Assembly (NCBI GenBank): GCA_015501595.1
Contig: JADNRX010000160.1
Span: 54,339 to 118,338, forward strand
Direction of reading: 5' to 3'
DNA from: Hymenopellis radicata
Lineage: Eukaryota > Basidiomycota > Agaricomycetes > Agaricales > Physalacriaceae
DNA: 64,000 nt
Part shown: in pieces, positions 1 to 64,000 of the stretch
Position numbering within the stretch: position 1 is the first letter of the stretch
Layout of the letters: the number at the start of each line of letters is the position of its first letter
The notes under the pieces: generated by a model
The model's input: the letters and a program-made list of their open reading frames with translations, nothing else
The model's database searches: none
What the model was told of the DNA's origin: nothing
Translations under genes and position numbers: made by a program

Positions 1-130
1 AATAAACGAATAACAGACAATTAAAGTCCAAGAAGAAAGAACCGGCAAAGTCACCCCCGCTTTCTCTTTTTTCCACCAGCTCCGCCGTTTGCCTTTTTGG
101 CAGCACGCTCCCGCTGCTTCGCCAATCGCG

Positions 131-1669
131 CTACCTCCTTTTCGCCACCTTCTCCTCCTCGGTATAACTTGCACGCAACCTAAAACTTATTAGCACTGAA
201 ATAAAAATGATTAACAGACTTACCTTTGCATTCCTCGCCTTGCGGATTCCTTTTGGGCGACATCTCGAGGGAGGCGTGTTTCACCTTTTCTCGGACGCCC
301 TCTAGGGCGCAACGCCAGCTCCGGCGCATCCACGGTTGCAGGAGTTCGGCTCGGTCCCGCTACCGCCTGACGAGCGCGCTTGCGTGGGCGCTCATCCTCT
401 TCCTCATTGTTGTTCTCCAGCTCGTCATGCTGGTCCTCATAGTCATCTGAGTCGGGAGGGGAAGTGTAGGTGGGTGAGAGAGCGGTGATGTTGGGGACAG
501 GCAGCGTGGCACGCCGAGCAGCGCGTTGAGCGCGAAGTGAGGCTGCAGGCACGTTCGACCTGGGTGCGGGCACATTCGGCCTTCCTGGAGGAAGACCGGG
601 GGGGCCTCTGATCTTGGCAGGAGAACGCGGAGGAGGAGCAGGAGATGGAGACGGCGTTGGGGTAGCAGCAGGAAGAGGAGAGGGCGTTGGTGTGGGGATA
701 CTCGGCGGAGGACCATAGGAAGGCGACCGCGTTGGCATACGGGCAGGAGAAGCACTACGGCTTGGGGTCTGGAATTCCCAAGCACCTGTGCAGGCCGTCG
801 CACTGCCGTAGGGAACAGTCCAATCATAAGACGGATCCCAATGCAGGCGTGGACGATTTTGAAAGCGAGAGGGAGTGGGAGCAAGGATGGGAGGCTCTTC
901 AGGCGCTGGTGAAGGCAGCGGGGTTGCTTGTGGGGATGGAGGGGGGCTTTGGGCGCCGAGATACCCTGGAAGCTCAGAGCGCGAGAGAGAATCCAGGATG
1001 TAGGGAAAGGGATCGCCTTCCCACACCTCGCCAGGTTCCAGAACCATAGCAGGGCCCGGAAAATCTGGAGGCGGGGGCGCGTCGCTCGGAACATACAAAT
1101 GAACCTCGCCGGGCTGCAGCGTGTCTGGATGAAGAGTGGCGGCGAGATCCTCGAATAGGCTAGGACTCGCAGAACGACTTGGGACAAAGTCCACGTCCAA
1201 GTCGTCCTGCGCATCTGAAAATTCTATTAGTATGTATCTGGCCTAGACAAAATAATAAAACAATGTACCACGCACCGGTAAAAGCAGAAATACGCCGAAT
1301 GAGACGAAAACCGCGAATGAATTGCAGTGCCCGAGCCCGCACCCATCGAGCCCGCACCCATCGATCGCGCAGCGGACAGTCTCCTAGAGGCTGCGCAGCG
1401 ATATACGCCCTCAACGCCGGCAAAGTCAACGAGTCGTGGCCATCCACTTCGAGAGGCGGCATGCGCGGCGGCAATCCCGGTAGCTCTGGCAGGGACACCA
1501 GATCCCAAGTCGATTCATCCGCGGGGTTGACGTTGTCGCGCCGGAGCAAAAGAGCGGTGAGCGATGGCGACGACGGCGGTGTTGGCGACGATGACGATGC
1601 CGGTGATGATGGCGGAGTGGGTGATGACGGTGGAGGCGGTCCAGGAGCGATGGCGGAGGAGGATGCCAT
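131..1669 (-). CDS. Spliced Ser/Pro-rich protein with AT-hook-like motif, function unknown
   Basis: Three exons read cleanly on the minus strand: 1669-1276, 1214-224 and 179-131, separated by introns with GTGCGT/CAG and GTAAGT/TAG borders. The first intron has a TACTAATAG branch-like site. The spliced length is 1434 nt, divisible by three (477 residues). The N-terminus is an extreme Ser/Pro low-complexity tract. The middle is rich in Pro and in SRSASP/SPSP motifs. The C-terminal part has acidic runs, a basic RPRKRAR patch and an RPRGRPRKGE stretch that resembles an AT-hook, so nuclear DNA contact is plausible but inferred. In another frame, exon 3 would continue to position 51 through a strongly basic tail ending KKRKRG, so this copy may have a one-base frameshift near its end. 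No enzymatic domain is visible. The intron motif shared with the nearby hAT gene suggests a transposon-associated gene. Confidence 0.5.
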
Positions 1670-1978
1670 TTTAGTGGTGATGGTGGTGGAGAAAAGACTT
1701 GAAGTCCGCTCGATCATGTCGGTTACTATTTTTGGTATGTCAGTTAATCATTGCTGGCACAAATCACGAAAAATCAATAAAAAATCGTAAAAATTGTATT
1801 AAAAATAGAAAGAATACAGGAGCACGAGTACTGTCCAGAATGGACGCATACGAGTGCTCCGGACTAGGTAGAGGGGGAGATGAGGCGCATCTCTGCGATG
1901 TGTTCGGATTTGACCTCTTCGAAATATTGACGTTCTTTCAGCTGTGCGGCGCTGTAGTATTGAGGACATTTGAGATGG

Positions 1979-2459
1979 CTATTTCGCTGCTTTATGTCTG
2001 GATTGCGTCTAGAAAGAGGTAAGTGTGGCGTCTTTTGATTAGAAGATTACTTGCAAGTAGCGAGTGACGTGAGCCCTGCGGGCTCGTTGCATGGGATTCT
2101 TGGCGCGAGACTTTGCGGCGGATTCGAGATTGGAGGCGCGAACAGAAGCCCTCTCTGCACTGGACATGGCGGCTTTTTTCCTTTGCATTTTTGTCAGTAT
2201 GGACAGCAAGGGTTAAGACGACGCACCTTTGCATGCTCTTCCTTGCTGACGCCCGCTGGCGCACTCTTCTATCCGTGGATGCCTCCTCATCCTCACTCTC
2301 TTCAAGTCGCGGACGCCCAGGTTTAGGATTGCTTTTCCACCGCTCCTTGGCGTCAACGTAGCGTTGTTGACGGCGGTCTTCCTCTGAGGCGTCTTCTCCA
2401 TCCTGAGCAAAGGCGAAGTTGGGGCTGACAGACATCGTTGGCGAGTTCGCAGTAGACAT
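1979..2459 (-). CDS. Small basic spliced protein, function unknown
   Basis: Exons 2459-2227, 2180-2051 and 2008-1979 join in frame for 393 nt (130 residues plus stop), with GTGCGT and GTAATC donors and AG acceptors. The product starts MSTANSPTMSVSP, has an acidic stretch, then KPGRPRLEE, which is AT-hook-like. It ends in a long Arg/Lys/Ala-rich segment (RASARKSMQR, AAKSRAKNPMQRARRAH). A basic, probably nuclear or nucleic-acid-binding protein is inferred from composition only. It lies head-to-tail with the gene at 1669-131. The N-terminal MS-x-SPTMSVSP sequence recurs at about 2950 joined to a hAT transposase tail, so this gene has taken part in rearrangement with the transposon. Confidence 0.45.
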
Positions 2460-2515
2460 ATTGCGAGGAGATGGTCGTTGTCAGGAGAGAGTCTCAAATC
2501 GGATCATGTCAAACA

Positions 2516-3150
2516 AAATAGATCATTGAATCACTGTGCCAAAACATCTCCAATACAGTGTCCGCCTCCCGTATGCATTCCTCTAAGCACTCGCATCCTT
2601 CATCCCATCCTCAACGTCGACAACATCAGCGGTGAACTCGCTGGAAGAGAATAGGCGCTCGCTTGGGACTGATGTGGACTGAACGGCGACAATGTCAAGG
2701 GCAATGCGAGCAACCGTAGGATAGCAATGATGATTTGCCTGTAAAGCATAAGTAGGAAATATTATACTAAAGGAATAAACTCACTGCCCAAAACTCCATG
2801 TCCTCTTCGACGTTTGGTATCTCAGTCTCCAGATACGCGGCGAGCTCTGCCTCCCATGGCGCTGCGACATGCACCTGAGCCGCCTGTTGCTCCTGTGTAT
2901 CCTGACCAAAGGCGATGTTGGGCTGACGGACATCGTTGGTGAGTCCGAACTAGACATAGATGGTAGATGGTAGTTGCGAGGAGGAGTCTCAAATCCGATC
3001 ATGCAAATATGTGTTGTGTGATCATTTAATCACTATCCCAAAACACCTCAAGTACACAGTCTCCGCCTGCCACGTATCTCCCCCTCCTCTAAGCATTGGC
3101 AGAATCATTCTCATCCTCCAGCCCATCCTCACCGTCGGCAACATCATCCA
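2516..3150. repeat. Two diverged direct copies of a ~120-bp segment
   Basis: The stretch at about 2516-2632 (ATCATTGAATCACTG, cctctaagcactcgcatcc) recurs at about 3019-3150 (atcatttaatcactatcc, cctctaagcattggcagaat) in the same order and spacing. Both encode on the minus strand the short Asp/Glu-rich end of a hAT transposase, so they look like two or more tandem remnants of the 3' end of that gene. From 3150 to 3480 I see only further decayed sequence of the same kind, with two GATTAAC(A/G)GAC motifs. Confidence 0.5.
2596..2945 (-). pseudogene. hAT transposase C-terminal fragment (second copy)
   Basis: Minus-strand reading gives an acidic/Gln-rich exon (WEAELAAYLETEIP, EEDMEFWA), an intron of about 50 nt, then CYPTVARIALDIVAVQ and SVPSERLFSSSEF, the hAT C-terminal dimerisation signature. 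It ends in an Asp/Val-rich tail with a stop near 2596. The same exons occur with small differences at 8172-8600, so this is a paralogous remnant. Only the last exons are present, and the upstream reading frame is shifted by one base from the MSSSDSPTMSVSP start. The canonical SERLFSS is intact here, unlike the interrupted copy. Confidence 0.75.
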
Positions 3151-4229
3151 AATCCAAGGTATTAGCAGCATGCTAACAATCAACGGTAAGGTAAATGCTA
3201 TTCTGCCGGGACACTCACCAATAACCCATTTGCCAACGAGAGCATGGCATGCACATATTGTAACACAGTTAGATGTGCAGGTATTTGTAGGCCAGTTTGT
3301 GGATGCACATATGCTTTACGCGAAGGCTGAAATTTGGGGCCATGGTGGTTGCGGTTCAAAGTTTGAATTGATTAACAGACTGGCGAATGATCGACTTCAC
3401 AATTCTTAAATGATTAACGGACTGAAGGGAAATGCACAACGAACTGAATTAAAATGCGACTTGTAGGTATAAGAAATAGTATGCAAAATTTAAATCTAAG
3501 AGAGGTCCATAAAAAGAGGCGCCTCTTGCTCCGCCTCAGCATCCGCCTTGAACAACTCGATAAACTCCTGCATGTCTGGCATGGATAGATCCTCAACAAT
3601 GCCATCATTTGCGGCAGCGAGGTCCACCTTGGCTGCTTTCCAGACCCATTTCATTAACTGAAGCTCCTCAAAGTGCTCGGAGCCCAGACGCGTGCGAAGA
3701 TCAGATGCGGTGAACTTGCCGGAAGAGAATCAACCACCTGATGGTGATTTCTTGAGATTCTGGGTCCGAGCCAGTTTGAGTATGAGTTGAGTATGAGTTC
3801 TACTCAAGTACCACTCAAACCACTCAAGTTAGATAAATTCCATGATTATTATTGATCTGCAAAAGAAAACTCAAGCAGTACTCAACGTACACTCAAGATG
3901 TACTTGAGTGCCACTACTTTGATACCGCTCAGATGAAGTAGCCCTCGCTTCCACAGTGCTCGCTTCCGTGATGGATGGTAGCACCCCGCTCCCTGCCGGC
4001 TTAATTTGGCCTCTTTCGACTGAGTGCTAGGCGCCTCAGAGGCAACCGCGGACGTCGAATGAGTGACAGGCGCAATCGACATCGGTTCCGGTATGCTCAT
4101 CCGTACAGTGGATGCCCACGTTGTGAGCGCCGGTGGTAGAGGCGGAGACAGATTGTGTCAAGGTTAAAGCGATGGGCTGAGTGCAAAATTTAACAGTTGG
4201 AACAAGAAGAAAGTATACGTGTAACATAC

Positions 4230-4600
4230 GCGAAATGCCAGACAAGAAACCACAATCTCATGGAACTTTGTCATCGAAGTGGCGATGGGATGTGTCTTCC
4301 ATAAATTGACGCTCTTCCAGAACACCTCGTTCAGCCGCACGTTGCGAGGGATGCGGACACGGCCGAGAAGCGAGTGTCATGTCTCGCATGAACCAGTGCC
4401 GCAGGAGCATTGGGCCTGATCGTTGACCTGGTTGAAGGTGGCGAGGATGGAGCCTTCCTAACGAGACTGGTCGTTTTCAAGAACTCGTGGAACGGCTCGC
4501 GAGTCAACGAGGCGATGTGGAGCGCGAGAAAGTGCATGACTTTTGTGTACGCGTCTTCGACCTAGGTGTATGGCGCGATGAGGCTGGTTTCGGTGCTTAG
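4230..4600 (-). pseudogene. Possible second captured gene fragment in E1, unidentified
   Basis: Minus-strand frames here look coding: KVMHFLALHIASLTREPFHE in one frame, then EGSILATFNQVNDQAQCSC and RNVRLNEVFWKSVNLWK in another, broken by a frameshift and a stop. The residue pattern is that of an ordinary globular protein, and it differs from the hAT and low-complexity sequences around it. I do not recognise the family. Confidence 0.3.
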
Positions 4601-4857
4601 AGAAATGCAAGGTCAGTTCAGGGTCTATGTGACAGAGCGAGTAGTCTTACATATCTCCCGTCATTTCTACATCCCAAGGCTAGCAACATCATCAGTGAGA
4701 GGGTTATAGATATCGAGTAAACAACGCATACAACTCAGTGCGTAAGCGCTCGTCAATCTGCTTTGCGCGCCCTCAGCAACTTCCATTACCTGGGATATTA
4801 TTATATGCGTGAGACTTGCACACACGAAGAAAGACAGAAAAACCACGCACATCAAGG

Positions 4858-5872
4858 ATAGCGACGTCTATGTGTCCGCCACGGATCATCGCAAAAGATT
4901 CACTAGAGTCGAACACAGACGCGCCAGGGAGGAGAGTGACAGTGTCTTTGCCGGCATTGATCAAGTCTCTGGGAAAGAATAAGCGCTGGGGAGCGCATCA
5001 TATGGGAGAAACACACTGGCACATCAAGCTGCTTCTCAGTCGGGTACGGTCCCATGCCTAGCATGCCGTTCTCACTCTGGAGCCACACACGGACGCCGGG
5101 GGCGGCATGCCGATTCCCAGGTTAACGTGGAAACCGTCCTGGATCTCCTTCGCGGCGCGCCTAGCGATGTACCGTCGCTGCGCCTGTGCGGCAGCCTTTT
5201 CCGGCGTTACCGACGTGTCCTCCTTTGCCCCCGACGTCGCGAGCATCACAAATTCAACCATCTTTGGCGAGGTTGCTTGCACTATCCGGTCGACGTATAT
5301 ACCAGGCAGGTGGATCGCGTTCGGACGGGCACGACCGTTTCGGCCTCGACGATGGTCAGCTTCGCGTTCTTCGCCATGACGGTGCTAAAGTTCTGAGCCG
5401 TGTATTGCCGACCTCGTCCACTTTCCATGCCCGCATGAAGGCGACATCGCCAGCGATGGCGGGCTCGAGCACGTACTTGCGACCGTTGATCCCGGGAATT
5501 TCAACACCAGCGGCCATGCCTCCTGGCTTATATCGCACCGCGATGTCGCCATCTTCCACGGCTGTGGAGGCGCCCGTCGGGGTGTAAAATGCAGGAATGC
5601 CGGTGGTGTGTGCGCGAATTCGTTTTTCGCCCTTGAGATAGAGCGCTTCAAAGGCCTTATTTCTAATCGCATATGAGCATTGTTCACAATGCGGTGAGTG
5701 AGAACATACCCTCCGGGATACGACGCGACAATTTTGCCGAGCTGCTTGGTGTTGAATCTGACCGGGGCAACAGAAGAGAAGGGAGGTATCAGACGAATGA
5801 TAAATCGATAATAAGTCGTGCATTAAGTTTCCCCGAAGTGTTGAACGCGTGTCCGAGGAGGTCGAAGGTCAA
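4858..5872 (-). pseudogene. Captured fragment of succinyl-CoA:3-ketoacid CoA transferase (SCOT)
   Basis: In order on the minus strand I read LTFDLLGHAFNTSGK, KQLGKIVASYPGGY, NKAFEALYLKGE, GIPAFYTPTGAST, LEPAIAGDVAFMRAWK, RRYIARRAAKEIQDGFHVNLGIGMP, VWLQSENGMLGMGPYPTEK and [20 protein letters not shown]. These are SCOT (mitochondrial ketone-body activation) blocks spanning both the A-like and B-like halves. It is not functional. The stretch between LYLKGE and the GIPAFYTPTG block is short by about a dozen residues. A further deletion with frameshift follows NLGIGMP, and the last part of the enzyme is missing. At least one intron (GTGCCA...CCCAG near 4960-5020) is retained, so genomic DNA was captured, not a cDNA. 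It sits wholly inside element E1. Confidence 0.85.
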
Positions 5873-6000
5873 GTTGGAGGATACAGGTGTGAGGTGCAAG
5901 CGGGTCAAGGTGTGCACTAAGCGCGTTCAACCGTCGTGGTGGCGGTTGCTGACAAGGAGGGAGGGGCTTTGGCTATGTTTGCCAAGCGACCTAGGCGACG

Positions 6001-6050
6001 CCATTGTGTACCCGACGGACTATCCGACCGGTCCGTCGGGTACACAATGG
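6001..6050. repeat. 20-bp perfect hairpin at the shell/cargo junction of E1
   Basis: Arms 6001-6020 (CCATTGTGTACCCGACGGAC) and 6031-6050 are exact reverse complements around the 10-nt loop tatccgaccg. A copy in inverted orientation with one substitution and one deletion lies at 44628-44676 in E4. Confidence 0.9.
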
Positions 6051-7295
6051 ACCACTGATCGGCGTTGCTCACGTTGCAGACACCGGCATCACGGCCGGTT
6101 TTCAATCTTGCCTCCTACCTTCACTCTCTGCTCTGCAGGCCGTCCCAAGCCATTCGACGTCTCGACCGTGACGGACGACTTTTCCGCCTCGAATCGCGCT
6201 CGACTCTCTCGACGAGCCGCGCGAACACGTAAGCCTCCCGAGGGAGCCGCAACACTTTTTGGCAGATGGCAGTGGGCTTCAAGAGGCTGAATGAGCCCCC
6301 GCGCCATCGTGTTTGTGCCTCCAACGAGGCAAAGGTTGGATTATTTGAGGCTGGATGGCGTCGCAGACGCAACCAGCCCAAGATGGTACGTACTTTTCAT
6401 TGTTCATCTTTTTCCTAGTCAACTTGACGGTATGTAGGCTTCTCTCACCAACGACACCTCATCATGTCCCTTCCTCCTTCCATTCAGACCCCCCTCGTTA
6501 GCCACTTTCTCCGCCTGCTCGTCGAGTAACCCTATATTTACTCTGTTCTAACAGGCCTTTGATGTCCCCCAACCGCCGCTCGTTTTTACCGAAAACGCCA
6601 TAGAGAACATCCGGCATAGAGTTCCCAAAAAATCTCTAAATCGAGTCATTTCTCACTCTTCGTCGTCGCCATCCCATCCGACACTACTTTCGGATACCCC
6701 AACCTCGTTCACTGGTACGGAGTATAATACTCCATGTGCTCACCTTCGCTCACTCTGTTTTTAGGCGGTTGGAGTGTATCGTCGGCGAGGGGACAAAGCC
6801 GCAGCAGTCAAATTAGACTCTGTCCTCCCAAGTCAGCCCGCTCCACATCCTCTTGGTCAAGCAGTCGAATTTATGTACGTGCTCTTCATCACTTTTCTTC
6901 ACCGCATCACCCATTCCAATTCCAGAGTAAACTACCGTCTTCACGGAGGTCTCTCGGATCGCATCATCGAATCAATTCCCATCCCACTGCAATCTGACCG
7001 ACGCCCCACCATGCGGCAGATGCTTGACCTCATCACACGCGGTCCAATGGGCCGGTACATTTACCAGTGGTATTTCCTGGTGGAGTCCGGAGTCGGGCTT
7101 GCCCATAACGACGACGACGACGACAAGTGTCATTGACGGGAGTACGCGGCTAGCGCTGCCAACATTCGTATTCGCTGGTATGTTATATGGCTTCGTCAGT
7201 GTTCCCAGTACTCACAATGTCTCTTTTCCAGCCCACTCGCTCAGTCTGAATGGACGCGTCGCTCTTCCGACCTCAAGCCCACAAGATTCGTCCAG

Positions 7296-7520
7296 TTAGC
7301 CTGCCATCACCGCTGATGCGGGTCGTTTCCTTCGCCTCTTCCCACCACTACCACCACGTAGTGAGCGACGGCCGTCGCCACGGTCTCCTCTTCCAACGAT
7401 AAACTGGCTGAGATTAACGGAATCAAGCCTAAGGTTATGCTCAGCGACGAGGAGAGTGTACTCATTACTGCCCTTCCTCGACACCACACTCAGTGTCGCC
7501 CACACTGGTGTCTTCAGCAA
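7296..7520 (-). other. Arg/Gly-rich ORF conserved in the E1/E4 shell
   Basis: The minus-strand ORF ends in FIVGRGDRGDGRRSLRGGSG followed by KRRRKRPASA. The equivalent segment of E4 (40644-40838, plus strand) keeps FIVGRGGRGDGRRSLRGGSG with few changes. The Arg/Gly tract resembles an RGG box, but I see no recognisable folded domain. Conservation between the two copies may only reflect their common origin. It could be an exon of a captured gene. Confidence 0.3.
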
Positions 7521-9934
7521 GACCGCCGCTGCCTCAGACGGGATACGTCGTTTGAGGGTGTTTCATAGATGCTGACAGCCGGTGTGTTTGACCTTGGATC
7601 TTTCAACCCCCATCTGAACTTTTGTCCTGTTAGCAGCAGTACTGCGAGGACAACGAGGACGGACGGACGAGGATGAGAGGTACACTGCCCCCTTTCTCTC
7701 TCAGCCAAATTGACTGACTGAATCCTGTCTTAGGTGGCTGTCCTCTCCTAGGCGAGTCACTGCTCCACGCCAACACCCAAGACATAGTTGCCTGGTGATG
7801 CACGCACAAGATATATATGGAATAAATGACTGGTACGTCCGCGCGAATAATGGTGTCACTTTTGCCCGAGCCGCAAGCAATAGTTGTCCATAGTTATCGA
7901 AATGCCCAGACCCTTTTCTGATGCTCTGTCGAGTGGGACTTGAGAGTATTTGAGTTGAACTTGAGGTTGCCTTACAGATTTGAGTGGACGATGCCTTGAG
8001 ATGGGGTTGAGTGCATTTTGAGTAGCACTTGAGGTTTGAGGGCTAGCCGTCATGTGCGGAAGGTTGTGGAGTGCCTCAAGTGGTACTTAAGTATAACTCG
8101 TACTCAACTTATACTCCAACAGGCTCGGACCTAGGTATCTCAAGAAATCGCGGTCAGGTTTTACAGAGAATAGGCGCTCGCATGGGACTGATGTGGACTG
8201 AACAGCGAGAACGTCGAGGGCGATGCGAGCAACGGTAGGATAGCGATGATGATTCGCCTGTAAAGCATAAGTAACAAATATTATGCGAAGGGAATACACT
8301 CACTGCCCAAAACTCCAGGAGGTTCATGTCCTCTTTGACCTTTGGTATCTTAGTCTCCAGATACGCGGCGAGCTCTGCCTCCCAATCTGCTCCTGCTGCG
8401 GCATGCCCCTGAGCCGCCTGTTGCTCCTGTGCCTCCATTTGTCTTGTGTACTGCTCACGGGGAGAGATGATTTCTACCTCATTGTCACTGTCGTCGTCAT
8501 CATTGGCGGAGGAAGACGCTTGAGGTGCAGCAGCAGGGGCAGATGCCGGCTCACTTGTAGGAGCTGGAGGTCGGGAAGAGAGAGAGCCTAGCACGTCAGG
8601 CTTGAGTGCATATTCTGCCATCTAGACAGATATTAGCAAAGTGGAGTGAAAGATATGTTCGATATACACACCCAGTCGCGCACAATTTTCAGTGCTTCTG
8701 CCTGCCAATCCTTTGGGTTCTTCTCGCCCTGCAGCCTTAGCCCGTTTCGCCTCTTTTTCTCCGCCCCAAGCCATCTTGACGTAGTTGAGTTTCCAGTATG
8801 GGTGAACAACTATAAGCAAAGTCAGTTATGAAAATGATTAACGGACAGTCGACGTACACATTGCCATCAAGTACGCGGGTTTCTGGTCAAACTTGAGGTA
8901 ATATTTTCGCATCTTGGCAATACCTGCTTGAATGGCGGGGTGATATAGGGCAAAGTTGTCATCCTCGAGAAGTGTCTCCCACTTGGTCATGACTTCCTCG
9001 AAAACAGGAATTGCTTTCGCAAGGTCTGGATATAATTCCGAAGAAAACAGCTGCTGGACGTCGTTTGCGATCTAGTAGGGTATGAGATAGGTAGAACATA
9101 ATGAAAAGAGCCATACACACTTTGAGAATAGTCCGGGCATCCCTCACTCGCTTCCAATCTTCCACCTCGAACCTGCATGCATGCCACGGAATCTTCTTGA
9201 TAATCTGGCGCTTCTCATTCTGTATTACTGTCATAGGACCAAACCTGAGGTCGGCCGTTGCTACAAACAAGTTCACAGCCTGGCACAAAAATGATTAACG
9301 GACTAAGATAAGATGGGACTAAAAACACACCTTTTTCAATTTGTATGCCCGGTCCATCATTCCATGTGCTGAACCCCACCATGTATTTCCATGAAGGACC
9401 ATTTTGAGGACAGGCTTGAGCATCAGGAAAAGTGGTTCTGCCATTGAGGAGACCTAGGCCAACTATAGGGCATACAGTTGCCCTAGGACGTACAAGTCCA
9501 GAATCTTGGCAGGTCGCCGTAAGCCACAGTCCACGGGTGCCCCATTCCGGAGTCAACCTCAAGTCAACCTGAACTGACCTGAGTCATCCTCAGCATACTC
9601 TATGTTAACTGAGAACTAACTATAGGATACCTATGCAAGCTTAAGATGCATCTAAGTGTTGATGAATTCACCCATGGCATGGGTCAACGCATGGGTCAAC
9701 TACTGCAGCGTCAATTCAATGCACAGTGAATATAGCTGATATCATCTGAAATTGAGATCTACAAGACACGAAGAAACATAGTAACAATATATATATCAAA
9801 CAGTGGTAGGTTGTTATATTACTAGTTGTCCTCATGTTCGTCCCATCTTCGGTTGTCACCACATCGTCACAGCACAAGATGCCCGAGTAGGTACTTGTCC
9901 TTGTTGTCTGTGAGCGCTCATCCAGGTCGTGCAG

Positions 9935-10101
9935 TGTCCTCGCCTAGGTCGTGTGGTGTCCTTGTCCAGGTCATGCGGTGTCCTCGTCCGGGTCGTGGTC
10001 CAGGTCATGCGGTGTCCTCGTCCGGGTCGTGCAGTTTCCTCGTCCGGGTCGTGCGGTTTCCTCGTCCGGGTTGTGCGGTTTCCTCGTCCGGGTCGTGCAG
10101 T
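9935..10101. repeat. 22-bp minisatellite in element D
   Basis: About seven to eight tandem units of the type GTCCTCGTCCGGGTCGTGCGGT with small changes. A looser array built on gtcctggcgtcgtcatgctcatc follows at about 10570-10760. The long ORFs that cross both arrays on either strand are by-products of the repeats. Confidence 0.85.
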
Positions 10102-11063
10102 ATCCTCATAAATCATGCGGTCAGGACCGTGCAGTATCCTTAACCATGTCATGTCGGGTCTTGTCATGGGGTCGTCACGTCCTGGTGTTGGGTTTGTCCT
10201 TGTCGCACCGATTGAGGTCGTGCTGGTTGCAGTGCAGCGTTCACACTAACCATTGCAGTCAGTAGCTATGCGCAAAGAGACAAAGATAGCGCACTGGAAC
10301 TATGCTAAGACTGTTTTGGCTTGCAGTGATAGTGGCGAGAGGAAGAGACGATTCGATCAGGACTCGGGCTCAGCATCAAAAATAAACACACTTACATGTG
10401 ATGCTGACGTGTCGGAGAGGGAATGAGTGCACCGTTCGTCCAGCGTGCGAGTTGTCGTTGTCTGTCTGTCTCTCCATCTAGAATCGTGATGGTCCTCTCA
10501 TCCTCATCGTGGTTGTGTTCATTGAAGTCGTCCTGTGGTTGCGTCGTCATGCTTGTCACAGTGCCGGTGTTGTTGTGCTCGTCCAGGGCCTGGCGTCGTA
10601 ATGCTCATCCCAGTCCTGGCATCATCGTGCTCGTCACGGTGCTCGCCTCATCATGCTCATCTAGTGGTTCCATCGTCGTGCTCGTCGTGGTCCTGGCGTC
10701 GTCATGCTCATCGTGGTCCTGGCGTCATCGTGCCCGTCACCTTGCCCGGAAGTTGGTCTTGTCGTGCTTGTCCTGGTAATCATGTCCTTGTTGAGGTGTT
10801 GGTATTGTTGTCGTATCATCCTTGTCCTGGCTGGTGCTTGTGTTACTGCATGACGACTGGTCAATAAACAAGAGAATGAAAAGACGAACAGCGCACCTGA
10901 ACTATAGTTTCCCTCGCAAGATGGTGGTGGTGGAACGGTAGCCTGGGATGGTGGTAAGAGGAAGACAGAAATGATTGGACTTGGGGCCCAAGAGCCGAGC
11001 ATACCTGTAATGCTGACGTGGCTCGCGGTGGGTATCGTGGCTGTAAGAACAAGATACCAAATT

Positions 11064-11124
11064 TAACAGCCAGCCCACAGAGTCCTGCTCAAGGTCGGCC
11101 TGACTCTACATGGGCTGGCTGTTA
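11064..11124. repeat. Inverted repeat (14-bp arms) in element D
   Basis: TAACAGCCAGCCCA at 11064-11077 is matched by its exact reverse complement at 11111-11124, with a 33-nt loop. It could form a cruciform or RNA hairpin. No other function is visible. Confidence 0.8.
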
Positions 11125-11392
11125 AAAAATTATCTCAGCGATTTCGAGCAGTCGATCACGGATGGTGGTGGTGAGAGGCTAAGAGTGGCTACAGTCGATC
11201 ACCAAGTATTGATTGGTGCTTGTTCCGAACGTTGGTCCTCCAGACCACTTGATTATGTTCAGATGTGCTAGCTGTGTCTTATTGTAATAGTTTTCCGGTA
11301 TTCCTTGCACTGCACGAAAAATGTGACTGGTGAGAACAGTTCGTATTACATGGTGAGTTTTCCATAGCGGAAACTCTCACATCCTCGTACAT

Positions 11393-11444
11393 TCATGCCC
11401 GCCAACCATCCCGAGCAATTGCGCGGGGCCGGTTGACGTGCATG
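11393..11444. repeat. Hairpin with GAGCAATTGCGCGGGG core, shared with E3
   Basis: The stretch begins TCATGCCCG, has the core CCCGAGCAATTGCGCGGGG and ends GTGCATGA, forming an imperfect hairpin. Nearly the same block occurs at 23635-23688 in element E3, which has different termini. Confidence 0.7.
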
Positions 11445-12259
11445 ACAGCCACCGGGAAGGCGGAGGACTAGTGGGAGGGGATACTGAATAAAGTAGCTAC
11501 TTAGTTAGAGTTGAATCGGCCTCATAGGCGAATTCTTCGGCGGCCCCTCAGTGTTGAGACTGAGAGGCTGTTTTATGTCCAGTGAGTTGAGGTGCAGCAT
11601 CCTAATGAGCTAGGCGACATTCTGTAAGCCAAAAACTCATGTATACGTTGAGAAAGTGCATACCGTGTCATGAGCCACCAGATCTGGTGTTCCTTTTGTT
11701 GTCGTCGCCAATAAGGCCCGTAATGGTGTTCGTGAGTGGCCCATGCACGTCGGCAATGATCTGTATGGGACATAGACATCCTCGCGGATAATAAGCAGCT
11801 GCTAGTGCGCGCGAAAGGTGGCATGTTCCGTGACTTCGACTTGTAAGGTTACGTGGTGACTTTCCCATATGGGAAAGCTCACCATGTACTACGTCTGCTG
11901 TATGTGGCTTCTCCAGAGGGCGTACATTTATTACGCCACGCGCGTCCTTGCAGAAAAAGGCGGCCGTTACAGAAACAAATATTAGAAAGCCCAAGCACAT
12001 CCAGAGGTAATAGTGGCGGTTAGAACGAATTTAAACAGGCCGGAGAAAGACAGGGAACCGAATAAAACCAGACAGAAGAGGCCCAAGAAGTTCCGAGGTC
12101 CGAAGCACGTCGTCGTTGACGTGCCATGGTGGCGAGCAGAGAGAGAGATCAAACTAAGTCTGATCAGTCCTGGATCAGTCTTTGAGTTGATCGGCACTCG
12201 ATCATTCTCGTCTTACCACCAGCACCTCGTTCAGCCATTGTCTAAGTCTCCTTGGCCTC

Positions 12260-13480
12260 TCTCCTTCCGAACGCGTCAGCCTCCCGGACGGAGCAGCAAC
12301 ACCTCCGGATGACGTTGACGAATCACCCGCACCGTCGCCTTTCTGCCGGCCATGAATTGAGAGGACGACTTTTCGCCGTTCTGGCGACAGCATCAATGCA
12401 TAAGCCTCCGCCACGGAGCAGCAACGCTCAAGGAACAACGCTGACGGGCTGGAAGAGGCTGGATTAGCGCCCGCCCGTCGTGCCAGCAACATCGAGGCAA
12501 GAAATTTGGATGTGGGAGTTTCTTGACGGCTTCCAACAGCTGTGGACGACTCATCGCCGTTCTGCTTTTACGGCAACCGCAGAGTGCCTTCAACAAGGCT
12601 AAGGGTTGAGATTTGGGTTGGATGGCGTCGTGGACCAGCGGTGCGTACTGCTGCTTGGTTTTTATTTTGTTTTCATTTTAATTTGCCTGAACAGCCTTGA
12701 TGCTCGACCTTCAGCACGAGATCCACTGTCTTCAATCGATTCTTGTCCTCCTCCTCCTCCACAACGACGACAACGACAACAAGGACGCGTCAGCCTCCAG
12801 GACGGAGCAGCAATGCTTAAGGAACGACGGCGACGGGGCTGGAAGAGCCTGGATTGGCTTCGCGCTGTCATGCCATTTCCAACGGCTTCCAACAGCCGTG
12901 TATGGAGAGGACAACTTTTTCTGTTTTGCTCTTCCAGCGAGCACGATGGCGCGAACACGTCAGTCTTCGGAGCGGTGCAGCAATACCGCTAGATGGCGCC
13001 AGGCCAACGTCAGGCTTTAATCGGCAGATAAGTCTGCGCGGTGCCATGTTTTTCGTTGGCCATGTGGAGACGGGCAGCGAACGAGGTGCGTCCTAGTCTC
13101 GATTTCCAGACGTCCTTCCCCTCCGTCCACAACACCATCGCCCTCTGAATCGCAGCGCTTTCTTTGCGATTCCAACGGCCGTGGATTGGAAGGTCAACTT
13201 TTCGTGGTTCTGCTCTTACAGCGAGCACGGCGCGTACACATAAGCCTCTGAGATGGAGCAGCGCCACTCCTCGAGAACGGTGCTGGGCTTAAAGCGGCCA
13301 GGTAAGCCCCGCGCCGTCATGTGGACGCCTACAACGAGCTAGAATCGCGGTGTCGAGGACGCGTCAGCCTCCAGGACGGAGCAGCAACGCTTCTGGATGA
13401 CGCTGCCCTCGCCGCTGTGTCGTGTCAGTGCTTACGACAAAGTCGAGAGTTGGGATTCGGATTGGATGGCGTCGCAGACG
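12260..13480. repeat. Irregularly repeated exon-like modules in element D
   Basis: The block GCGTCAGCCTCC(A/C)GGACGG followed by AGCAGCAACGCTT recurs near 12275, 12400, 12790, 12955, 13240 and 13360. It is interleaved with (A/G)GGACGACTTTTCGCCGTTCTG-like and GGCTGGAAGAGGCTGGATT-like blocks. Related modules occur in E1 (about 6230-6390), E3 (about 22380), E4 (about 44390 and 44900-45075) and C (about 48815-48960). In several places a module ends in a splice-donor-like GTACGT followed by a T-rich run. Frames do not stay open across modules, so a protein is unlikely. A structured or spliced non-coding RNA is possible but unproven. Confidence 0.6.
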
Positions 13481-16416
13481 CATCCAGTCTAAACTGTGCG
13501 TTCTTTTCCTAACCCTATGATTCTTAAACTGACACCTTGTTCTTCCGAGACGCAACACCTACACAAGCTAGCGAGTCGTGTCGGCCCTGGCGTGGCAGCA
13601 TAGCTCCGTCGCGGATGATAAAACTGAGCCGACGCAAGGTGACACTCTCTCGGGTTTGGGAGAGCATACTGACTACCCCAGCCTTCCTATGTACATACTT
13701 ACAGGCTGCTGTGTACATACCTTGCGAATACATTCATTTTTTATCGTACATTACCAGTGCGTTGACACTCCTAGGAGCGAAAGGCGACCAGTGGACACGT
13801 GGATCTTAATCTGAATATAGTATGATTGTTGCGTGGATGGAACTTGGGCTCAGTACAGTACACGCCGTCTTATCGGAAGGGTCTTCATGCAAACAAGCCA
13901 CACTGAAATTTAATACAGCTCTAGTTGTCTGTGGGTGGCATAAGACAAGTACAACTACTTAAAGAGCATATATACAACTGTGGACACCTCTGGAATGTGA
14001 TGTTTGAGTAGGTTACACTAAGTCTACCTAAGCTAACATGTTAGTTACCTCAAGTTGACTATGAAGTTGCACCAAGTTGACTATCGAGTTGAGTCAAGTC
14101 AGCCGGAGTGACTATATGCACTCTGGTGAACTATAGATATAGCTCTTGTATAGCTCCATACCTAAGGCAACTAAACACCAAAGTGATTTTCCTGATGAGC
14201 GCGGACTGCAACTGACAGGACTCGAAGTATTGGATGCGCTGTCCGGATGCGTAACATTTGACGATAAAGGTACGGAGGATGGCGATGACGTCGAGCTTCC
14301 CGTCAAGGACGCGGTTGTCTTTTGTTCTCGGGGTCATAGCTCCAGATAGCGTGCGCACTCTCCATGGCGGCTTTCTTGGTGATGACACACATGATGTCCC
14401 CAACTCCAAGGTTAATGGTATGGGCCAAACACCTATAAGATAAATTAGCAACGTACAAAAAAGCAATGAATAACGTACATAAGGAGATTTGTGAGGTTGT
14501 TCCAACCGCCCAACTTGTGTGCCAATAGCATGGCATCAAGAGATCCAGCTAGGGTCTCATTGCTGGAGCCGTTATCGGCGGTGATCCAACCCAGCTATAG
14601 GAATAATCAATGCCAAACTGTGATCGTGTGAACGATCAACATACCTTTTGGAGCTTCTTCTTCAAGTCCACCACGCCAACTCGAATCAGGATACGCATAA
14701 ACGTGAGCGATAGGGTGGGGCCGTCGTGCTCTCCACGGTGCGACTTGAACCCGACAACCTCCTTCCGCAACTCCCAACGATCGTTGCCATCGGAGACAGA
14801 CACCTTAATCCAGGAGATCGACGCGCCCATGAACGCCTCCTTGGTCTGGTCCAATGTCCACATATCCTCGGTAGCGGACACTTTGCCAGGTGTGTCCGCT
14901 ATTTCCTTGCGAACGGCCGTCAACTTATCCACACACGCATTATGAATGTAGTTTTTGACTTGATGTGCAGATGGCTGCTCGGTGGTTTTCGTTTTTGGGC
15001 GGAAGGAAACTTCGACGTTGCGAAAGAAGACATTGTCGGCGGTGGCAAAGCTCTTGAGGCAGGTAAGTCAACTGCAATGCATAGGAAAAGAACTACTCAC
15101 TTGATCGCAACAACAGATATACTTTGCCACATGGTCCAGAACGCTCTCAAACGTATACTCCCTAGGCCCCGTCACCTTCTGCAAGCCCATCGCCTCTAAT
15201 GTCCCGGTACGGGCTGTCCTTCCGCCTCCTGTGCTCGAGCCTCAGCCTCCTTTGCCTTCTTCATGTCAGGCTTCATGGCATGATGATGCGGCTCCAAGTT
15301 CCTCTCCTTGCACCCCTTCTCGTACTCGTCCCAATGCTGGCGAATGTGGAATCGGAGTGTGGAATTGCCGCCTGTCAGAAAGGAGGATCTACGGGATTTA
15401 CCCAGAGTACTAGGTCTGTCAATCATTGGTCTGTTAATCATTAAGCTAACTCACATGCAGCTGCTGCAGATCCGTCCTTTCTTAGGCTGACCACCCTTCT
15501 CGAAAAGAGCACTACTTCTGGGCTCAAAGATAATGTCGATGTCGGCGGCTGTCTCGCGAGTGGAACGTTTAACCGTTGAAGCCTTAAGTGCGTGTTAGCT
15601 TGACACATATGAGCAGTATGACACTTACGTCCTCCTCATCCGTTAGTATCATGATCTCTTCGACCACTTGTGGGTTATCCTTGGCCTTGGCCTTGGCCTT
15701 GCCTTGCCCTTGGCCTTCGCCGCACCCGAGGCCGTCTTTTGCTTTTTGGCCGGACCTGGCTGCTTGGCCTTGCCCTTTCGCTTCAACTTGGACGATACCT
15801 CAGCCTCCTGGTCCTCCTGGTTGCCATCGTCGTCACTGGAGTCCTCCTCCTCAGGTGCGTCGTCAGCCTATATTTGTCTGTTAATATTTTTCAGGAATTG
15901 GTCACGATACGTACATCCTCTTCCTCTTCGCTACTGTCGTCAGTTGCTGTTGTTGGCGCCTTCGCCTTCTTGCCAGACTTCTTGCCGCAGCCGCCTTCTT
16001 GGCCTCGCTGGCCTTCTCAGTAGACGTGGAGGTGCGCTCTGAGCGACGTTGTGCAGACATAGCCGAAGGAGTTGGCGTAGTAGGTTGTTGTAGGTGCTGA
16101 GGGACACATATTTATGCGGAGTTGTGTTTGTCTATGATATTTTCCAGCGGCTATGCGTGCACGGACCACTTATCTAGCCCGATTTGGAACTGTACGAGTC
16201 GTACCATAGCTCCCTGTCATTTTATAGCATTTTTATTGTTAATAAGAACAACAAGTCTGTTAAACATTTTTTGTCAGGAGTAGTGTGTCAGTTAATCATT
16301 TGACTTGGTAAGTGGCGTGCATGACCATTATGAGGTACATGCACGCAGTTACCATACTTGTTTGGGTGTGAGCAGAGAGGGCCTATGAGACCTAAAAATT
16401 GATAGAGCTTGCGGCG

Positions 16417-16760
16417 GCTGTGGCTCAGATGGATGAGCTCCTGCTGTGTTTCAGCAGCAGTATGTGGGTTCAATTCCCACTCATGGCAACCTTCTTTCGA
16501 TTTTCTGAATTTGGTCGGTTAAACCGGTTATTAACGGTTATAACCGGTTTAACCGATATAGCGGTTAGTGCGGTTGTAACCGGTCAATAACCCTAACTAG
16601 CGGTTACAGGATATCTGAAATATTTTTTAACCTATAACCATAACCACTCTAACTGCTGAAACCGGTTAAGATCGTTAACCGTTATATCAGTTAGAGGTGG
16701 TTAGGTTAGGGTTAATGGGCGGTTACTAACTGGTTAACTAACCTAACTTTCAAACCCTAG
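16417..16760 (+). repeat. SINE-like unit S1 with tRNA-like head and ACCGGTT-rich body
   Basis: Positions 16417-16487 fold like a tRNA. Acceptor-type ends GCTGTGG/TCATGGC pair with wobbles. TGGCTCAGATGG resembles an A box. A five-pair stem CTGCT/AGCAG closes a 7-nt loop with GTT at the anticodon position. GTGGG/CCCAC flanks TTCAATT, and GGTTCAATTCC resembles a B box. A body made of many overlapping ACCGGTTA/TAACCGGT motifs follows, and the unit ends in ACTTTCAAACCCTAG. The same body and ending recur at 38.6-38.9 kb and 52.4-53.4 kb. The degenerate acceptor and D-arm argue against a working tRNA. Confidence 0.6.
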
Positions 16761-17514
16761 GGGGAAGGCCTATACCTCTTGAGATGAACGAGGTTGACCA
16801 CCGAATGCATCGGATAATTCTCCGGTAGGCGTAGGCGATAAACCTGCGGGTTAATCCTTTCCATAACCTCAAAAGGTCCGAGCCCTCTCTGTACAAGCTT
16901 CTTCCCCGTTCCTTCCGTTTCCACCAGCTGCAAGGAGTGCGCGTTTACCAGCACTAGATCCCCTTTATTGATCTCTTTCACAGGCTTGCGTCCTTGGTTA
17001 TACGCGACTGCTTGCCTTTCCTGAGCCGTCGCCAGCGCATCCCTTGCCAACTCTCAGTGCAACTCTCTGTCTCGTATGTATTCTTCCCCCATACGGCTGT
17101 TAATCTCTGCTTCCGCGGGACGAGCAGCATTCCAGGCGTATGGTATTGTCGAGACGGCGGGTTTGTAACCTAATAAGAGTTCGTCTGGTCTTGCGTCGAT
17201 AGACGAGTGGCGACTAGAGTTGTAAGCAAATTTTAGCTCCCCCAGCCACTTGGCCCAGTCGTTCCGATTGCCCTTGACATTACGATCGTAGCATGATTTC
17301 GAGGCGGCGCGTTGAGGATCTCGGTTTGCCCGTCCGTCTGAGGGTAGTGGGCGGTCGATACCACTAGCTTAGTGCCGTAGAAGGAACAAACCGCCTTCCA
17401 GAACGCGCTCGTCCAACGCTTGTCTCGGTCGCAAATGATTTTTCGCGGGCAATCCAAAGGTGTCAACGATATGATCTTTGAATAGCTTGGCGAACCCTTC
17501 CGAGCTGAGCTCAT
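16757..17514 (-). pseudogene. Ty3/gypsy integrase core and C-terminal region (frameshifted)
   Basis: The integrase core is visible as KIICDRDKRWTSAFWKAVC and STAHYPQTDGQTE, which contains the conserved PQTDGQ block of Ty3 integrases. A second open segment, 17050-16757, carries KGDLVLVNAHSLQLVE, LGPFEVMERINPQVYRLRLP and VVNLVHLKRY, the GPF/Y-type C-terminal module. At least two frameshifts separate these from each other and from the upstream polyprotein at 17514. The usual chromodomain or tail after LKRY is missing because the element ends there. Confidence 0.85.
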
Positions 17515-20153
17515 TATGAGTGGGGTATCATCAGAGCAAACTTGGTGAGTTTATCCACTATAACTAGAACAGCGGTAAACTTCTCCACGCCGAGGCTGGG
17601 AGACCGGTTGATCAAGTCTAGGGAGACCGTCTCAAAAGGTCGCTCCGGTATGGGTGCTGGACGTAAGCCGCCTTCCCTACCAGTGCGATCAACCTTCGTT
17701 TTCTGACAGTAGTCGCAGGTCTGTACGAAAATTCTCGAATCTTTGGCCATAGAGGGCCAAAAGAAGATGCCACGTAGACGACTAAGTAGGCTGCGAGCGC
17801 CTTCGTGTGCCCCTTCGCTAGCTGAGTTATGAATCCAATTCAAAACCCAGTTTACCATGCTGCGAGGCACACATAAACGCATTTTCCAGTCCGCGTCCGC
17901 GAAATAGAGTAGCCCACTCTCCGCGCGTCGGTAATGCGAGGGAGTCAAGGGTTGCTCTGCGGAGGGAGCTGATCGCGCATACGCATCTTTAAAAGAGCGA
18001 TCTTCCGCATAACCCTCCACGAACTTCTGAACGAGTTCTTCGTCTACGGAAATTAGGAGCTTTGAGTGTCTGTCCTCGTGAAGATCTTCCTGAATGGCCT
18101 TCTCCACTGATTCCGGAGTACCCCATTCTTCCAGATCTACCTCGTGAGGCAGTTCATCCAGAGGGTTATCACCTTGGAGAACGGGGTCTTCTGACGCAAC
18201 AGATTGCACTAGCGGCGAGGAGGGTTTTGGAGACTCTTTCCCAGGTTTTGGAGACTTCTTTCCTTTCGGCGCTTTCGGTGTTGGCTGAGCCGTGCTTGTC
18301 TTCTCATTGGTTTTAGAACTGGAACGAGTCTGAACCGCGTCTACTCGAGCGGTAAAATGGGTCAAGCAGATCCTCCCAATACCAGACTTCGAAGGCGGCC
18401 CGTCTGGCTGAAGTTTTCTTTTCCTCCAGCTGTTGGGCGGCCTCAACTGTGTCTTCGTCTGGCGGATTGGGTCTGAAGCATCTACGGAGGGGGAGTGGTG
18501 TTCCGGAATCCGTGGTAATCTCAAGAGTGGATCGACATTGGAGTGAACTCGCCCTGGACGATGCACGATTTTTAATCCAGGGAAAGCGGCATAAACCGCA
18601 CCCCAAGCTGCTAACTGTTTATTCGTATTCTCGTAAACCCTTGCCCACTGCAGCGCTGCATGGTCCGTAATAAGGATAACCTGTTCGCCTTCGATGAAGG
18701 GCTGGAACTTCACCAACGACTCTTTCGCGGCGAGAGCCTCCCGTTCCGTCGCGCTGTAGTTGCGTTCGGCTGGCTTGAAAGTTCGACTCCAGTATACGAT
18801 GACCCGTTCTACGTACACCCAAGTATCCTCGAAATCCTCCGCCCAGGTCAGCACCTCCTCAGCTTCGTCTATATCCTTGGCCACCTTGGTAACCAGACGA
18901 GGGATAGGTAATTCATGCTCGAACGACCGTTGTAACCATTCATAAGTCGGAGTGCCCCGCAAATCTCGTATCTGGATCTTCTGTACCTGCTGAAGGCTTG
19001 CCCCTAGAGCAGTATCGGAGGTGTCTGTATACAACCGGTAGGGTTGTCCTGCGATAGGATGTCCTAGTACCGGAGCCATGGAGAGGGCTTCTTTAGCTTG
19101 AGTGAATGCTAACTCTTGCTCTGCCTCCCAGTAGAACTTGACGCCTTTCTGTAGCAGGCGGAAGAGTGGTGCGGCGATGAAGGAGTAGAACGGAATGTAC
19201 GCTGAGAAGTACACTACCATTCCTAAAAACTTCTGTAGGTCGGACACCGTCTTCGGTCGTTGCAACTCCAGGATGGCGGCCACCTTCTCTTTATGAGTAG
19301 AAAATCCTAAGCGCGACACCTTATGGCCAAGAAGAAGGATAGACGAGTACCCGATAAAACACTTGGATGGAGCTAAGGTAATACCGGCCGTTTCTACGGC
19401 GCTGAGAACGCGGTCCAGATGGACGAGATGTTCCTCCCAGGAGCGGGAGTATACCACTATATCGTCTATATAGACGAGGGTGAAAATCCAGAGGTACGGA
19501 GCCAGTATGCCTTGCATGACTCGCTGAAAGATGGATGGGCCGTTACGGAGTCCAAATGGCATCCTTCGGAATTGGTATAAGCCCATATGACTTCGGAAAG
19601 CTGTCTTTTCCCGATCGCCTTCCGCCATCTCAAGCTGAGTAAATCCTGCTAAGGCGTCGAAAGATGACAGCACCTGAGCGCCAGACAGAGCCTGTAGTAT
19701 TTCTGACTGTCGAGGAATAGGGAACTCGTCCGGTATGGTTTGTGCGTTTAGTTCACGATAGTCGACTGCTAATCGAGGTTTACCGTTGCGGAATACAACC
19801 ACACATGGAAAACCCCAAGGGCTGACTGATTTCTCGATTACTCCTTTCTCGAACCAGTCGTTCACCTGCTTCTCGATTACCTCTCGTTTCAGTGGGGATG
19901 CGGCATACATCGGCTTTGAGACGGGAGCGGAGCCTTCTTTAAGGGGAATTGGTACTTCCACGTTAAGGTGACCTAAGCGACCATGCACGCCGAAGGCTCC
20001 TTCCTTCTTCTTTAAGAGGTCGATCAGCCTTGGCTTGATGTCTTCCGGAATATCAGGCCCCAGATTCACTAGGTCTGAGACGTCCTTGTCCGAAGGTTCT
20101 TCAGGCAAGGCTGCCAGCTTCGGGCCCCATGAGTCGTCTTCGTCCAATTCCAC
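17514..20153 (-). CDS. Ty3/gypsy reverse transcriptase, RNase H and N-terminal integrase
   Basis: The open frame is 879 residues. Near residues 55-110 it has the RT entry region (VPIPLKEGSAPVSKPMY, EKGVIEKSVSPWGFP). The catalytic motif is VYIDDIVVYS. Then come the RNase H type segments YRLYTDTSDTALGASL and EREALAAKESLVKFQPFIEG with ITDHAALQW. The C-terminal part has the HHCC zinc-binding motif (HNSASEGAHEG ... CDYCQKTK) and the start of the integrase core (VSLDLI, VIVDKLTKFALM). The frame stops at 17514 before the integrase core is complete. It is the best-preserved piece of the element and would make the replication enzymes of an LTR retrotransposon, copying RNA to cDNA in virus-like particles. 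Confidence 0.92.
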   Translation of the reverse strand: MELDEDDSWGPKLAALPEEPSDKDVSDLVNLGPDIPEDIKPRLIDLLKKKEGAFGVHGRLGHLNVEVPIPLKEGSAPVSKPMYAASPLKREVIEKQVNDWFEKGVIEKSVSPWGFPCVVVFRNGKPRLAVDYRELNAQTIPDEFPIPRQSEILQALSGAQVLSSFDALAGFTQLEMAEGDREKTAFRSHMGLYQFRRMPFGLRNGPSIFQRVMQGILAPYLWIFTLVYIDDIVVYSRSWEEHLVHLDRVLSAVETAGITLAPSKCFIGYSSILLLGHKVSRLGFSTHKEKVAAILELQRPKTVSDLQKFLGMVVYFSAYIPFYSFIAAPLFRLLQKGVKFYWEAEQELAFTQAKEALSMAPVLGHPIAGQPYRLYTDTSDTALGASLQQVQKIQIRDLRGTPTYEWLQRSFEHELPIPRLVTKVAKDIDEAEEVLTWAEDFEDTWVYVERVIVYWSRTFKPAERNYSATEREALAAKESLVKFQPFIEGEQVILITDHAALQWARVYENTNKQLAAWGAVYAAFPGLKIVHRPGRVHSNVDPLLRLPRIPEHHSPSVDASDPIRQTKTQLRPPNSWRKRKLQPDGPPSKSGIGRICLTHFTARVDAVQTRSSSKTNEKTSTAQPTPKAPKGKKSPKPGKESPKPSSPLVQSVASEDPVLQGDNPLDELPHEVDLEEWGTPESVEKAIQEDLHEDRHSKLLISVDEELVQKFVEGYAEDRSFKDAYARSAPSAEQPLTPSHYRRAESGLLYFADADWKMRLCVPRSMVNWVLNWIHNSASEGAHEGARSLLSRLRGIFFWPSMAKDSRIFVQTCDYCQKTKVDRTGREGGLRPAPIPERPFETVSLDLINRSPSLGVEKFTAVLVIVDKLTKFALMIPHS

Positions 20154-20225
20154 GGCTACGGGAACAAAGGGGTTCGGTTCTGCTTGAATCTTGTCTTGTT
20201 CTTGATTGATTTTCTCTTCTTCTTT

Positions 20226-21103
20226 TCATATACGTTCCCGGCTGATCTTGTAGGCGACGCCCCCCTCGTCGTCCTCGTCTAGAATTTCTTCCATGACGAC
20301 TTGTTTAGGACTCGACGGAGTAACCACAGGATGACCGACGCTCGGAGCTGGGCTTTGCGAGGGCGCCACGGCTGGAGATGAACTCGCAGCGGGCACCGAC
20401 TCTGCTCGGCCTCTAGCTTCCTTTGCTTCGAAATCCTCTGTCCCTTCCGATGAGACTGAACTTCCTGATGGGGTCGTCGCCTCAGTCTCTCCAGATTCCG
20501 TATCACTCTCCTCACTTCCCCCTGTACTCACTTCCTCCTTCAGCATACTTTCCACCCATAGTCTCATCATCTCTGCTTTGGCGGTATAGGCCTCGTACAG
20601 TTCCTCGCCTTCCGCCGGGGAGTCTAGGTCCAGCTCTGGGTTAAGCAGATGCCCCACCAAATCTCCTGCGCGAATCATGATGGGCCTTGTTCCGGGATTC
20701 GCCATGGGTAAGTAAGGACTGTCGCTTTGGATCCAACTGGTTGCTATTGCCGCTATTTCCTCGTTTTCGTCTGCTATGAGAACTTTGTCAACGATCCAGC
20801 TCTTTCTCTCGCCCCACTCGGCAACCACTTCGAGATATTGCACGAAGCCTGGCTTGATGATTAGATCGTTAGCTGCATAAACGGGAGGTGGCGCAAAAGG
20901 CACGCTTGAACGTCGACGGGCTCTGGCTCGCCGAGCCAGTTTTCGTTGGACGAACGAGCTGGAGTGCGCAAAAGACCGTCGTATTTCGAATCCCAGCTCG
21001 ACGTCCAAAGATGAAGACGCTTCAATCCTGTAGCCTTGACGCGGTAGCGTCATAAAACAGTGTCCAGATGCTCTACGTTCAACTCCCATCTCATACGATG
21101 TCT
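20226..21103 (-). CDS. Ty3/gypsy linker segment between protease and reverse transcriptase
   Basis: This minus-strand frame (about 290 residues) begins at the inner edge of E3 with QTSYEMGVERRASGHCFM. It includes an Arg-rich tract (KLARRARARRRS) and a beta-rich region (PGFVQYLEVVAEWGERKSW, PGTRPIMIRAGDLVGHLL), then a long Ser/Glu-rich tail ending KISRERI. It aligns in position with the spacer that follows the protease in many mushroom Ty3 elements. It is separated from the RT frame by about 70 nt with a frame change. Confidence 0.75.
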
Positions 21104-22731
21104 GGAAATCATGAAACCTGACCAAGGTTTCTTAAGATCCTCCGGTCGTGATCGGGATAAGATAAGATTTGTCTTAAGCTCAATCTTGTCTTAATAAATG
21201 TTACCCCCCGACTACCTAGTGAGAAGAACATCTTAAGATGATCTTAAGATATTGGCTTAAGATACAATATTGTAGTTTCAGATTTGAAAAATAAACTTTC
21301 ATGACTGTAAGCAATCACTATGACTTCTGGGCTAAATATTCATGTGTGCCATACGAGCATGCTTGTGCTAAGGAGTACAGCTACATTTCACAGTACACGA
21401 TAATCCTGCATACCTCCCGTCGATGCAAAACTGTGGGTAAATGTTGCATAGCCGGAAGATGGCGAAGTCGAAGCTGCATGTTGGTGTGGAGGGTAGTCTT
21501 GTGGAGTGGTGGGGCTGGCGTGGTGCGGGTGATCGAAGTGGGATGTGTTGTGGTTGCAGCGTCGTCATGGTCATAGTGTCGTCGTGGTCGTGGTCGCGGA
21601 TTTGTAGTGGTCGCGGATTTGTGGTGGTCAGGGTTGTGTGACAGCCATTGCAGGTCAGTAAGATAGTCGTGGTTGCAGTGTCGTGGTAGTCGTACTGTGC
21701 AATATAAGTCATTGCAAAAACAAAGAAAAAAGACATGCACCTGATGACACGCCTGTCGCCGCGTCGAGTTGTCATCATCATGGAGACGTGATCATGGTCT
21801 TTGTGCTGGGGTAGTCGTGATCGTGTCAAGATCATCACAGTAAATGTATCCAGATCTTCGTGATGTCTTGGTTGTTGCCGTCGTCGAGGTAGATATTGTG
21901 TCGCCATTGTCCGTTGTTGAGATTGAGGAGGCGGTGTCGTCTTAACGTCATTGCGGTTCTTGAAATGGTGTAGTGGTAGTCAACGTGCCGTTGTCGCCGT
22001 GGCATCGTTATCATCCAGGCACTATCGTGATCATAGCCTGAGGTGAATGAACTGTAAGTAAGCAGACAAAGGAATGGATGAGAGACGCACCTGCTCGACT
22101 TATCATCGATTGTTGCGATGGTTGTGGTGTTGGGCCGCTGTCATCCTGACGTCGAGGTCGTGGACTCGTGATCGTCGTGTCATCCTTGCTGCTATCGTCG
22201 TGCTATAGTCATCGTGGCGCCGTTATTGTGATCCTCTTGTAATAAGTCATTATAGTAATACGGCGAAAAAAGCACGCACTTGGTGACGTTGCCTGTCTGC
22301 AGACAGACAGCGTCAAATTCCTTGATTCCGCTAACCCCTGGGGATCACCATCTGTGTCGTTGGGAATTTGCAGCCTCGTTGGAGGGCTTACGCATCCAGC
22401 GGGGCCGCCGGGGCTCTTCAAGCCTGCAAATCCACAAAAAATTGAGAAAGAGACATAGATGGATGCATAACGACGCCCAGAGGGCCCGTGTCCCAAGGTC
22501 GGGCCGTCAGAGACCAGGTGTCGTGAGGGGATGATGGTAAATGGAGAGATCACAAGCAAAAAGCAATAATCGTTATTACACACCATGTGATCTCCGGCAT
22601 TTGCCGTCGGTCAAATCTGCCCAAGTCGCACACCTTCAACACAGCCAGACGTTCAAATGAGCGCACCTTGTGTTCCGATAATAATGATTCGTTTGATGAA
22701 CTGATCAAGCCAAGCGTCGCGTGAGTTGTGA

Positions 22732-23067
22732 TCAGAGCGCCTTGTGATTGATCATATCATACCGACGACGATCTGCACACCCGCATGAAGAGAGGCAATG
22801 TCCGCGCTTGGTCCCTCCGACGCAAGCCATGGTGGTGACATTCATGTAATCGCCCAGGAAGAATGACTGTCTGGATCTGGAGAGCCAATTCACGAGTCGG
22901 TGCCAGGATGATGGCCTGAGTCGCCTGGAGGGACATGTCCAGTCGTGAAGGATAGACACAGAGAATGTGGCCATCTTTCCCGGCCAGACTGGGCTTGGGC
23001 GATGACATCCTTGCCGATGTGACGGGAACGATAGCGCGCTGCTGAATGGCGGATGGACGCTTAAATC
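22732..23067 (-). pseudogene. Captured fragment of an eIF4A-type DEAD-box helicase
   Basis: On the minus strand, split over three frames, I read FKRPSAIQQRAIVPVTS (Q motif and start of the first RecA domain), a damaged Walker A neighbourhood (DVIAQAQSG then loss of GTGKT), SLQATQAIILAPTRELALQI (motif Ia), DYMNVTTMACVGGT (motif Ib neighbourhood) and YDMINHKAL. The order and spacing are those of eIF4A. It is cut off before the DEAD box and carries several indels, so it cannot work as a helicase. It lies wholly within element E3. Confidence 0.85.
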
Positions 23068-23634
23068 TGACATTCGGTGAGAACGAGGTGTTGTTTGGGT
23101 ACTCGCTAGGCCGTCACCCGTATGTTTGGCAGTTTGTTTCGTCGCAGTCTTGCTGGCGTCGTCGTACTTGTTCACCCTACGGTCGTCGTTTGGGTACTCA
23201 CGGTGGTCATTGATCCAACAATGAGGTCCGTTGTCCCGCCCCAGTATCATTATCATCCTGTAGCGGATAACATTGAAGAGGATCAGTCATCCCTCACTGG
23301 TTATGTCGTCGCTCGCTGGTGACAACGTCCTCGTCCGCCTGCGATATCGTCCTCACCTGTATATCGTCTTCGCCGGCCATATCATCCTCGCTCACGAGTG
23401 AGATCATTTTTCCTCGCTAGTCCATCGTCCTCGCGCGCTGAGACGGTCCTCAATGGCTAGTTCCAATGCTGTTTCTGCTTCATGGGCTCGCTGACGATTG
23501 TCCTCGTAGAGATGTCGTCTGCTGCTATCTTGACACCAGGCGACGAGGCGAGAGGGAGGCCTTGATCAGAGAGCCTATGTCGGACTTGAGTTAACGGGGT
23601 GACCCGCAGTAGTACTTGCATTCCTAAGGTTCTT

Positions 23635-23688
23635 TCATGCCCGTCGACGTCCCCCGAGCAATTGCGCGGGGGCATTCGGCGTGCATGA
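23635..23688. repeat. Hairpin with GAGCAATTGCGCGGGG core (E3 copy)
   Basis: It begins TCATGCCCGTCGACG, has the core CCCCGAGCAATTGCGCGGGG and ends CGGCGTGCATGA. It matches the element D hairpin at 11393-11444 in sequence and fold. Confidence 0.7.
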
Positions 23689-24183
23689 TGCATCCTAGTA
23701 AATGCGCAGGTAAACAGAGACGGCCTAGATAACTATACGCGCGGCCGTAAGACAATGATGAAACAGAAAAGAATAAAAGGGTACGCACCATGGATGCGGC
23801 CGCGGTCCAGCCCATAAGCCAAGTCGTCACCTCGTTGGAGACGCGCGAAGACAACACCGCCGAAAATCAGATTACCGTTGGCAAGGGCCCGTCGACATTC
23901 TCCACTAACAGCAGGCACCGAATGCACAGCCTGAAGGTAAGGAAACTATTCAGGACTATTGCTGCCTCTGTTCCGAGGGCTTACACGCTCCGAGTTGTGT
24001 CCAACTGACAGTTGCGGATGAGCGAGCGAAAACCCCGGAATGAATCCAAAGGCGCAGCGGCCAAGAACGCCCGGAAAAGGAGAAAAATAGGAAGAGAAGA
24101 GAGAAAATACACCCCAGATGACTTTCGGGGCTGAACGAGCACAGGGAGAAGCAGGAGATCGGGATCGCGGTTGTGCGATCGTT

Positions 24184-24201
24184 ATCCGGCAATTGCCGGA
24201 T
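24184..24201. repeat. 18-bp perfect palindrome in E3
   Basis: ATCCGGCAATTGCCGGAT is a perfect palindrome. Element C has GATCCGGCAAATGCCGGATC at 47701-47720, the same motif with a two-base asymmetry at its centre. Confidence 0.9.
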
Positions 24202-25361
24202 CGTTCGGGCTCGGCGTACTCACAAATTCTTCTGCACATAATTTCTGAGCGACACTTAGGCTTGAATTAAATCTGTCAAAATTATTGTCAGTCTCATTTC
24301 AGGTATGTACTTTATTCATCGAAGAAACACCCAAAGTTGTGTTCCCAACGTGGAACTAGCGACTCAAATGGGCCGGTCATGTGATCTGTTTCTGTCAAAG
24401 ATGATCAGATCGGACAAAACAAAGCCACAACATGCTCCTCTTTCTGTTACCACCACCACCTCGAGCTCGGATACAGTCCGGCAAGGGTGGCTGACCAGCG
24501 GTCGACTGCATGTCGCCGCTGCACGACTCAGCCGATGCTCAACTGTATCTGCCATTGTCTGGGAGGCGAGCAAGACCACGTCAAATCTTCAACAACAATG
24601 ACGGAGACCGCGGATACATTGACTGGACGCCGTAGTGTCTGCTGACAGGCGGCGTCGCGAATGTGCGTATTTTTTCCCGCATTATACTACTACTACTGAC
24701 TTACTGTCAGTACGGCTTCACGGCGACAGAGACAACTGCCCCGTTACGAGGACCTCGACCGTGACGCCAATGACTCCGCCCTTGCTATGAAAACGAACCT
24801 GGGAGGCTGCACGACTATGATGTCACGGCCACGACAACATCAACGATGCCGATTCTACGAGCCTGATAGACCACCAACTACCATCACAAGTTGTGTAGCA
24901 ATCTCACACCGCCACCACGGATGACCCCATCCCAACGTCGTCCCACACCTGCCCCAGCACCTTGTGACCAGGAATGGCGACATTGCTGATGATGAGAATG
25001 ATTAGTGAGACCGGTGAGTGCGGCACTCAGGGACAAGGGAATGAGCTTAAGATCAAGTCTTAGGATCCTTCGACAGGCATCTTAAGATGAGTCTTCGGGT
25101 AGTCATCTTAAGATTGTACTTTAAGTTGGCTAGCTTACGATACTGCATATTCAACTTAAGATCTGGCATAAGATGTTGAAATATATGGCAATCAGTACTA
25201 AGTTGTATCTTAAGATTCAATCTTAAGATCTTTTGAGCCCTTTGTGCCTGGAGTAGCCTGAAAAACGGGCTTTTTGAAGCTTAAGACTTAAGACAAATCT
25301 TATCTTATCCCGGTCACGATTGGAAAATCTTAAGAAAAGTCTGTCATGGTTTTGGGAAATC

Positions 25362-26238
25362 CTCGCTAAGCAGTAGCGGAGACCACATGCCACGAACCAC
25401 GTAGGCTTCGACCTCGAAGCTGATGTCCTTGCCCTCGGTGGTCTTCGTAAGGTAGGAGAAGGTGGTGTAGCCGAGGATCTTAGCACCCGCTGTGAGCTGG
25501 TATAGGCGAATCCTCATTCCGTCCTTCAAGGCGGGTAGATCCCGACGCGAGTTGAAGAAATCTTCGGACATTAAGGTGATGTCCGCTCCCGAGTCGAGTT
25601 TCCCTTTGACTGGCGGAGAGTCGAGCGAATTGATATGTCCCTTGATATGAAGCGCAGCGATGCCCGAAGCGCCTCGCCCTTCCGGTCTCATACGTACCTT
25701 GGGAATCGCTTCAATTGATTCGACTTGTTCAGAAGTCTCCTCAGCAGAGGGAACGCGTGCGGATCCTTTAGAGAGTTTCCTACGCGCCTTGCGATTAGCG
25801 CCTGATGAGTCCTTCTCGCGGTCGTCGGATGGCTCAGCTTTTGATTCTGCAGCTTCTCTCCTTCTAGTATTACGATTCGGATAGGGAGAGGCTGACGACG
25901 GCGTCGAAGAAGAGGCTTCTGGCAAAGCAGACTCTGAAGCTACTGGCGGATTAGTCTCCGAAACTTCTGGTAGAGCAGTTTCTGGGTCGGTCGGGGAGTC
26001 TGTAACCTTACGATTCAAACAGCAAGCACGAACACATTTTGGTATTGGTCTCGATACACATCGCCTCGTAATGCAACTGATCATTCAAAATGTCCGAATC
26101 TGTGACGTCCGACTGGATCTCATTCGCCGAGTAGAGATGATGCCAACGTTCGAAGTGAGGACATTGATGCGCGTAATGGAATCGACTGCTACAGACGAAG
26201 CAATTCCGTCCCTCCTCTGGTAATCTGGCGGCCTTCAC
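25362..26238 (-). CDS. Ty3/gypsy zinc knuckle and aspartic protease
   Basis: A CCHC knuckle, CFVCSSRFHYAHQC, is read at about 26190-26150. A Ser/Pro/Glu-rich spacer follows, then the retropepsin-like domain with the active-site motif KLDSGADITLMSEDFF and the flap/core segments LYQLTAGAKILGYTTF and AYVVRGMWSPLLLSEDF. The knuckle and protease lie in different frames with an overlap around 26010-26080, as expected for a frameshifted Gag-Pol border or decay. E3 inserts immediately after LLLSEDF. Confidence 0.88.
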
Positions 26239-29200
26239 GTCGTCGGCGACAACGAGAAGGTCTGTCCTTTATACTTGCCTCCCTTGGGCCAGTCGGTGTC
26301 GGGAACAGTCGCTGTACGAATCCTTTCCGTTTTGTGAGATCGATCAATGGCTGCCACAAACGCTTCGACTATCGTCTCGAGGGGTATGGCGTTCAGAGGC
26401 GACGAAACTGGGACGACTCCGGGGGAGAGGAAAAGTTGACTTCCCTTGCTGAACGAGGAGTCGTCTCTTTGTCTCCTTCTCCCCGCGACCAGTGTGCTAT
26501 CAGAGCTTTAGCCTGCATAGACGCCAAGTTGGTGAGGATACGCAAAGTTCCTGCCGAATTGGAACTTAACAAAGTTTCCCATTCCGGGGGCTGCGTACGA
26601 AGCACACGGTCGACGACTGCTGGGCCATCCTCCTCTACGAACAGGAAGCTGTGATGCCGGGTACGCCTGTGGATGAAATCAACCGGGTTCTCGTGACGAT
26701 GTCCAGGCTGTCGAAAATTTCATCTCCTCCCACTCTTGCATTCTTCCAGCTACCCAAGTCTTGGTAAGAAAAGAATTCTCGAATGGCGACTATCAAATGG
26801 AACCAATCCGCGCGCAACCAACGCTGCTTGGTTAGCGGAAGTCCCGCCCACCAATTTTGAGCTCGGTCAGACCAGTAGTGAGGCGCCATGTTCACAATGC
26901 CCTTTCCGCATCTTCGAACTCATCCAGGCCAGCTGTTGCATTTTGGAGAGATAGTCTACCGCCGTAGTGTCGCCTCCATCCCATAGGGGAATAACTGAGG
27001 GAGGCAGCTTGTGATTTAGCTGCCACTCGATCCCATCGTCATCTTCCTCGTAACGTCCTTGCCGTCCACCACCGCCTCCAGGTCCGCCACCACCGCCTCC
27101 AGGTCCGCCACCTCCTCCACCGGGTCCGCCGCCATGTCACCATTGCCACCACCGCTGTATCCACCATTGCCGCCGCCACCATGTCCACCATTACCGCCGC
27201 CATAGCTGCCACCGCCATTACCACCCTGTCGTCCACCCCTCCGCCGTCACCATACCCGCCACCACCTCCTCCATAGCCGTTTCTCCAGATCCTCTGGATG
27301 GGTAATCCTCGCTCTGGGGTATCTTCCTCCATACCGATGTAACCTGGACCTGCTCGCATTCCTGCAGGCAGTCCCATCTCGGCTTGGTTGTACTCCTGCG
27401 CCGCGGTCGACGCGGCCTGATGATCGGCTTGCGAGACTGGGATGCGGCCGCGGCGAGCCTCACTGGCAAAATCCTGGAAACGACCCACGCCTGGTAGTAC
27501 TGATATAGGGTGAGGGTCTTGCAAAGGAGCTTGCCGAGGAGGTTTTGGAACGCGTGCTGGGATTACTGGAACACTCTCCGAGGTGGATGAGTGGATACTA
27601 CGGACCCAATTGACGGAGGCCTTCCCTTTCGCCTCCCGTACTGGAATGGACTCGATTAGATGATGAATGTGAGCGGTAGCGTCCTCCACCATCTCATAGT
27701 TGGCGTTGTCCGAGGGTGGCATGCCATAGACTGAGGGATTGGACTGTTTTATAAAAGTGGTCAAGATGAGCGTGGTTCTCGCTGTCGAGGCGTTTTACCA
27801 GATAGTCCGCTTCGCCGGGGTCTATTTGACGAGCGATTTCGTAGTACTCAGGGCGCCGTAGATACTTGCCGACTTCAGTGCGTCCGCCCCCAGTTCCCTC
27901 GTGAGTTCGGACTTCCGAGACGGTTGATTCTAGTTCGGGTAGGCGGATGCGCTGGGATTCGTTCCACATTCCTTGAAGACCTAGCAGGTATCGATTAAGG
28001 CGTTGCTGGGCGTGGCGAAGACGCTCTTTCCAGACGCCGAAGGTGATGAGGATTCGAGGAGCGTTGCTGCTCTGCTCTAGTAGGCGCAGCAGCTTCCAGC
28101 CGGGGTCCATCTGGAATGCTCCGTCCCCCGACCACAAGAACGAGTGGAAGGAATCCAAGCACTGCGCTACGGCTAGCGCGACGTGCGCTAGCTGCTCCAG
28201 GTACTCCATCGATAATCCCCAAAGAGGAAGAGCATTAGGCGCGAGAGGGTTAACAATGCGAACCAGCTCCTGTCGAGTGATAATCATACCTAGCGCCTCC
28301 TCGATAGCTTCTGGTAGGTTTCTCCAGAAGTTACCAGTGTGCGGGTAGAAGACGCGTATTATGAGCTCTCGAATCCATATAGTCTCTTCGGCCGTTCGTC
28401 GGGGGAGGAAACCGTTCACCGCTCCAAAAGGAGTGAGAGGATCTTCCTCTACATCGAGCGGGTTCCATGGCGCGTGGAAGCGGGCTGCTGACATCGTCAG
28501 AGGCTCATCGCGGGGGCTGTAGGTGTTCCCTGGTCCTTCCAGCAGGAGGCTGTCGCCACGCTTGTCTTGCGACTCGCGGGTAACTCGCATTCCTGCAGTG
28601 ACACTCTCAAAAATTTGAGAGGTCCTTGGGCTTCCCAGGGTTGACCTCGGCATCGGCGCCGCAACTGGTTCCACGGCCGCTTCGTCTCGAAATAAGAATT
28701 GTCGCAATGGTCGATTGTCCTCTTGGGGTAACGGGGGAGTAGCGGATAGCGAGGACTCCGAAGTTACGGTGGTCGAAACGACTGGAGCGTCCGCTAGAAA
28801 GGCAGGTTCTGCTTGTTGGAGCCTTGCTGCCGGGTTCTGTGGCGCATTGTCCCTGCCCTTATCCTTTGGCGGGGCCTTAGGTTTTACCACCGGCGTGGTG
28901 GCATCCACTACGGGAGTTGTGACCGAGGCTTGCGTTGGGGTAGAGGAGGATCCCGACCCCGGACGCGTCAAATCGTTCGTCGGCGAGTTAATGGGATGGT
29001 TGGTGGCTAGAGGAGAGGAGACGAGAGGAGCAGCTACGTGGGGAGTGGCTACGACGTTTCCACTCTTGCGCTTTTTCGCGCTCGATGAGGCGGGAGACGC
29101 TGGCGCGGGAATAGTCGTCTTGGGCGACGTCGGCTGAGGAGCGGGAGATCCGGTCAGTTTCTTAGAGGAGGAACGCGCTTTAGTCGCCGTATTCGTAGGC

Positions 29201-29382
29201 GTCGTCGGAGAGGAGGGTGCCGTAGAGCTTGCAGACTTCCCCGGGTTCTTTTTCGGGTCCACATTGGCGGCTGTGGGCGAGCGACTCCCAGAGGCGCGTG
29301 GTTTAGTAGCGACTGGGAGCAGAGTTTCCAAGGCCGCGGACGTGGAATTGTTGGTCGTACGCGCTACAGGCTTCGGACCCAT
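26239..29382 (-). CDS. Ty3/gypsy Gag region (several frames)
   Basis: The main frame, 29382-27694 (562 residues), starts MGPKPVARTTNNST. It has a long Ser/Thr/Pro-rich N-terminus, then a helical capsid-like part (WIRELIIRVFYPHTGNFWRN, EAIEEALGMIITRQELVRIV). A second frame, 27764-27039, continues with FIKQSNPSVYGMPP and becomes Gly/Tyr-rich over a low-complexity triplet array at 27050-27240. A third piece, 26895-26393, carries HYWSDRAQNWWAGLP and RWLRADWFHLIVAIREFF, the typical capsid core. At least two frameshifts break this region. It would form the particle shell of the retrotransposon. Confidence 0.8.
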
Positions 29383-29532
29383 TCGAACTGGTGACAGACG
29401 CGCGGTGGAGGGAGAATATGGTAAATCTTGCTTGGAGGCAAGATGGAGAGGAACGCGGGCTTAGTCAGCCCGAGCTTGCTTTCCCGGCCAGCGCGCGGCT
29501 GATTCCACGACGGGCTAATAGCATGCTGTTCT

Positions 29533-29602
29533 GCTACTTGAGCCCTCGCGGTGGGCTCCATTGTGAAGACTCGCGTCTTCGTTTGCGAGGCTCAAGTAGC
29601 TA
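29533..29602. repeat. Nested hairpin upstream of the gypsy Gag start
   Basis: The outer arms GCTACTTGAGCCCTCGC and GCGAGGCTCAAGTAGC enclose an inner hairpin GAAGACTCGCGTCTTC. It lies in the 5' leader or former LTR of the gypsy element. From 29603 to 29864 I see nothing else identifiable. Confidence 0.7.
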
Positions 29603-29864
29603 TAGATTTAGTGAGTAGCTAACCCTGTAACTCTGGGTGCTTCAGAGAACCTGTAACCCAAGTCTGGGTCCCTACCTAGGAAAGGAAGCAGTTACGGGTG
29701 CTCAGCCTGAGAGAGCGAGCACTAACGCGGCATCATTCGGGAGACGACGCGTCTCCGGGGACTCAGCACTTCACGATCACGGTGTAAAGCAAGTCAAAAT
29801 CAGATTGCGTAAGCAGCGGTACAAGTAACTACGACCATGTATATAAATCGTTCTACGAGTCCTC

Positions 29865-31175
29865 ACAGTAGACTAACTCTTGTATAACTGCTTTCAATGC
29901 CTGAACAGGTTATAGGACATAACTGTTATCTGGCTGACTGGTGTAATACCTCTAATATGACTCTAATAACAAGGTTCACTTCGCATTTCATGTCTCCTAT
30001 CAATAGTCATAGAGTATTGTTCAATTTATAGTAGGGCAAGTAGGTCTGCAGATGTAAGGACGACTTCTTGACCTGATTACTTTATTAATTCATTAGTCTG
30101 ACACCTAGAGATTATGCATATAACATATATACACGTCTTATAGAAGAAATGAAGGCAGCAGCATGTATGGAACACGTGAAATTGGGTGGACGATCCTCCC
30201 TCTAGAGCGTCGGAATTTTAATCAAAACTCCGGTGGGGAGGAAGACTGACCTCTAGAACACTGGTCCCTTCATAAAATAACATGGTTCCTTTTGCGAAAA
30301 GGTTGTAAATGAATGTCTAAAGGTAGCCTAGTACAATTTAGAGAGGTATCCCTATGTTAAATAACCAGAAATGCGAAAATGCTTAAAACAGCACTGGGGA
30401 CCTATCTATACATGGACTACTGGGTTGGGGACACTCTTCACATCATGAATAAAGGTTTATTAGCACTATAAACGATGTATCAAAGTCTCAGGTCCCCAGA
30501 GTGGCAGGATCCTATGCTATATCCCTGATGGCCCTGGAGCAGTCATCCTTATATATCTCTTGAACCCTTTCATGAAATCACCTGAAAGTGATATCAGATA
30601 TCGGTCTATAGTACCTCTAAAAGGTATCAAAGTTACAAGGCCATAGGATATATACAAGGCCTACTAGAAGTGTGGCGCATTTTTGCACTCCTAATATCTC
30701 ATCCAGTTTTGAAGCTATGGCAAAATGGTTTGCACCATTGGATTCCTAGCCCAAAAAACTGTAAAAAAGGTTTTCATCACCCCAGCAGCCACCCCTACAG
30801 CAGCATTCAGTATTGCCTACCCCATCTATCCTAGCTCTGCCCTGATCAAAAATGCGCCACAATTGCGTAGCCAAGGGCATCCCCCACCCATCCCAGGGTC
30901 CACTGATCATCTCCCATCAATATCTAATCTTTTCATTGAAGGAATCTATTATTGGATATGTACCTGCTGGATCTATCTATTATTAGCTACCTGCCAATAC
31001 CCTACCTCAGCCCAGCCACCCGGCATGTATGGCACCAGCTAGCTGCTGGTCTGCCAGCGATGCCGGGTGTATCTAGATATTACCTTTAATTAGAGATCTC
31101 TAGCTAGAGACAATATTGAATCATCTTCCCCTCTTGTATGAGACGATATCTAGATAGAGCCTAGTGCATAGGGTG
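29865..31175. mobile_element. Half copy of the foldback element (one arm)
   Basis: The sequence matches the centre and right arm of the complete foldback element at 40924-43959. It starts near CAGTAGACTAACTCTTG and ends in the same terminal GCATAGGGTG at 31166-31175. The left arm is absent, and I see no matching CACCCTATGC end or target duplication on that side. Short ORFs here (for example 30725-31042) recur in both arms of the full copy and look like by-products of the repeat. The region is AT-rich relative to its flanks. Confidence 0.8.
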
Positions 31176-31227
31176 ACGTGTTTGACCGGTAAGTCTCTCC
31201 TCTTTTCTTTTCTGCTATCGTCCTGTT

Positions 31228-31730
31228 TAGAGACGGACGCGAGCCTATACTCAAGTATATTCATACTCATCATGTGAATAACTCATGCCTCAAGACCAAT
31301 ACTCACGACTCACGACTCTACTCAAGACTCTACTCTACTCAAGACTCTACTCGCGAGTATTCATGAGTCTTGAGTATACAAATACTCAAGTATACTCAAG
31401 TATACTCACCAAATTAGACAGTCGACAGATTTATTTAAGCTAGCAAGTAGGATATTGAGTCGTATTTATATTAGTAAGAACTTTTGTTGAGACTAGAGGT
31501 AAAGGTAGAGCAGGCTTACAGCATATCTGCTGAGCTATTGCATGTAGATGAAGTGATGAGTATTCGTGAGTATGAGTCTACTGAATACTCATGGCACTAG
31601 AGGTAGATTCACTACTCACCAAATACTCTAGACTCTACTCTACTCATTCGCGAGTATACTCTTAACTCACACAATGAGTACACATTTATTCACGAGTATT
31701 TTTTATACTCTATACTCGTGTCCGTCTCTA
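31228..31730. mobile_element. hAT-type MITE (8-bp target duplication)
   Basis: The inverted termini are TAGAGACGGACGCGAG and, from the other side, TAGAGACGGACACGAG. The flanks carry GTCCTGTT at 31220-31227 and 31731-31738, a perfect 8-bp duplication. The 503-bp interior is non-coding and dense in ACTCAAG, TACTC and GAGTAT motifs. It sits just upstream of the TET/JBP-like gene. Confidence 0.85.
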
Positions 31731-31748
31731 GTCCTGTTTCCTCCGTTG

Positions 31749-31809
31749 GGCACGACTGCTGCTCCCCGACGACCCGACCTTGGGACGCGGGTGTACCAGC
31801 AGTCGTGCC
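31749..31809. repeat. Hairpin and duplicated 40-bp unit upstream of the TET/JBP-like gene
   Basis: GGCACGACTGCTG at 31749-31761 and CAGCAGTCGTGCC at 31797-31809 are exact inverted arms. Inside, ctccccgacgacccgacc and ttgggacgcgggtgtac form a unit repeated at 31841-31880. It lies about 150 bp before the first ATG of the downstream gene, so it could be in its leader or promoter. Confidence 0.6.
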
Positions 31810-33573
31810 TTCTTGCCTTCTCCCTGTCCTCGACGCGACAGTTGCTCCCCGACGACCCGACCTTGGGACGCGGGTGTACTAGCTGCCGCGTCGGGTCTTT
31901 GTGTGCTTTTTTCTTTTCTCTGTTTTCCTGTCTGTATCGCGATGCTTACCTTTGCCCTTGTTAGATGTCGCGCTGGACGCGTGCTGGGAATGAATTCTCG
32001 CCTTACGCGTTGGCCCCTCCCATAATCTGCTGTGACGTCGTCGTCTCTGACCTTTTACGCCGACAAATCGCGGAGATGGACGCGCAGGGTGACTCGACGG
32101 ATGACGAGTTTGGCGACGACGACAGCGAGGGCGATGTTGATGCGGACGAGGATGCTGAGGTCCCTTACCATGAGGAGATGCCCTCAACGGTCCAAGAGAC
32201 CATGGACACGGTGTGTTTTTCTTTTTCGTGCGCATAGGCTTCACTGATTCTTTCCATAGCCCTGCTCCTCTTCCTCCATTCTTCCTATCCATCCTCTAGC
32301 CCCTCCTCAATTCATTCTGTTCCCAATCCATCCCCATCTACGCGTCTTGACTGTATTCCCAACACGCCTGCACGTCCACAAGCCTCTCATTCCCCATTCC
32401 AGCATACCCAACACGTCGCTCGTCCTTGCGGTCCTGGTCAACGCCCGCAGGCCCCCAAGAACAGTGCCAAACGCGCGTCGCATATCCGAAGGAATCGTAA
32501 GCTTCAAGATGCTCAGGACGCCCTCGGGACTACGCTGAAGCTTGTGACACTTCAGCGTGTACACGAACGTGCTGCGCCAGTGACTGTTGCCCAATACGAT
32601 CTTGCTCGCGACACCCCCGTGGATTCCTCAGCTTTCACCGTGCGTTGTGAACAGCCTCCCGCAGCAAGATCGTGGCGCCTCCCAGACTATGTAGCCCATG
32701 GGTATCGCCACATACGCTGGCTGCCGGATCAGGATAGATGGGTCGAGGGGGCGTGCGTTCCTTTGACGGATGCAGAAGGACGTCTCCTTGGGCTTCTAGG
32801 TGGCAAGCCGAGGGAGGAAGCTGGGAGAAATTCGTGGAAGGAGGTTGTGGAAGGGATTCCTGCGCTGATCGAATCCGCAAAGCGAGGCACCCGTTTTCCC
32901 AAGAAGATGTGCATTCATCGACGAGGGCGGTTCCCGGCACCTGCCGCTGGGTGGGATATGGTGGAGGAGAAAAGGTACGTTGCGAATTGTGCTGCCTCAA
33001 TTATTTATTAACTCATCACACTAGCATCTGGTTAATCGTGCCATGTCAAAATCCGTGCGGCGCTTCATGGATGGGATTCTTTCCAGCCATTTGGTCCAAC
33101 GTCTTTCAGGCTGGGTCAACTATGCGTATACTTGGCTTTCAAGGTGTTGTCATACTGATCTGGTGCAATAGGTCTTTTCGAAGCACACAACCCCCCAATG
33201 TTCAATGCGTACGCCGCTAACCTCACCGCCATTCTCGAATGCGACAACTCGTTAAGACGCAACTTCTCCAACTCTGTCTTCGCGCTCCTCACAGTCAACG
33301 CTGGACGCCGTACTGTACCATTTCGATCCCTTCTACGGTCACGGGTCACAGGACCCCATGCTGGCGCAGAATGTCGGGTCGGGTCACAGGTCACCGAGGC
33401 AGCCGCTGAATACACCTAGCAGTTCGCTGAATTTTGTCTAACGAGCACTGTAATGTAATTTATGGACTATACGTGTCAATTTTACATTAGAAATGCACTA
33501 CGTATTGTTGGAAGCTCAGCGGCCGAACGCGTGTGAGCCCGGTAATCCCAATCCGGCCAAGTGCTTGTTCGCG

Positions 33574-35415
33574 TTATTCGGATCCGTCTTGCTTGTCTTC
33601 CTCCTCATTGTCATGGCGCCACCACCCCGCATATCGCTTGTTTTCTGTGCGTGCACGCCCGCTGCGTCGAGAGGAACCATCTCCAATGGCCGGAGGAGCC
33701 AATTTCTCGACATAATCCGGTGAATCATCGTTGTCCCAATCATCAGCGGCTGTGCTGGAAGCAAGACCGCCGTCAACTTTCTCCTTGCTCTTTTTCGCTT
33801 TTCCTTTTCCCTTTCCTCGCGCAGAAACATGGTTGACCACCGCCTTGCAGGATATGTCGCTATCATCAAGACCAGCTGCTGGATCCTCGGGCATTTCATC
33901 TTCCGGTGCGTCTCCGTCCTCTGCCACCGTAGGCTCCAATTTTTTACCTGCCGTGAGCTCTAACCAAAAGACAGGATCCTCAATCTTCATCTTCCGCAGG
34001 TGCTCGCGTACGCCGAATCCTGTTAGGCATTCGTACGAGAGATCAAGCTCGCGGATGCGGCACATTTCGAAAGCCTGTGTCGAGTGCGCATTAATATCAA
34101 CTTCTATACCAGAGTGAGCGACTTGCCTTCTTTACGATGTCAATCTGATTTACTTGTTTGTAGGCATTCCAAAGCCAAGCTACACTTCGGTCGCGAATAA
34201 TTGGTTTCAACTTGGTTGCCGTTGCGATTTCTTTACCAGCGTCCAACTGTTCCAGCATTTCTTCGACGACATCCTGATGGTAGGATCATGTAATGGAGTG
34301 CTTGAAGATTCGCTGAATACCCACGTCACAGGGCTGAACGAGGCCGGTGCATCCTGCTGGCACGAAGATGACGATGATGTTTGGATGATTATCCGACATC
34401 CAGATGCGAAACTCCTTGGATCGATGTACGGACCACACATCGATAAGCCAGATAGAGCACTGACTTTCTGGAAGGCCAGCTCTTTCTTCTTCTTCTCGAA
34501 ATATGGTGCGAGGAGGTCGTCGACGAGCGAGTGCATTGTGTCATGAGTTGACCAGTAGGTATCCGTCATCGACGCCTCAAAAAGAAAGCCAGCACTGATT
34601 GCCTCCTTGTAGTTTTTGGCTTCGGGCTTCAGAAGTGCATGATCTCCCTTCGCATCATACACCGCCTGCAGTGGAAGTAACTCGCCACTGTTTGCGACCG
34701 AAACAACAGCTGTAAATGCCCGTTTCTCCTCTGAGCCGACAGTGGTAACCTGCTTTAATCCCGTCGCCGCCCAGGTGAGCTTTGTACCCTGCGCGTATGT
34801 AACCTGTGTCTGATCAGTATTGACAAACAGCGCGGATGGCACATCGTGCTCCTTCATAACGTAGGCAATGCGAAGGATGGCCTTTTCGCATTGGTCTTCC
34901 CAGTCGTCAGGCGTCTTCTGAGTGGCTCGAGTCGCCCTTCGTTCTGACCAACCTATTGTCTCGTGGAGCCATTTTCGGAGGTACGAGTCGGACACTCTGA
35001 ATCTTGAACCATCTGACGCTTGCTGTTCGAAGATCTCTGGTTTCATGTGAAGTATGGTTGAGACCACAATGCCACATATGGTCACCAGTGTGAGCGGCAT
35101 GGAGGAATCACGGAGTTTCTGAAGACACTCCTTGATCGCTTTGACAACTTCGGGATGCGCCGCCTGACAGGTGTGATTAATCTTGATTTCTGATAGTCCA
35201 CAAGGCACTGATTCTCTTACCAGCATGCCACGACGTCCACCTCTATTATCCAAACCTGCATGATTCCCATAGCTTGCATGTTCCAAGGTCCGCGCACTCC
35301 AACACGGTCGTTCGCCACTCCGATCAATCCAACCCTCAACCGTCTGGCGTGCCAACTTCTTAAACATGATACCGTTGGCACGCTGGACCTCCTTCACGAT
35401 AGCAGTTGCATTCAT
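33574..35415 (-). pseudogene. pogo/DDE_1-type transposase, frameshifted
   Basis: The main frame, 35415-34207, has a helical DNA-binding N-terminal half (VSDSYLRKWLHETIGWSERR), then ALFVNTDQTQVTYAQGTKLT with the first catalytic Asp. A one-base loss near 34480 (in EL|AFQK) throws the frame off. The correct frame resumes with IWLIDVWSVHRSKEF (second Asp) and PAGCTGLVQPCDVGIQRIF (third acidic residue, Asp), then hits an in-frame TGA where an Arg CGA is likely ancestral. After an intron near 34066-34130, the C-terminal exon (34065-33574) is acidic, then basic (KGKGKAKKSKEK). The start may lie in an upstream exon, since coding-like WFSGFLWQKIVDAAK precedes the ATG. Confidence 0.85.
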
Positions 35416-35645
35416 CCGCCACCCAACAACTTTGGCCGCATCAACAATCTTCTGCCACAGGAATCCGCTGAACCAGTTGATGTACCGAGGTCGTTTTCGC
35501 TCGCGAGTCTAAGTTCGCCCTCGCTTACCCTTCTTCAGTATCTTTTTTGCTTTCAAGATCTCGTTATGGCGTTATCCGGGCGAGACAAAGTGGCGACATC
35601 AATTTCCTCGTCAGAGTCATGATCGCGTAAGTGAATCGTTGGTTT

Positions 35646-37279
35646 CTATAGCAGCATTATTAACCGCATTCTGCAGATCAGTGTATGCAGACTTACAAGC
35701 TTCTTGCCCTTCGAATCGCGCTCTCCATTTTCTATCTCTCGCTTGCGCTTATTTGCCCGAGATAGCCGTTTTCGCTCTGTATTTCCCTCCCGTACAGCTG
35801 CCTCTTTCTGCTTCTTCTTATCCTCCCGTTCCCGTATTACCTCTCGTCGCTCTTTTGCCTCCTCAGCGTTGCGCGCCTTTTGAAGACGGTGCTCTTCTGC
35901 AGATACAATCTTTACCCCTTGAAATGCAAACAGCCCCTTCTTTGCAGCCATCGCTTCTGTGCGGTTGATGCTAATAGACTTCCATGGCTTCCTTTTCGTG
36001 CCCTCTTCAGCAGCAGGTGGTCCGTCGGTGGTAGGCTCGGGTATTCGAGCTGTGTCTGTGGCTGCGCTCATGCTCGCACTTGCCTTGGCAGAGGATGTGC
36101 TCGTTAAGTTGGGTGTACTCGCATGAATTGTCGGTGGTGGTGCGCTTGACACAGGTGCCTTCTGCTTCTTCTTTTTCGGACTTGAAGAAGGTGATACAGT
36201 TTCGCGCTCAGAGAATGTGCGCTTAACTGTGTTGAATATTGGTGCGAGCTTTTTCATCGGTGAGAGTACGTGTTTGAGAGTGGACGTTGAGCTCAGGGGA
36301 TTAATGGGAGAGGTCGTTCTCGATGACGGTAGGTGGGCTGTTCCGGCAGGAATTGTCGACTCGAATTCATCCTCTGATAGTGTCAAAGGTGGTATCACCT
36401 TCGTCGAGCGCAACGGACGTGGTGTCGGAGATTCAGGTAAGAAATCAGAGCTATAATTTCCTGTATCAAGGCTCATGTAGCTGGTAGGGCTGTCGAGGGG
36501 CGATGCAGGTGGGGAATGATGTGGCGATAATGTATACGGTGATAGCATAGGTGAGCTTGCTGCATCCTTCAGCGCATCTCTCGTAGGTGTAGAGAACGTA
36601 AACTGATATCCTGTCGCAGTTGCTATGAAATCCTTTTGCAATACGGTGAGTTTTTCTCTTGATATAAAGATAAACAACTAACTTGATTAAAGTGAATATC
36701 CGTAAGGCGTAAGAAGAGCTTGAGATGTGCAGCATTCACGTCGGACTGCTCGATAATGTTGTATCGCCAAGGCGACATTAAGACGGCTAGAGCGTTCGTG
36801 CTCAACAGGCCACACAAGAACGAATCCACCTGGTACGTTACCGGCATTTCTCCATGATTGAAGTTGATGCGATGATGATATTCAGTCCACCACGTAAGGG
36901 CCTGCTTGACGTGCTTAGGCATTTCCTTTCGAAACGAGTCACCATATAGGATCGAGTGTTTCTCGCCGTCAATAATGACGGCGACCCAGTGCTTCTCGAC
37001 ATCAAGATGCATTATGCATCCTACCATGGCGCATCCGAGGCTATGGATCCGCTTGAAGTATCGAGACTCGTCGTACTCGCCCGTTTCTCGCCTCTCGTAT
37101 GCCTCGACAACCTTTCCAAGAAAATCCCGACTTTCAATAACATCGTCGCTGCCCTCTCTTTGAAGATCAGCGCGTAGAAGCTCTAGAATCTGGTCTATCT
37201 GGATGTCGGAAAGCCACATGTCGGGAATGAGAAAGCGATGAAGGGTGTGAAGTGGATCCTGGTTTGGCATGCCCTTCAT
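35646..37279 (-). CDS. Ulp1-like (C48) cysteine protease carried by the transposon
   Basis: The protease domain is in 37279-36660. It has DMWLSDIQIDQILELLRADL, EKHWVAVIIDGEKHSILYGD with the catalytic His and the Asp in GDSF, and TYQVDSFLCGLLSTNALAVL with the oxyanion Gln and nucleophile Cys. This H-D-Q-C layout is that of SUMO proteases. An intron of about 50 nt follows IHFNQ. The next exon continues with a Ser/Pro-rich tail, KRKPWKSISINRTEAMAAKK and a basic coiled-coil end (REREDKKKQKEAAVREG). An upstream exon with TTPRRVPIWVLGYWLEVHQL at 37566-37330 connects through AGLILQALDVLAILPWHG in a shifted frame, so this copy may carry one frameshift at its 5' side. A role in desumoylation during transposition is inferred. 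Confidence 0.8.
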
Positions 37280-38559
37280 CTTTCCATGCCACGGGAGTAT
37301 AGCCAGTACGTCGAGTGCTTGGAGGATGAGGCCTGCTCAGAGTCATCCTTCTTGTTCCGCTTTTGGCGCTTTCGGAGACCGGTAAGAGCGCTAGCCCAAG
37401 CCTCTCGATGTACACGCAGCTGATGAACTTCCAGCCAGTACCCGAGAACCCATATTGGGACGCGACGAGGTGTTGTAGAATGGATATGGGTAATGGGGAT
37501 TGATTGTGGGAACTGGGATGGCTCCGTGGTGTGGGTGCGACATATAGCAGTCATTTCGGCGAGCATTTGTGCATCGGGTGCGGGGATACGACGAATAAGC
37601 TCTAGGTCTGTAACCGTAGGCCCTTCGCTGCTGAAGAGAGCAGTTGTCGCGCTGCTTGTATCTTTCCGGGGAGCAATGACCGGGATGATAAAGTCACAGA
37701 AATCGAGGATGCAGAGTGTCGATGCGGGAGTAAGATACTCGCTGCCTCAGTAGGCATAGCCAGTGATTCGTGTATGTACTTATACATCTGTGGTGGATCT
37801 GTATCTCCCACGGTTGTAAGATGAAAATTGTTGCAACTAGAATTGGAAATTATGAGGTGAGATCTATTCGGTCCGTAAGTTCGAGCTGTAGTCATTTGGG
37901 TAATTACGATGACATGATATTGTACTTAGGAGCAAACACACGTTGAAAGTAGGTACATCTGAGCTGCTGTATGTTATAATAGAGGTCACAGCTATGTATG
38001 GCAGCTGTTTGAGGATGGTGCTGAATTTTTGATTGGTCACAGGTCACTGACCTATCTGCAGAAACCAAAATTTCGGCGGAGCGGTCACAGGTCACATGGC
38101 CCGCAGAAGGGATCGAAATGGTACAGTACCATTACAGACCCTCATCGTGATCGAGCAAATTGTGCGCCTGGTTGGTGTCCTGTTTCGGCGTTCGGGAATT
38201 ATGATCCCACTCGAGGTGGGCAAATGGTCCTGGAGGAGTTCAAGTTGATCATCGACTTCCCGCCTGGATCTACAATATATATTCCGTCTGCTATTGTTAC
38301 TCACTGCAACACTAACATCTCCCCAGGGGAAACTCGCTACTCTCTCACATAATACACTCCGGGCGCCCTTTTTCGATGGGTATACAATGGTTTTCGCACG
38401 CAGGAGGTGTTTTTCTATGCCGAGTCCACAACGGATGAGGATATTGCTCGCTTTTGGCGCGATCAGTCGACTCGTTGGATGGATAGTCTACGATACTTTC
38501 CGAAAATTTGTTAGCATAATGTTATACTGTAATTGTTGAACTTGTATTTTTTTTTATTG

Positions 38560-38935
38560 CTATGAGCTGAGGTGTATGAATCTGAGGCAAATATGCAGCG
38601 TGCTGATACAGCTCTGTGGTTCAGCAGCTATCATGCACGCAACATGAAGAAGATGGCTATGGTCGATGGTTCAAGTACTGTCTAGGTCCTTTTTGTGGCA
38701 TTAATCTGCGGTTCTACACAGTTCAAACCGGTTAAGAACCAGTTTGAACCACTGGTAGTTGAAACCGGTTAAGAACCGCTGCAGAACCGGAACCATGACT
38801 GGTTCGTAAGTAGAACCGGTCACGGTTCCGGTTCAAGCCTATATTGGTATTTCCTGAACCGGTTGCAGTTCACGGTCCATCCGGAATGAGGGTGAAAAAC
38901 CGGACCGGACCGGACTTTCAAACTCTACGCTCGGG
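38560..38935 (+). repeat. SINE-like unit S2
   Basis: A GC-moderate head with a B-box-like GGTTCAAGTAC near 38670 precedes a body rich in AACCGGTT, GAACCGG and GGTTCC motifs. The unit ends GGACTTTCAAACTCTACG. The end motif matches S1 (ACTTTCAAACCCTAG) and S3 (ACTTTCGAACCCTAG). The tRNA-like fold of the head is weaker than in S1. Confidence 0.5.
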
Positions 38936-39035
38936 CATCTCGGAGATCCGATCCATTTGATCCGTAGACCCGTGACGGGTTGGATCACACTTGGATCGCG
39001 GATCAGGCTCTAGAGGCACGAGTACTCGTGTTGAC
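38936..39035. repeat. GGATC-rich palindromic repeat, copy 1
   Basis: CGCTCGGGCATCTCGGAGATC is followed by CCGATCC, TGATCCG, GGTTGGATCACAC and TGGATCGCGGATC motifs, ending near ACGAGTACTCGTG. A diverged second copy is at 51425-51560, just outside the other end of element E4. From 39036 to 39400 I see no gene, only short unconvincing ORFs. Confidence 0.6.
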
Positions 39036-39409
39036 TCATGAATATTTAGGTATATATTTTAGCTTAATTTACAAATTTTTACGAAGTTAAACGGGCTCTT
39101 ACGTCACCCAAACAAGCCATTCGGGTGAATTTCTGCTCAATTCTCACAATTCGGCAAACGCCGAGAGGCCGCATAAGCGTGCAATCGGATGGTTTCTCTC
39201 TCTTTCTCGTACCACCACCACCTACCACAACTACCCAGTGCGCGACAGTCGTTGCCACTGCCTCTCTAACGATTGTCAGGAGGCCTCTGGAGTGTGGATC
39301 GTGGTCTTGGCTTTATGCCGGACCCGCTGCTGTCTCTATGACAGCAGCTGAGGATAACGAACGACCCGACAACGACCAAGACCCGACGGACACGACTACG
39401 TTGCTGCCA

Positions 39410-39480
39410 CCGCCGACGACGATGATGGATACGACAATGATGGATACGACAACGATGGATACGACAACGATGGATATGGA
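39410..39480. repeat. GATGGATACGACAAC 15-bp tandem repeat
   Basis: Four or more units of GATGGATACGACAA(C/T) occur in tandem, followed at 39575-39665 by CCACCACC/CCACTCCC-type trinucleotide-rich sequence. The ORFs running through on either strand are repeat artefacts. Confidence 0.85.
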
Positions 39481-40953
39481 CTCGGGATGAGGATGGATGC
39501 GCTGATGAGGATGCGCTGATGATGAGGAGACGCAGTGATGTAGACGACGACACAGATGCATTGTCTACATCAAAAATCACGATCTCCAGCACCACCTCCG
39601 CTTCCACCACCACCATCTCCACCACTGTGACCATCACCACTCCCACTCCCACCCACCACCGCCACCCTCAGTCTGCATCATGCACGACTGAGTGTCCCTG
39701 TGCCATTGCCCGAGGGTAAAACCTGACCGTGATTTCTTGAGATATCTAGGTCCGAGCCAGTTTGAGTATGAGTCGAGTATGAGTTCTACTCAAGTCTTAC
39801 TTGAGGGACACCACAACCTTCCGCACATAACTATCTCAAGACTCAAATCTGTTACCTGTAAGGCAACCTCAAGCTCAGCTCAAATACTCTCAAGTCCCAC
39901 TAGAGCATCAGAAAAGGGTCTGGGCATTTCGATAACTATGAACAACTATAGATGTCGGGCGCCAGTGCCTGCGGGCAAAAGTGACACCATTATTCGCGCG
40001 GATGTACAAGTCATTCATTCCGTATATATCTTGCGCACGCATCGCCAGGCAACTATGTCTTAGGCGTTGGCGTGGAGCACTGCCTAGGAGAACAGCAGCA
40101 GCGGCCACCTAAGACAGGATTCAATCAGTCAATTTGGCTGAGAGAGAAAGGGGGCGGTGTACCTCTCGTCCTCGTCTGTCTCCTCGCAGTCGCTTTCCTA
40201 ATCCATCCTTGTCATCCTTGCAGTCATCGCCATCATCCTCGCCAGCATTGTAGGTCACAATCGTCCTTGCATCATGTACCATCGTACGTGTCATCATTTG
40301 GGTCGGCGTCATCGTGCAGGTCCGTGTTGTTCTCTGCGGGTCCTCATATCTGTTCACCTAGGAAATGGCACATCAGAGCGCACTCTAGAAAACAGAAAAA
40401 ATGTACAGTGTCCGAAACACTGTGCAGCGCATTATCAAATTCGATGAATTCAGGCACTGCAGTGCTGGGATTTTTGTTTTCGCACGTGGACGACTGCTGC
40501 TAACAGGACGAAAGTTCAGATGAGGGTTTAAAGATCCAAGGTCAAACACACCCGCCGTCAGCGTCTATGAAACACCCTCAAATGACGTATCCGGTCTGAG
40601 GCAGCGGCGGTCTTGCTGAAGACACCAGTGTGGGCGACACTGAGTGTGGTGTCGAGGAAGGGCGGTAATTTGTACACTCTTCGTCGTCGCTGAGCATAAC
40701 CTTAGGCTTGATTCCGTTAATCTCAGCCAGTTCATCGTTGGAAGAGGAGGCCGTGGCGACGGCCGTCGCTCACTACGTGGTGGTAGTGGTGGGAAGAGGC
40801 GAAGGAAACGACCCGCATCAGCGGTGATGGCAGCCTAACTGGACGAATCTTGTGGGCTTGAGGTCGGAAGAGCGACGTGTCCATTCACACAGAGCGAGTG
40901 GGCTGGAAAAGAGACATTGTGAGCACCCTATGCACTAGGCCTAACTAAACATA

Positions 40954-41207
40954 CTGTACCGTTTCGACCGGATATTCCCATATCGCGTCACACCGGCCGG
41001 CGAAGCGAACCTATATATATCCCATATCGCGTCACGGAGCCTCGGAGCCAGGCACACCCTTCCAAAAGCGGAAATTTTCGGTCCCGCCTGCGGCGGGACA
41101 GTCCGAATCGGGTAATTCCCGCGCGCGTGCCTGGCAACGAAGCTGTTCGCTGTAAGTTCGCGGCATATCGCGTCACATGCCGCGAACCTACGGTCGAAAC
41201 ACTACAG
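40954..41207. mobile_element. mariner-type MITE in the left foldback arm
   Basis: The termini CTGTACCGTTTCGACCG and, inverted, CTGTAGTGTTTCGACCG are flanked by TA at 40952-40953 and 41208-41209. It is 254 bp and non-coding, with several 'atatcgcgtcac' motifs. The mirror position in the right arm is empty and shows the intact single TA. Confidence 0.88.
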
Positions 41208-43480
41208 TACCCTCTTATTAGAGGGGAGCGTGATTCAATATTCGCTCTAACTAGAGGCCTCTAATTAGCGTAGATATCTAGATACACCCGGCATCTCTGG
41301 CAGGCCAGCAGCGCACTGATGCCATACATGCCGGGTGGCTGGGCTGGGGTAGGGTATTGGCAGGTAGCTAATAATAGATAGATCCAGCAGGTACATATCC
41401 AATAATAGATTCCTTCAATGAAGAGATTAGATATTGATGGGAGATGATCAGTGGACCCTGGGATGGGTAGGGGATGCCCTTGGCTACGCAATTGTGGCGC
41501 ATTTTTGATCAGGGCAGGGCAGGGATGGATGGGGTGGGCAATACTGAATGCTGCTGTAGGGGGTGGCTGCTGGGGTGATGAAAACCTTTTTTATAGTTTT
41601 TTGGGCTGGGAATCCAATGGTATAAACCATTTTGCAATAGCTTCAAAACTGGAGGAGATATTAGGATCGCAAAAATGCGCCACACTTCTACTAGGCTTTG
41701 TACAGATCCTATAGCCTTGTGACTTTGATACCTTTTAGAGGTACTATAGAGCGATATCTGATATCATTTTCAGGTGATTTCATCGAAGGGTTCAAGAGAT
41801 ATATCAGGATGACTGCTCCAGAGCCACTAGGGATATAGCATAGGATCCTGCCACTCTGGGGACCTGAGACTTTGATACATCGTTTATAGTAGTACTAAAC
41901 CTCTATTTATATATAGAGAGTGTCCCCAACCCAGTAGTCCATGTATAGATAGGTCCCCAATGCTGTATTAAGCAATTTCGCATTTTGGATTATTTAGCAT
42001 AGGGATACCTCTCTAAATTGTACTGGGCTACCTTTAGACATCTATTTACAACCTTTTGGCAAAAGGAACCATGTCATTTGGTAAAGGGACCAGTGTTCTA
42101 GAGGTCAGTCTTCCTCCTCACCGGAGTTTTGATCAAAATTCCCACGCTCCAGAGGGAGGATCGTCGACTCAATTTAACGTGTCTCACACATGCTACTGCC
42201 TTTATTTCTTCTGTAGGACGTGTATATATGTTATATATATGATCTCCAGGTGTCAAACCAGTAATTTAATCCAGTAATCATGTTAGAAACTCGTCCTAAG
42301 CTCTGTAGACAGGCTAGGCTATCTTCAGATAGTAATATTTCATGTTCTACTTCAAAGGGCACCCTAAAAAGTGTTCAGTTATAAATATATATTATATTGA
42401 ATGAAGTAAGAGGCACCTCTTATATGCTACACATGAGAGGTAACAAAGTGAACATGCGCAGTAGACTAACTCTTGCATAACTGCTTTCAATGCTTGAACA
42501 GGTTGTAGGACATAACTGTTATCTGGCTGACTGATGTAATACCTCTAATATCACTCTAATAACAAGGTCTAACTCGCTACAGAGCTTAGGACGAGTTTCT
42601 AACATGATTACTGGATTAAATTACTGTTTGACACCTGGAGATCATATATATAAATATATACACGTCCTACAGAAGAAATAAAGGCAGTAGCATGTGTGAG
42701 ACACGTTAAATTGAGTCGACGATCCTCCCTCTGGAGCGTGGGAATTTTGATCAAAACTCCGGTGAGGAGGAAGACTGACCTCTAGAACACTGGTCCCTTT
42801 ACCAAATGACATGGTTCCTTTTGCCAAAAGGTTGTAAATAGATGTCTAAAGGTAGCCCAGTACAATTTAGAGAGGTATCCCTATGCTAAATAATCCAAAA
42901 TGTGAAATTGCTTAATACAGCATTGGGACCTATCTATACATGGACTACTGGGTTGGGGACACTCTCTATATTATAAATAGAGGTTTAGTACTACTATAAA
43001 CGATGTATCAAAGTCTCAGGTCCCCAGAGTGGCAGGATCCTATGCTATATCCCTAGTGGCTCTGGAGCAGTCATCCTGATATATCTCTTGAACCCTTCGA
43101 TGAAATCACCTGAAAATGATATCAGATATCGCTCTATAGTACCTCTAAAAGGTGTCAAAGTCACAAGGCTATAGGATCTGTACAAAGCCTAGTAGAAGTA
43201 TGGCGCATTTTTGCGATCCTAATATCTCCTCCAGTTTTGAAGCTATTGCAAAATGGTTTATACCATTGGATTCCCAGCCCAAAAAACTATAAAAAAGGTT
43301 TTCATCACCCCAGCAGCCACCCCCTACAGCAGCATTCAGTATTGCCCACCCCATCCATCCCTGCCCTGCCCTGATCAAAAATGCGCCACAATTGCGTAGC
43401 CAAGGGCATCCCCTACCCATCCCAGGGTCCACTGATCATCTCCCATCAATATCTAATCTCTTCATTGAAGGAATCTATTA

Positions 43481-43733
43481 CTGTACGGTTTCGACCGTAA
43501 GTTCGCATAACGCGTCACGCGGGCCTGAGAACTGAACTTAGCTTAAATCATAACGCATCACGGACCTCAAATCCAGGGTCATATCGCCCGAAATGGCAAA
43601 AATTTCGCTCCCGCCTACGGCGGGACGTCCAAATAAGGTAAGTCGCGGCTCCGTGCCTGAAAACGAACTTGTTTCCTGTAAGTTCGTTGCATAACGCGTC
43701 ACGCCCCATGAACTTACGGTCGAAACAGTACAG
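43481..43733. mobile_element. mariner-type MITE in the right foldback arm
   Basis: CTGTACGGTTTCGACCGTAA and its inverted partner CTGTACTGTTTCGACCGTAA are flanked by TA at 43479-43480 and 43734-43735. It is 253 bp. The corresponding position in the left arm (near 41400) lacks it. It belongs to the same family as the 40954 copy but is a separate insertion. Confidence 0.88.
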
Positions 43734-44627
43734 TATTGGATATGTACCTGCTGGATCTATCTATTATTAGCTACCTGCCAATACCCTACCCCAGCCCAGC
43801 CACCCGGCATGTATGGCATCAGTGCGCTGCTGGCCTGCCAGAGATGCCGGGTGTATCTAGATATCTACGCTAATTAGAGGCCTCTAGTTAGAGCGAATAT
43901 TGAATCACGCTCCCCTCTAATAAGAGGGTATGTCTAATTCTACCCTACAGCATAGGGTGTTGTGAGTACTTGGAACACTGACGAAGCCATATAACATACC
44001 AGCGCATACAAATGTGGGCAGCGCTAGCTGCATACTCCCGTCAATGACACTTGTCGTCGTTATGGGCAAGCCCGACTCCGGACTCCACCAGGAAATACCA
44101 CTCATGCCAACGCGTTGTTAAAGACGTCGTCGAAGTGGATGCCCTATAGTCATCGCGGGTGATGGAGGTCTGTCGTCGGGTGATGGAGAGGTGTCGTTGG
44201 TAAGAGAAGCCTAGATACAGTCAAGTTGAGTAGGAAAAAGATGAACAATGAAAAGTACGTACCATCTTGGGCTGTTGCGTCTGCGACGCCATCCAGCCTT
44301 AAAGAATCCAACCTTTACCTCGTTGCACAAACACTATGGCGCGGGGGCTCATTCAGCCTCTTGAAGCCCGCTGCCGTCCTCCAAAAAGTGTTGCGAGTCC
44401 GTCGGGAGGCTTACGCGTTCGCGCTGCTCGTCGAGAGAGTCGAGCGCGATTCTAAGCGAAAAAGTTGTCCGTCGCGGTCAACCTCTTGGGTGCTTTTAAG
44501 ACGTCGAATGGGTTGGGACAGCGTACAGAGCAGAGAGTGAAGCAACGGTGTATCGTGATGGTAGGAGGCAAGATTTAAAACCGGCCCTGATGCCGGTGTC
44601 AGCAATGTGAGCAACGCCGATTCTGGT

Positions 44628-44676
44628 CCATTGTGTACCCGACGGACCGGTCGGATAGTCTGTCGGGTAACAATGG
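44628..44676. repeat. E4 copy of the 20-bp hairpin
   Basis: Arm 44628-44647 is identical to the E1 arm. The second arm, 44658-44676, has one substitution and one deletion. The loop is the reverse complement of the E1 loop, as expected from the opposite orientation of the two elements. Confidence 0.85.
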
Positions 44677-46152
44677 CGCTGAATCGTAGGTCAATGGCGC
44701 TGAATCGGAGGCCCGTCCCATTGCCGACTCCGGCATCAGGGCTGTCTTGCCTCCCACCACCACGATGCGCCTCCGTCCACTCTCTAAGCTGTCCGCCATC
44801 CCACCCGTTCGACTGTTCTGAGCCCTACGTTTCTCATAGACGTGCCCGAACGCACCCAAGAGCCAGGACGACTTTTTCGCGCTCTGCTCTCTCGACGAGC
44901 ACCGCGAACGCGTAAGCCCTTGGACAGAGCAGCAGTGCTTCTGGGACGACGGCGACCTATTTGGATGGTGACGGGCCTCAACAGGTCGGAGCAGCCCCCG
45001 CGCCGTCGTCATCAGGCCTCCAATGAGACAAGGCTTTGGGGTTGGAAGCGTCGGCGATGCTTGCCATCCAACAAGGTACGTATTTTTCGATCTTTCTTAT
45101 TTCTACTCGAATTAAAGTTCTCTAGGGTTTCTTCAATTGTGTTCCGCCCACGACTACGCTCTGTCTCCCCTGAGGAGTTTCCGTCAACACACGGAGGTAC
45201 GACGTCTATTCTCCACGCCTGAACGCCCCACTACGTTCTTTCATCTCTGCTCTCTTCCATGGCCATCAACCTTCTCTGAAGCCTTCGTATCCTGCGGGTA
45301 GTGGCTCTCGACTTTGACTACGGTGCGACCAACGACGACCGGGGCGATTTTACTTACATCCCCATTCACCCCAGTCATTGAATATGTTACTGCGGCTGGT
45401 CTCCTCATCAGACATCGCGCAGGCTGTCGGGGACTTACGCGAAGCTTTGGCGGTTCGTATTCCTGAGCACCTTTCACTGCACCATTCCTTACCTTCGTCA
45501 TAGATACGCGCCTTTACCACCATGGGCACAAGCCTAAACAACGACGCCTTCTTCAAGTGACTAGAGTCTAGCCTGCTCGTCTTATAGTCAAAGTACTCAT
45601 TCTGATACTGGCATCGACCGGCGTCAAGATTCTAATTGTAAGTAGACCTGGATTCGTTGTTTAGGCTTTACTGAGGCAATTTTACAGCCCACATGTTCTG
45701 CGGTGCCCCACTCGACGATGATAATGGCGCTGGCCGACGACACAGTCGGCGTCCTACGCAATTGTGTCGTAGACGCCCAACGTGAAAACCATCGACAAAC
45801 ATGAACCCTTCCCTGGCAACGCACCATCATTGTCGCTTCGCTGGCTCACGCCTGCTTTCGTCATACAGCGCGCTGCTGACGCCTACCGCCATGTGTCCGA
45901 CGCAGCCATTCGACTCCAGGCAGTTGTATTCGCCGTACGACTCGCTGCGTTCCGGATCGTACATCAGCTTTCGCTGCTTTTCCAACTCCCCGACGCGTCC
46001 CATCATCTATCAATGGAAACGTGCTTGGGCTCTCCAGCTCCGCTCGCTGCCCTTGATCCACCTGGTGGCGCCGGCCTTCCGATTCTTCTCCGCGCGCCGC
46101 ACACGAAGTACGTCGCGTTGATTTTGAATGTCATTCTTACTAAAACCGGTTC

Positions 46153-49100
46153 ATCAGGAAACTGCCTTTGACCTTAAAACATCTCAAAGCAGAGGCCCAT
46201 TCTTGAGGCAGTTGGGCAACTAAAGGACCTCAAGTCTCTTGAGGTACCTCAATACCTGGGGGTCCTGCCTTAAGAGTCCTTGAGTGGCTTCGAGCCGCCT
46301 TGAACAGTCAATATATACATCAACATCTTAAGGCAAGCCAAGGCACCTTGGAGCAGCACCTACAAGTACGGCGTCCTCAAAAGGCTTTAAGATGCATGAT
46401 AGGCCAAGATTTGATGTGTACTTACCTGGTGCACATACCTCGTAGCCGATGTTACAGTGGAGATGTTTCGCCGAGGCGGTGCGCCGCATAAAGATGCGAC
46501 GACCAATACCCTGGTCGAAAAAATTTCCACATGATGAGTAAGTCCACACAGTGTCGAACAGCGATTCCTCGATTGCAGCCTCAGGCCGTAAAGACAACGA
46601 GGTGACATTGGGGACAGGGGTAGCGTGACGCAGCATCGGGCATCTGTGCCCAAGGCAGCGTGCGGACTAGGCCTGCCTATGTCGCGAGCCACGATCCCAA
46701 CGAATATAAATTTATCTGAGAAGACGCCGCAGGAGTCGGTCACGTTTGTGAGCACAGAACACTGTTTCCTGGATATGCTGCCACTGCAAGGGCTTACGCG
46801 ATTATATGTCGTTCCTCCGGCAGATGTGAGTTCTAGTGGCGCGGCGAAGCTGTCGAACATGCTACACCAAACCGAAGAATAAAATAATGCAAGAACAGAG
46901 GAAAGGAGTACTCACGCAGTGCCACCTTCCGAAACATTACTTGTTGGCGACTCGCAGATCAGATTCATCCTGTCCGGTGGGTCCAGGGCGGAAGAAAAAA
47001 GGGAGACGACGGTACCAGCACGTCGTTGAAGGGTAGCGGGGTAGACGAGGCAGGAAATTGGTGAGCCTAGTCCCGGTCACCGTTCGCAGGCAAATTCTTG
47101 AGCGATACCATACCGAAGCGCCGCCGCCAGCAGACAGCGACGTCATTTTCGAATGGATGCTGCCAGTCGTCTGGGCTTACGCGGCAAGTCGTCCTCCAGC
47201 GGTGCACCATTTTTAGGGTTGCGGCGAGTGGGAGATGTGGAGAATATGTCGTCCACGTTGGCGGGGCTTTCTTGTCGTCGAAAATGCCTCATCACTGTAG
47301 CTGTCGTCGCCGTTGTCTGCCAGTGCAGGCGGACATGAATAGAATGCAAAGAAAAAGAAGAAAAAATACGTACCTGCGCGCCCACACTCTCCAGCCTTGC
47401 AGAATGCACCTGCGGGTGCCTCCTAATCCATTGTCGTCGTTCTCCTCTGGAAATATAGAGGAAAATATATGCCTCAAATTGAGGGCTTAGAGAAGTGGAG
47501 GCCTCATCGATGGAGGGCTTACAGCCGGGGCCAAAATCCCAAAGTCATCCATGGCTGTTGGAAGCCGTCGAGTCCGGGGATCCAGAGGTGAGAGAATGAG
47601 AGGGAGGAGGAAGGAGAGGCCCAGGAAAAAATCTGAAGCTGGAGGCGACGTCGTTGTGGTGGTAAGAAAGAAGAGACGACGAGCAAAGAGCTCTGATCGT
47701 GATCCGGCAAATGCCGGATCGTGAACGGAGCATCCTCACGTCGCTCGGAACGACGACGAGGAGCTCGGAGTAGCCAAAGGACCATCGGGATATCTCGCCC
47801 TACATAGTTAACATAAATTCATGCCATTTCCGGAAGCATTGCTGAAAGAAATGGACGGATACTTGCTTACATAGCAAGTATCCCATCCATATCCGTACAC
47901 AACGAGCATCTGGCTTATTGCAACGCACCGGCTGCTCAAAAATTTGCTTGGATTATATACAACATGGTTATATCTGTCTGACTAGAGAACAAATGTGGTC
48001 TACATTGGCCAGATTTAGTGGCGATGGCATGAAACCGTGAACCGGAATAGTGTTCGGATACGATCACTGTTTGGATTTGATCACTCTCCTTCTTACCCTC
48101 GCCATCGACGACCGATCCGCTCAGGACGACCAGAAACGCGCACGGCTATCGACGCCGACGATACTGGAGCCGTTTACGGCACCTGCGACCGACTTTGAGT
48201 CGTCGTCGCATTGTCACAGAGACCGACTTTGCGTCGTCTCTCTGATCAGACTCTCACTCGTTTCTCTGCCCAGACGACGGGCAGCAGATCATTCAAACAC
48301 GTTGGAGCCCAGATCACTGCCAGCAACAGCGCGTCAGCGAGAAACGTTGAAATCAAGATGGGCACCCGCAGCTAGATTCTGCACGGCTCGGAGAGTGTGG
48401 AAATGATGCTACCCGTCTGCTGGCGAGGCAGCGTGCAAGTACGTATTTTCTATTCTTTTCTTTCATTCTATTCACGCCCGCCAGCCTTGCCAGACACGAA
48501 CCCGGAATTCGACGCTCCGCTGTCTGCAGACAAGCGGCGTCACCGGGGTGCCTATTTTTTGGTCGTATCTTACTACTAACTTATCCTCAGTACCAGGTGC
48601 AACGACTTCACACCAAGACAACATCCCCACCACGACAACGCCCTCATCAAGAAAACAGCCCCGCAGGACGCGGACACGATGGTGGAAAAGATCCACTCCA
48701 GACCACGGTCCCGGATTGGACTCTCACTCGTTTCCTCCTCTCACTTCGACCATCACTATGCACGACTTCTTCCCGCCAAACTAGATCCTGGGACAACTGT
48801 TTACCAGCTTCAAGAGCCCCGGCGGCCTCGCTGGACGCATAAGCCCTCCAACGAGGCTGCACATTATCGAGATGATGGCGGCGATAGTACCGGCGCTTTT
48901 CCTATCCAACAAGGCGGCAACGACGGCCGCGTAAGCCCTGGAACAGGCAGCAGACACCAATGTGTATTGGGTCGGGTTAGAGGCGCCGCGTTGTCTGCTG
49001 GCAACGCGGCGCGATTTGGTACGTTTATTTGTTCTGTTTTATTTTTATTTTTAAAAATTGACATCACACCCTCAGGTCACCACCGCCGCCACTTGCAACG

Positions 49101-50342
49101 ACACCAGCCTTGCCCCTCTCAACTAAATTTCCCCAAGTCCGTTTGCCGCCGGCACATGAGGCCACGTCAGCCTCACGTGCCGGTTGGTTTAAATCCTGAT
49201 CGGACGCAGTTGCGACTTGTGCTCTTACCACCACCTACCGGGACTCCTTCTGCGGTGCTGCTGCTCTGCGCACGGCCTGGCATACACAACCGACTCCTCC
49301 GCTCCTATGGCATACTAGTTGGCGGTGCCATCTGCACGTCATCCCCACATACTGCTTGTCCTACGAATGCGCACTACGAGCATGAACGAGACCTCCTGCT
49401 ACACCTCACACTCGACCACGATGACGCCGACGCCCTGATTCACGACGACGATGCTCACACGACGACGATGCCCACACGACGACGATGCCCACACGACGAT
49501 GATTCCCTCTCAACGATGATGCATTCACGACGACAATGCCCTGACTCACGATTACCGCTGCGTTCAAAGCGCAAAGCCTTCCAGGACGAGGACGACCGCT
49601 ATCGAGGATGAGCATCGAGGGACGAGCACTATTGAGGCCCAAGGACGAACAAGAGCATCGACATCACGAGCATAGAGGACCACGACGATGACCGCGAGCT
49701 ACGAGGACCCAACCGATGAGGACCACATATGAGGAGAGACCCTATACGAGGAGAGGACCGCATATGAGGAGTACGAGGATCACATACAACGAGGATACGA
49801 TGATGAACCGGGATCATGCCGCATGCAATAAGGATGAGGACGACAACATATGCGCAAGGCCACCTACCGAGCAGCAGTATTTACTATTCTAAACCATCGT
49901 AGTAGCAGTAGTATTACAGCAGCTTAAGTAGGCCATCCATGTATTGTATCTAGTAAATGCTTAACCCCTTGCACTTGTCTAACAAATTGTTGTGTGCTGC
50001 ATTTCAGGACTGCAGCATTTGATGTTTCCCAGTCACTTTGGAATGTTTTGAAGTGTATTGGTATGCCCTGAGTCTCCCTTCAGTAGCATTAAGGCATCCT
50101 TAAGTGGTCTTGAGTGTGCCTTACAGCAAGAGCAGTATATTAGCTGGCCTTGAGACATCTTACAGGAAGCTTAAGGTTGCTCAGAGGTATCCTGAGGCAA
50201 CTTGAGGCCACTTGAGGCAGCGGTTACCGCCGAACCTGTATTCAAGGCACCTTGCTGGCATTAGTACTTCAGCCACCTCAAGGAGCCTATATGCCCTTAA
50301 GATATCTGAAAATGCCTTGAGGCCTAGACCCATTTTCGTGAT
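46153..50342. mobile_element. Cargo-type element C (ATCAGGAAA termini, 4-bp duplication) inside E4
   Basis: The left end ATCAGGAAACTGCC and the right end read inward ATCACGAAAATGGG resemble element D. GTTC lies at 46149-46152 and 50343-50346. Subterminal zones contain repeated CTTGAGGC / GCCTTAAG motifs. The length is 4190 bp. The interior has exon-like modules ending in GTACGT (48437, 49018), palindromes (47701-47720; GTCTGCAGAC near 48525), and CGACGA-rich low complexity at 49410-49830. A minus-strand stretch at about 46620-46440 (ATPVPNVTSLSLRPEA, FDTVWTYSSCGNFFDQG) looks like a coding remnant of unknown origin. No transposase is visible. Confidence 0.65.
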
Positions 50343-50369
50343 GTTCTCTTTCAGCCTCTTAATTTTTTG

Positions 50370-50680
50370 TCCTTGCTCTATCCTTCGTCCTCGCCGTCAT
50401 ATCACTCTTCGTTGCTTGCATCATCAAGTTTTCTAATCAACAAGCCTCCATATTCTTGCAACAAAAGCTCAAGGTCGCTGACGCCGCTGAGCGCGGTAAG
50501 ATTGTTAATGCTACATGCGCAAGGGGTTTTGACACGATGGCACATCGGTAAGCTAGTGATTTTTTCCCTCGGGTAATACGTCGCTGACCAGTCTGTCAGT
50601 TTGGCAACTGGGCTGTTCAAAGGTGTCTCGAGGCGGCGACAAGAGCGGAGGAGAGGCGCAAAACTGTCGCGTGCATGAGG
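50370..50680 (+). pseudogene. Captured fragment of a PUF (Pumilio-type) RNA-binding protein
   Basis: The plus strand reads SNQQASIFLQQKLKVADAAE and RGKIVNATCARGFDTMAHR. A GTAAGC...CAG intron (50548-50599) follows, then FGNWAVQRCLEAATRAEERR and KTVACMR. Two PUF-type helical repeats are recognisable, the second with the NWAVQR RNA-contacting helix. The exon junction is one base out of phase, and the rest of the repeat array is missing, so it is a fragment. It retains its intron and lies in the cargo half of E4. From 50690 to 51190 there are further coding-like stretches on both strands (for example KALRKGEKESTFIYSSWNMS on plus) that I cannot assign. Confidence 0.8.
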
Positions 50681-51424
50681 AACAGTTAAATTTTATCATC
50701 TCGGTATTGGCTGATTGTCATGCGTAGAGGGTGGATTGTAGAGCTGGCCACCAATTGCTATGGTTGTCACGTTGTTCACAAGGTGCCTGATTGAGAGGAA
50801 GACATCCGCCTGCTGATCGTTTCCGAATTGCTCAGCCTCGGTCCACGCGACCTCGACCTCCCCCGTTGCACCGCTGATGTCGCCTACTATCGTCGCTTCG
50901 CTGGTTCCCACCTGGCTTATGACACGCCGCTCTCCCTTTTCGTCGTTCAAATCATGGCCATTATCAAGCTCCGCGCAGGCAACGAGTTGACGTGTTATAT
51001 GGCCAGGGTATCGACATAGTCAAGAAGGCTCTGAGGAAGGGCGAGAAAGAGAGCACGTTCATTTACTCCTCCTGGAACATGTCTGAACCGTATCTTGTGC
51101 ATATCTATTTGTATTGCGAGCCTGCCGAGTTCAAGGGATTTCACAGCCAATATCAATACGGGCATTACGACGATTCCAGTACGTCTTGAGTGTACATTGA
51201 GTACGGCTTGAGTTTTCTTTTCCAGATCAATAATAATCATGTTTCAATAATGGAATTTAGCTAACTTGAGTAGTTTGAGTAGTACTTGAGTAGAACTCAT
51301 ACTCAACTCATACTCAAACTGGCTCAGACCTAGGATCTTAAGAAATTGCCATCAGGTGGTTGCCCGAGGATACTCGTTGGGCATGAATGGATTTGGGTGA
51401 GTGGAATACTCGAGTTTACTGGAG

Positions 51425-51560
51425 TACTCGACCCGCTCGGCGATCTCGACAATCCGATCCATCTGATCCGTCGATTCGTGGCGGGTCGGATCACATAAGG
51501 ATCACGGATCGGCGCTTTCAGCTACGGGTACTCGCGTGATGGATCGCGGATCTGATCCGG
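51425..51560. repeat. GGATC-rich palindromic repeat, copy 2
   Basis: CGCTCGGCGATCTCGACAATC, then CCGATCCATCTGATCCG, GCGGGTCGGATCACA and ATCGCGGATCTGATCC, and ACGGGTACTCGCG. It is the diverged partner of 38936-39035. From 51563 to 52350 I see no gene. A B-box-like AAGTTCAATTCCC at about 52050 hints at one more degraded tRNA-like sequence. Confidence 0.55.
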
Positions 51561-52599
51561 ATTTGAGTCATTGAGGTCTCTACGAGGTGGTGGTGGTTGG
51601 AGATCAAGATTTGACCATCGATCACTACTCGAATAATCAGACCAAATGATGGAACTCACCTCGGGAGAGCTCTAGAGATGCAACGAAGGCCGTGTTCGCG
51701 CTCGGATGTGTCGGAATGTGTTCTTATAGTGTATTGAAACATCTTTAATTTTTACTCATTTTTGGGTGGTGGAGGAGTCTTACTCGCATCTAAAGTACAG
51801 TATCCTGTTATGAACTGTAAGTATGAAGTGTTGTGAACTGAATTTACTATGAGTCTTATAGTGAAAACAAACATTATTATTGTTATTGAATTTATCAACT
51901 ACCTAAAAGGCCCATCACACTGAATGAAGAGTAATACATTAGCAAAGTCACCTTGCAACTTTTCGGAACTTTTCGGAACTTTTTTGGGCTTTTTTCATAC
52001 AGAAAAGCTGACAAGTGACAAGTAGACCAGCCATGTCCCCGGAGGCCACAAGTTCAATTCCCTGTCATCTCTCCCATCTTGGGATCTTTTTCATTTCGTG
52101 TTGTATGCTACATATAATCATGTATAGTATATTTATACCATAAAATGAGTATTCTAAGGATACGAGAGCCCACTGAGGCAGGTGCAGAAACCCATTTTTG
52201 CCCACAAGCCCAAAAGTCCCAAAAAGGCAATAAGTCGCAGGTCGTCTTGCTGATGTATAACAAAAATTATGGAAGTGAGTGTCGGAGTTCTCAGTTCATA
52301 CTGTATTTCAGAGGCAGGTACTACTATAACGCCTCACGAAGCATAGTAATAAAGTTCTAATGGTACAGCTGCATGATACCCAGTTCAAGTGTGGTGGTCC
52401 CGTGTTCAACTCTTACTAAGTGCCATTTTATTGCTGCCTGACAAGTCTTGACCGATCATAGCCGGTCTTGACTCGGTTATAGTTATGATTAGTTAAAACT
52501 ACTTAACCGGATGTAACTTGACCGGTATGACTGCTTAACCAGTTACAGTTAAGGGTTAAGGGAAATCACTATTTGTGTAACCGGTCCGATCACTAGTTA

Positions 52600-53373
52600 C
52601 TGTAGTATTACTACCATAGGTTTGCATCACAGGTCACGAGGCCTCATGATGTGAACCTAATTGTACTGTACTATTTCGACTATAGGTTCACGGGGTGTGA
52701 CCTGTGACCCCATGAACTTATTTGGTGGCATGTTCACTCTCGCGGAACCTTTGTGATATATGAAAAATAGGTTCACTATAATTTATTCACTATACAGCTG
52801 TTGTAGAAATTCTCAGTACAAAATACATGTAGTCTTTAGAAATCTACTGTTTTAGGTACAAAATATGGTAGAAAGTCTAAAAGAATATCTGAAAACTGCA
52901 AAAAATCAGTCAGAGAGCAAAAATTTCAATAATAGTGAAATTGTGACCATTTTGGGACAAGTTCACTGAGCGAAAATTTAAGTGACCTGCTTATGTAACA
53001 GGTTCATTTTTAGGGCCTGTGACCCGTGACGTGAACCTATGGTCGAAATAGTACAGTAGTTAGTCAGTAGGTTACAGGGCCTTGTGAACATGTCGAAAAT
53101 CAGTTATAAATTTGACTTGATCTAAATTTTGCTTCTTCGGCCCAATTTTAGTAGTTTTTTCTTCTATTTTACTCTATTTATGATGAAAATTGTCTATTTC
53201 TGCTGTTTGCATCTACTTTATAGGTAAAATTAAGCTCAAAAAGCAGAAAGTTAAAAATCTCAATGAACATAATTTTTTTAGGTCACACACTTTTAGCCAG
53301 CATGAACATGTCATTTAACATGTTCATGAGGTCACAGGTCACACCCTGTGAATCTATGGTCGAAATACTACAG
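52600..53373. mobile_element. mariner-type MITE (outer) in S3
   Basis: CTGTAGTATTACTACCATAG on the left and, inverted, CTGTAGTATTTCGACCATAG on the right are flanked by TA at 52598-52599 and 53374-53375. It contains TCACAGGTCAC motifs like those near the ends of the 4.8-kb element at 33313. A second MITE is nested inside. Confidence 0.85.
52666..53056. mobile_element. mariner-type MITE (inner), nested in the outer MITE
   Basis: CTGTACTATTTCGACTATAG and, inverted, CTGTACTATTTCGACCATAG are flanked by TA at 52664-52665 and 53057-53058. It is 391 bp, AT-rich and non-coding, with TGTGACCTGTGACC near one end. Confidence 0.88.
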
Positions 53374-53704
53374 TATGTCAGATTAAGGTTACTTAACCTG
53401 ACTTAACTGGACTTTCGAACCCTAGGCTATGACATCACTTAAGTGATGCCGATACTTATAAATACTCCCAAGTACTTACCACTTATATCTCTCTTTAAGT
53501 AAATCAGATACTAAAATGCTTTGCATAATGTATTTCGTTATTTCAGTAGTTGTTGTGATCTATAACTGATAAATTGAATAAAATACTATAGTAACTTGAA
53601 TACTGTATTCTTATCTTTTATTCTTAATCATAAATATGGAACATTCTATACTACTTACTATATAGCTTTCTGTAGATTTTCTAGACTCCACATTCTTAAA
53701 ACAG

Positions 53705-56700
53705 TTATGTACTCTTTATTATGAGCTGTTTTAGTTGCACTTCCAATTCCTCTGCATCCTTCAGCTGTTCTTGTGCATAATATGTTGCAGCAAGATTTTT
53801 CATAGCTAATAAAGTATCTGAATGATACTCTCCAAGAATATCTTTTCTAAGCTGAAGTACTTGTACTTCCAATTCCTCTGCATCGTTCAATTGTCCTTGT
53901 TCATAATATGTTTTAGCAAGATTTGCCATAGCTTGTAAAGTATCTGGATGACGCTCTCCAAGAATATCTTTTCTGAGCTGAAGTACTTGTACTTTCAATT
54001 CCTCTGCATCGTTTAGTTCTCCTTGCTCTTCATACGTTTCAGCAAGATTTGCCATAGCTAATAAAGTATCTAGATGATGCTCTCCAAGAATATCTTTTCT
54101 AAGCTGAAGTACTTGTACTTCCAATTCTTCTGCATCCTTCAGCTTCTTGCTCTAATATGTTTAGCAAGATTTCCATAGCTCGTAAAGTATCTGGATGACG
54201 CTCTCCAAGAATATCTTTCTAAGCTGAAGTACTTGTACTTCCAATTCTTCTGCATCCTTCAGTCTTCCTTGCTCTTGATATGTTTTAGCAAGATTTGCCA
54301 TAGCTCGTAAAGTATCTGGATGTCGCTCTCCAAGAATATCTTTTCCAAGCTGAAGTACTTGTACTTCTAATTCCTCTGCATCCTTTAGCTGTTCTTGCTC
54401 ATAATATGTTGCAGCAAGACTTGCCATAGCTAATAAAGTATCTGGATGACGCTTTCCAAGAATATCTTTTCTAAGCTGAAGTACTTGTACTTTCAATTCC
54501 TCTGCATCGTTTAGTTGTCCTTGCTCTTCATATGTTTCAGCAAGATTTGCCATAGCTAATAAAGTATCTGAATGATGCTCTCCAAGAATATCTTTTCTAA
54601 GCTGAAGTACTTGTACTTCAATTTCTGTGCATCATTCAGTTGTCCTTGCTCTTGATATATTTCAGCAAGATTTCCCATAGCTTGTAAAGTATCTGGATGA
54701 CGCTCTCCAAGAATATCATTCCTAAGCTGAAGTACTTGTACTGCTAATTTCTCTGCATCATTCAATCGTCCTTGCTCTTGATATGTTTCAGCAAGATTTC
54801 CATAGCTCGTAAAGTATCTGATGATGCTCTCCAAGAATGTCTTTACTTTTTTTAACCAAATTATTCCAACTTCTTCTGCTTTTTGTAAAAGACCTCCCCA
54901 ATTGAAGATTGTCCAAAAATACTTGCATATATTAATTGTTGAGATTTCTGGTTGCCAAACTATCTCTGCATGTTGATATACTATTTCTCTAAATTTGAAA
55001 TCCTTGACTTTGTAGATTTTCACATACTGCAGAACTAAGAATAAGACTTGCAACGTTTGAAGCATTTTTGGCTTTTGTAATTCATTTTTAGCTACAAAAA
55101 TGCAGAATAGGATGAAAAGAAATTGCCTTAGAATTTATATCATAAGTTGCTAAAGATAATTGATAAAGTTCATTAATCACGTTATTAAATATGTTTTTTT
55201 CTTTTTATAAATAGTATAAAATCTATCCATAAATCTGCTACTTCTGCTATAGGTAAAGTCTCATTTTCTATAGTAGAACTCATATCTGATTCTAATGCAT
55301 AAGAAAATATAGCAATTGGAATAGCAGTATGTGATAAAAAGAACATATTTGCATAAATAAATGTGCTGCATGACTAAGTTGTTTAAAACTTAATAAAAAT
55401 GTTGCATAAATTGTTCTTTGATAAGAGTCTTGTCTTTGAAGCTGATCATCATTAATAAAATCAGACTGTTGAGCATAAAATTGCTCAAGATAATTTTCCA
55501 AAGTACAAGTAATATTGCTTCGAATATATGCTCCAGCAGTAGCAATAGCAAGTGCATAATAACCTAACTCTATACAATTTTGAAAGCATACTTGATAGTT
55601 TTCTTCAGTTAATACTATATCAGTCCGCTTTAGCAACAAATCTATGGCATCTTTTTCAGAAAGATCATCACAGTTAATGCGACAATTTGGAGATGCCCAT
55701 TGATCAGAAAGTCGACTAGTAATAAGAATATATCCAAAAATGCACTGAGGAACATATTGTGGAAGTTTGAGATTTGGATCATCTGCATTATCCAAAATTA
55801 TTAACCATCTTTCTTGTAGACAACTCAAATACTCATATACAGGCTTAACCCATTCATCAACCTCTAAAGGCTTTGAATAATCAAGAGGAGCAGCTTGTAT
55901 AAAGTCTGATTTTTCAAGTCCTATAGCTTTTGCTAAGACTTTGAAAGCTGCATTTAAAGTAATATAAGATGCTGCATCAATAAACCATATTTTTTTAAAC
56001 CTGATAATCCATTATATTTAATAACTGAAGAATAAGAAAAAAATATATATACTCACATAGCCTGAGTCTCTGATACAAACTTCAAAGCAATTTGTGTTTT
56101 TCCACTTCCTCCTTTACCGCATAAACTAATAATGCAACCCTTAGAGGCAGATATTTCAAAAATAGATTTAAGCTGAAGCAGAATATCTTGACGCCCAACA
56201 AAATATTGACTTGGAGCATCATATGCTAGCACATGCTGAGCACTGATAAAAGTCTGAGGCTGTAACACTGTCAAACTTTGAATAAGCAAAAAAGTGCTGA
56301 TGCCGATGTCACTCTACAAAATGTAAATGTTAGTACTTCTACAAAGTAAATAATAATTAATTGACATACATTGAATATTTGCATAACAGAATTGAGATCA
56401 CGAGAGCACTGGTCTGCCTTGGCACGCCATGCTTTTCGATTAAATGCACGCTTTACGCGACCAGCATCCTGAAAGTCTAAGTATAATTCCATGATCTATG
56501 TAAAAGTCAATATCTTCTATTCAATAACTTGGAAAACATTGAACCTTGATCATGGCCTTGCGGAGTGAGGTGAAGGCATGACAACCTCAGCAGGCAAAGA
56601 GCCGGGGCCTGAAGTTTGCCTTTCCTTCAGAAAGTTGTTCACACGGGCAATATCACGGAGCGCAGTATCCCAGGCATCTTGGCAGTCATCCATTTCCTTC

Positions 56701-57060
56701 AGTCAATTGTTAATAGTGTCAACATGGAAATGAGAGGATGGCACATACAACTTTCATTGAAACAAGTGTCCCCAACACTCCTGCCACAGCCTTGATGTAG
56801 GGAACCTGCTTAATAGCTTCTCCAGCGTCCTTGATTACAGCAAGCGCCGTGCGCAGATTGTCCGAGATGTCCGCAGGGGACTTGTTCTTGATAGCTTCGC
56901 ACATGACCTCCAGGTCTGCGAGAGTCGCTGGTGGTCGCGGCATTTTGGGGATTTCTTGTGGAAAAGAGGCATTTTTCGATGTCTGTGAAGATGGGTGTCG
57001 AAGGTCAAGAGACGATAAGGCTGTACTGCTGTCGCTCGCGCGTGTGTTCCGTGCTGTCAA
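53705..57060 (-). pseudogene. NB-ARC/TPR STAND (NLR-like) gene with multiple frameshifts
   Basis: The N-terminal exon (ATG at 57060, or at 56943 with MPRPPATLADLEVM) encodes a helical domain with SDNLRTALAVIKDAGEAIKQ and VPYIKAVAGVLGTLVSMK, typical of fungal STAND N-termini. After introns comes the NB-ARC domain: CIISLCGKGGSGKTQIALKF (Walker A, 56110-56150), FKKIWFIDAAS, RWLIILDNADD (Walker B), GYILITSR and LGYYALAIATAGAYI. The C-terminus is about nine kinesin-light-chain-type TPRs (LAETYEEQGQLNDAEELKVQ, VLQLRKDILGERHPDTL) in 126-bp units, 54850-53720. Single-base losses break the TPR array near 54150, 54220, 54620 and 54800-54830, and the N-terminal exon needs a frameshift near 56580. Such proteins act in self/non-self recognition and cell death; this copy is probably inactive. 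Confidence 0.85.
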
Positions 57061-57109
57061 TCCGGCGTCTGCCGGTATCTTTTCCTCCCACCATCACCAG
57101 CTCGGCTGT

Positions 57110-59780
57110 TGAGCGAACCCGGTGGCAGATGGACGCCCTTTCTCGCGCGCAATTTCTGCTCGATCGCGTCAGACCAGACACATGGCAGTGGCCAGTCGGC
57201 AGGGCATCCGTGCCGTGCGAGGCCAGGTCATGTAGTCACGGACGTGGACGCGAACCAGTACATCGCCACCTATTTCCCCTACTACGTGATGCTAAGATCC
57301 GTGCTCGGCGGAACATTAGCGAGAGCAATAATTTTAGGATTGGGGAACGGCCTGCGCCCGTTTGACTGTAATTTCACGGTGGGGGGTCACCATTTCGCGT
57401 TTCCACTGCCATGTCAAGTTTATTTCTCGGCCAGATTGTCTATCCATCCGCGGAGCGACTTGTGCTCTCTTATTCCTTTGTGATGCTACTCTCGTTATTT
57501 TCACGGCCCTCATGTCGTCCGACCGCCAATCGACTACATCTACAATCGATTGATTCAGGACCGTTGTCCTGCTCGCAGCGTGTTAACCATCAGTACAGAA
57601 AGATCCCTATCCTTTCCGCTATCTTTCCGCCCCAGTATTCACCGCCGTCCTTTCTCGAAACATCGTCATCCGAAAATTGTTTCGGTTTGAGATAGTTCTT
57701 ACGATCCGTCGTCTCCGTTTCACTCCATTCACACATAACGCTACACAGACATGACGACGCGATCAAGGTTAAGTTCATTCGCGGTAGCATGGTCTGGGAT
57801 GCTGTACGAGGAACGGTTCTGCATTATGCTGACCTCAGGCTGACCTCATCTACCAGCGACCGCACTGGTAAATACGTTTACTCTGTTTTCTTCTTGATAG
57901 CTCTCAGATTTTCTCCAGCCTTCTGTATCTTCGCCAATGCAGCCTATTCTCACCAAGTTACTCCACGAGCGCTGAAGCACTCACGACGACGTTAACAACG
58001 GCGGTTGCCTCCACGGCAACGCGACATGAGCGACGACGCACCGGGCAGCACCCGCACGAGCCGCATTTCTCTTGTCAATTCCCGCATCTCGTGCTTCCCG
58101 TATCCCCTCGCATCCTCCACGGGGAAATTATCACTCGTCTCCACTCTTCCCATGTGTCCTACGACGACATTCTCAGAATGTGCAGGCTTTCCAGTAGTCC
58201 TTTTGTCTCAGGATGCCCCGCTGCATGTACGTCAAAGCTCAACTATCAATTATCCACCTGACATGTCCTTCAGTACATTGTATATTGTGCACCGAATGAA
58301 CACTCATTGTCCTCTCTTCTTGAACAAGAGTCAGAAGAAGTCGACTTTCCTCTGCGGTATAGGCAAGGGCGACGCGTCGTGACATACGGCTCGCGTCCCC
58401 ATGAGTTCTCGAAGGACTCAGAAAAAAGACGCGGCCACGACGATGGGCTCACATGAAGGACGTCGAGCAAGACGTCCTACCAGTCACGGGGAGCAAACAG
58501 ACGGCTCAAGGCTGTTGGCATCGTCCTCTTTGGAATCCTTGAACTTGAACTCTCCGCCCTCAAGACGGAAGAGCCGGCTTGCCTTAGCTATGTTCTCCTC
58601 GTCGTTCATAACGGCGGTTGTCGAGGAGACTGCGACGCTCACTAGCACTCGTCGTGTGATCCTCATGGGGCGGAAATGCAGAAACACCCGCCGCCGTAGG
58701 CGAGCGTCTCGGAGAAGACCTGGAGAAGACGACTGTTCGGGACGATTTCCTCTGATTCCGAATGATGTATTAACGTTGAATGAAATGGCGCCTGTATGTT
58801 TTGGCTGCAGTCATCGAATATTCCGTTGAAGCACATACATTTTCAGGTGTCGCTGGGGGCAAGTCGCGGAGTTATGTCACTTTGGTAATGAGGTAAGCAA
58901 GAAAGAGCTCAGCAGCGTAGCGCTTTAAACTGGGGGTCAATACCCCCGCCAGCCAGCGTAAGCAAGGAAAAACTGGACTTTGTTTGTAAAATGTTTATAA
59001 TAGGTCTTGCTACCAGAAAACTTGTGCACATTCGTCAAAAATAGATCTGCGATATAGATCAACCAACAGGTAAGGAGATGGGCGAGAGAACATACTGTGC
59101 ATATTCTTCTCCTGGGTGCAATCCTCGCCGTCCGTCATGGTCTTCAGTCGTTCACAAATTACGAGGGCTCTTGAAGAGCCAGAGTGGGCAAATAACGTCG
59201 ATGCCAACGCCGACTGGTTTGCTCTGCCGATGTCGCGGCGAAAAACGCGCCAGGCGCATTAGTGATTCTGGTGAATATGCCTAAACGAGTACTACGTAAC
59301 GACGGTAAGTGATCCAGGCTGTCAAAGCCAAGGCAAGCCTTACAACGAGCTGACGACCTAGCACAGAGTATTCACGTCGATCGTACACCGTTCTCCTTCC
59401 CATTGTAATATTGCGTGCTGTGGCGCATCGCTCACAGCAGGAGATGGGAAGTTTGGGCGGCGGACAGAGAGGCGAAGCGCGTTTCATGGGAGATCCTGAT
59501 TTTAACGTAGAAACGTTATGGGCTGCTTTCAGAGACTGTACGAGTACGCGAACCGAGCTGACATCGACGGGTTGACGGAGGAGTAGCGGTTCGGAGTAGT
59601 GGTAAGATGTTTGCTGTCGGCGAGCCGAGTTGGCAGTTGCGTCTTGATAAACGGAAATCCGGGGGGTTGGACGGCTGTATAGAAAATGGATAAACAAGTC
59701 AAAGATCAGTTAAGGGCTTGCGTACCTGTTTCTTGACTCCTCGATCGCCTCACTGCCAACCGCGTCATCGCGATACTGCT
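57110..59780. other. Low-repeat stretch without an assignable gene
   Basis: Short open frames occur on both strands. Examples are VTDVDANQYIATYFPYYVML at about 57240 (plus), FSSSFITAVVEETATLTSTR at about 58590 (plus), and TVYDRREYSVLGRQLVVRL at about 59375 (minus). Some are bounded by plausible GT/AG sites, so small spliced genes or their remains are possible. None matches a family I know, and frames do not link convincingly. No repeat structure stands out. Confidence 0.3.
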
Positions 59781-59789
59781 AACAATTGG

Positions 59790-60370
59790 GCAGCGCTGCC
59801 AGAGCAGAAGTACACATATCTGCCGCCGGAGAAGTGATGAAGAAGGTGCCGGGCTTCACGACAAAATATGGCCCCGCGGGAGAGCCTATCGTCGTGATCA
59901 AAACGTCGCGGTGTCTCATGGACTCGGTGAGAATAGCCAACACAATTGAGATTCAGCGCCTCGCCTCTGAATCAACCTGCCAATTAATGATGGAACCGCG
60001 ACAAGTTCTTGAGCGAGCGCATGTTGGGGGCATGTGTGTGGGAGAAGAAGGAATTCAGGAGAGGTTGCGAGGAGATGTACGGCTATGTGTATTGGTTAGC
60101 AGACGTGCTAGAAACAGTACGAGAACTCGGACCTTTATCGCGATGATTTGGATTTCCGTTTCGTTTAAAAGCGGAGCCTCTGCCAGTGTGCTTTGGAGGA
60201 GTCGGTGCGTAACCCGCTAATGAAAATATTGTTGACTTCGTCGAGCACAAAGTATGAAGACACACATACCTGCTCTTTTGCAACCCTCGAGGTCTCCAGG
60301 GCGCGTTCCAAAGCAGAAGAGACGCGACAGAACATGCCCTGTTTCGGAGCCAGGACAACCAGTTTTGTCG
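59790..60370 (-). other. Possible spliced gene or remnant, minus strand
   Basis: Minus-strand coding-like blocks are LAPKQGMFCRVSSALERALE then TSRVAKEQ. A GTATGT...ATTAG intron of about 54 nt (60270-60217) follows, joining in frame to RVTHRLLQSTLAEAPLLNET and EIQIIAIK. Further on there is SMRHRDVLITTIGSPAGPYF. An opposing plus-strand frame over 59786-60220 is also open, so the strand is not certain. No family recognised. Confidence 0.3.
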
Positions 60371-61720
60371 CTTTCCAAGACTATTAAGGCCCGGTGCCAT
60401 GGTGGTGGATATCCTTAAGGCGGCAGTTGGTTAAGAGACGATTTGTCAGGTGAGCTATATTTTCATCCTTCCGTCGGAGAGAGCTCTGAGTTATCTCGTG
60501 CAGCAGCAGGAAGAGCGGTTAAAGCCCCAGGTGGTCGTGGTCGAGAGTAAAGGCGCGATCACCTTGCTTCTGTACTTACCACCATCATGTCCACCAAGTC
60601 CTCTCCACAACTCGCGTGTAATGCTCACCGAAAGCCGAATTCCTCTGAACCTTCTCTGGCATCAATCTCCGTCAATCGTCCTGGTTCATTCCAAAGTCCA
60701 TGTCTACTCGAAACCGCCGGCAGAAAGAGGGCGTGAAACTGACATGCTCGTGGTGACGGTGGAATCCGCCGATACCGAGCCAGGATAGATGCTGGTTTTA
60801 TGGGAGGATGCTCGTGTCGAGGCCTCCCTCGTATGGCCATTTCTGCTCAGACGGAACTTGCTGAAGAGCGATCCGGTGTTCGGCCTATATCGCGTCGAAA
60901 GCCTGTCTTGGTGCGGTCTTGTAGTATCTCGAACTGCTTGCATTATCTAACCCTTTCAAAGGCTTGGGGCAATGTGACGCGGCGGACAACTCGTTCTCGC
61001 GTCCGACGACAAAATAGACGGGAGGATACCGCTCGCATCTACTTCCCCCTAACCATCCCCGTACATATATGACCCTACTGTTGAGACGTCTGTCCGGATA
61101 TTTCGCCAAGCCTTTCACATAGAAGACCAAGTACGGGACAATGTGTCTCCCTTGCACGGCGGGCCTTGCTACTCGTCGTGCGTCTGAGCGCAATCCACGT
61201 TATTTCTTTTGGTGTCCCAGCGAACGAGATTACAGGAGATGGAAAAGCGACGCGAGCGAGACACTATGGCGTTTGGGCGATCAATGTCTGGGTACATCCT
61301 GTTGATGGAAACAGAGATGTACTTGAGGGCGATGAAGACGGCAGAGGGGCTTACTTTGACGGTGAACTTTTTTCATCTGTCTCTGTGGTTTTTAAACTAA
61401 TCTCGGTCTAGTTGTGAGAAGACACGGAGGAAATGGACGACGCGATGATTCCTGCGGAATGAACGATCATACTTTGATTTTGGTTCGCGACTCTGCGCAG
61501 TGCATTTTCTTTGACTAACAACGTGTGTTCATGTAGGCGGCTTAATCCTACCTCATCAGGTCGTCGTCGCAGCCTTCTGGCTACTAGCGGTTATGTGAAG
61601 CTTTCGAACTCCCGCCGGTGAGAACTAGGACCGGTCATCATGAAGCGTATATGAAGATTTCAAGAACAGGAACTGCGGTGATCGACGCAGGATGGCCGCT
61701 TACCACCACCATCGATATCC

Positions 61721-62243
61721 ATGGCGCCCATGGCCTCACCTCAAAGTGCCGCCATTACCGAGTTGACTGGCTCTGGGCTGTCCCCATCGGCATTTTGGCT
61801 TCTCTTGTGCTTTGCAACCGCCTCTTCCGTTTACTCTACGCCGTTCCACGCATTTGGCCGGGGATACATCGTCGCCTCTCCGCTCGAGAGGCACAAAGAG
61901 GCCAAAGGCTCCTTGAAGGATATACTGTTTGAACGCCTGACTGATCAACAACGCGTCGTGTGGGACCAGATGTGTTGGTGCGTCGTCTCTTAACAGGATC
62001 TATGTGATTTCTGATGCTGTATATCCGGATAGTCTCGTGGAGAAGATCCACGACCTCCGTCGCCGCGATTACCAGACTAGGCAAGGCGGTGTAGGAGCCT
62101 TTGTCAGAGCATTGAAGGGACTGTACAAGGAAGCGCGCCCGCTGTCGGCAGAGACGGATGAGGTTAAGCTGAAGTTTGATGTATGTGACTTTTCCCACCG
62201 CCGACTGTCCAAGTTCTAATGCCAGCTATAGCAATTGGCGTAA
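61721..62243 (+). CDS. Small three-exon protein, function unknown
   Basis: Exons 61721-61977, 62033-62180 and 62232-62243 join in frame to 417 nt (138 residues plus stop). Donors are GTGCGT and GTATGT, acceptors ATAG and ATAG. The product begins MAPMASPQSAAITELTG, has a hydrophobic segment PSAFWLLLCFATASSVYS that could be a membrane helix or late signal anchor, then a charged helical half (SPLERHKEAKGSLKDILFER, LVEKIHDLRRRDYQTR, FVRALKGLYKEARPLS). Exact phase closure at both introns supports a real gene. No family is recognised. It is the clearest intact gene in the last 7 kb. Confidence 0.5.
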
Positions 62244-63600
62244 CTATGCGCGCTTAATTCTGTCCGGTCGTTTCTTGGTGTTTGTATGGAGTAGCAATTC
62301 ATTATTTTCCCGATAAAGAAAGGCTCGTACATACAAGCGCAGACTTACTTCCTCTTAAGCACCTACAGTTTCCTGCATCCAAGGCACGCCCACGACGCCG
62401 TGGAAGATACCTGTTGACATATACATGATACTGTTTCCTAGATTACGAGCTCTTCAATCATCAACGTCAGATCGTCACCGTCGTGCTTTGGTCTTTCGTC
62501 CTGCGCTCGTTTACCTCCGACCTGCTAGGCGACACGGACGCTGCTAGCCTAGACGCCGACCCGGACCTTCCGGAAACCAGCTGATTTATTTCTTTCAAAC
62601 AGTGCTCGACCAGGGATATAATTCGTTTACCTGAATCCCGCTCGCGCCTTGCGTCAGAAGATCATCATGGCGGACGACTTCACACCTATTCTCCCTCTTG
62701 CTTTGCTCATAACAACGACGGCGAGCCGTGTTCTTTGGCGCATTCACTCTGCCTACTCGATGCTGGACATAGCTGCGTTTGGCTTCCGTCATGGAAGAGA
62801 ATCTGCAGAAGGACGTCCGCGTAGCGCACACGCAACAACGCGCTTGGAGAACATAGGTTTTCGCAATGTTGGGCAGATCGGGACGAGGCTTCGCGGTTAA
62901 CTTGGAGGGCAGTAGCTCCATCACGTCGACGGGCTGTAGTGCGTTTCCAGTCTTCAAAACTACGTACTTGAACTAATCGTTGATAGTTTCAACTCCTATC
63001 GAGAAGCCGAGTGGTCTCAATTTCCCTCTATCGCGATCCCCGCGCGCGTCGCCAGAAAGAGTTTATACCCCAGAGGCATGTTTTCCGTTCCGAAAGGGAG
63101 GAACCTCTCATATTCCACTCTGTCTCAAGCGGACAACACCACTCGCAACGACCAAGGAGCAGGGGCTGCGTCAACATGTCTGCCCCGAGCGCAGTGACTA
63201 TCCGTTTCCGCAATCACTCGGGCAGCAAAGCGCCTAGAGGACATTGCCGATCTGTATGAGACTGATACCGAGCCTGCTGATGATGAACCGCCCCAGAATT
63301 CACCACCGGAAGGAGATGGACGACGAGACTAGTAGCGACCTCGACGATGAGGTATGCAGGATTAAGTAGTCGCGTTATTGACATGCCTAACGCGACTACA
63401 GGTTGTCCCCGTCCGGCGGCCCAAAACTCCTTGATAACTGTGAGGTAAGCTACAAATGAGCGGGTATGCTGAAATATCGCGCTGTCAAGTCGGTAAGAGG
63501 AGGAACCACCAAATAAACCAGAAGCGTGCGGTCAGTGCAGTGATTGCAGGACCCGTGATTATACCGCGAAGAGGTCAATTTTGAAATTTCGCCCTCCGCC
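62244..63600. other. Stretch with weak coding signals only
   Basis: A frame at about 63215-63332 (plus) reads RAAKRLEDIADLYETDTEPA then DDEPPQNSPPEGDGRRD and a stop. It looks like the acidic end of a real exon, but its upstream exons are not clear. Between 62600 and 62960, open frames on both strands overlap without a clear winner. Nothing else is supported. Confidence 0.3.
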
Positions 63601-63604
63601 AAGA

Positions 63605-63750
63605 TTTGTCGGGACTTTTGGTTTGACCCCATGCGCGAGGTTTGTCGGGACTATTGCGTTGACATTGTGGTTTCGCAAAATTTGTCGGGACTTTGTTTCT
63701 GACCTATAAAAATCGCTAAAAATCACTCAAAAATTGCTAAAAATTCCCAA
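63605..63750. repeat. Three TTTGTCGGGACT copies followed by AAAATYRCT-type repeats
   Basis: TTTGTCGGGACT occurs at 63605-63616, 63641-63652 and 63681-63692, with related flanks (GTTTGAC, GTTGAC, CTGAC). A short array of AAAAATCGCT / AAAAATCACT / AAAAATTGCT units follows. It may be the subterminal part of another transposon cut off by the window end. Confidence 0.6.
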
Positions 63751-64000
63751 TTGACATAAGGACATGTAGAATACAAGTAAAAGCCTAGGATGATACATCC
63801 TCATCATCCTTCAAGTCAAACATACTGATGTTCTCCTTCCCTTTCCGCCGGATGGTACCAGAACTATTCATTGTCATTTATATAGTACACTACAGGCACA
63901 GCGCGTCGCTGTGGACAGAACGGCTCAAAATATCGAACAATGGACCACTAGATTAACTCATTGTGCCGCTGTGTCCATATTAGTCCATGCATGAACATTG

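Follow-up and report, generated by a model that had tools for sequence, protein, structure and literature searches.

In plants, gene capture by TIR transposons is one of the main ways in which shuffled gene pieces arise, and transposon gene-shuffling, well known there, is little described in fungi. In the KDZ (Kyakuja-Dileera-Zisupton) superfamily, the elements Kyakuja-1_LB and Kyakuja-2_LB of Laccaria bicolor are described as having 7-bp target duplications and CA..TG ends without TIRs, and as carrying a TET/JBP dioxygenase gene beside the transposase; the same account has TET/JBP genes taken up whole by several transposon superfamilies, including Kyakuja, and gives an 8-bp target duplication for the Zisupton and Dileera clades (PMC12730594). 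The KDZ1-KDZ3 elements of Cryptococcus neoformans are reported with TIRs, a full size of 9-11 kb and duplications of 8 bp (KDZ1) or 4-8 bp (KDZ2 and KDZ3) (PMC12810828). Outside this superfamily, hAT transduplication of histone H3 is documented for Pyrenophora and other Dothideomycetes (PMC3538342, PMC6710886), with 8-bp duplications (PMC6710886), and the Helitrons of Pleurotus ostreatus are described as containing captured genes with few or no database relatives and of unknown source (PMC4289320). The literature searched, most subscription papers being outside its scope, contained no report of fragments of ordinary genes inside KDZ elements.

The window (the whole stretch of Hymenopellis radicata DNA that was analysed, 64,000 nucleotides) contains three elements, E1, E3 and E4, which are very probably non-autonomous elements of the KDZ superfamily, from two related families, that captured host DNA and can transpose again after capture. 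Their boundaries, target duplications and one related empty site are:

3731..8164, unstranded: E1, putative KDZ-type element of family A, non-autonomous and 4434 bp long (both end motifs, 7-bp duplication, related empty site)
3724..3730, unstranded: E1 left target duplication, AGAGAAT
8165..8171, unstranded: E1 right target duplication, AGAGAAT
21111..25354, unstranded: E3, putative KDZ-type element of family B, non-autonomous and 4244 bp long
21104..21110, unstranded: E3 left target duplication, GGAAATC
25355..25361, unstranded: E3 right target duplication, GGAAATC
39716..51362, unstranded: E4, non-autonomous element of family A, 11647 bp long with its nested repeats
39709..39715, unstranded: E4 left target duplication, CCCGAGG
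51363..51369, unstranded: E4 right target duplication, CCCGAGG
2579..2897, unstranded: related empty site, a paralogous copy of the sequence targeted by E1, aligned through the junction

The initial annotation had reported inverted termini and perfect 7-bp duplications for all three elements, and both were recovered, each duplication being exactly 7 bp. Within the window, the segment 2579-2897 aligns across the E1 junction and has a single copy of the 7-mer (2646-2652). TIRs are present in both families, with termini CA..AC in family A and CA..AT in family B, and these do not correspond to the CA..TG ends without TIRs reported for Kyakuja, an observation that counts against the proposed explanation. 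The end motif, with up to 3 mismatches allowed, gave 37 matches in the genome vs 1 for the reversed pattern. In a sample of 13 two-ended elements, drawn from 20 genome regions and constituting a partial census, the duplication was exactly 7 bp, as in Kyakuja, in 11, and longer in none, so that the 8-bp duplication of Zisupton and Dileera was not seen (0/13 exceed 7 bp). C21 is outside this set, as its right end misfits the end motif, though a right end was seen otherwise. Flank comparison found no matching duplication at C609, the best full-size candidate (1/7), or at C1362 (2/7), which also speaks against the explanation. When the left flank of one element was paired with the right flank of another, none of the 156 cross-pairs gave a seven-base match (best 5/7), which rules out chance duplications. 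Helitrons are marked by the lack of TIRs and of target duplications, and were ruled out by the TIRs and 7-bp duplications.

The earlier remark that no transposase is visible in E1, E3 and E4 held, CoA_trans being the sole family in the scanned ORFs: none of the 23 stop-to-stop ORFs of at least 120 aa contained a transposase domain (14 ORFs of 100-119 aa fell outside the domain scan). The assignment to a superfamily, which the initial annotation lacked although its reading of the elements as non-autonomous TIR elements with gene fragments between their ends stands, comes from relatives with the same ends. C609 has family B ends on both sides together with KDZ (PF18758, 1.5e-16) and CxC2 (PF18803, 2.2e-26) matches, and C462 has a family A end, a CxC2 match (3.4e-23) and a KDZ match 2.6 kb inside; in an end alignment used without the C14 row, the termini of C609 and C462 line up with the ends of E3 and E1/E4. 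The transposase and companion genes common to C609 and C462 stand at 42%, 36% and 42%. A KDZ match was located at most 6 kb inward at 5 of 49 ends (6 matches vs 0.65 expected), and the full-size KDZ-type form here measures 13.8 kb. No KDZ match on C475 was found among the matches listed of 166 genome-wide KDZ matches, and NCBIfam returned nothing useful for the companion genes, the GH79 piece or the zinc-cluster piece. Filed by the transposases of their same-ended relatives, E1, E3 and E4 are assigned to the KDZ superfamily, and they would have been moved in trans by the KDZ transposases of these full-size relatives.

The layout of the elements (TIRs, non-autonomous, gene fragments with introns) is also that of true Pack-MULEs mobilised by a Mutator-like transposase. 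MULE duplications, however, are usually 8-11 bp, longer than any in the sample, and the same-ended relatives carry KDZ domains, which makes this alternative very improbable. The KDZ transposases in same-ended elements, together with the 7-bp duplications, point to "Pack-KDZ" elements rather than MULEs.

The strongest evidence for capture comes from E1:

4779..5755, minus strand: SCOT (succinyl-CoA:3-ketoacid CoA-transferase) fragment (DNA match, introns, Pfam/PDB)

The presence in E1 of a SCOT piece with an intron, noted previously, was confirmed, and its extent was corrected to 4779-5755. The fragment matches CoA_trans (3.3e-14) and the SCOT structure PDB 3dlx (1.9e-16), and has probable introns at 4790-4850, 4969-5020 and 5663-5709. 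A resident SCOT locus (G000:C1073:169324-170399) shows 85% DNA identity over the 977 bp of the fragment, and its match does not extend into the flanking element sequence that the query included. Two of the E1 introns match this locus (301 bases of the parent read), and the donor of the intron 4969-5020 is GC in E1 and GT in the parent. The introns kept in E1, two of them matching the parent, rule out retroposition for SCOT and agree with the DNA-level capture that had been proposed from intron retention. A second two-ended element, C586 (5043 bp, duplication TTATGCC), also carries a SCOT fragment. In 289 ungapped columns, E1 and C586 share 11 substitutions, plus a 6-bp indel, relative to the parent, and have 7 and 6 private substitutions, respectively; the changes common to both suggest one SCOT capture followed by transposition. 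Among the 25 matches, SCOT occurred only in E1, the complete element C586 and the parent locus, and not outside element ends in other copies, the outcome that the initial annotation had named as contrary to its reading. E1 and C586 thus both show, with SCOT, what defines a Pack-type element, namely a gene fragment between the ends and a parent elsewhere. Judged by sequence comparison, SCOT is the clean case: the match to a resident locus spans two introns, and the same fragment recurs in another element elsewhere.

In a region so rich in nested insertions, the gene pieces might be processed or random pseudogenes brought into the elements by insertions of another kind, but the introns are retained and the same SCOT piece lies inside the ends of two insertions, which leaves such an origin highly unlikely. 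In the preferred reading, capture by KDZ-type elements, host gene DNA would be copied into element interiors at the DNA level, introns included, with the SCOT parent staying in place; the likely route would be template switching while a broken element is repaired. The element with its captured piece would then transpose again, as the SCOT fragment in E1 and at a second insertion site suggests.

The source of the gene piece in E3 is different:

22711..23069, minus strand: eIF4A-paralogue fragment, frameshifted

The eIF4A piece previously reported in E3 was upheld as a DEAD-box/eIF4A sequence inside the ends (2.5e-17 in a domain scan of the sequence typed with X at breaks), and its source was revised from the resident eIF4A to a diverged paralogue. 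Compared with the resident eIF4A, codons differ at 57/100 third positions, against 16/102 at the first and 14/105 at the second. This pattern rules out the resident gene as the donor and suggests a long-separated working gene in its place, which was not found in the assembly. By residue count, the piece is clearly closest in sequence to Mucidula mucida (85/96, next 75), a species from the family to which the host probably belongs. It is uninformative on introns.

The gene piece in E4 is interrupted by one of two nested repeats:

45858..46001, plus strand: first part of the Mpf1-type PUF fragment, P0200 residues 126-172
50405..50845, plus strand: second part of the Mpf1-type PUF fragment, P0200 residues 322-435, with two probable introns
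46148..50344, unstranded: nested repeat, 98% to G000:C1207, splitting the PUF fragment
41208..43959, unstranded: nested palindromic repeat, related to 29866-31180 and G000:C747

For this element, the earlier finding of a PUF piece with introns inside the ends was retained, with the source now specified as Mpf1-type and a second part added at 45858-46001. The probable introns are at 50548-50599 and about 50685-50727 (donor uncertain), and the PUF match is 7.7e-12 in a domain scan with X typed at breaks and introns left out. The repeat that parts the two pieces is 4.2 kb long, with no clear target duplication at its edges. The resident PUF gene on C518 was rejected as the donor, as neither DNA comparison nor tblastn matched it to the E4 fragment, and no Mpf1-type parent was found in the assembly among 11 candidates scored. 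The piece is marginally closest to Mucidula mucida by residues (74/88, next 72); when ranked by E-value, other fungi come ahead of Mucidula.

A further Mpf1-like piece (11526-11834, residues 32-124) stops almost where the E4 piece starts (residue 126-129). This near-abutment would fit a macrotransposon, in which the PUF part of E4 is the resident gene itself, broken and moved between two ends, as would the lack of matches to Mpf1 elsewhere in the assembly. We consider this improbable, because the similarity of the piece is weak (33%), no excision mark, duplication or element boundaries were found around it, and SCOT was copied with its parent left behind.

Neither the donor of the eIF4A-paralogue piece nor that of the PUF piece was found in the assembly, which weighs against the explanation; a parent with the same introns, sought for all three pieces, was found for SCOT and for neither of the others (1/3). 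The missing donors, and the codon-position pattern of the E3 piece, would also fit capture in another fungus, by the elements or their ancestors, and arrival by horizontal transfer. This alternative is unlikely: the pieces are closest by residue count to a species of the same family as Hymenopellis, and ancestral capture followed by donor loss, or an assembly gap, explains the missing donors equally well.

Capture by KDZ-type elements probably extends beyond the window. The view that E1, E3 and E4 contain pieces of several genes proved sound, and supported gene fragments occur in 7/13 two-ended elements, representing six different genes (SCOT, the eIF4A paralogue, Mpf1-type PUF, GH79, aldehyde dehydrogenase and an MFS transporter), the last three also inside two-ended elements. 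The main GH79 ORF was not placed in any Pfam family, nor, at 0.01, was the C1384 MFS ORF, and a PDB search of the MFS piece was also fruitless. A zinc-cluster piece in C741 (PF04082, 0.0092) was below its cut-off and was left out of the count. Domain scans outside the window covered longer ORFs (one each in C1132 and C1362, two in C1384, more in the others).

Tentatively, agaric KDZ transposons may be habitual gene capturers, comparable in fungi to the Pack-MULEs of plants, and some captured pieces (eIF4A paralogue, Mpf1) may be the only genomic trace of genes that the host no longer has, through donor loss or breakage or through import from another fungus. Non-autonomous KDZ elements with pieces of six different genes in few copies would be a new kind of gene-shuffling element, and would become a record of genes the lineage once had. 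The SCOT capture and its parent would offer a recent pair for dissecting the mechanism.

As far as the published descriptions cited here go, the elements resemble the Laccaria Kyakuja elements in their 7-bp duplications, KDZ transposase in full-size relatives, one CA end and capture of a host-type gene, and differ in having TIRs, AC or AT ends, fragments of ordinary genes and small copies without transposase. With Cryptococcus KDZ1-KDZ3 they share the superfamily, TIRs and a large full-size form, and they differ in the duplication, which is of 8 bp (KDZ1) or 4-8 bp (KDZ2 and KDZ3) there and of 7 bp in 11/13 elements here. The hAT histone H3 elements are likewise fungal DNA transposons with a host gene between TIRs; in that system a single gene has been multiplied to many copies and hAT domains often accompany it within the element, whereas here the ends are of KDZ type, several different genes are involved, copy number is low and no transposase lies inside. 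The Pleurotus Helitrons also hold captured genes in a basidiomycete transposon, but are rolling-circle elements. Like plant Pack-MULEs and other Pack-TYPE elements (PMC8903248), the Hymenopellis elements are non-autonomous DNA transposons with host gene fragments, set apart by their fungal host, KDZ ends and 7-bp duplication.

The three transposon-like elements E1, E3 and E4 lie on contig C475, positions 54339-118338 of which form the window, in an assembly of 75.5 Mb and 1405 contigs. A host kinase fragment next to one element gave one database match, to Hymenopellis radicata (88% over 90%) in Physalacriaceae; judged by this one protein, the host is probably an agaric belonging to that family or close to it. 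As the initial annotation had proposed, their gene pieces lie inside the element ends.

3731-8164: E1, family A, perfect 7-bp target duplication at both edges
4779-5755: fragment of the succinyl-CoA:3-ketoacid CoA-transferase (SCOT) gene, inside E1
21111-25354: E3, family B (related to A), perfect 7-bp target duplication at both edges
39716-51362: E4, family A, perfect 7-bp target duplication at both edges

The element census covered 22 loci (19 retrieved and three in the window), of which 13 were found to have both ends by end motif. Exactly 7-bp duplications border 11 of these 13, the other two, on C609 (1 of 7 bases) and C1362 (2 of 7), having no matching duplication; in a control, where flanks of different elements were paired, a 7-base match occurred in 0 of 156 pairs. 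The degenerate end motif gave 37 matches in the genome versus one for the reversed pattern. A related empty site for E1, a paralogue of its target, was identified at 2579-2897; the alignment crosses the junction, where one copy of the 7-mer is present, and the left flank by itself scores 42 (at most 33 in 100 shuffles). CoA_trans was the sole Pfam family in E1, E3 and E4 ORFs of at least 120 aa (23/23 scanned).

Relatives with matching ends encode proteins of the Kyakuja-Dileera-Zisupton (KDZ) superfamily. On C609, a 13.8-kb element with family B termini at both sides carries KDZ (PF18758, 1.5e-16) and CxC2 (PF18803, 2.2e-26) domains. C462 has a family A end at the one side read, a CxC2 domain (3.4e-23) and, 2.6 kb inward, a KDZ match; the termini of both can be aligned to those of E3 and of E1/E4. 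Their transposase and companion genes are related (42%, 36% and 42% identity in the aligned parts). Close to the opposite end, C609 has an ORF similar to one that C685 has by its family A end (25/80 residues). Among the matches listed, at least six KDZ matches lie within 6 kb inward of at least 5 of 49 ends, 0.65 being expected from 166 KDZ matches per genome. In C609, C14 and C462 the KDZ domain is 2.3-2.6 kb inward of the CA-end and oriented toward it; in C574 and C675 it lies 3.3-3.7 kb inside, reading away. Besides the transposase, family A and B KDZ elements have in common a companion gene with no recognised domain, and another, towards the far end, is common to C609 and C685 (stretches L051, 9364-10000, and L064, 8616-9215; L052, 2421-3743, and L062, 691-2010).

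The KDZ duplications described in the relevant text of PMC12730594 are of 7 bp for Kyakuja of Laccaria and 8 bp for Zisupton and Dileera, and those of Cryptococcus are given as 8-bp or 4-8-bp in PMC12810828. Because same-ended relatives encode KDZ and the 7-bp duplications fit this range, E1, E3 and E4 are filed as non-autonomous KDZ elements, Kyakuja-like in duplication length; Kyakuja termini are reported as CA..TG without TIRs in that text of PMC12730594, unlike those of the three elements. A KDZ transposase would move them in trans.

The E1 SCOT fragment had a single non-element match (C1073:169324-170399, 85%), which excludes the element sequence flanking the fragment in the query. Within this locus, 301 bases were read; they are 92% identical to E1 (280/303, gaps counted) and span two introns, with open exon frames. 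The same fragment is carried at another site by a complete 5043-bp element on C586 (duplication TTATGCC), where the open frame is 307 aa long (CoA_trans, 3.2e-52). Relative to the C1073 parent, 11 substitutions and a 6-bp indel are common to E1 and C586, and 7 and 6 substitutions, respectively, are private. Since elements at different sites carry the fragment with common differences from the parent, the comparison identifies a single capture at the DNA level, after which the element transposed, the parent locus being known from 301 bases: as judged from these alignments, SCOT was taken as DNA, introns included, the parent locus is still present and the loaded element moved again. Capture may have come about by template switching while a gapped element was being repaired.

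The resident eIF4A alleles share 72-73% identity with the E3 fragment, which gave no evidence on introns. The eIF4A gene is present on C624 and C347 with 97.6% identity across 1770 bp, and the assembly therefore probably holds both haplotypes. Differences between the fragment and resident eIF4A number 16/102 at first, 14/105 at second and 57/100 at third codon positions; a decayed copy of resident eIF4A was rejected as the source, as neutral decay would not give such a pattern. This excess at third positions indicates that the fragment came from a functional gene that separated from resident eIF4A long ago. By residue count, the closest of 120 matches listed was an eIF4A paralogue of Mucidula mucida (85/96; next best 75/96, resident eIF4A 72/96), while by search score five animal and plant proteins, at 57-67% identity, rank above it. 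A search of this genome with the M. mucida paralogue yielded, apart from E3 pieces, nothing closer than canonical eIF4A (77%).

The E4 fragment, in two parts, comes from a PUF protein of the Mpf1 type, which some records call meiotic PUF protein 1.

45858-46001: PUF part 1, residues 126-172 of the M. mucida protein
50405-50845: PUF part 2, residues 322-435 of the M. mucida protein
41208-43959: palindrome, second unit nested in E4

M. mucida ranks first by residue count, by a small margin (74/88; next 72/88), and other fungi, headed by Trametes meyenii, rank above it by E-value. A 4.2-kb repeat, which shares 98% identity with part of C1207, separates the two parts; with this repeat and the palindrome inside, nested insertions make up most of the 11.6 kb of E4. 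The palindrome is near-perfect (arms 99-100%), which suggests recent copying or gene conversion, and has relatives at 29866-31180 and in C747. When the genome was searched with the M. mucida Mpf1-type protein, E4 alone matched (11 candidates scored). The PUF gene on C518 was considered as a source; it exists, but does not match the fragment. That the E4 part is the resident gene itself, physically removed into the element, would agree with the lone match and is considered quite improbable.

A third, decayed Mpf1-like piece (residues 32-124) lies outside the three elements at 11526-11834 (-), scoring 38 bits where none of 200 shuffles exceeded 27; with E values up to 10 allowed, only 15 of 120 PUF proteins match it; host Mpf1 may thus be scattered locally. 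This piece stops almost where the E4 piece starts, and is near repeats at 12268-13510 common to E1-type elements (perhaps E2 of the initial annotation).

Donors of two of the three window pieces (eIF4A-paralogue and PUF) were thus not found in the assembly. Pick-up in another fungus followed by horizontal arrival would account for this and is judged improbable; the plainest reading is that the host lineage has lost them or that the assembly has a gap.

In a partial scan, supported gene pieces were found in 7 of the 13 two-ended elements and represent six different genes. Those on other contigs include, besides SCOT in C586, a GH79 piece in C1018 (PDB beta-glucuronidase, 5.7e-06; PF16862, 0.0046, under its cut-off), whose main ORF matched no Pfam or NCBIfam family, an aldehyde dehydrogenase piece in C114 (Pfam 3e-10, PDB 7e-14) and an MFS transporter piece in C1384 (TIGR00891, 9.3e-16) and, at the identical insertion site, C21 (2.3e-10), both scores being far under the whole-protein cut-off, as expected for a piece. 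A zinc-cluster regulator piece in C741 is suggestive. By left flank, one family B insertion occurs on C21, C722 (which stops before its right side) and C1384, i.e. in more copies than two haplotypes give.

Other features of the window are as follows.

17514-20225 (-): 903-aa LTR-type retroelement ORF left of E3, with reverse transcriptase, RNase H and integrase zinc-binding domains
36623-37336 (-): Ulp1 protease domain ORF (PF02902, 4.2e-05, just over cut-off), possibly a gene of another transposon
53593-54893: tandem array, unit roughly 126 bp
55292-56011 (-): ORF near the array, NLR-like by eye

No description of KDZ elements with fragments of ordinary genes came up in the literature searched. 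In fishes, F-box is reported to be associated with Zisupton domains, and the pertinent text of PMC12062965 gives no evidence that the element captured it. Gene capture is well known for plant Pack-TYPE elements (PMC8903248), and in fungi a hAT element has transduplicated histone H3 (PMC3538342, PMC6710886), which PMC3538342 calls the first fungal example, mentioning further Pfam domains in repeats. Genes are also captured by Pleurotus Helitrons (PMC4289320), and TET/JBP dioxygenase genes by several superfamilies, including Kyakuja (PMC12730594).
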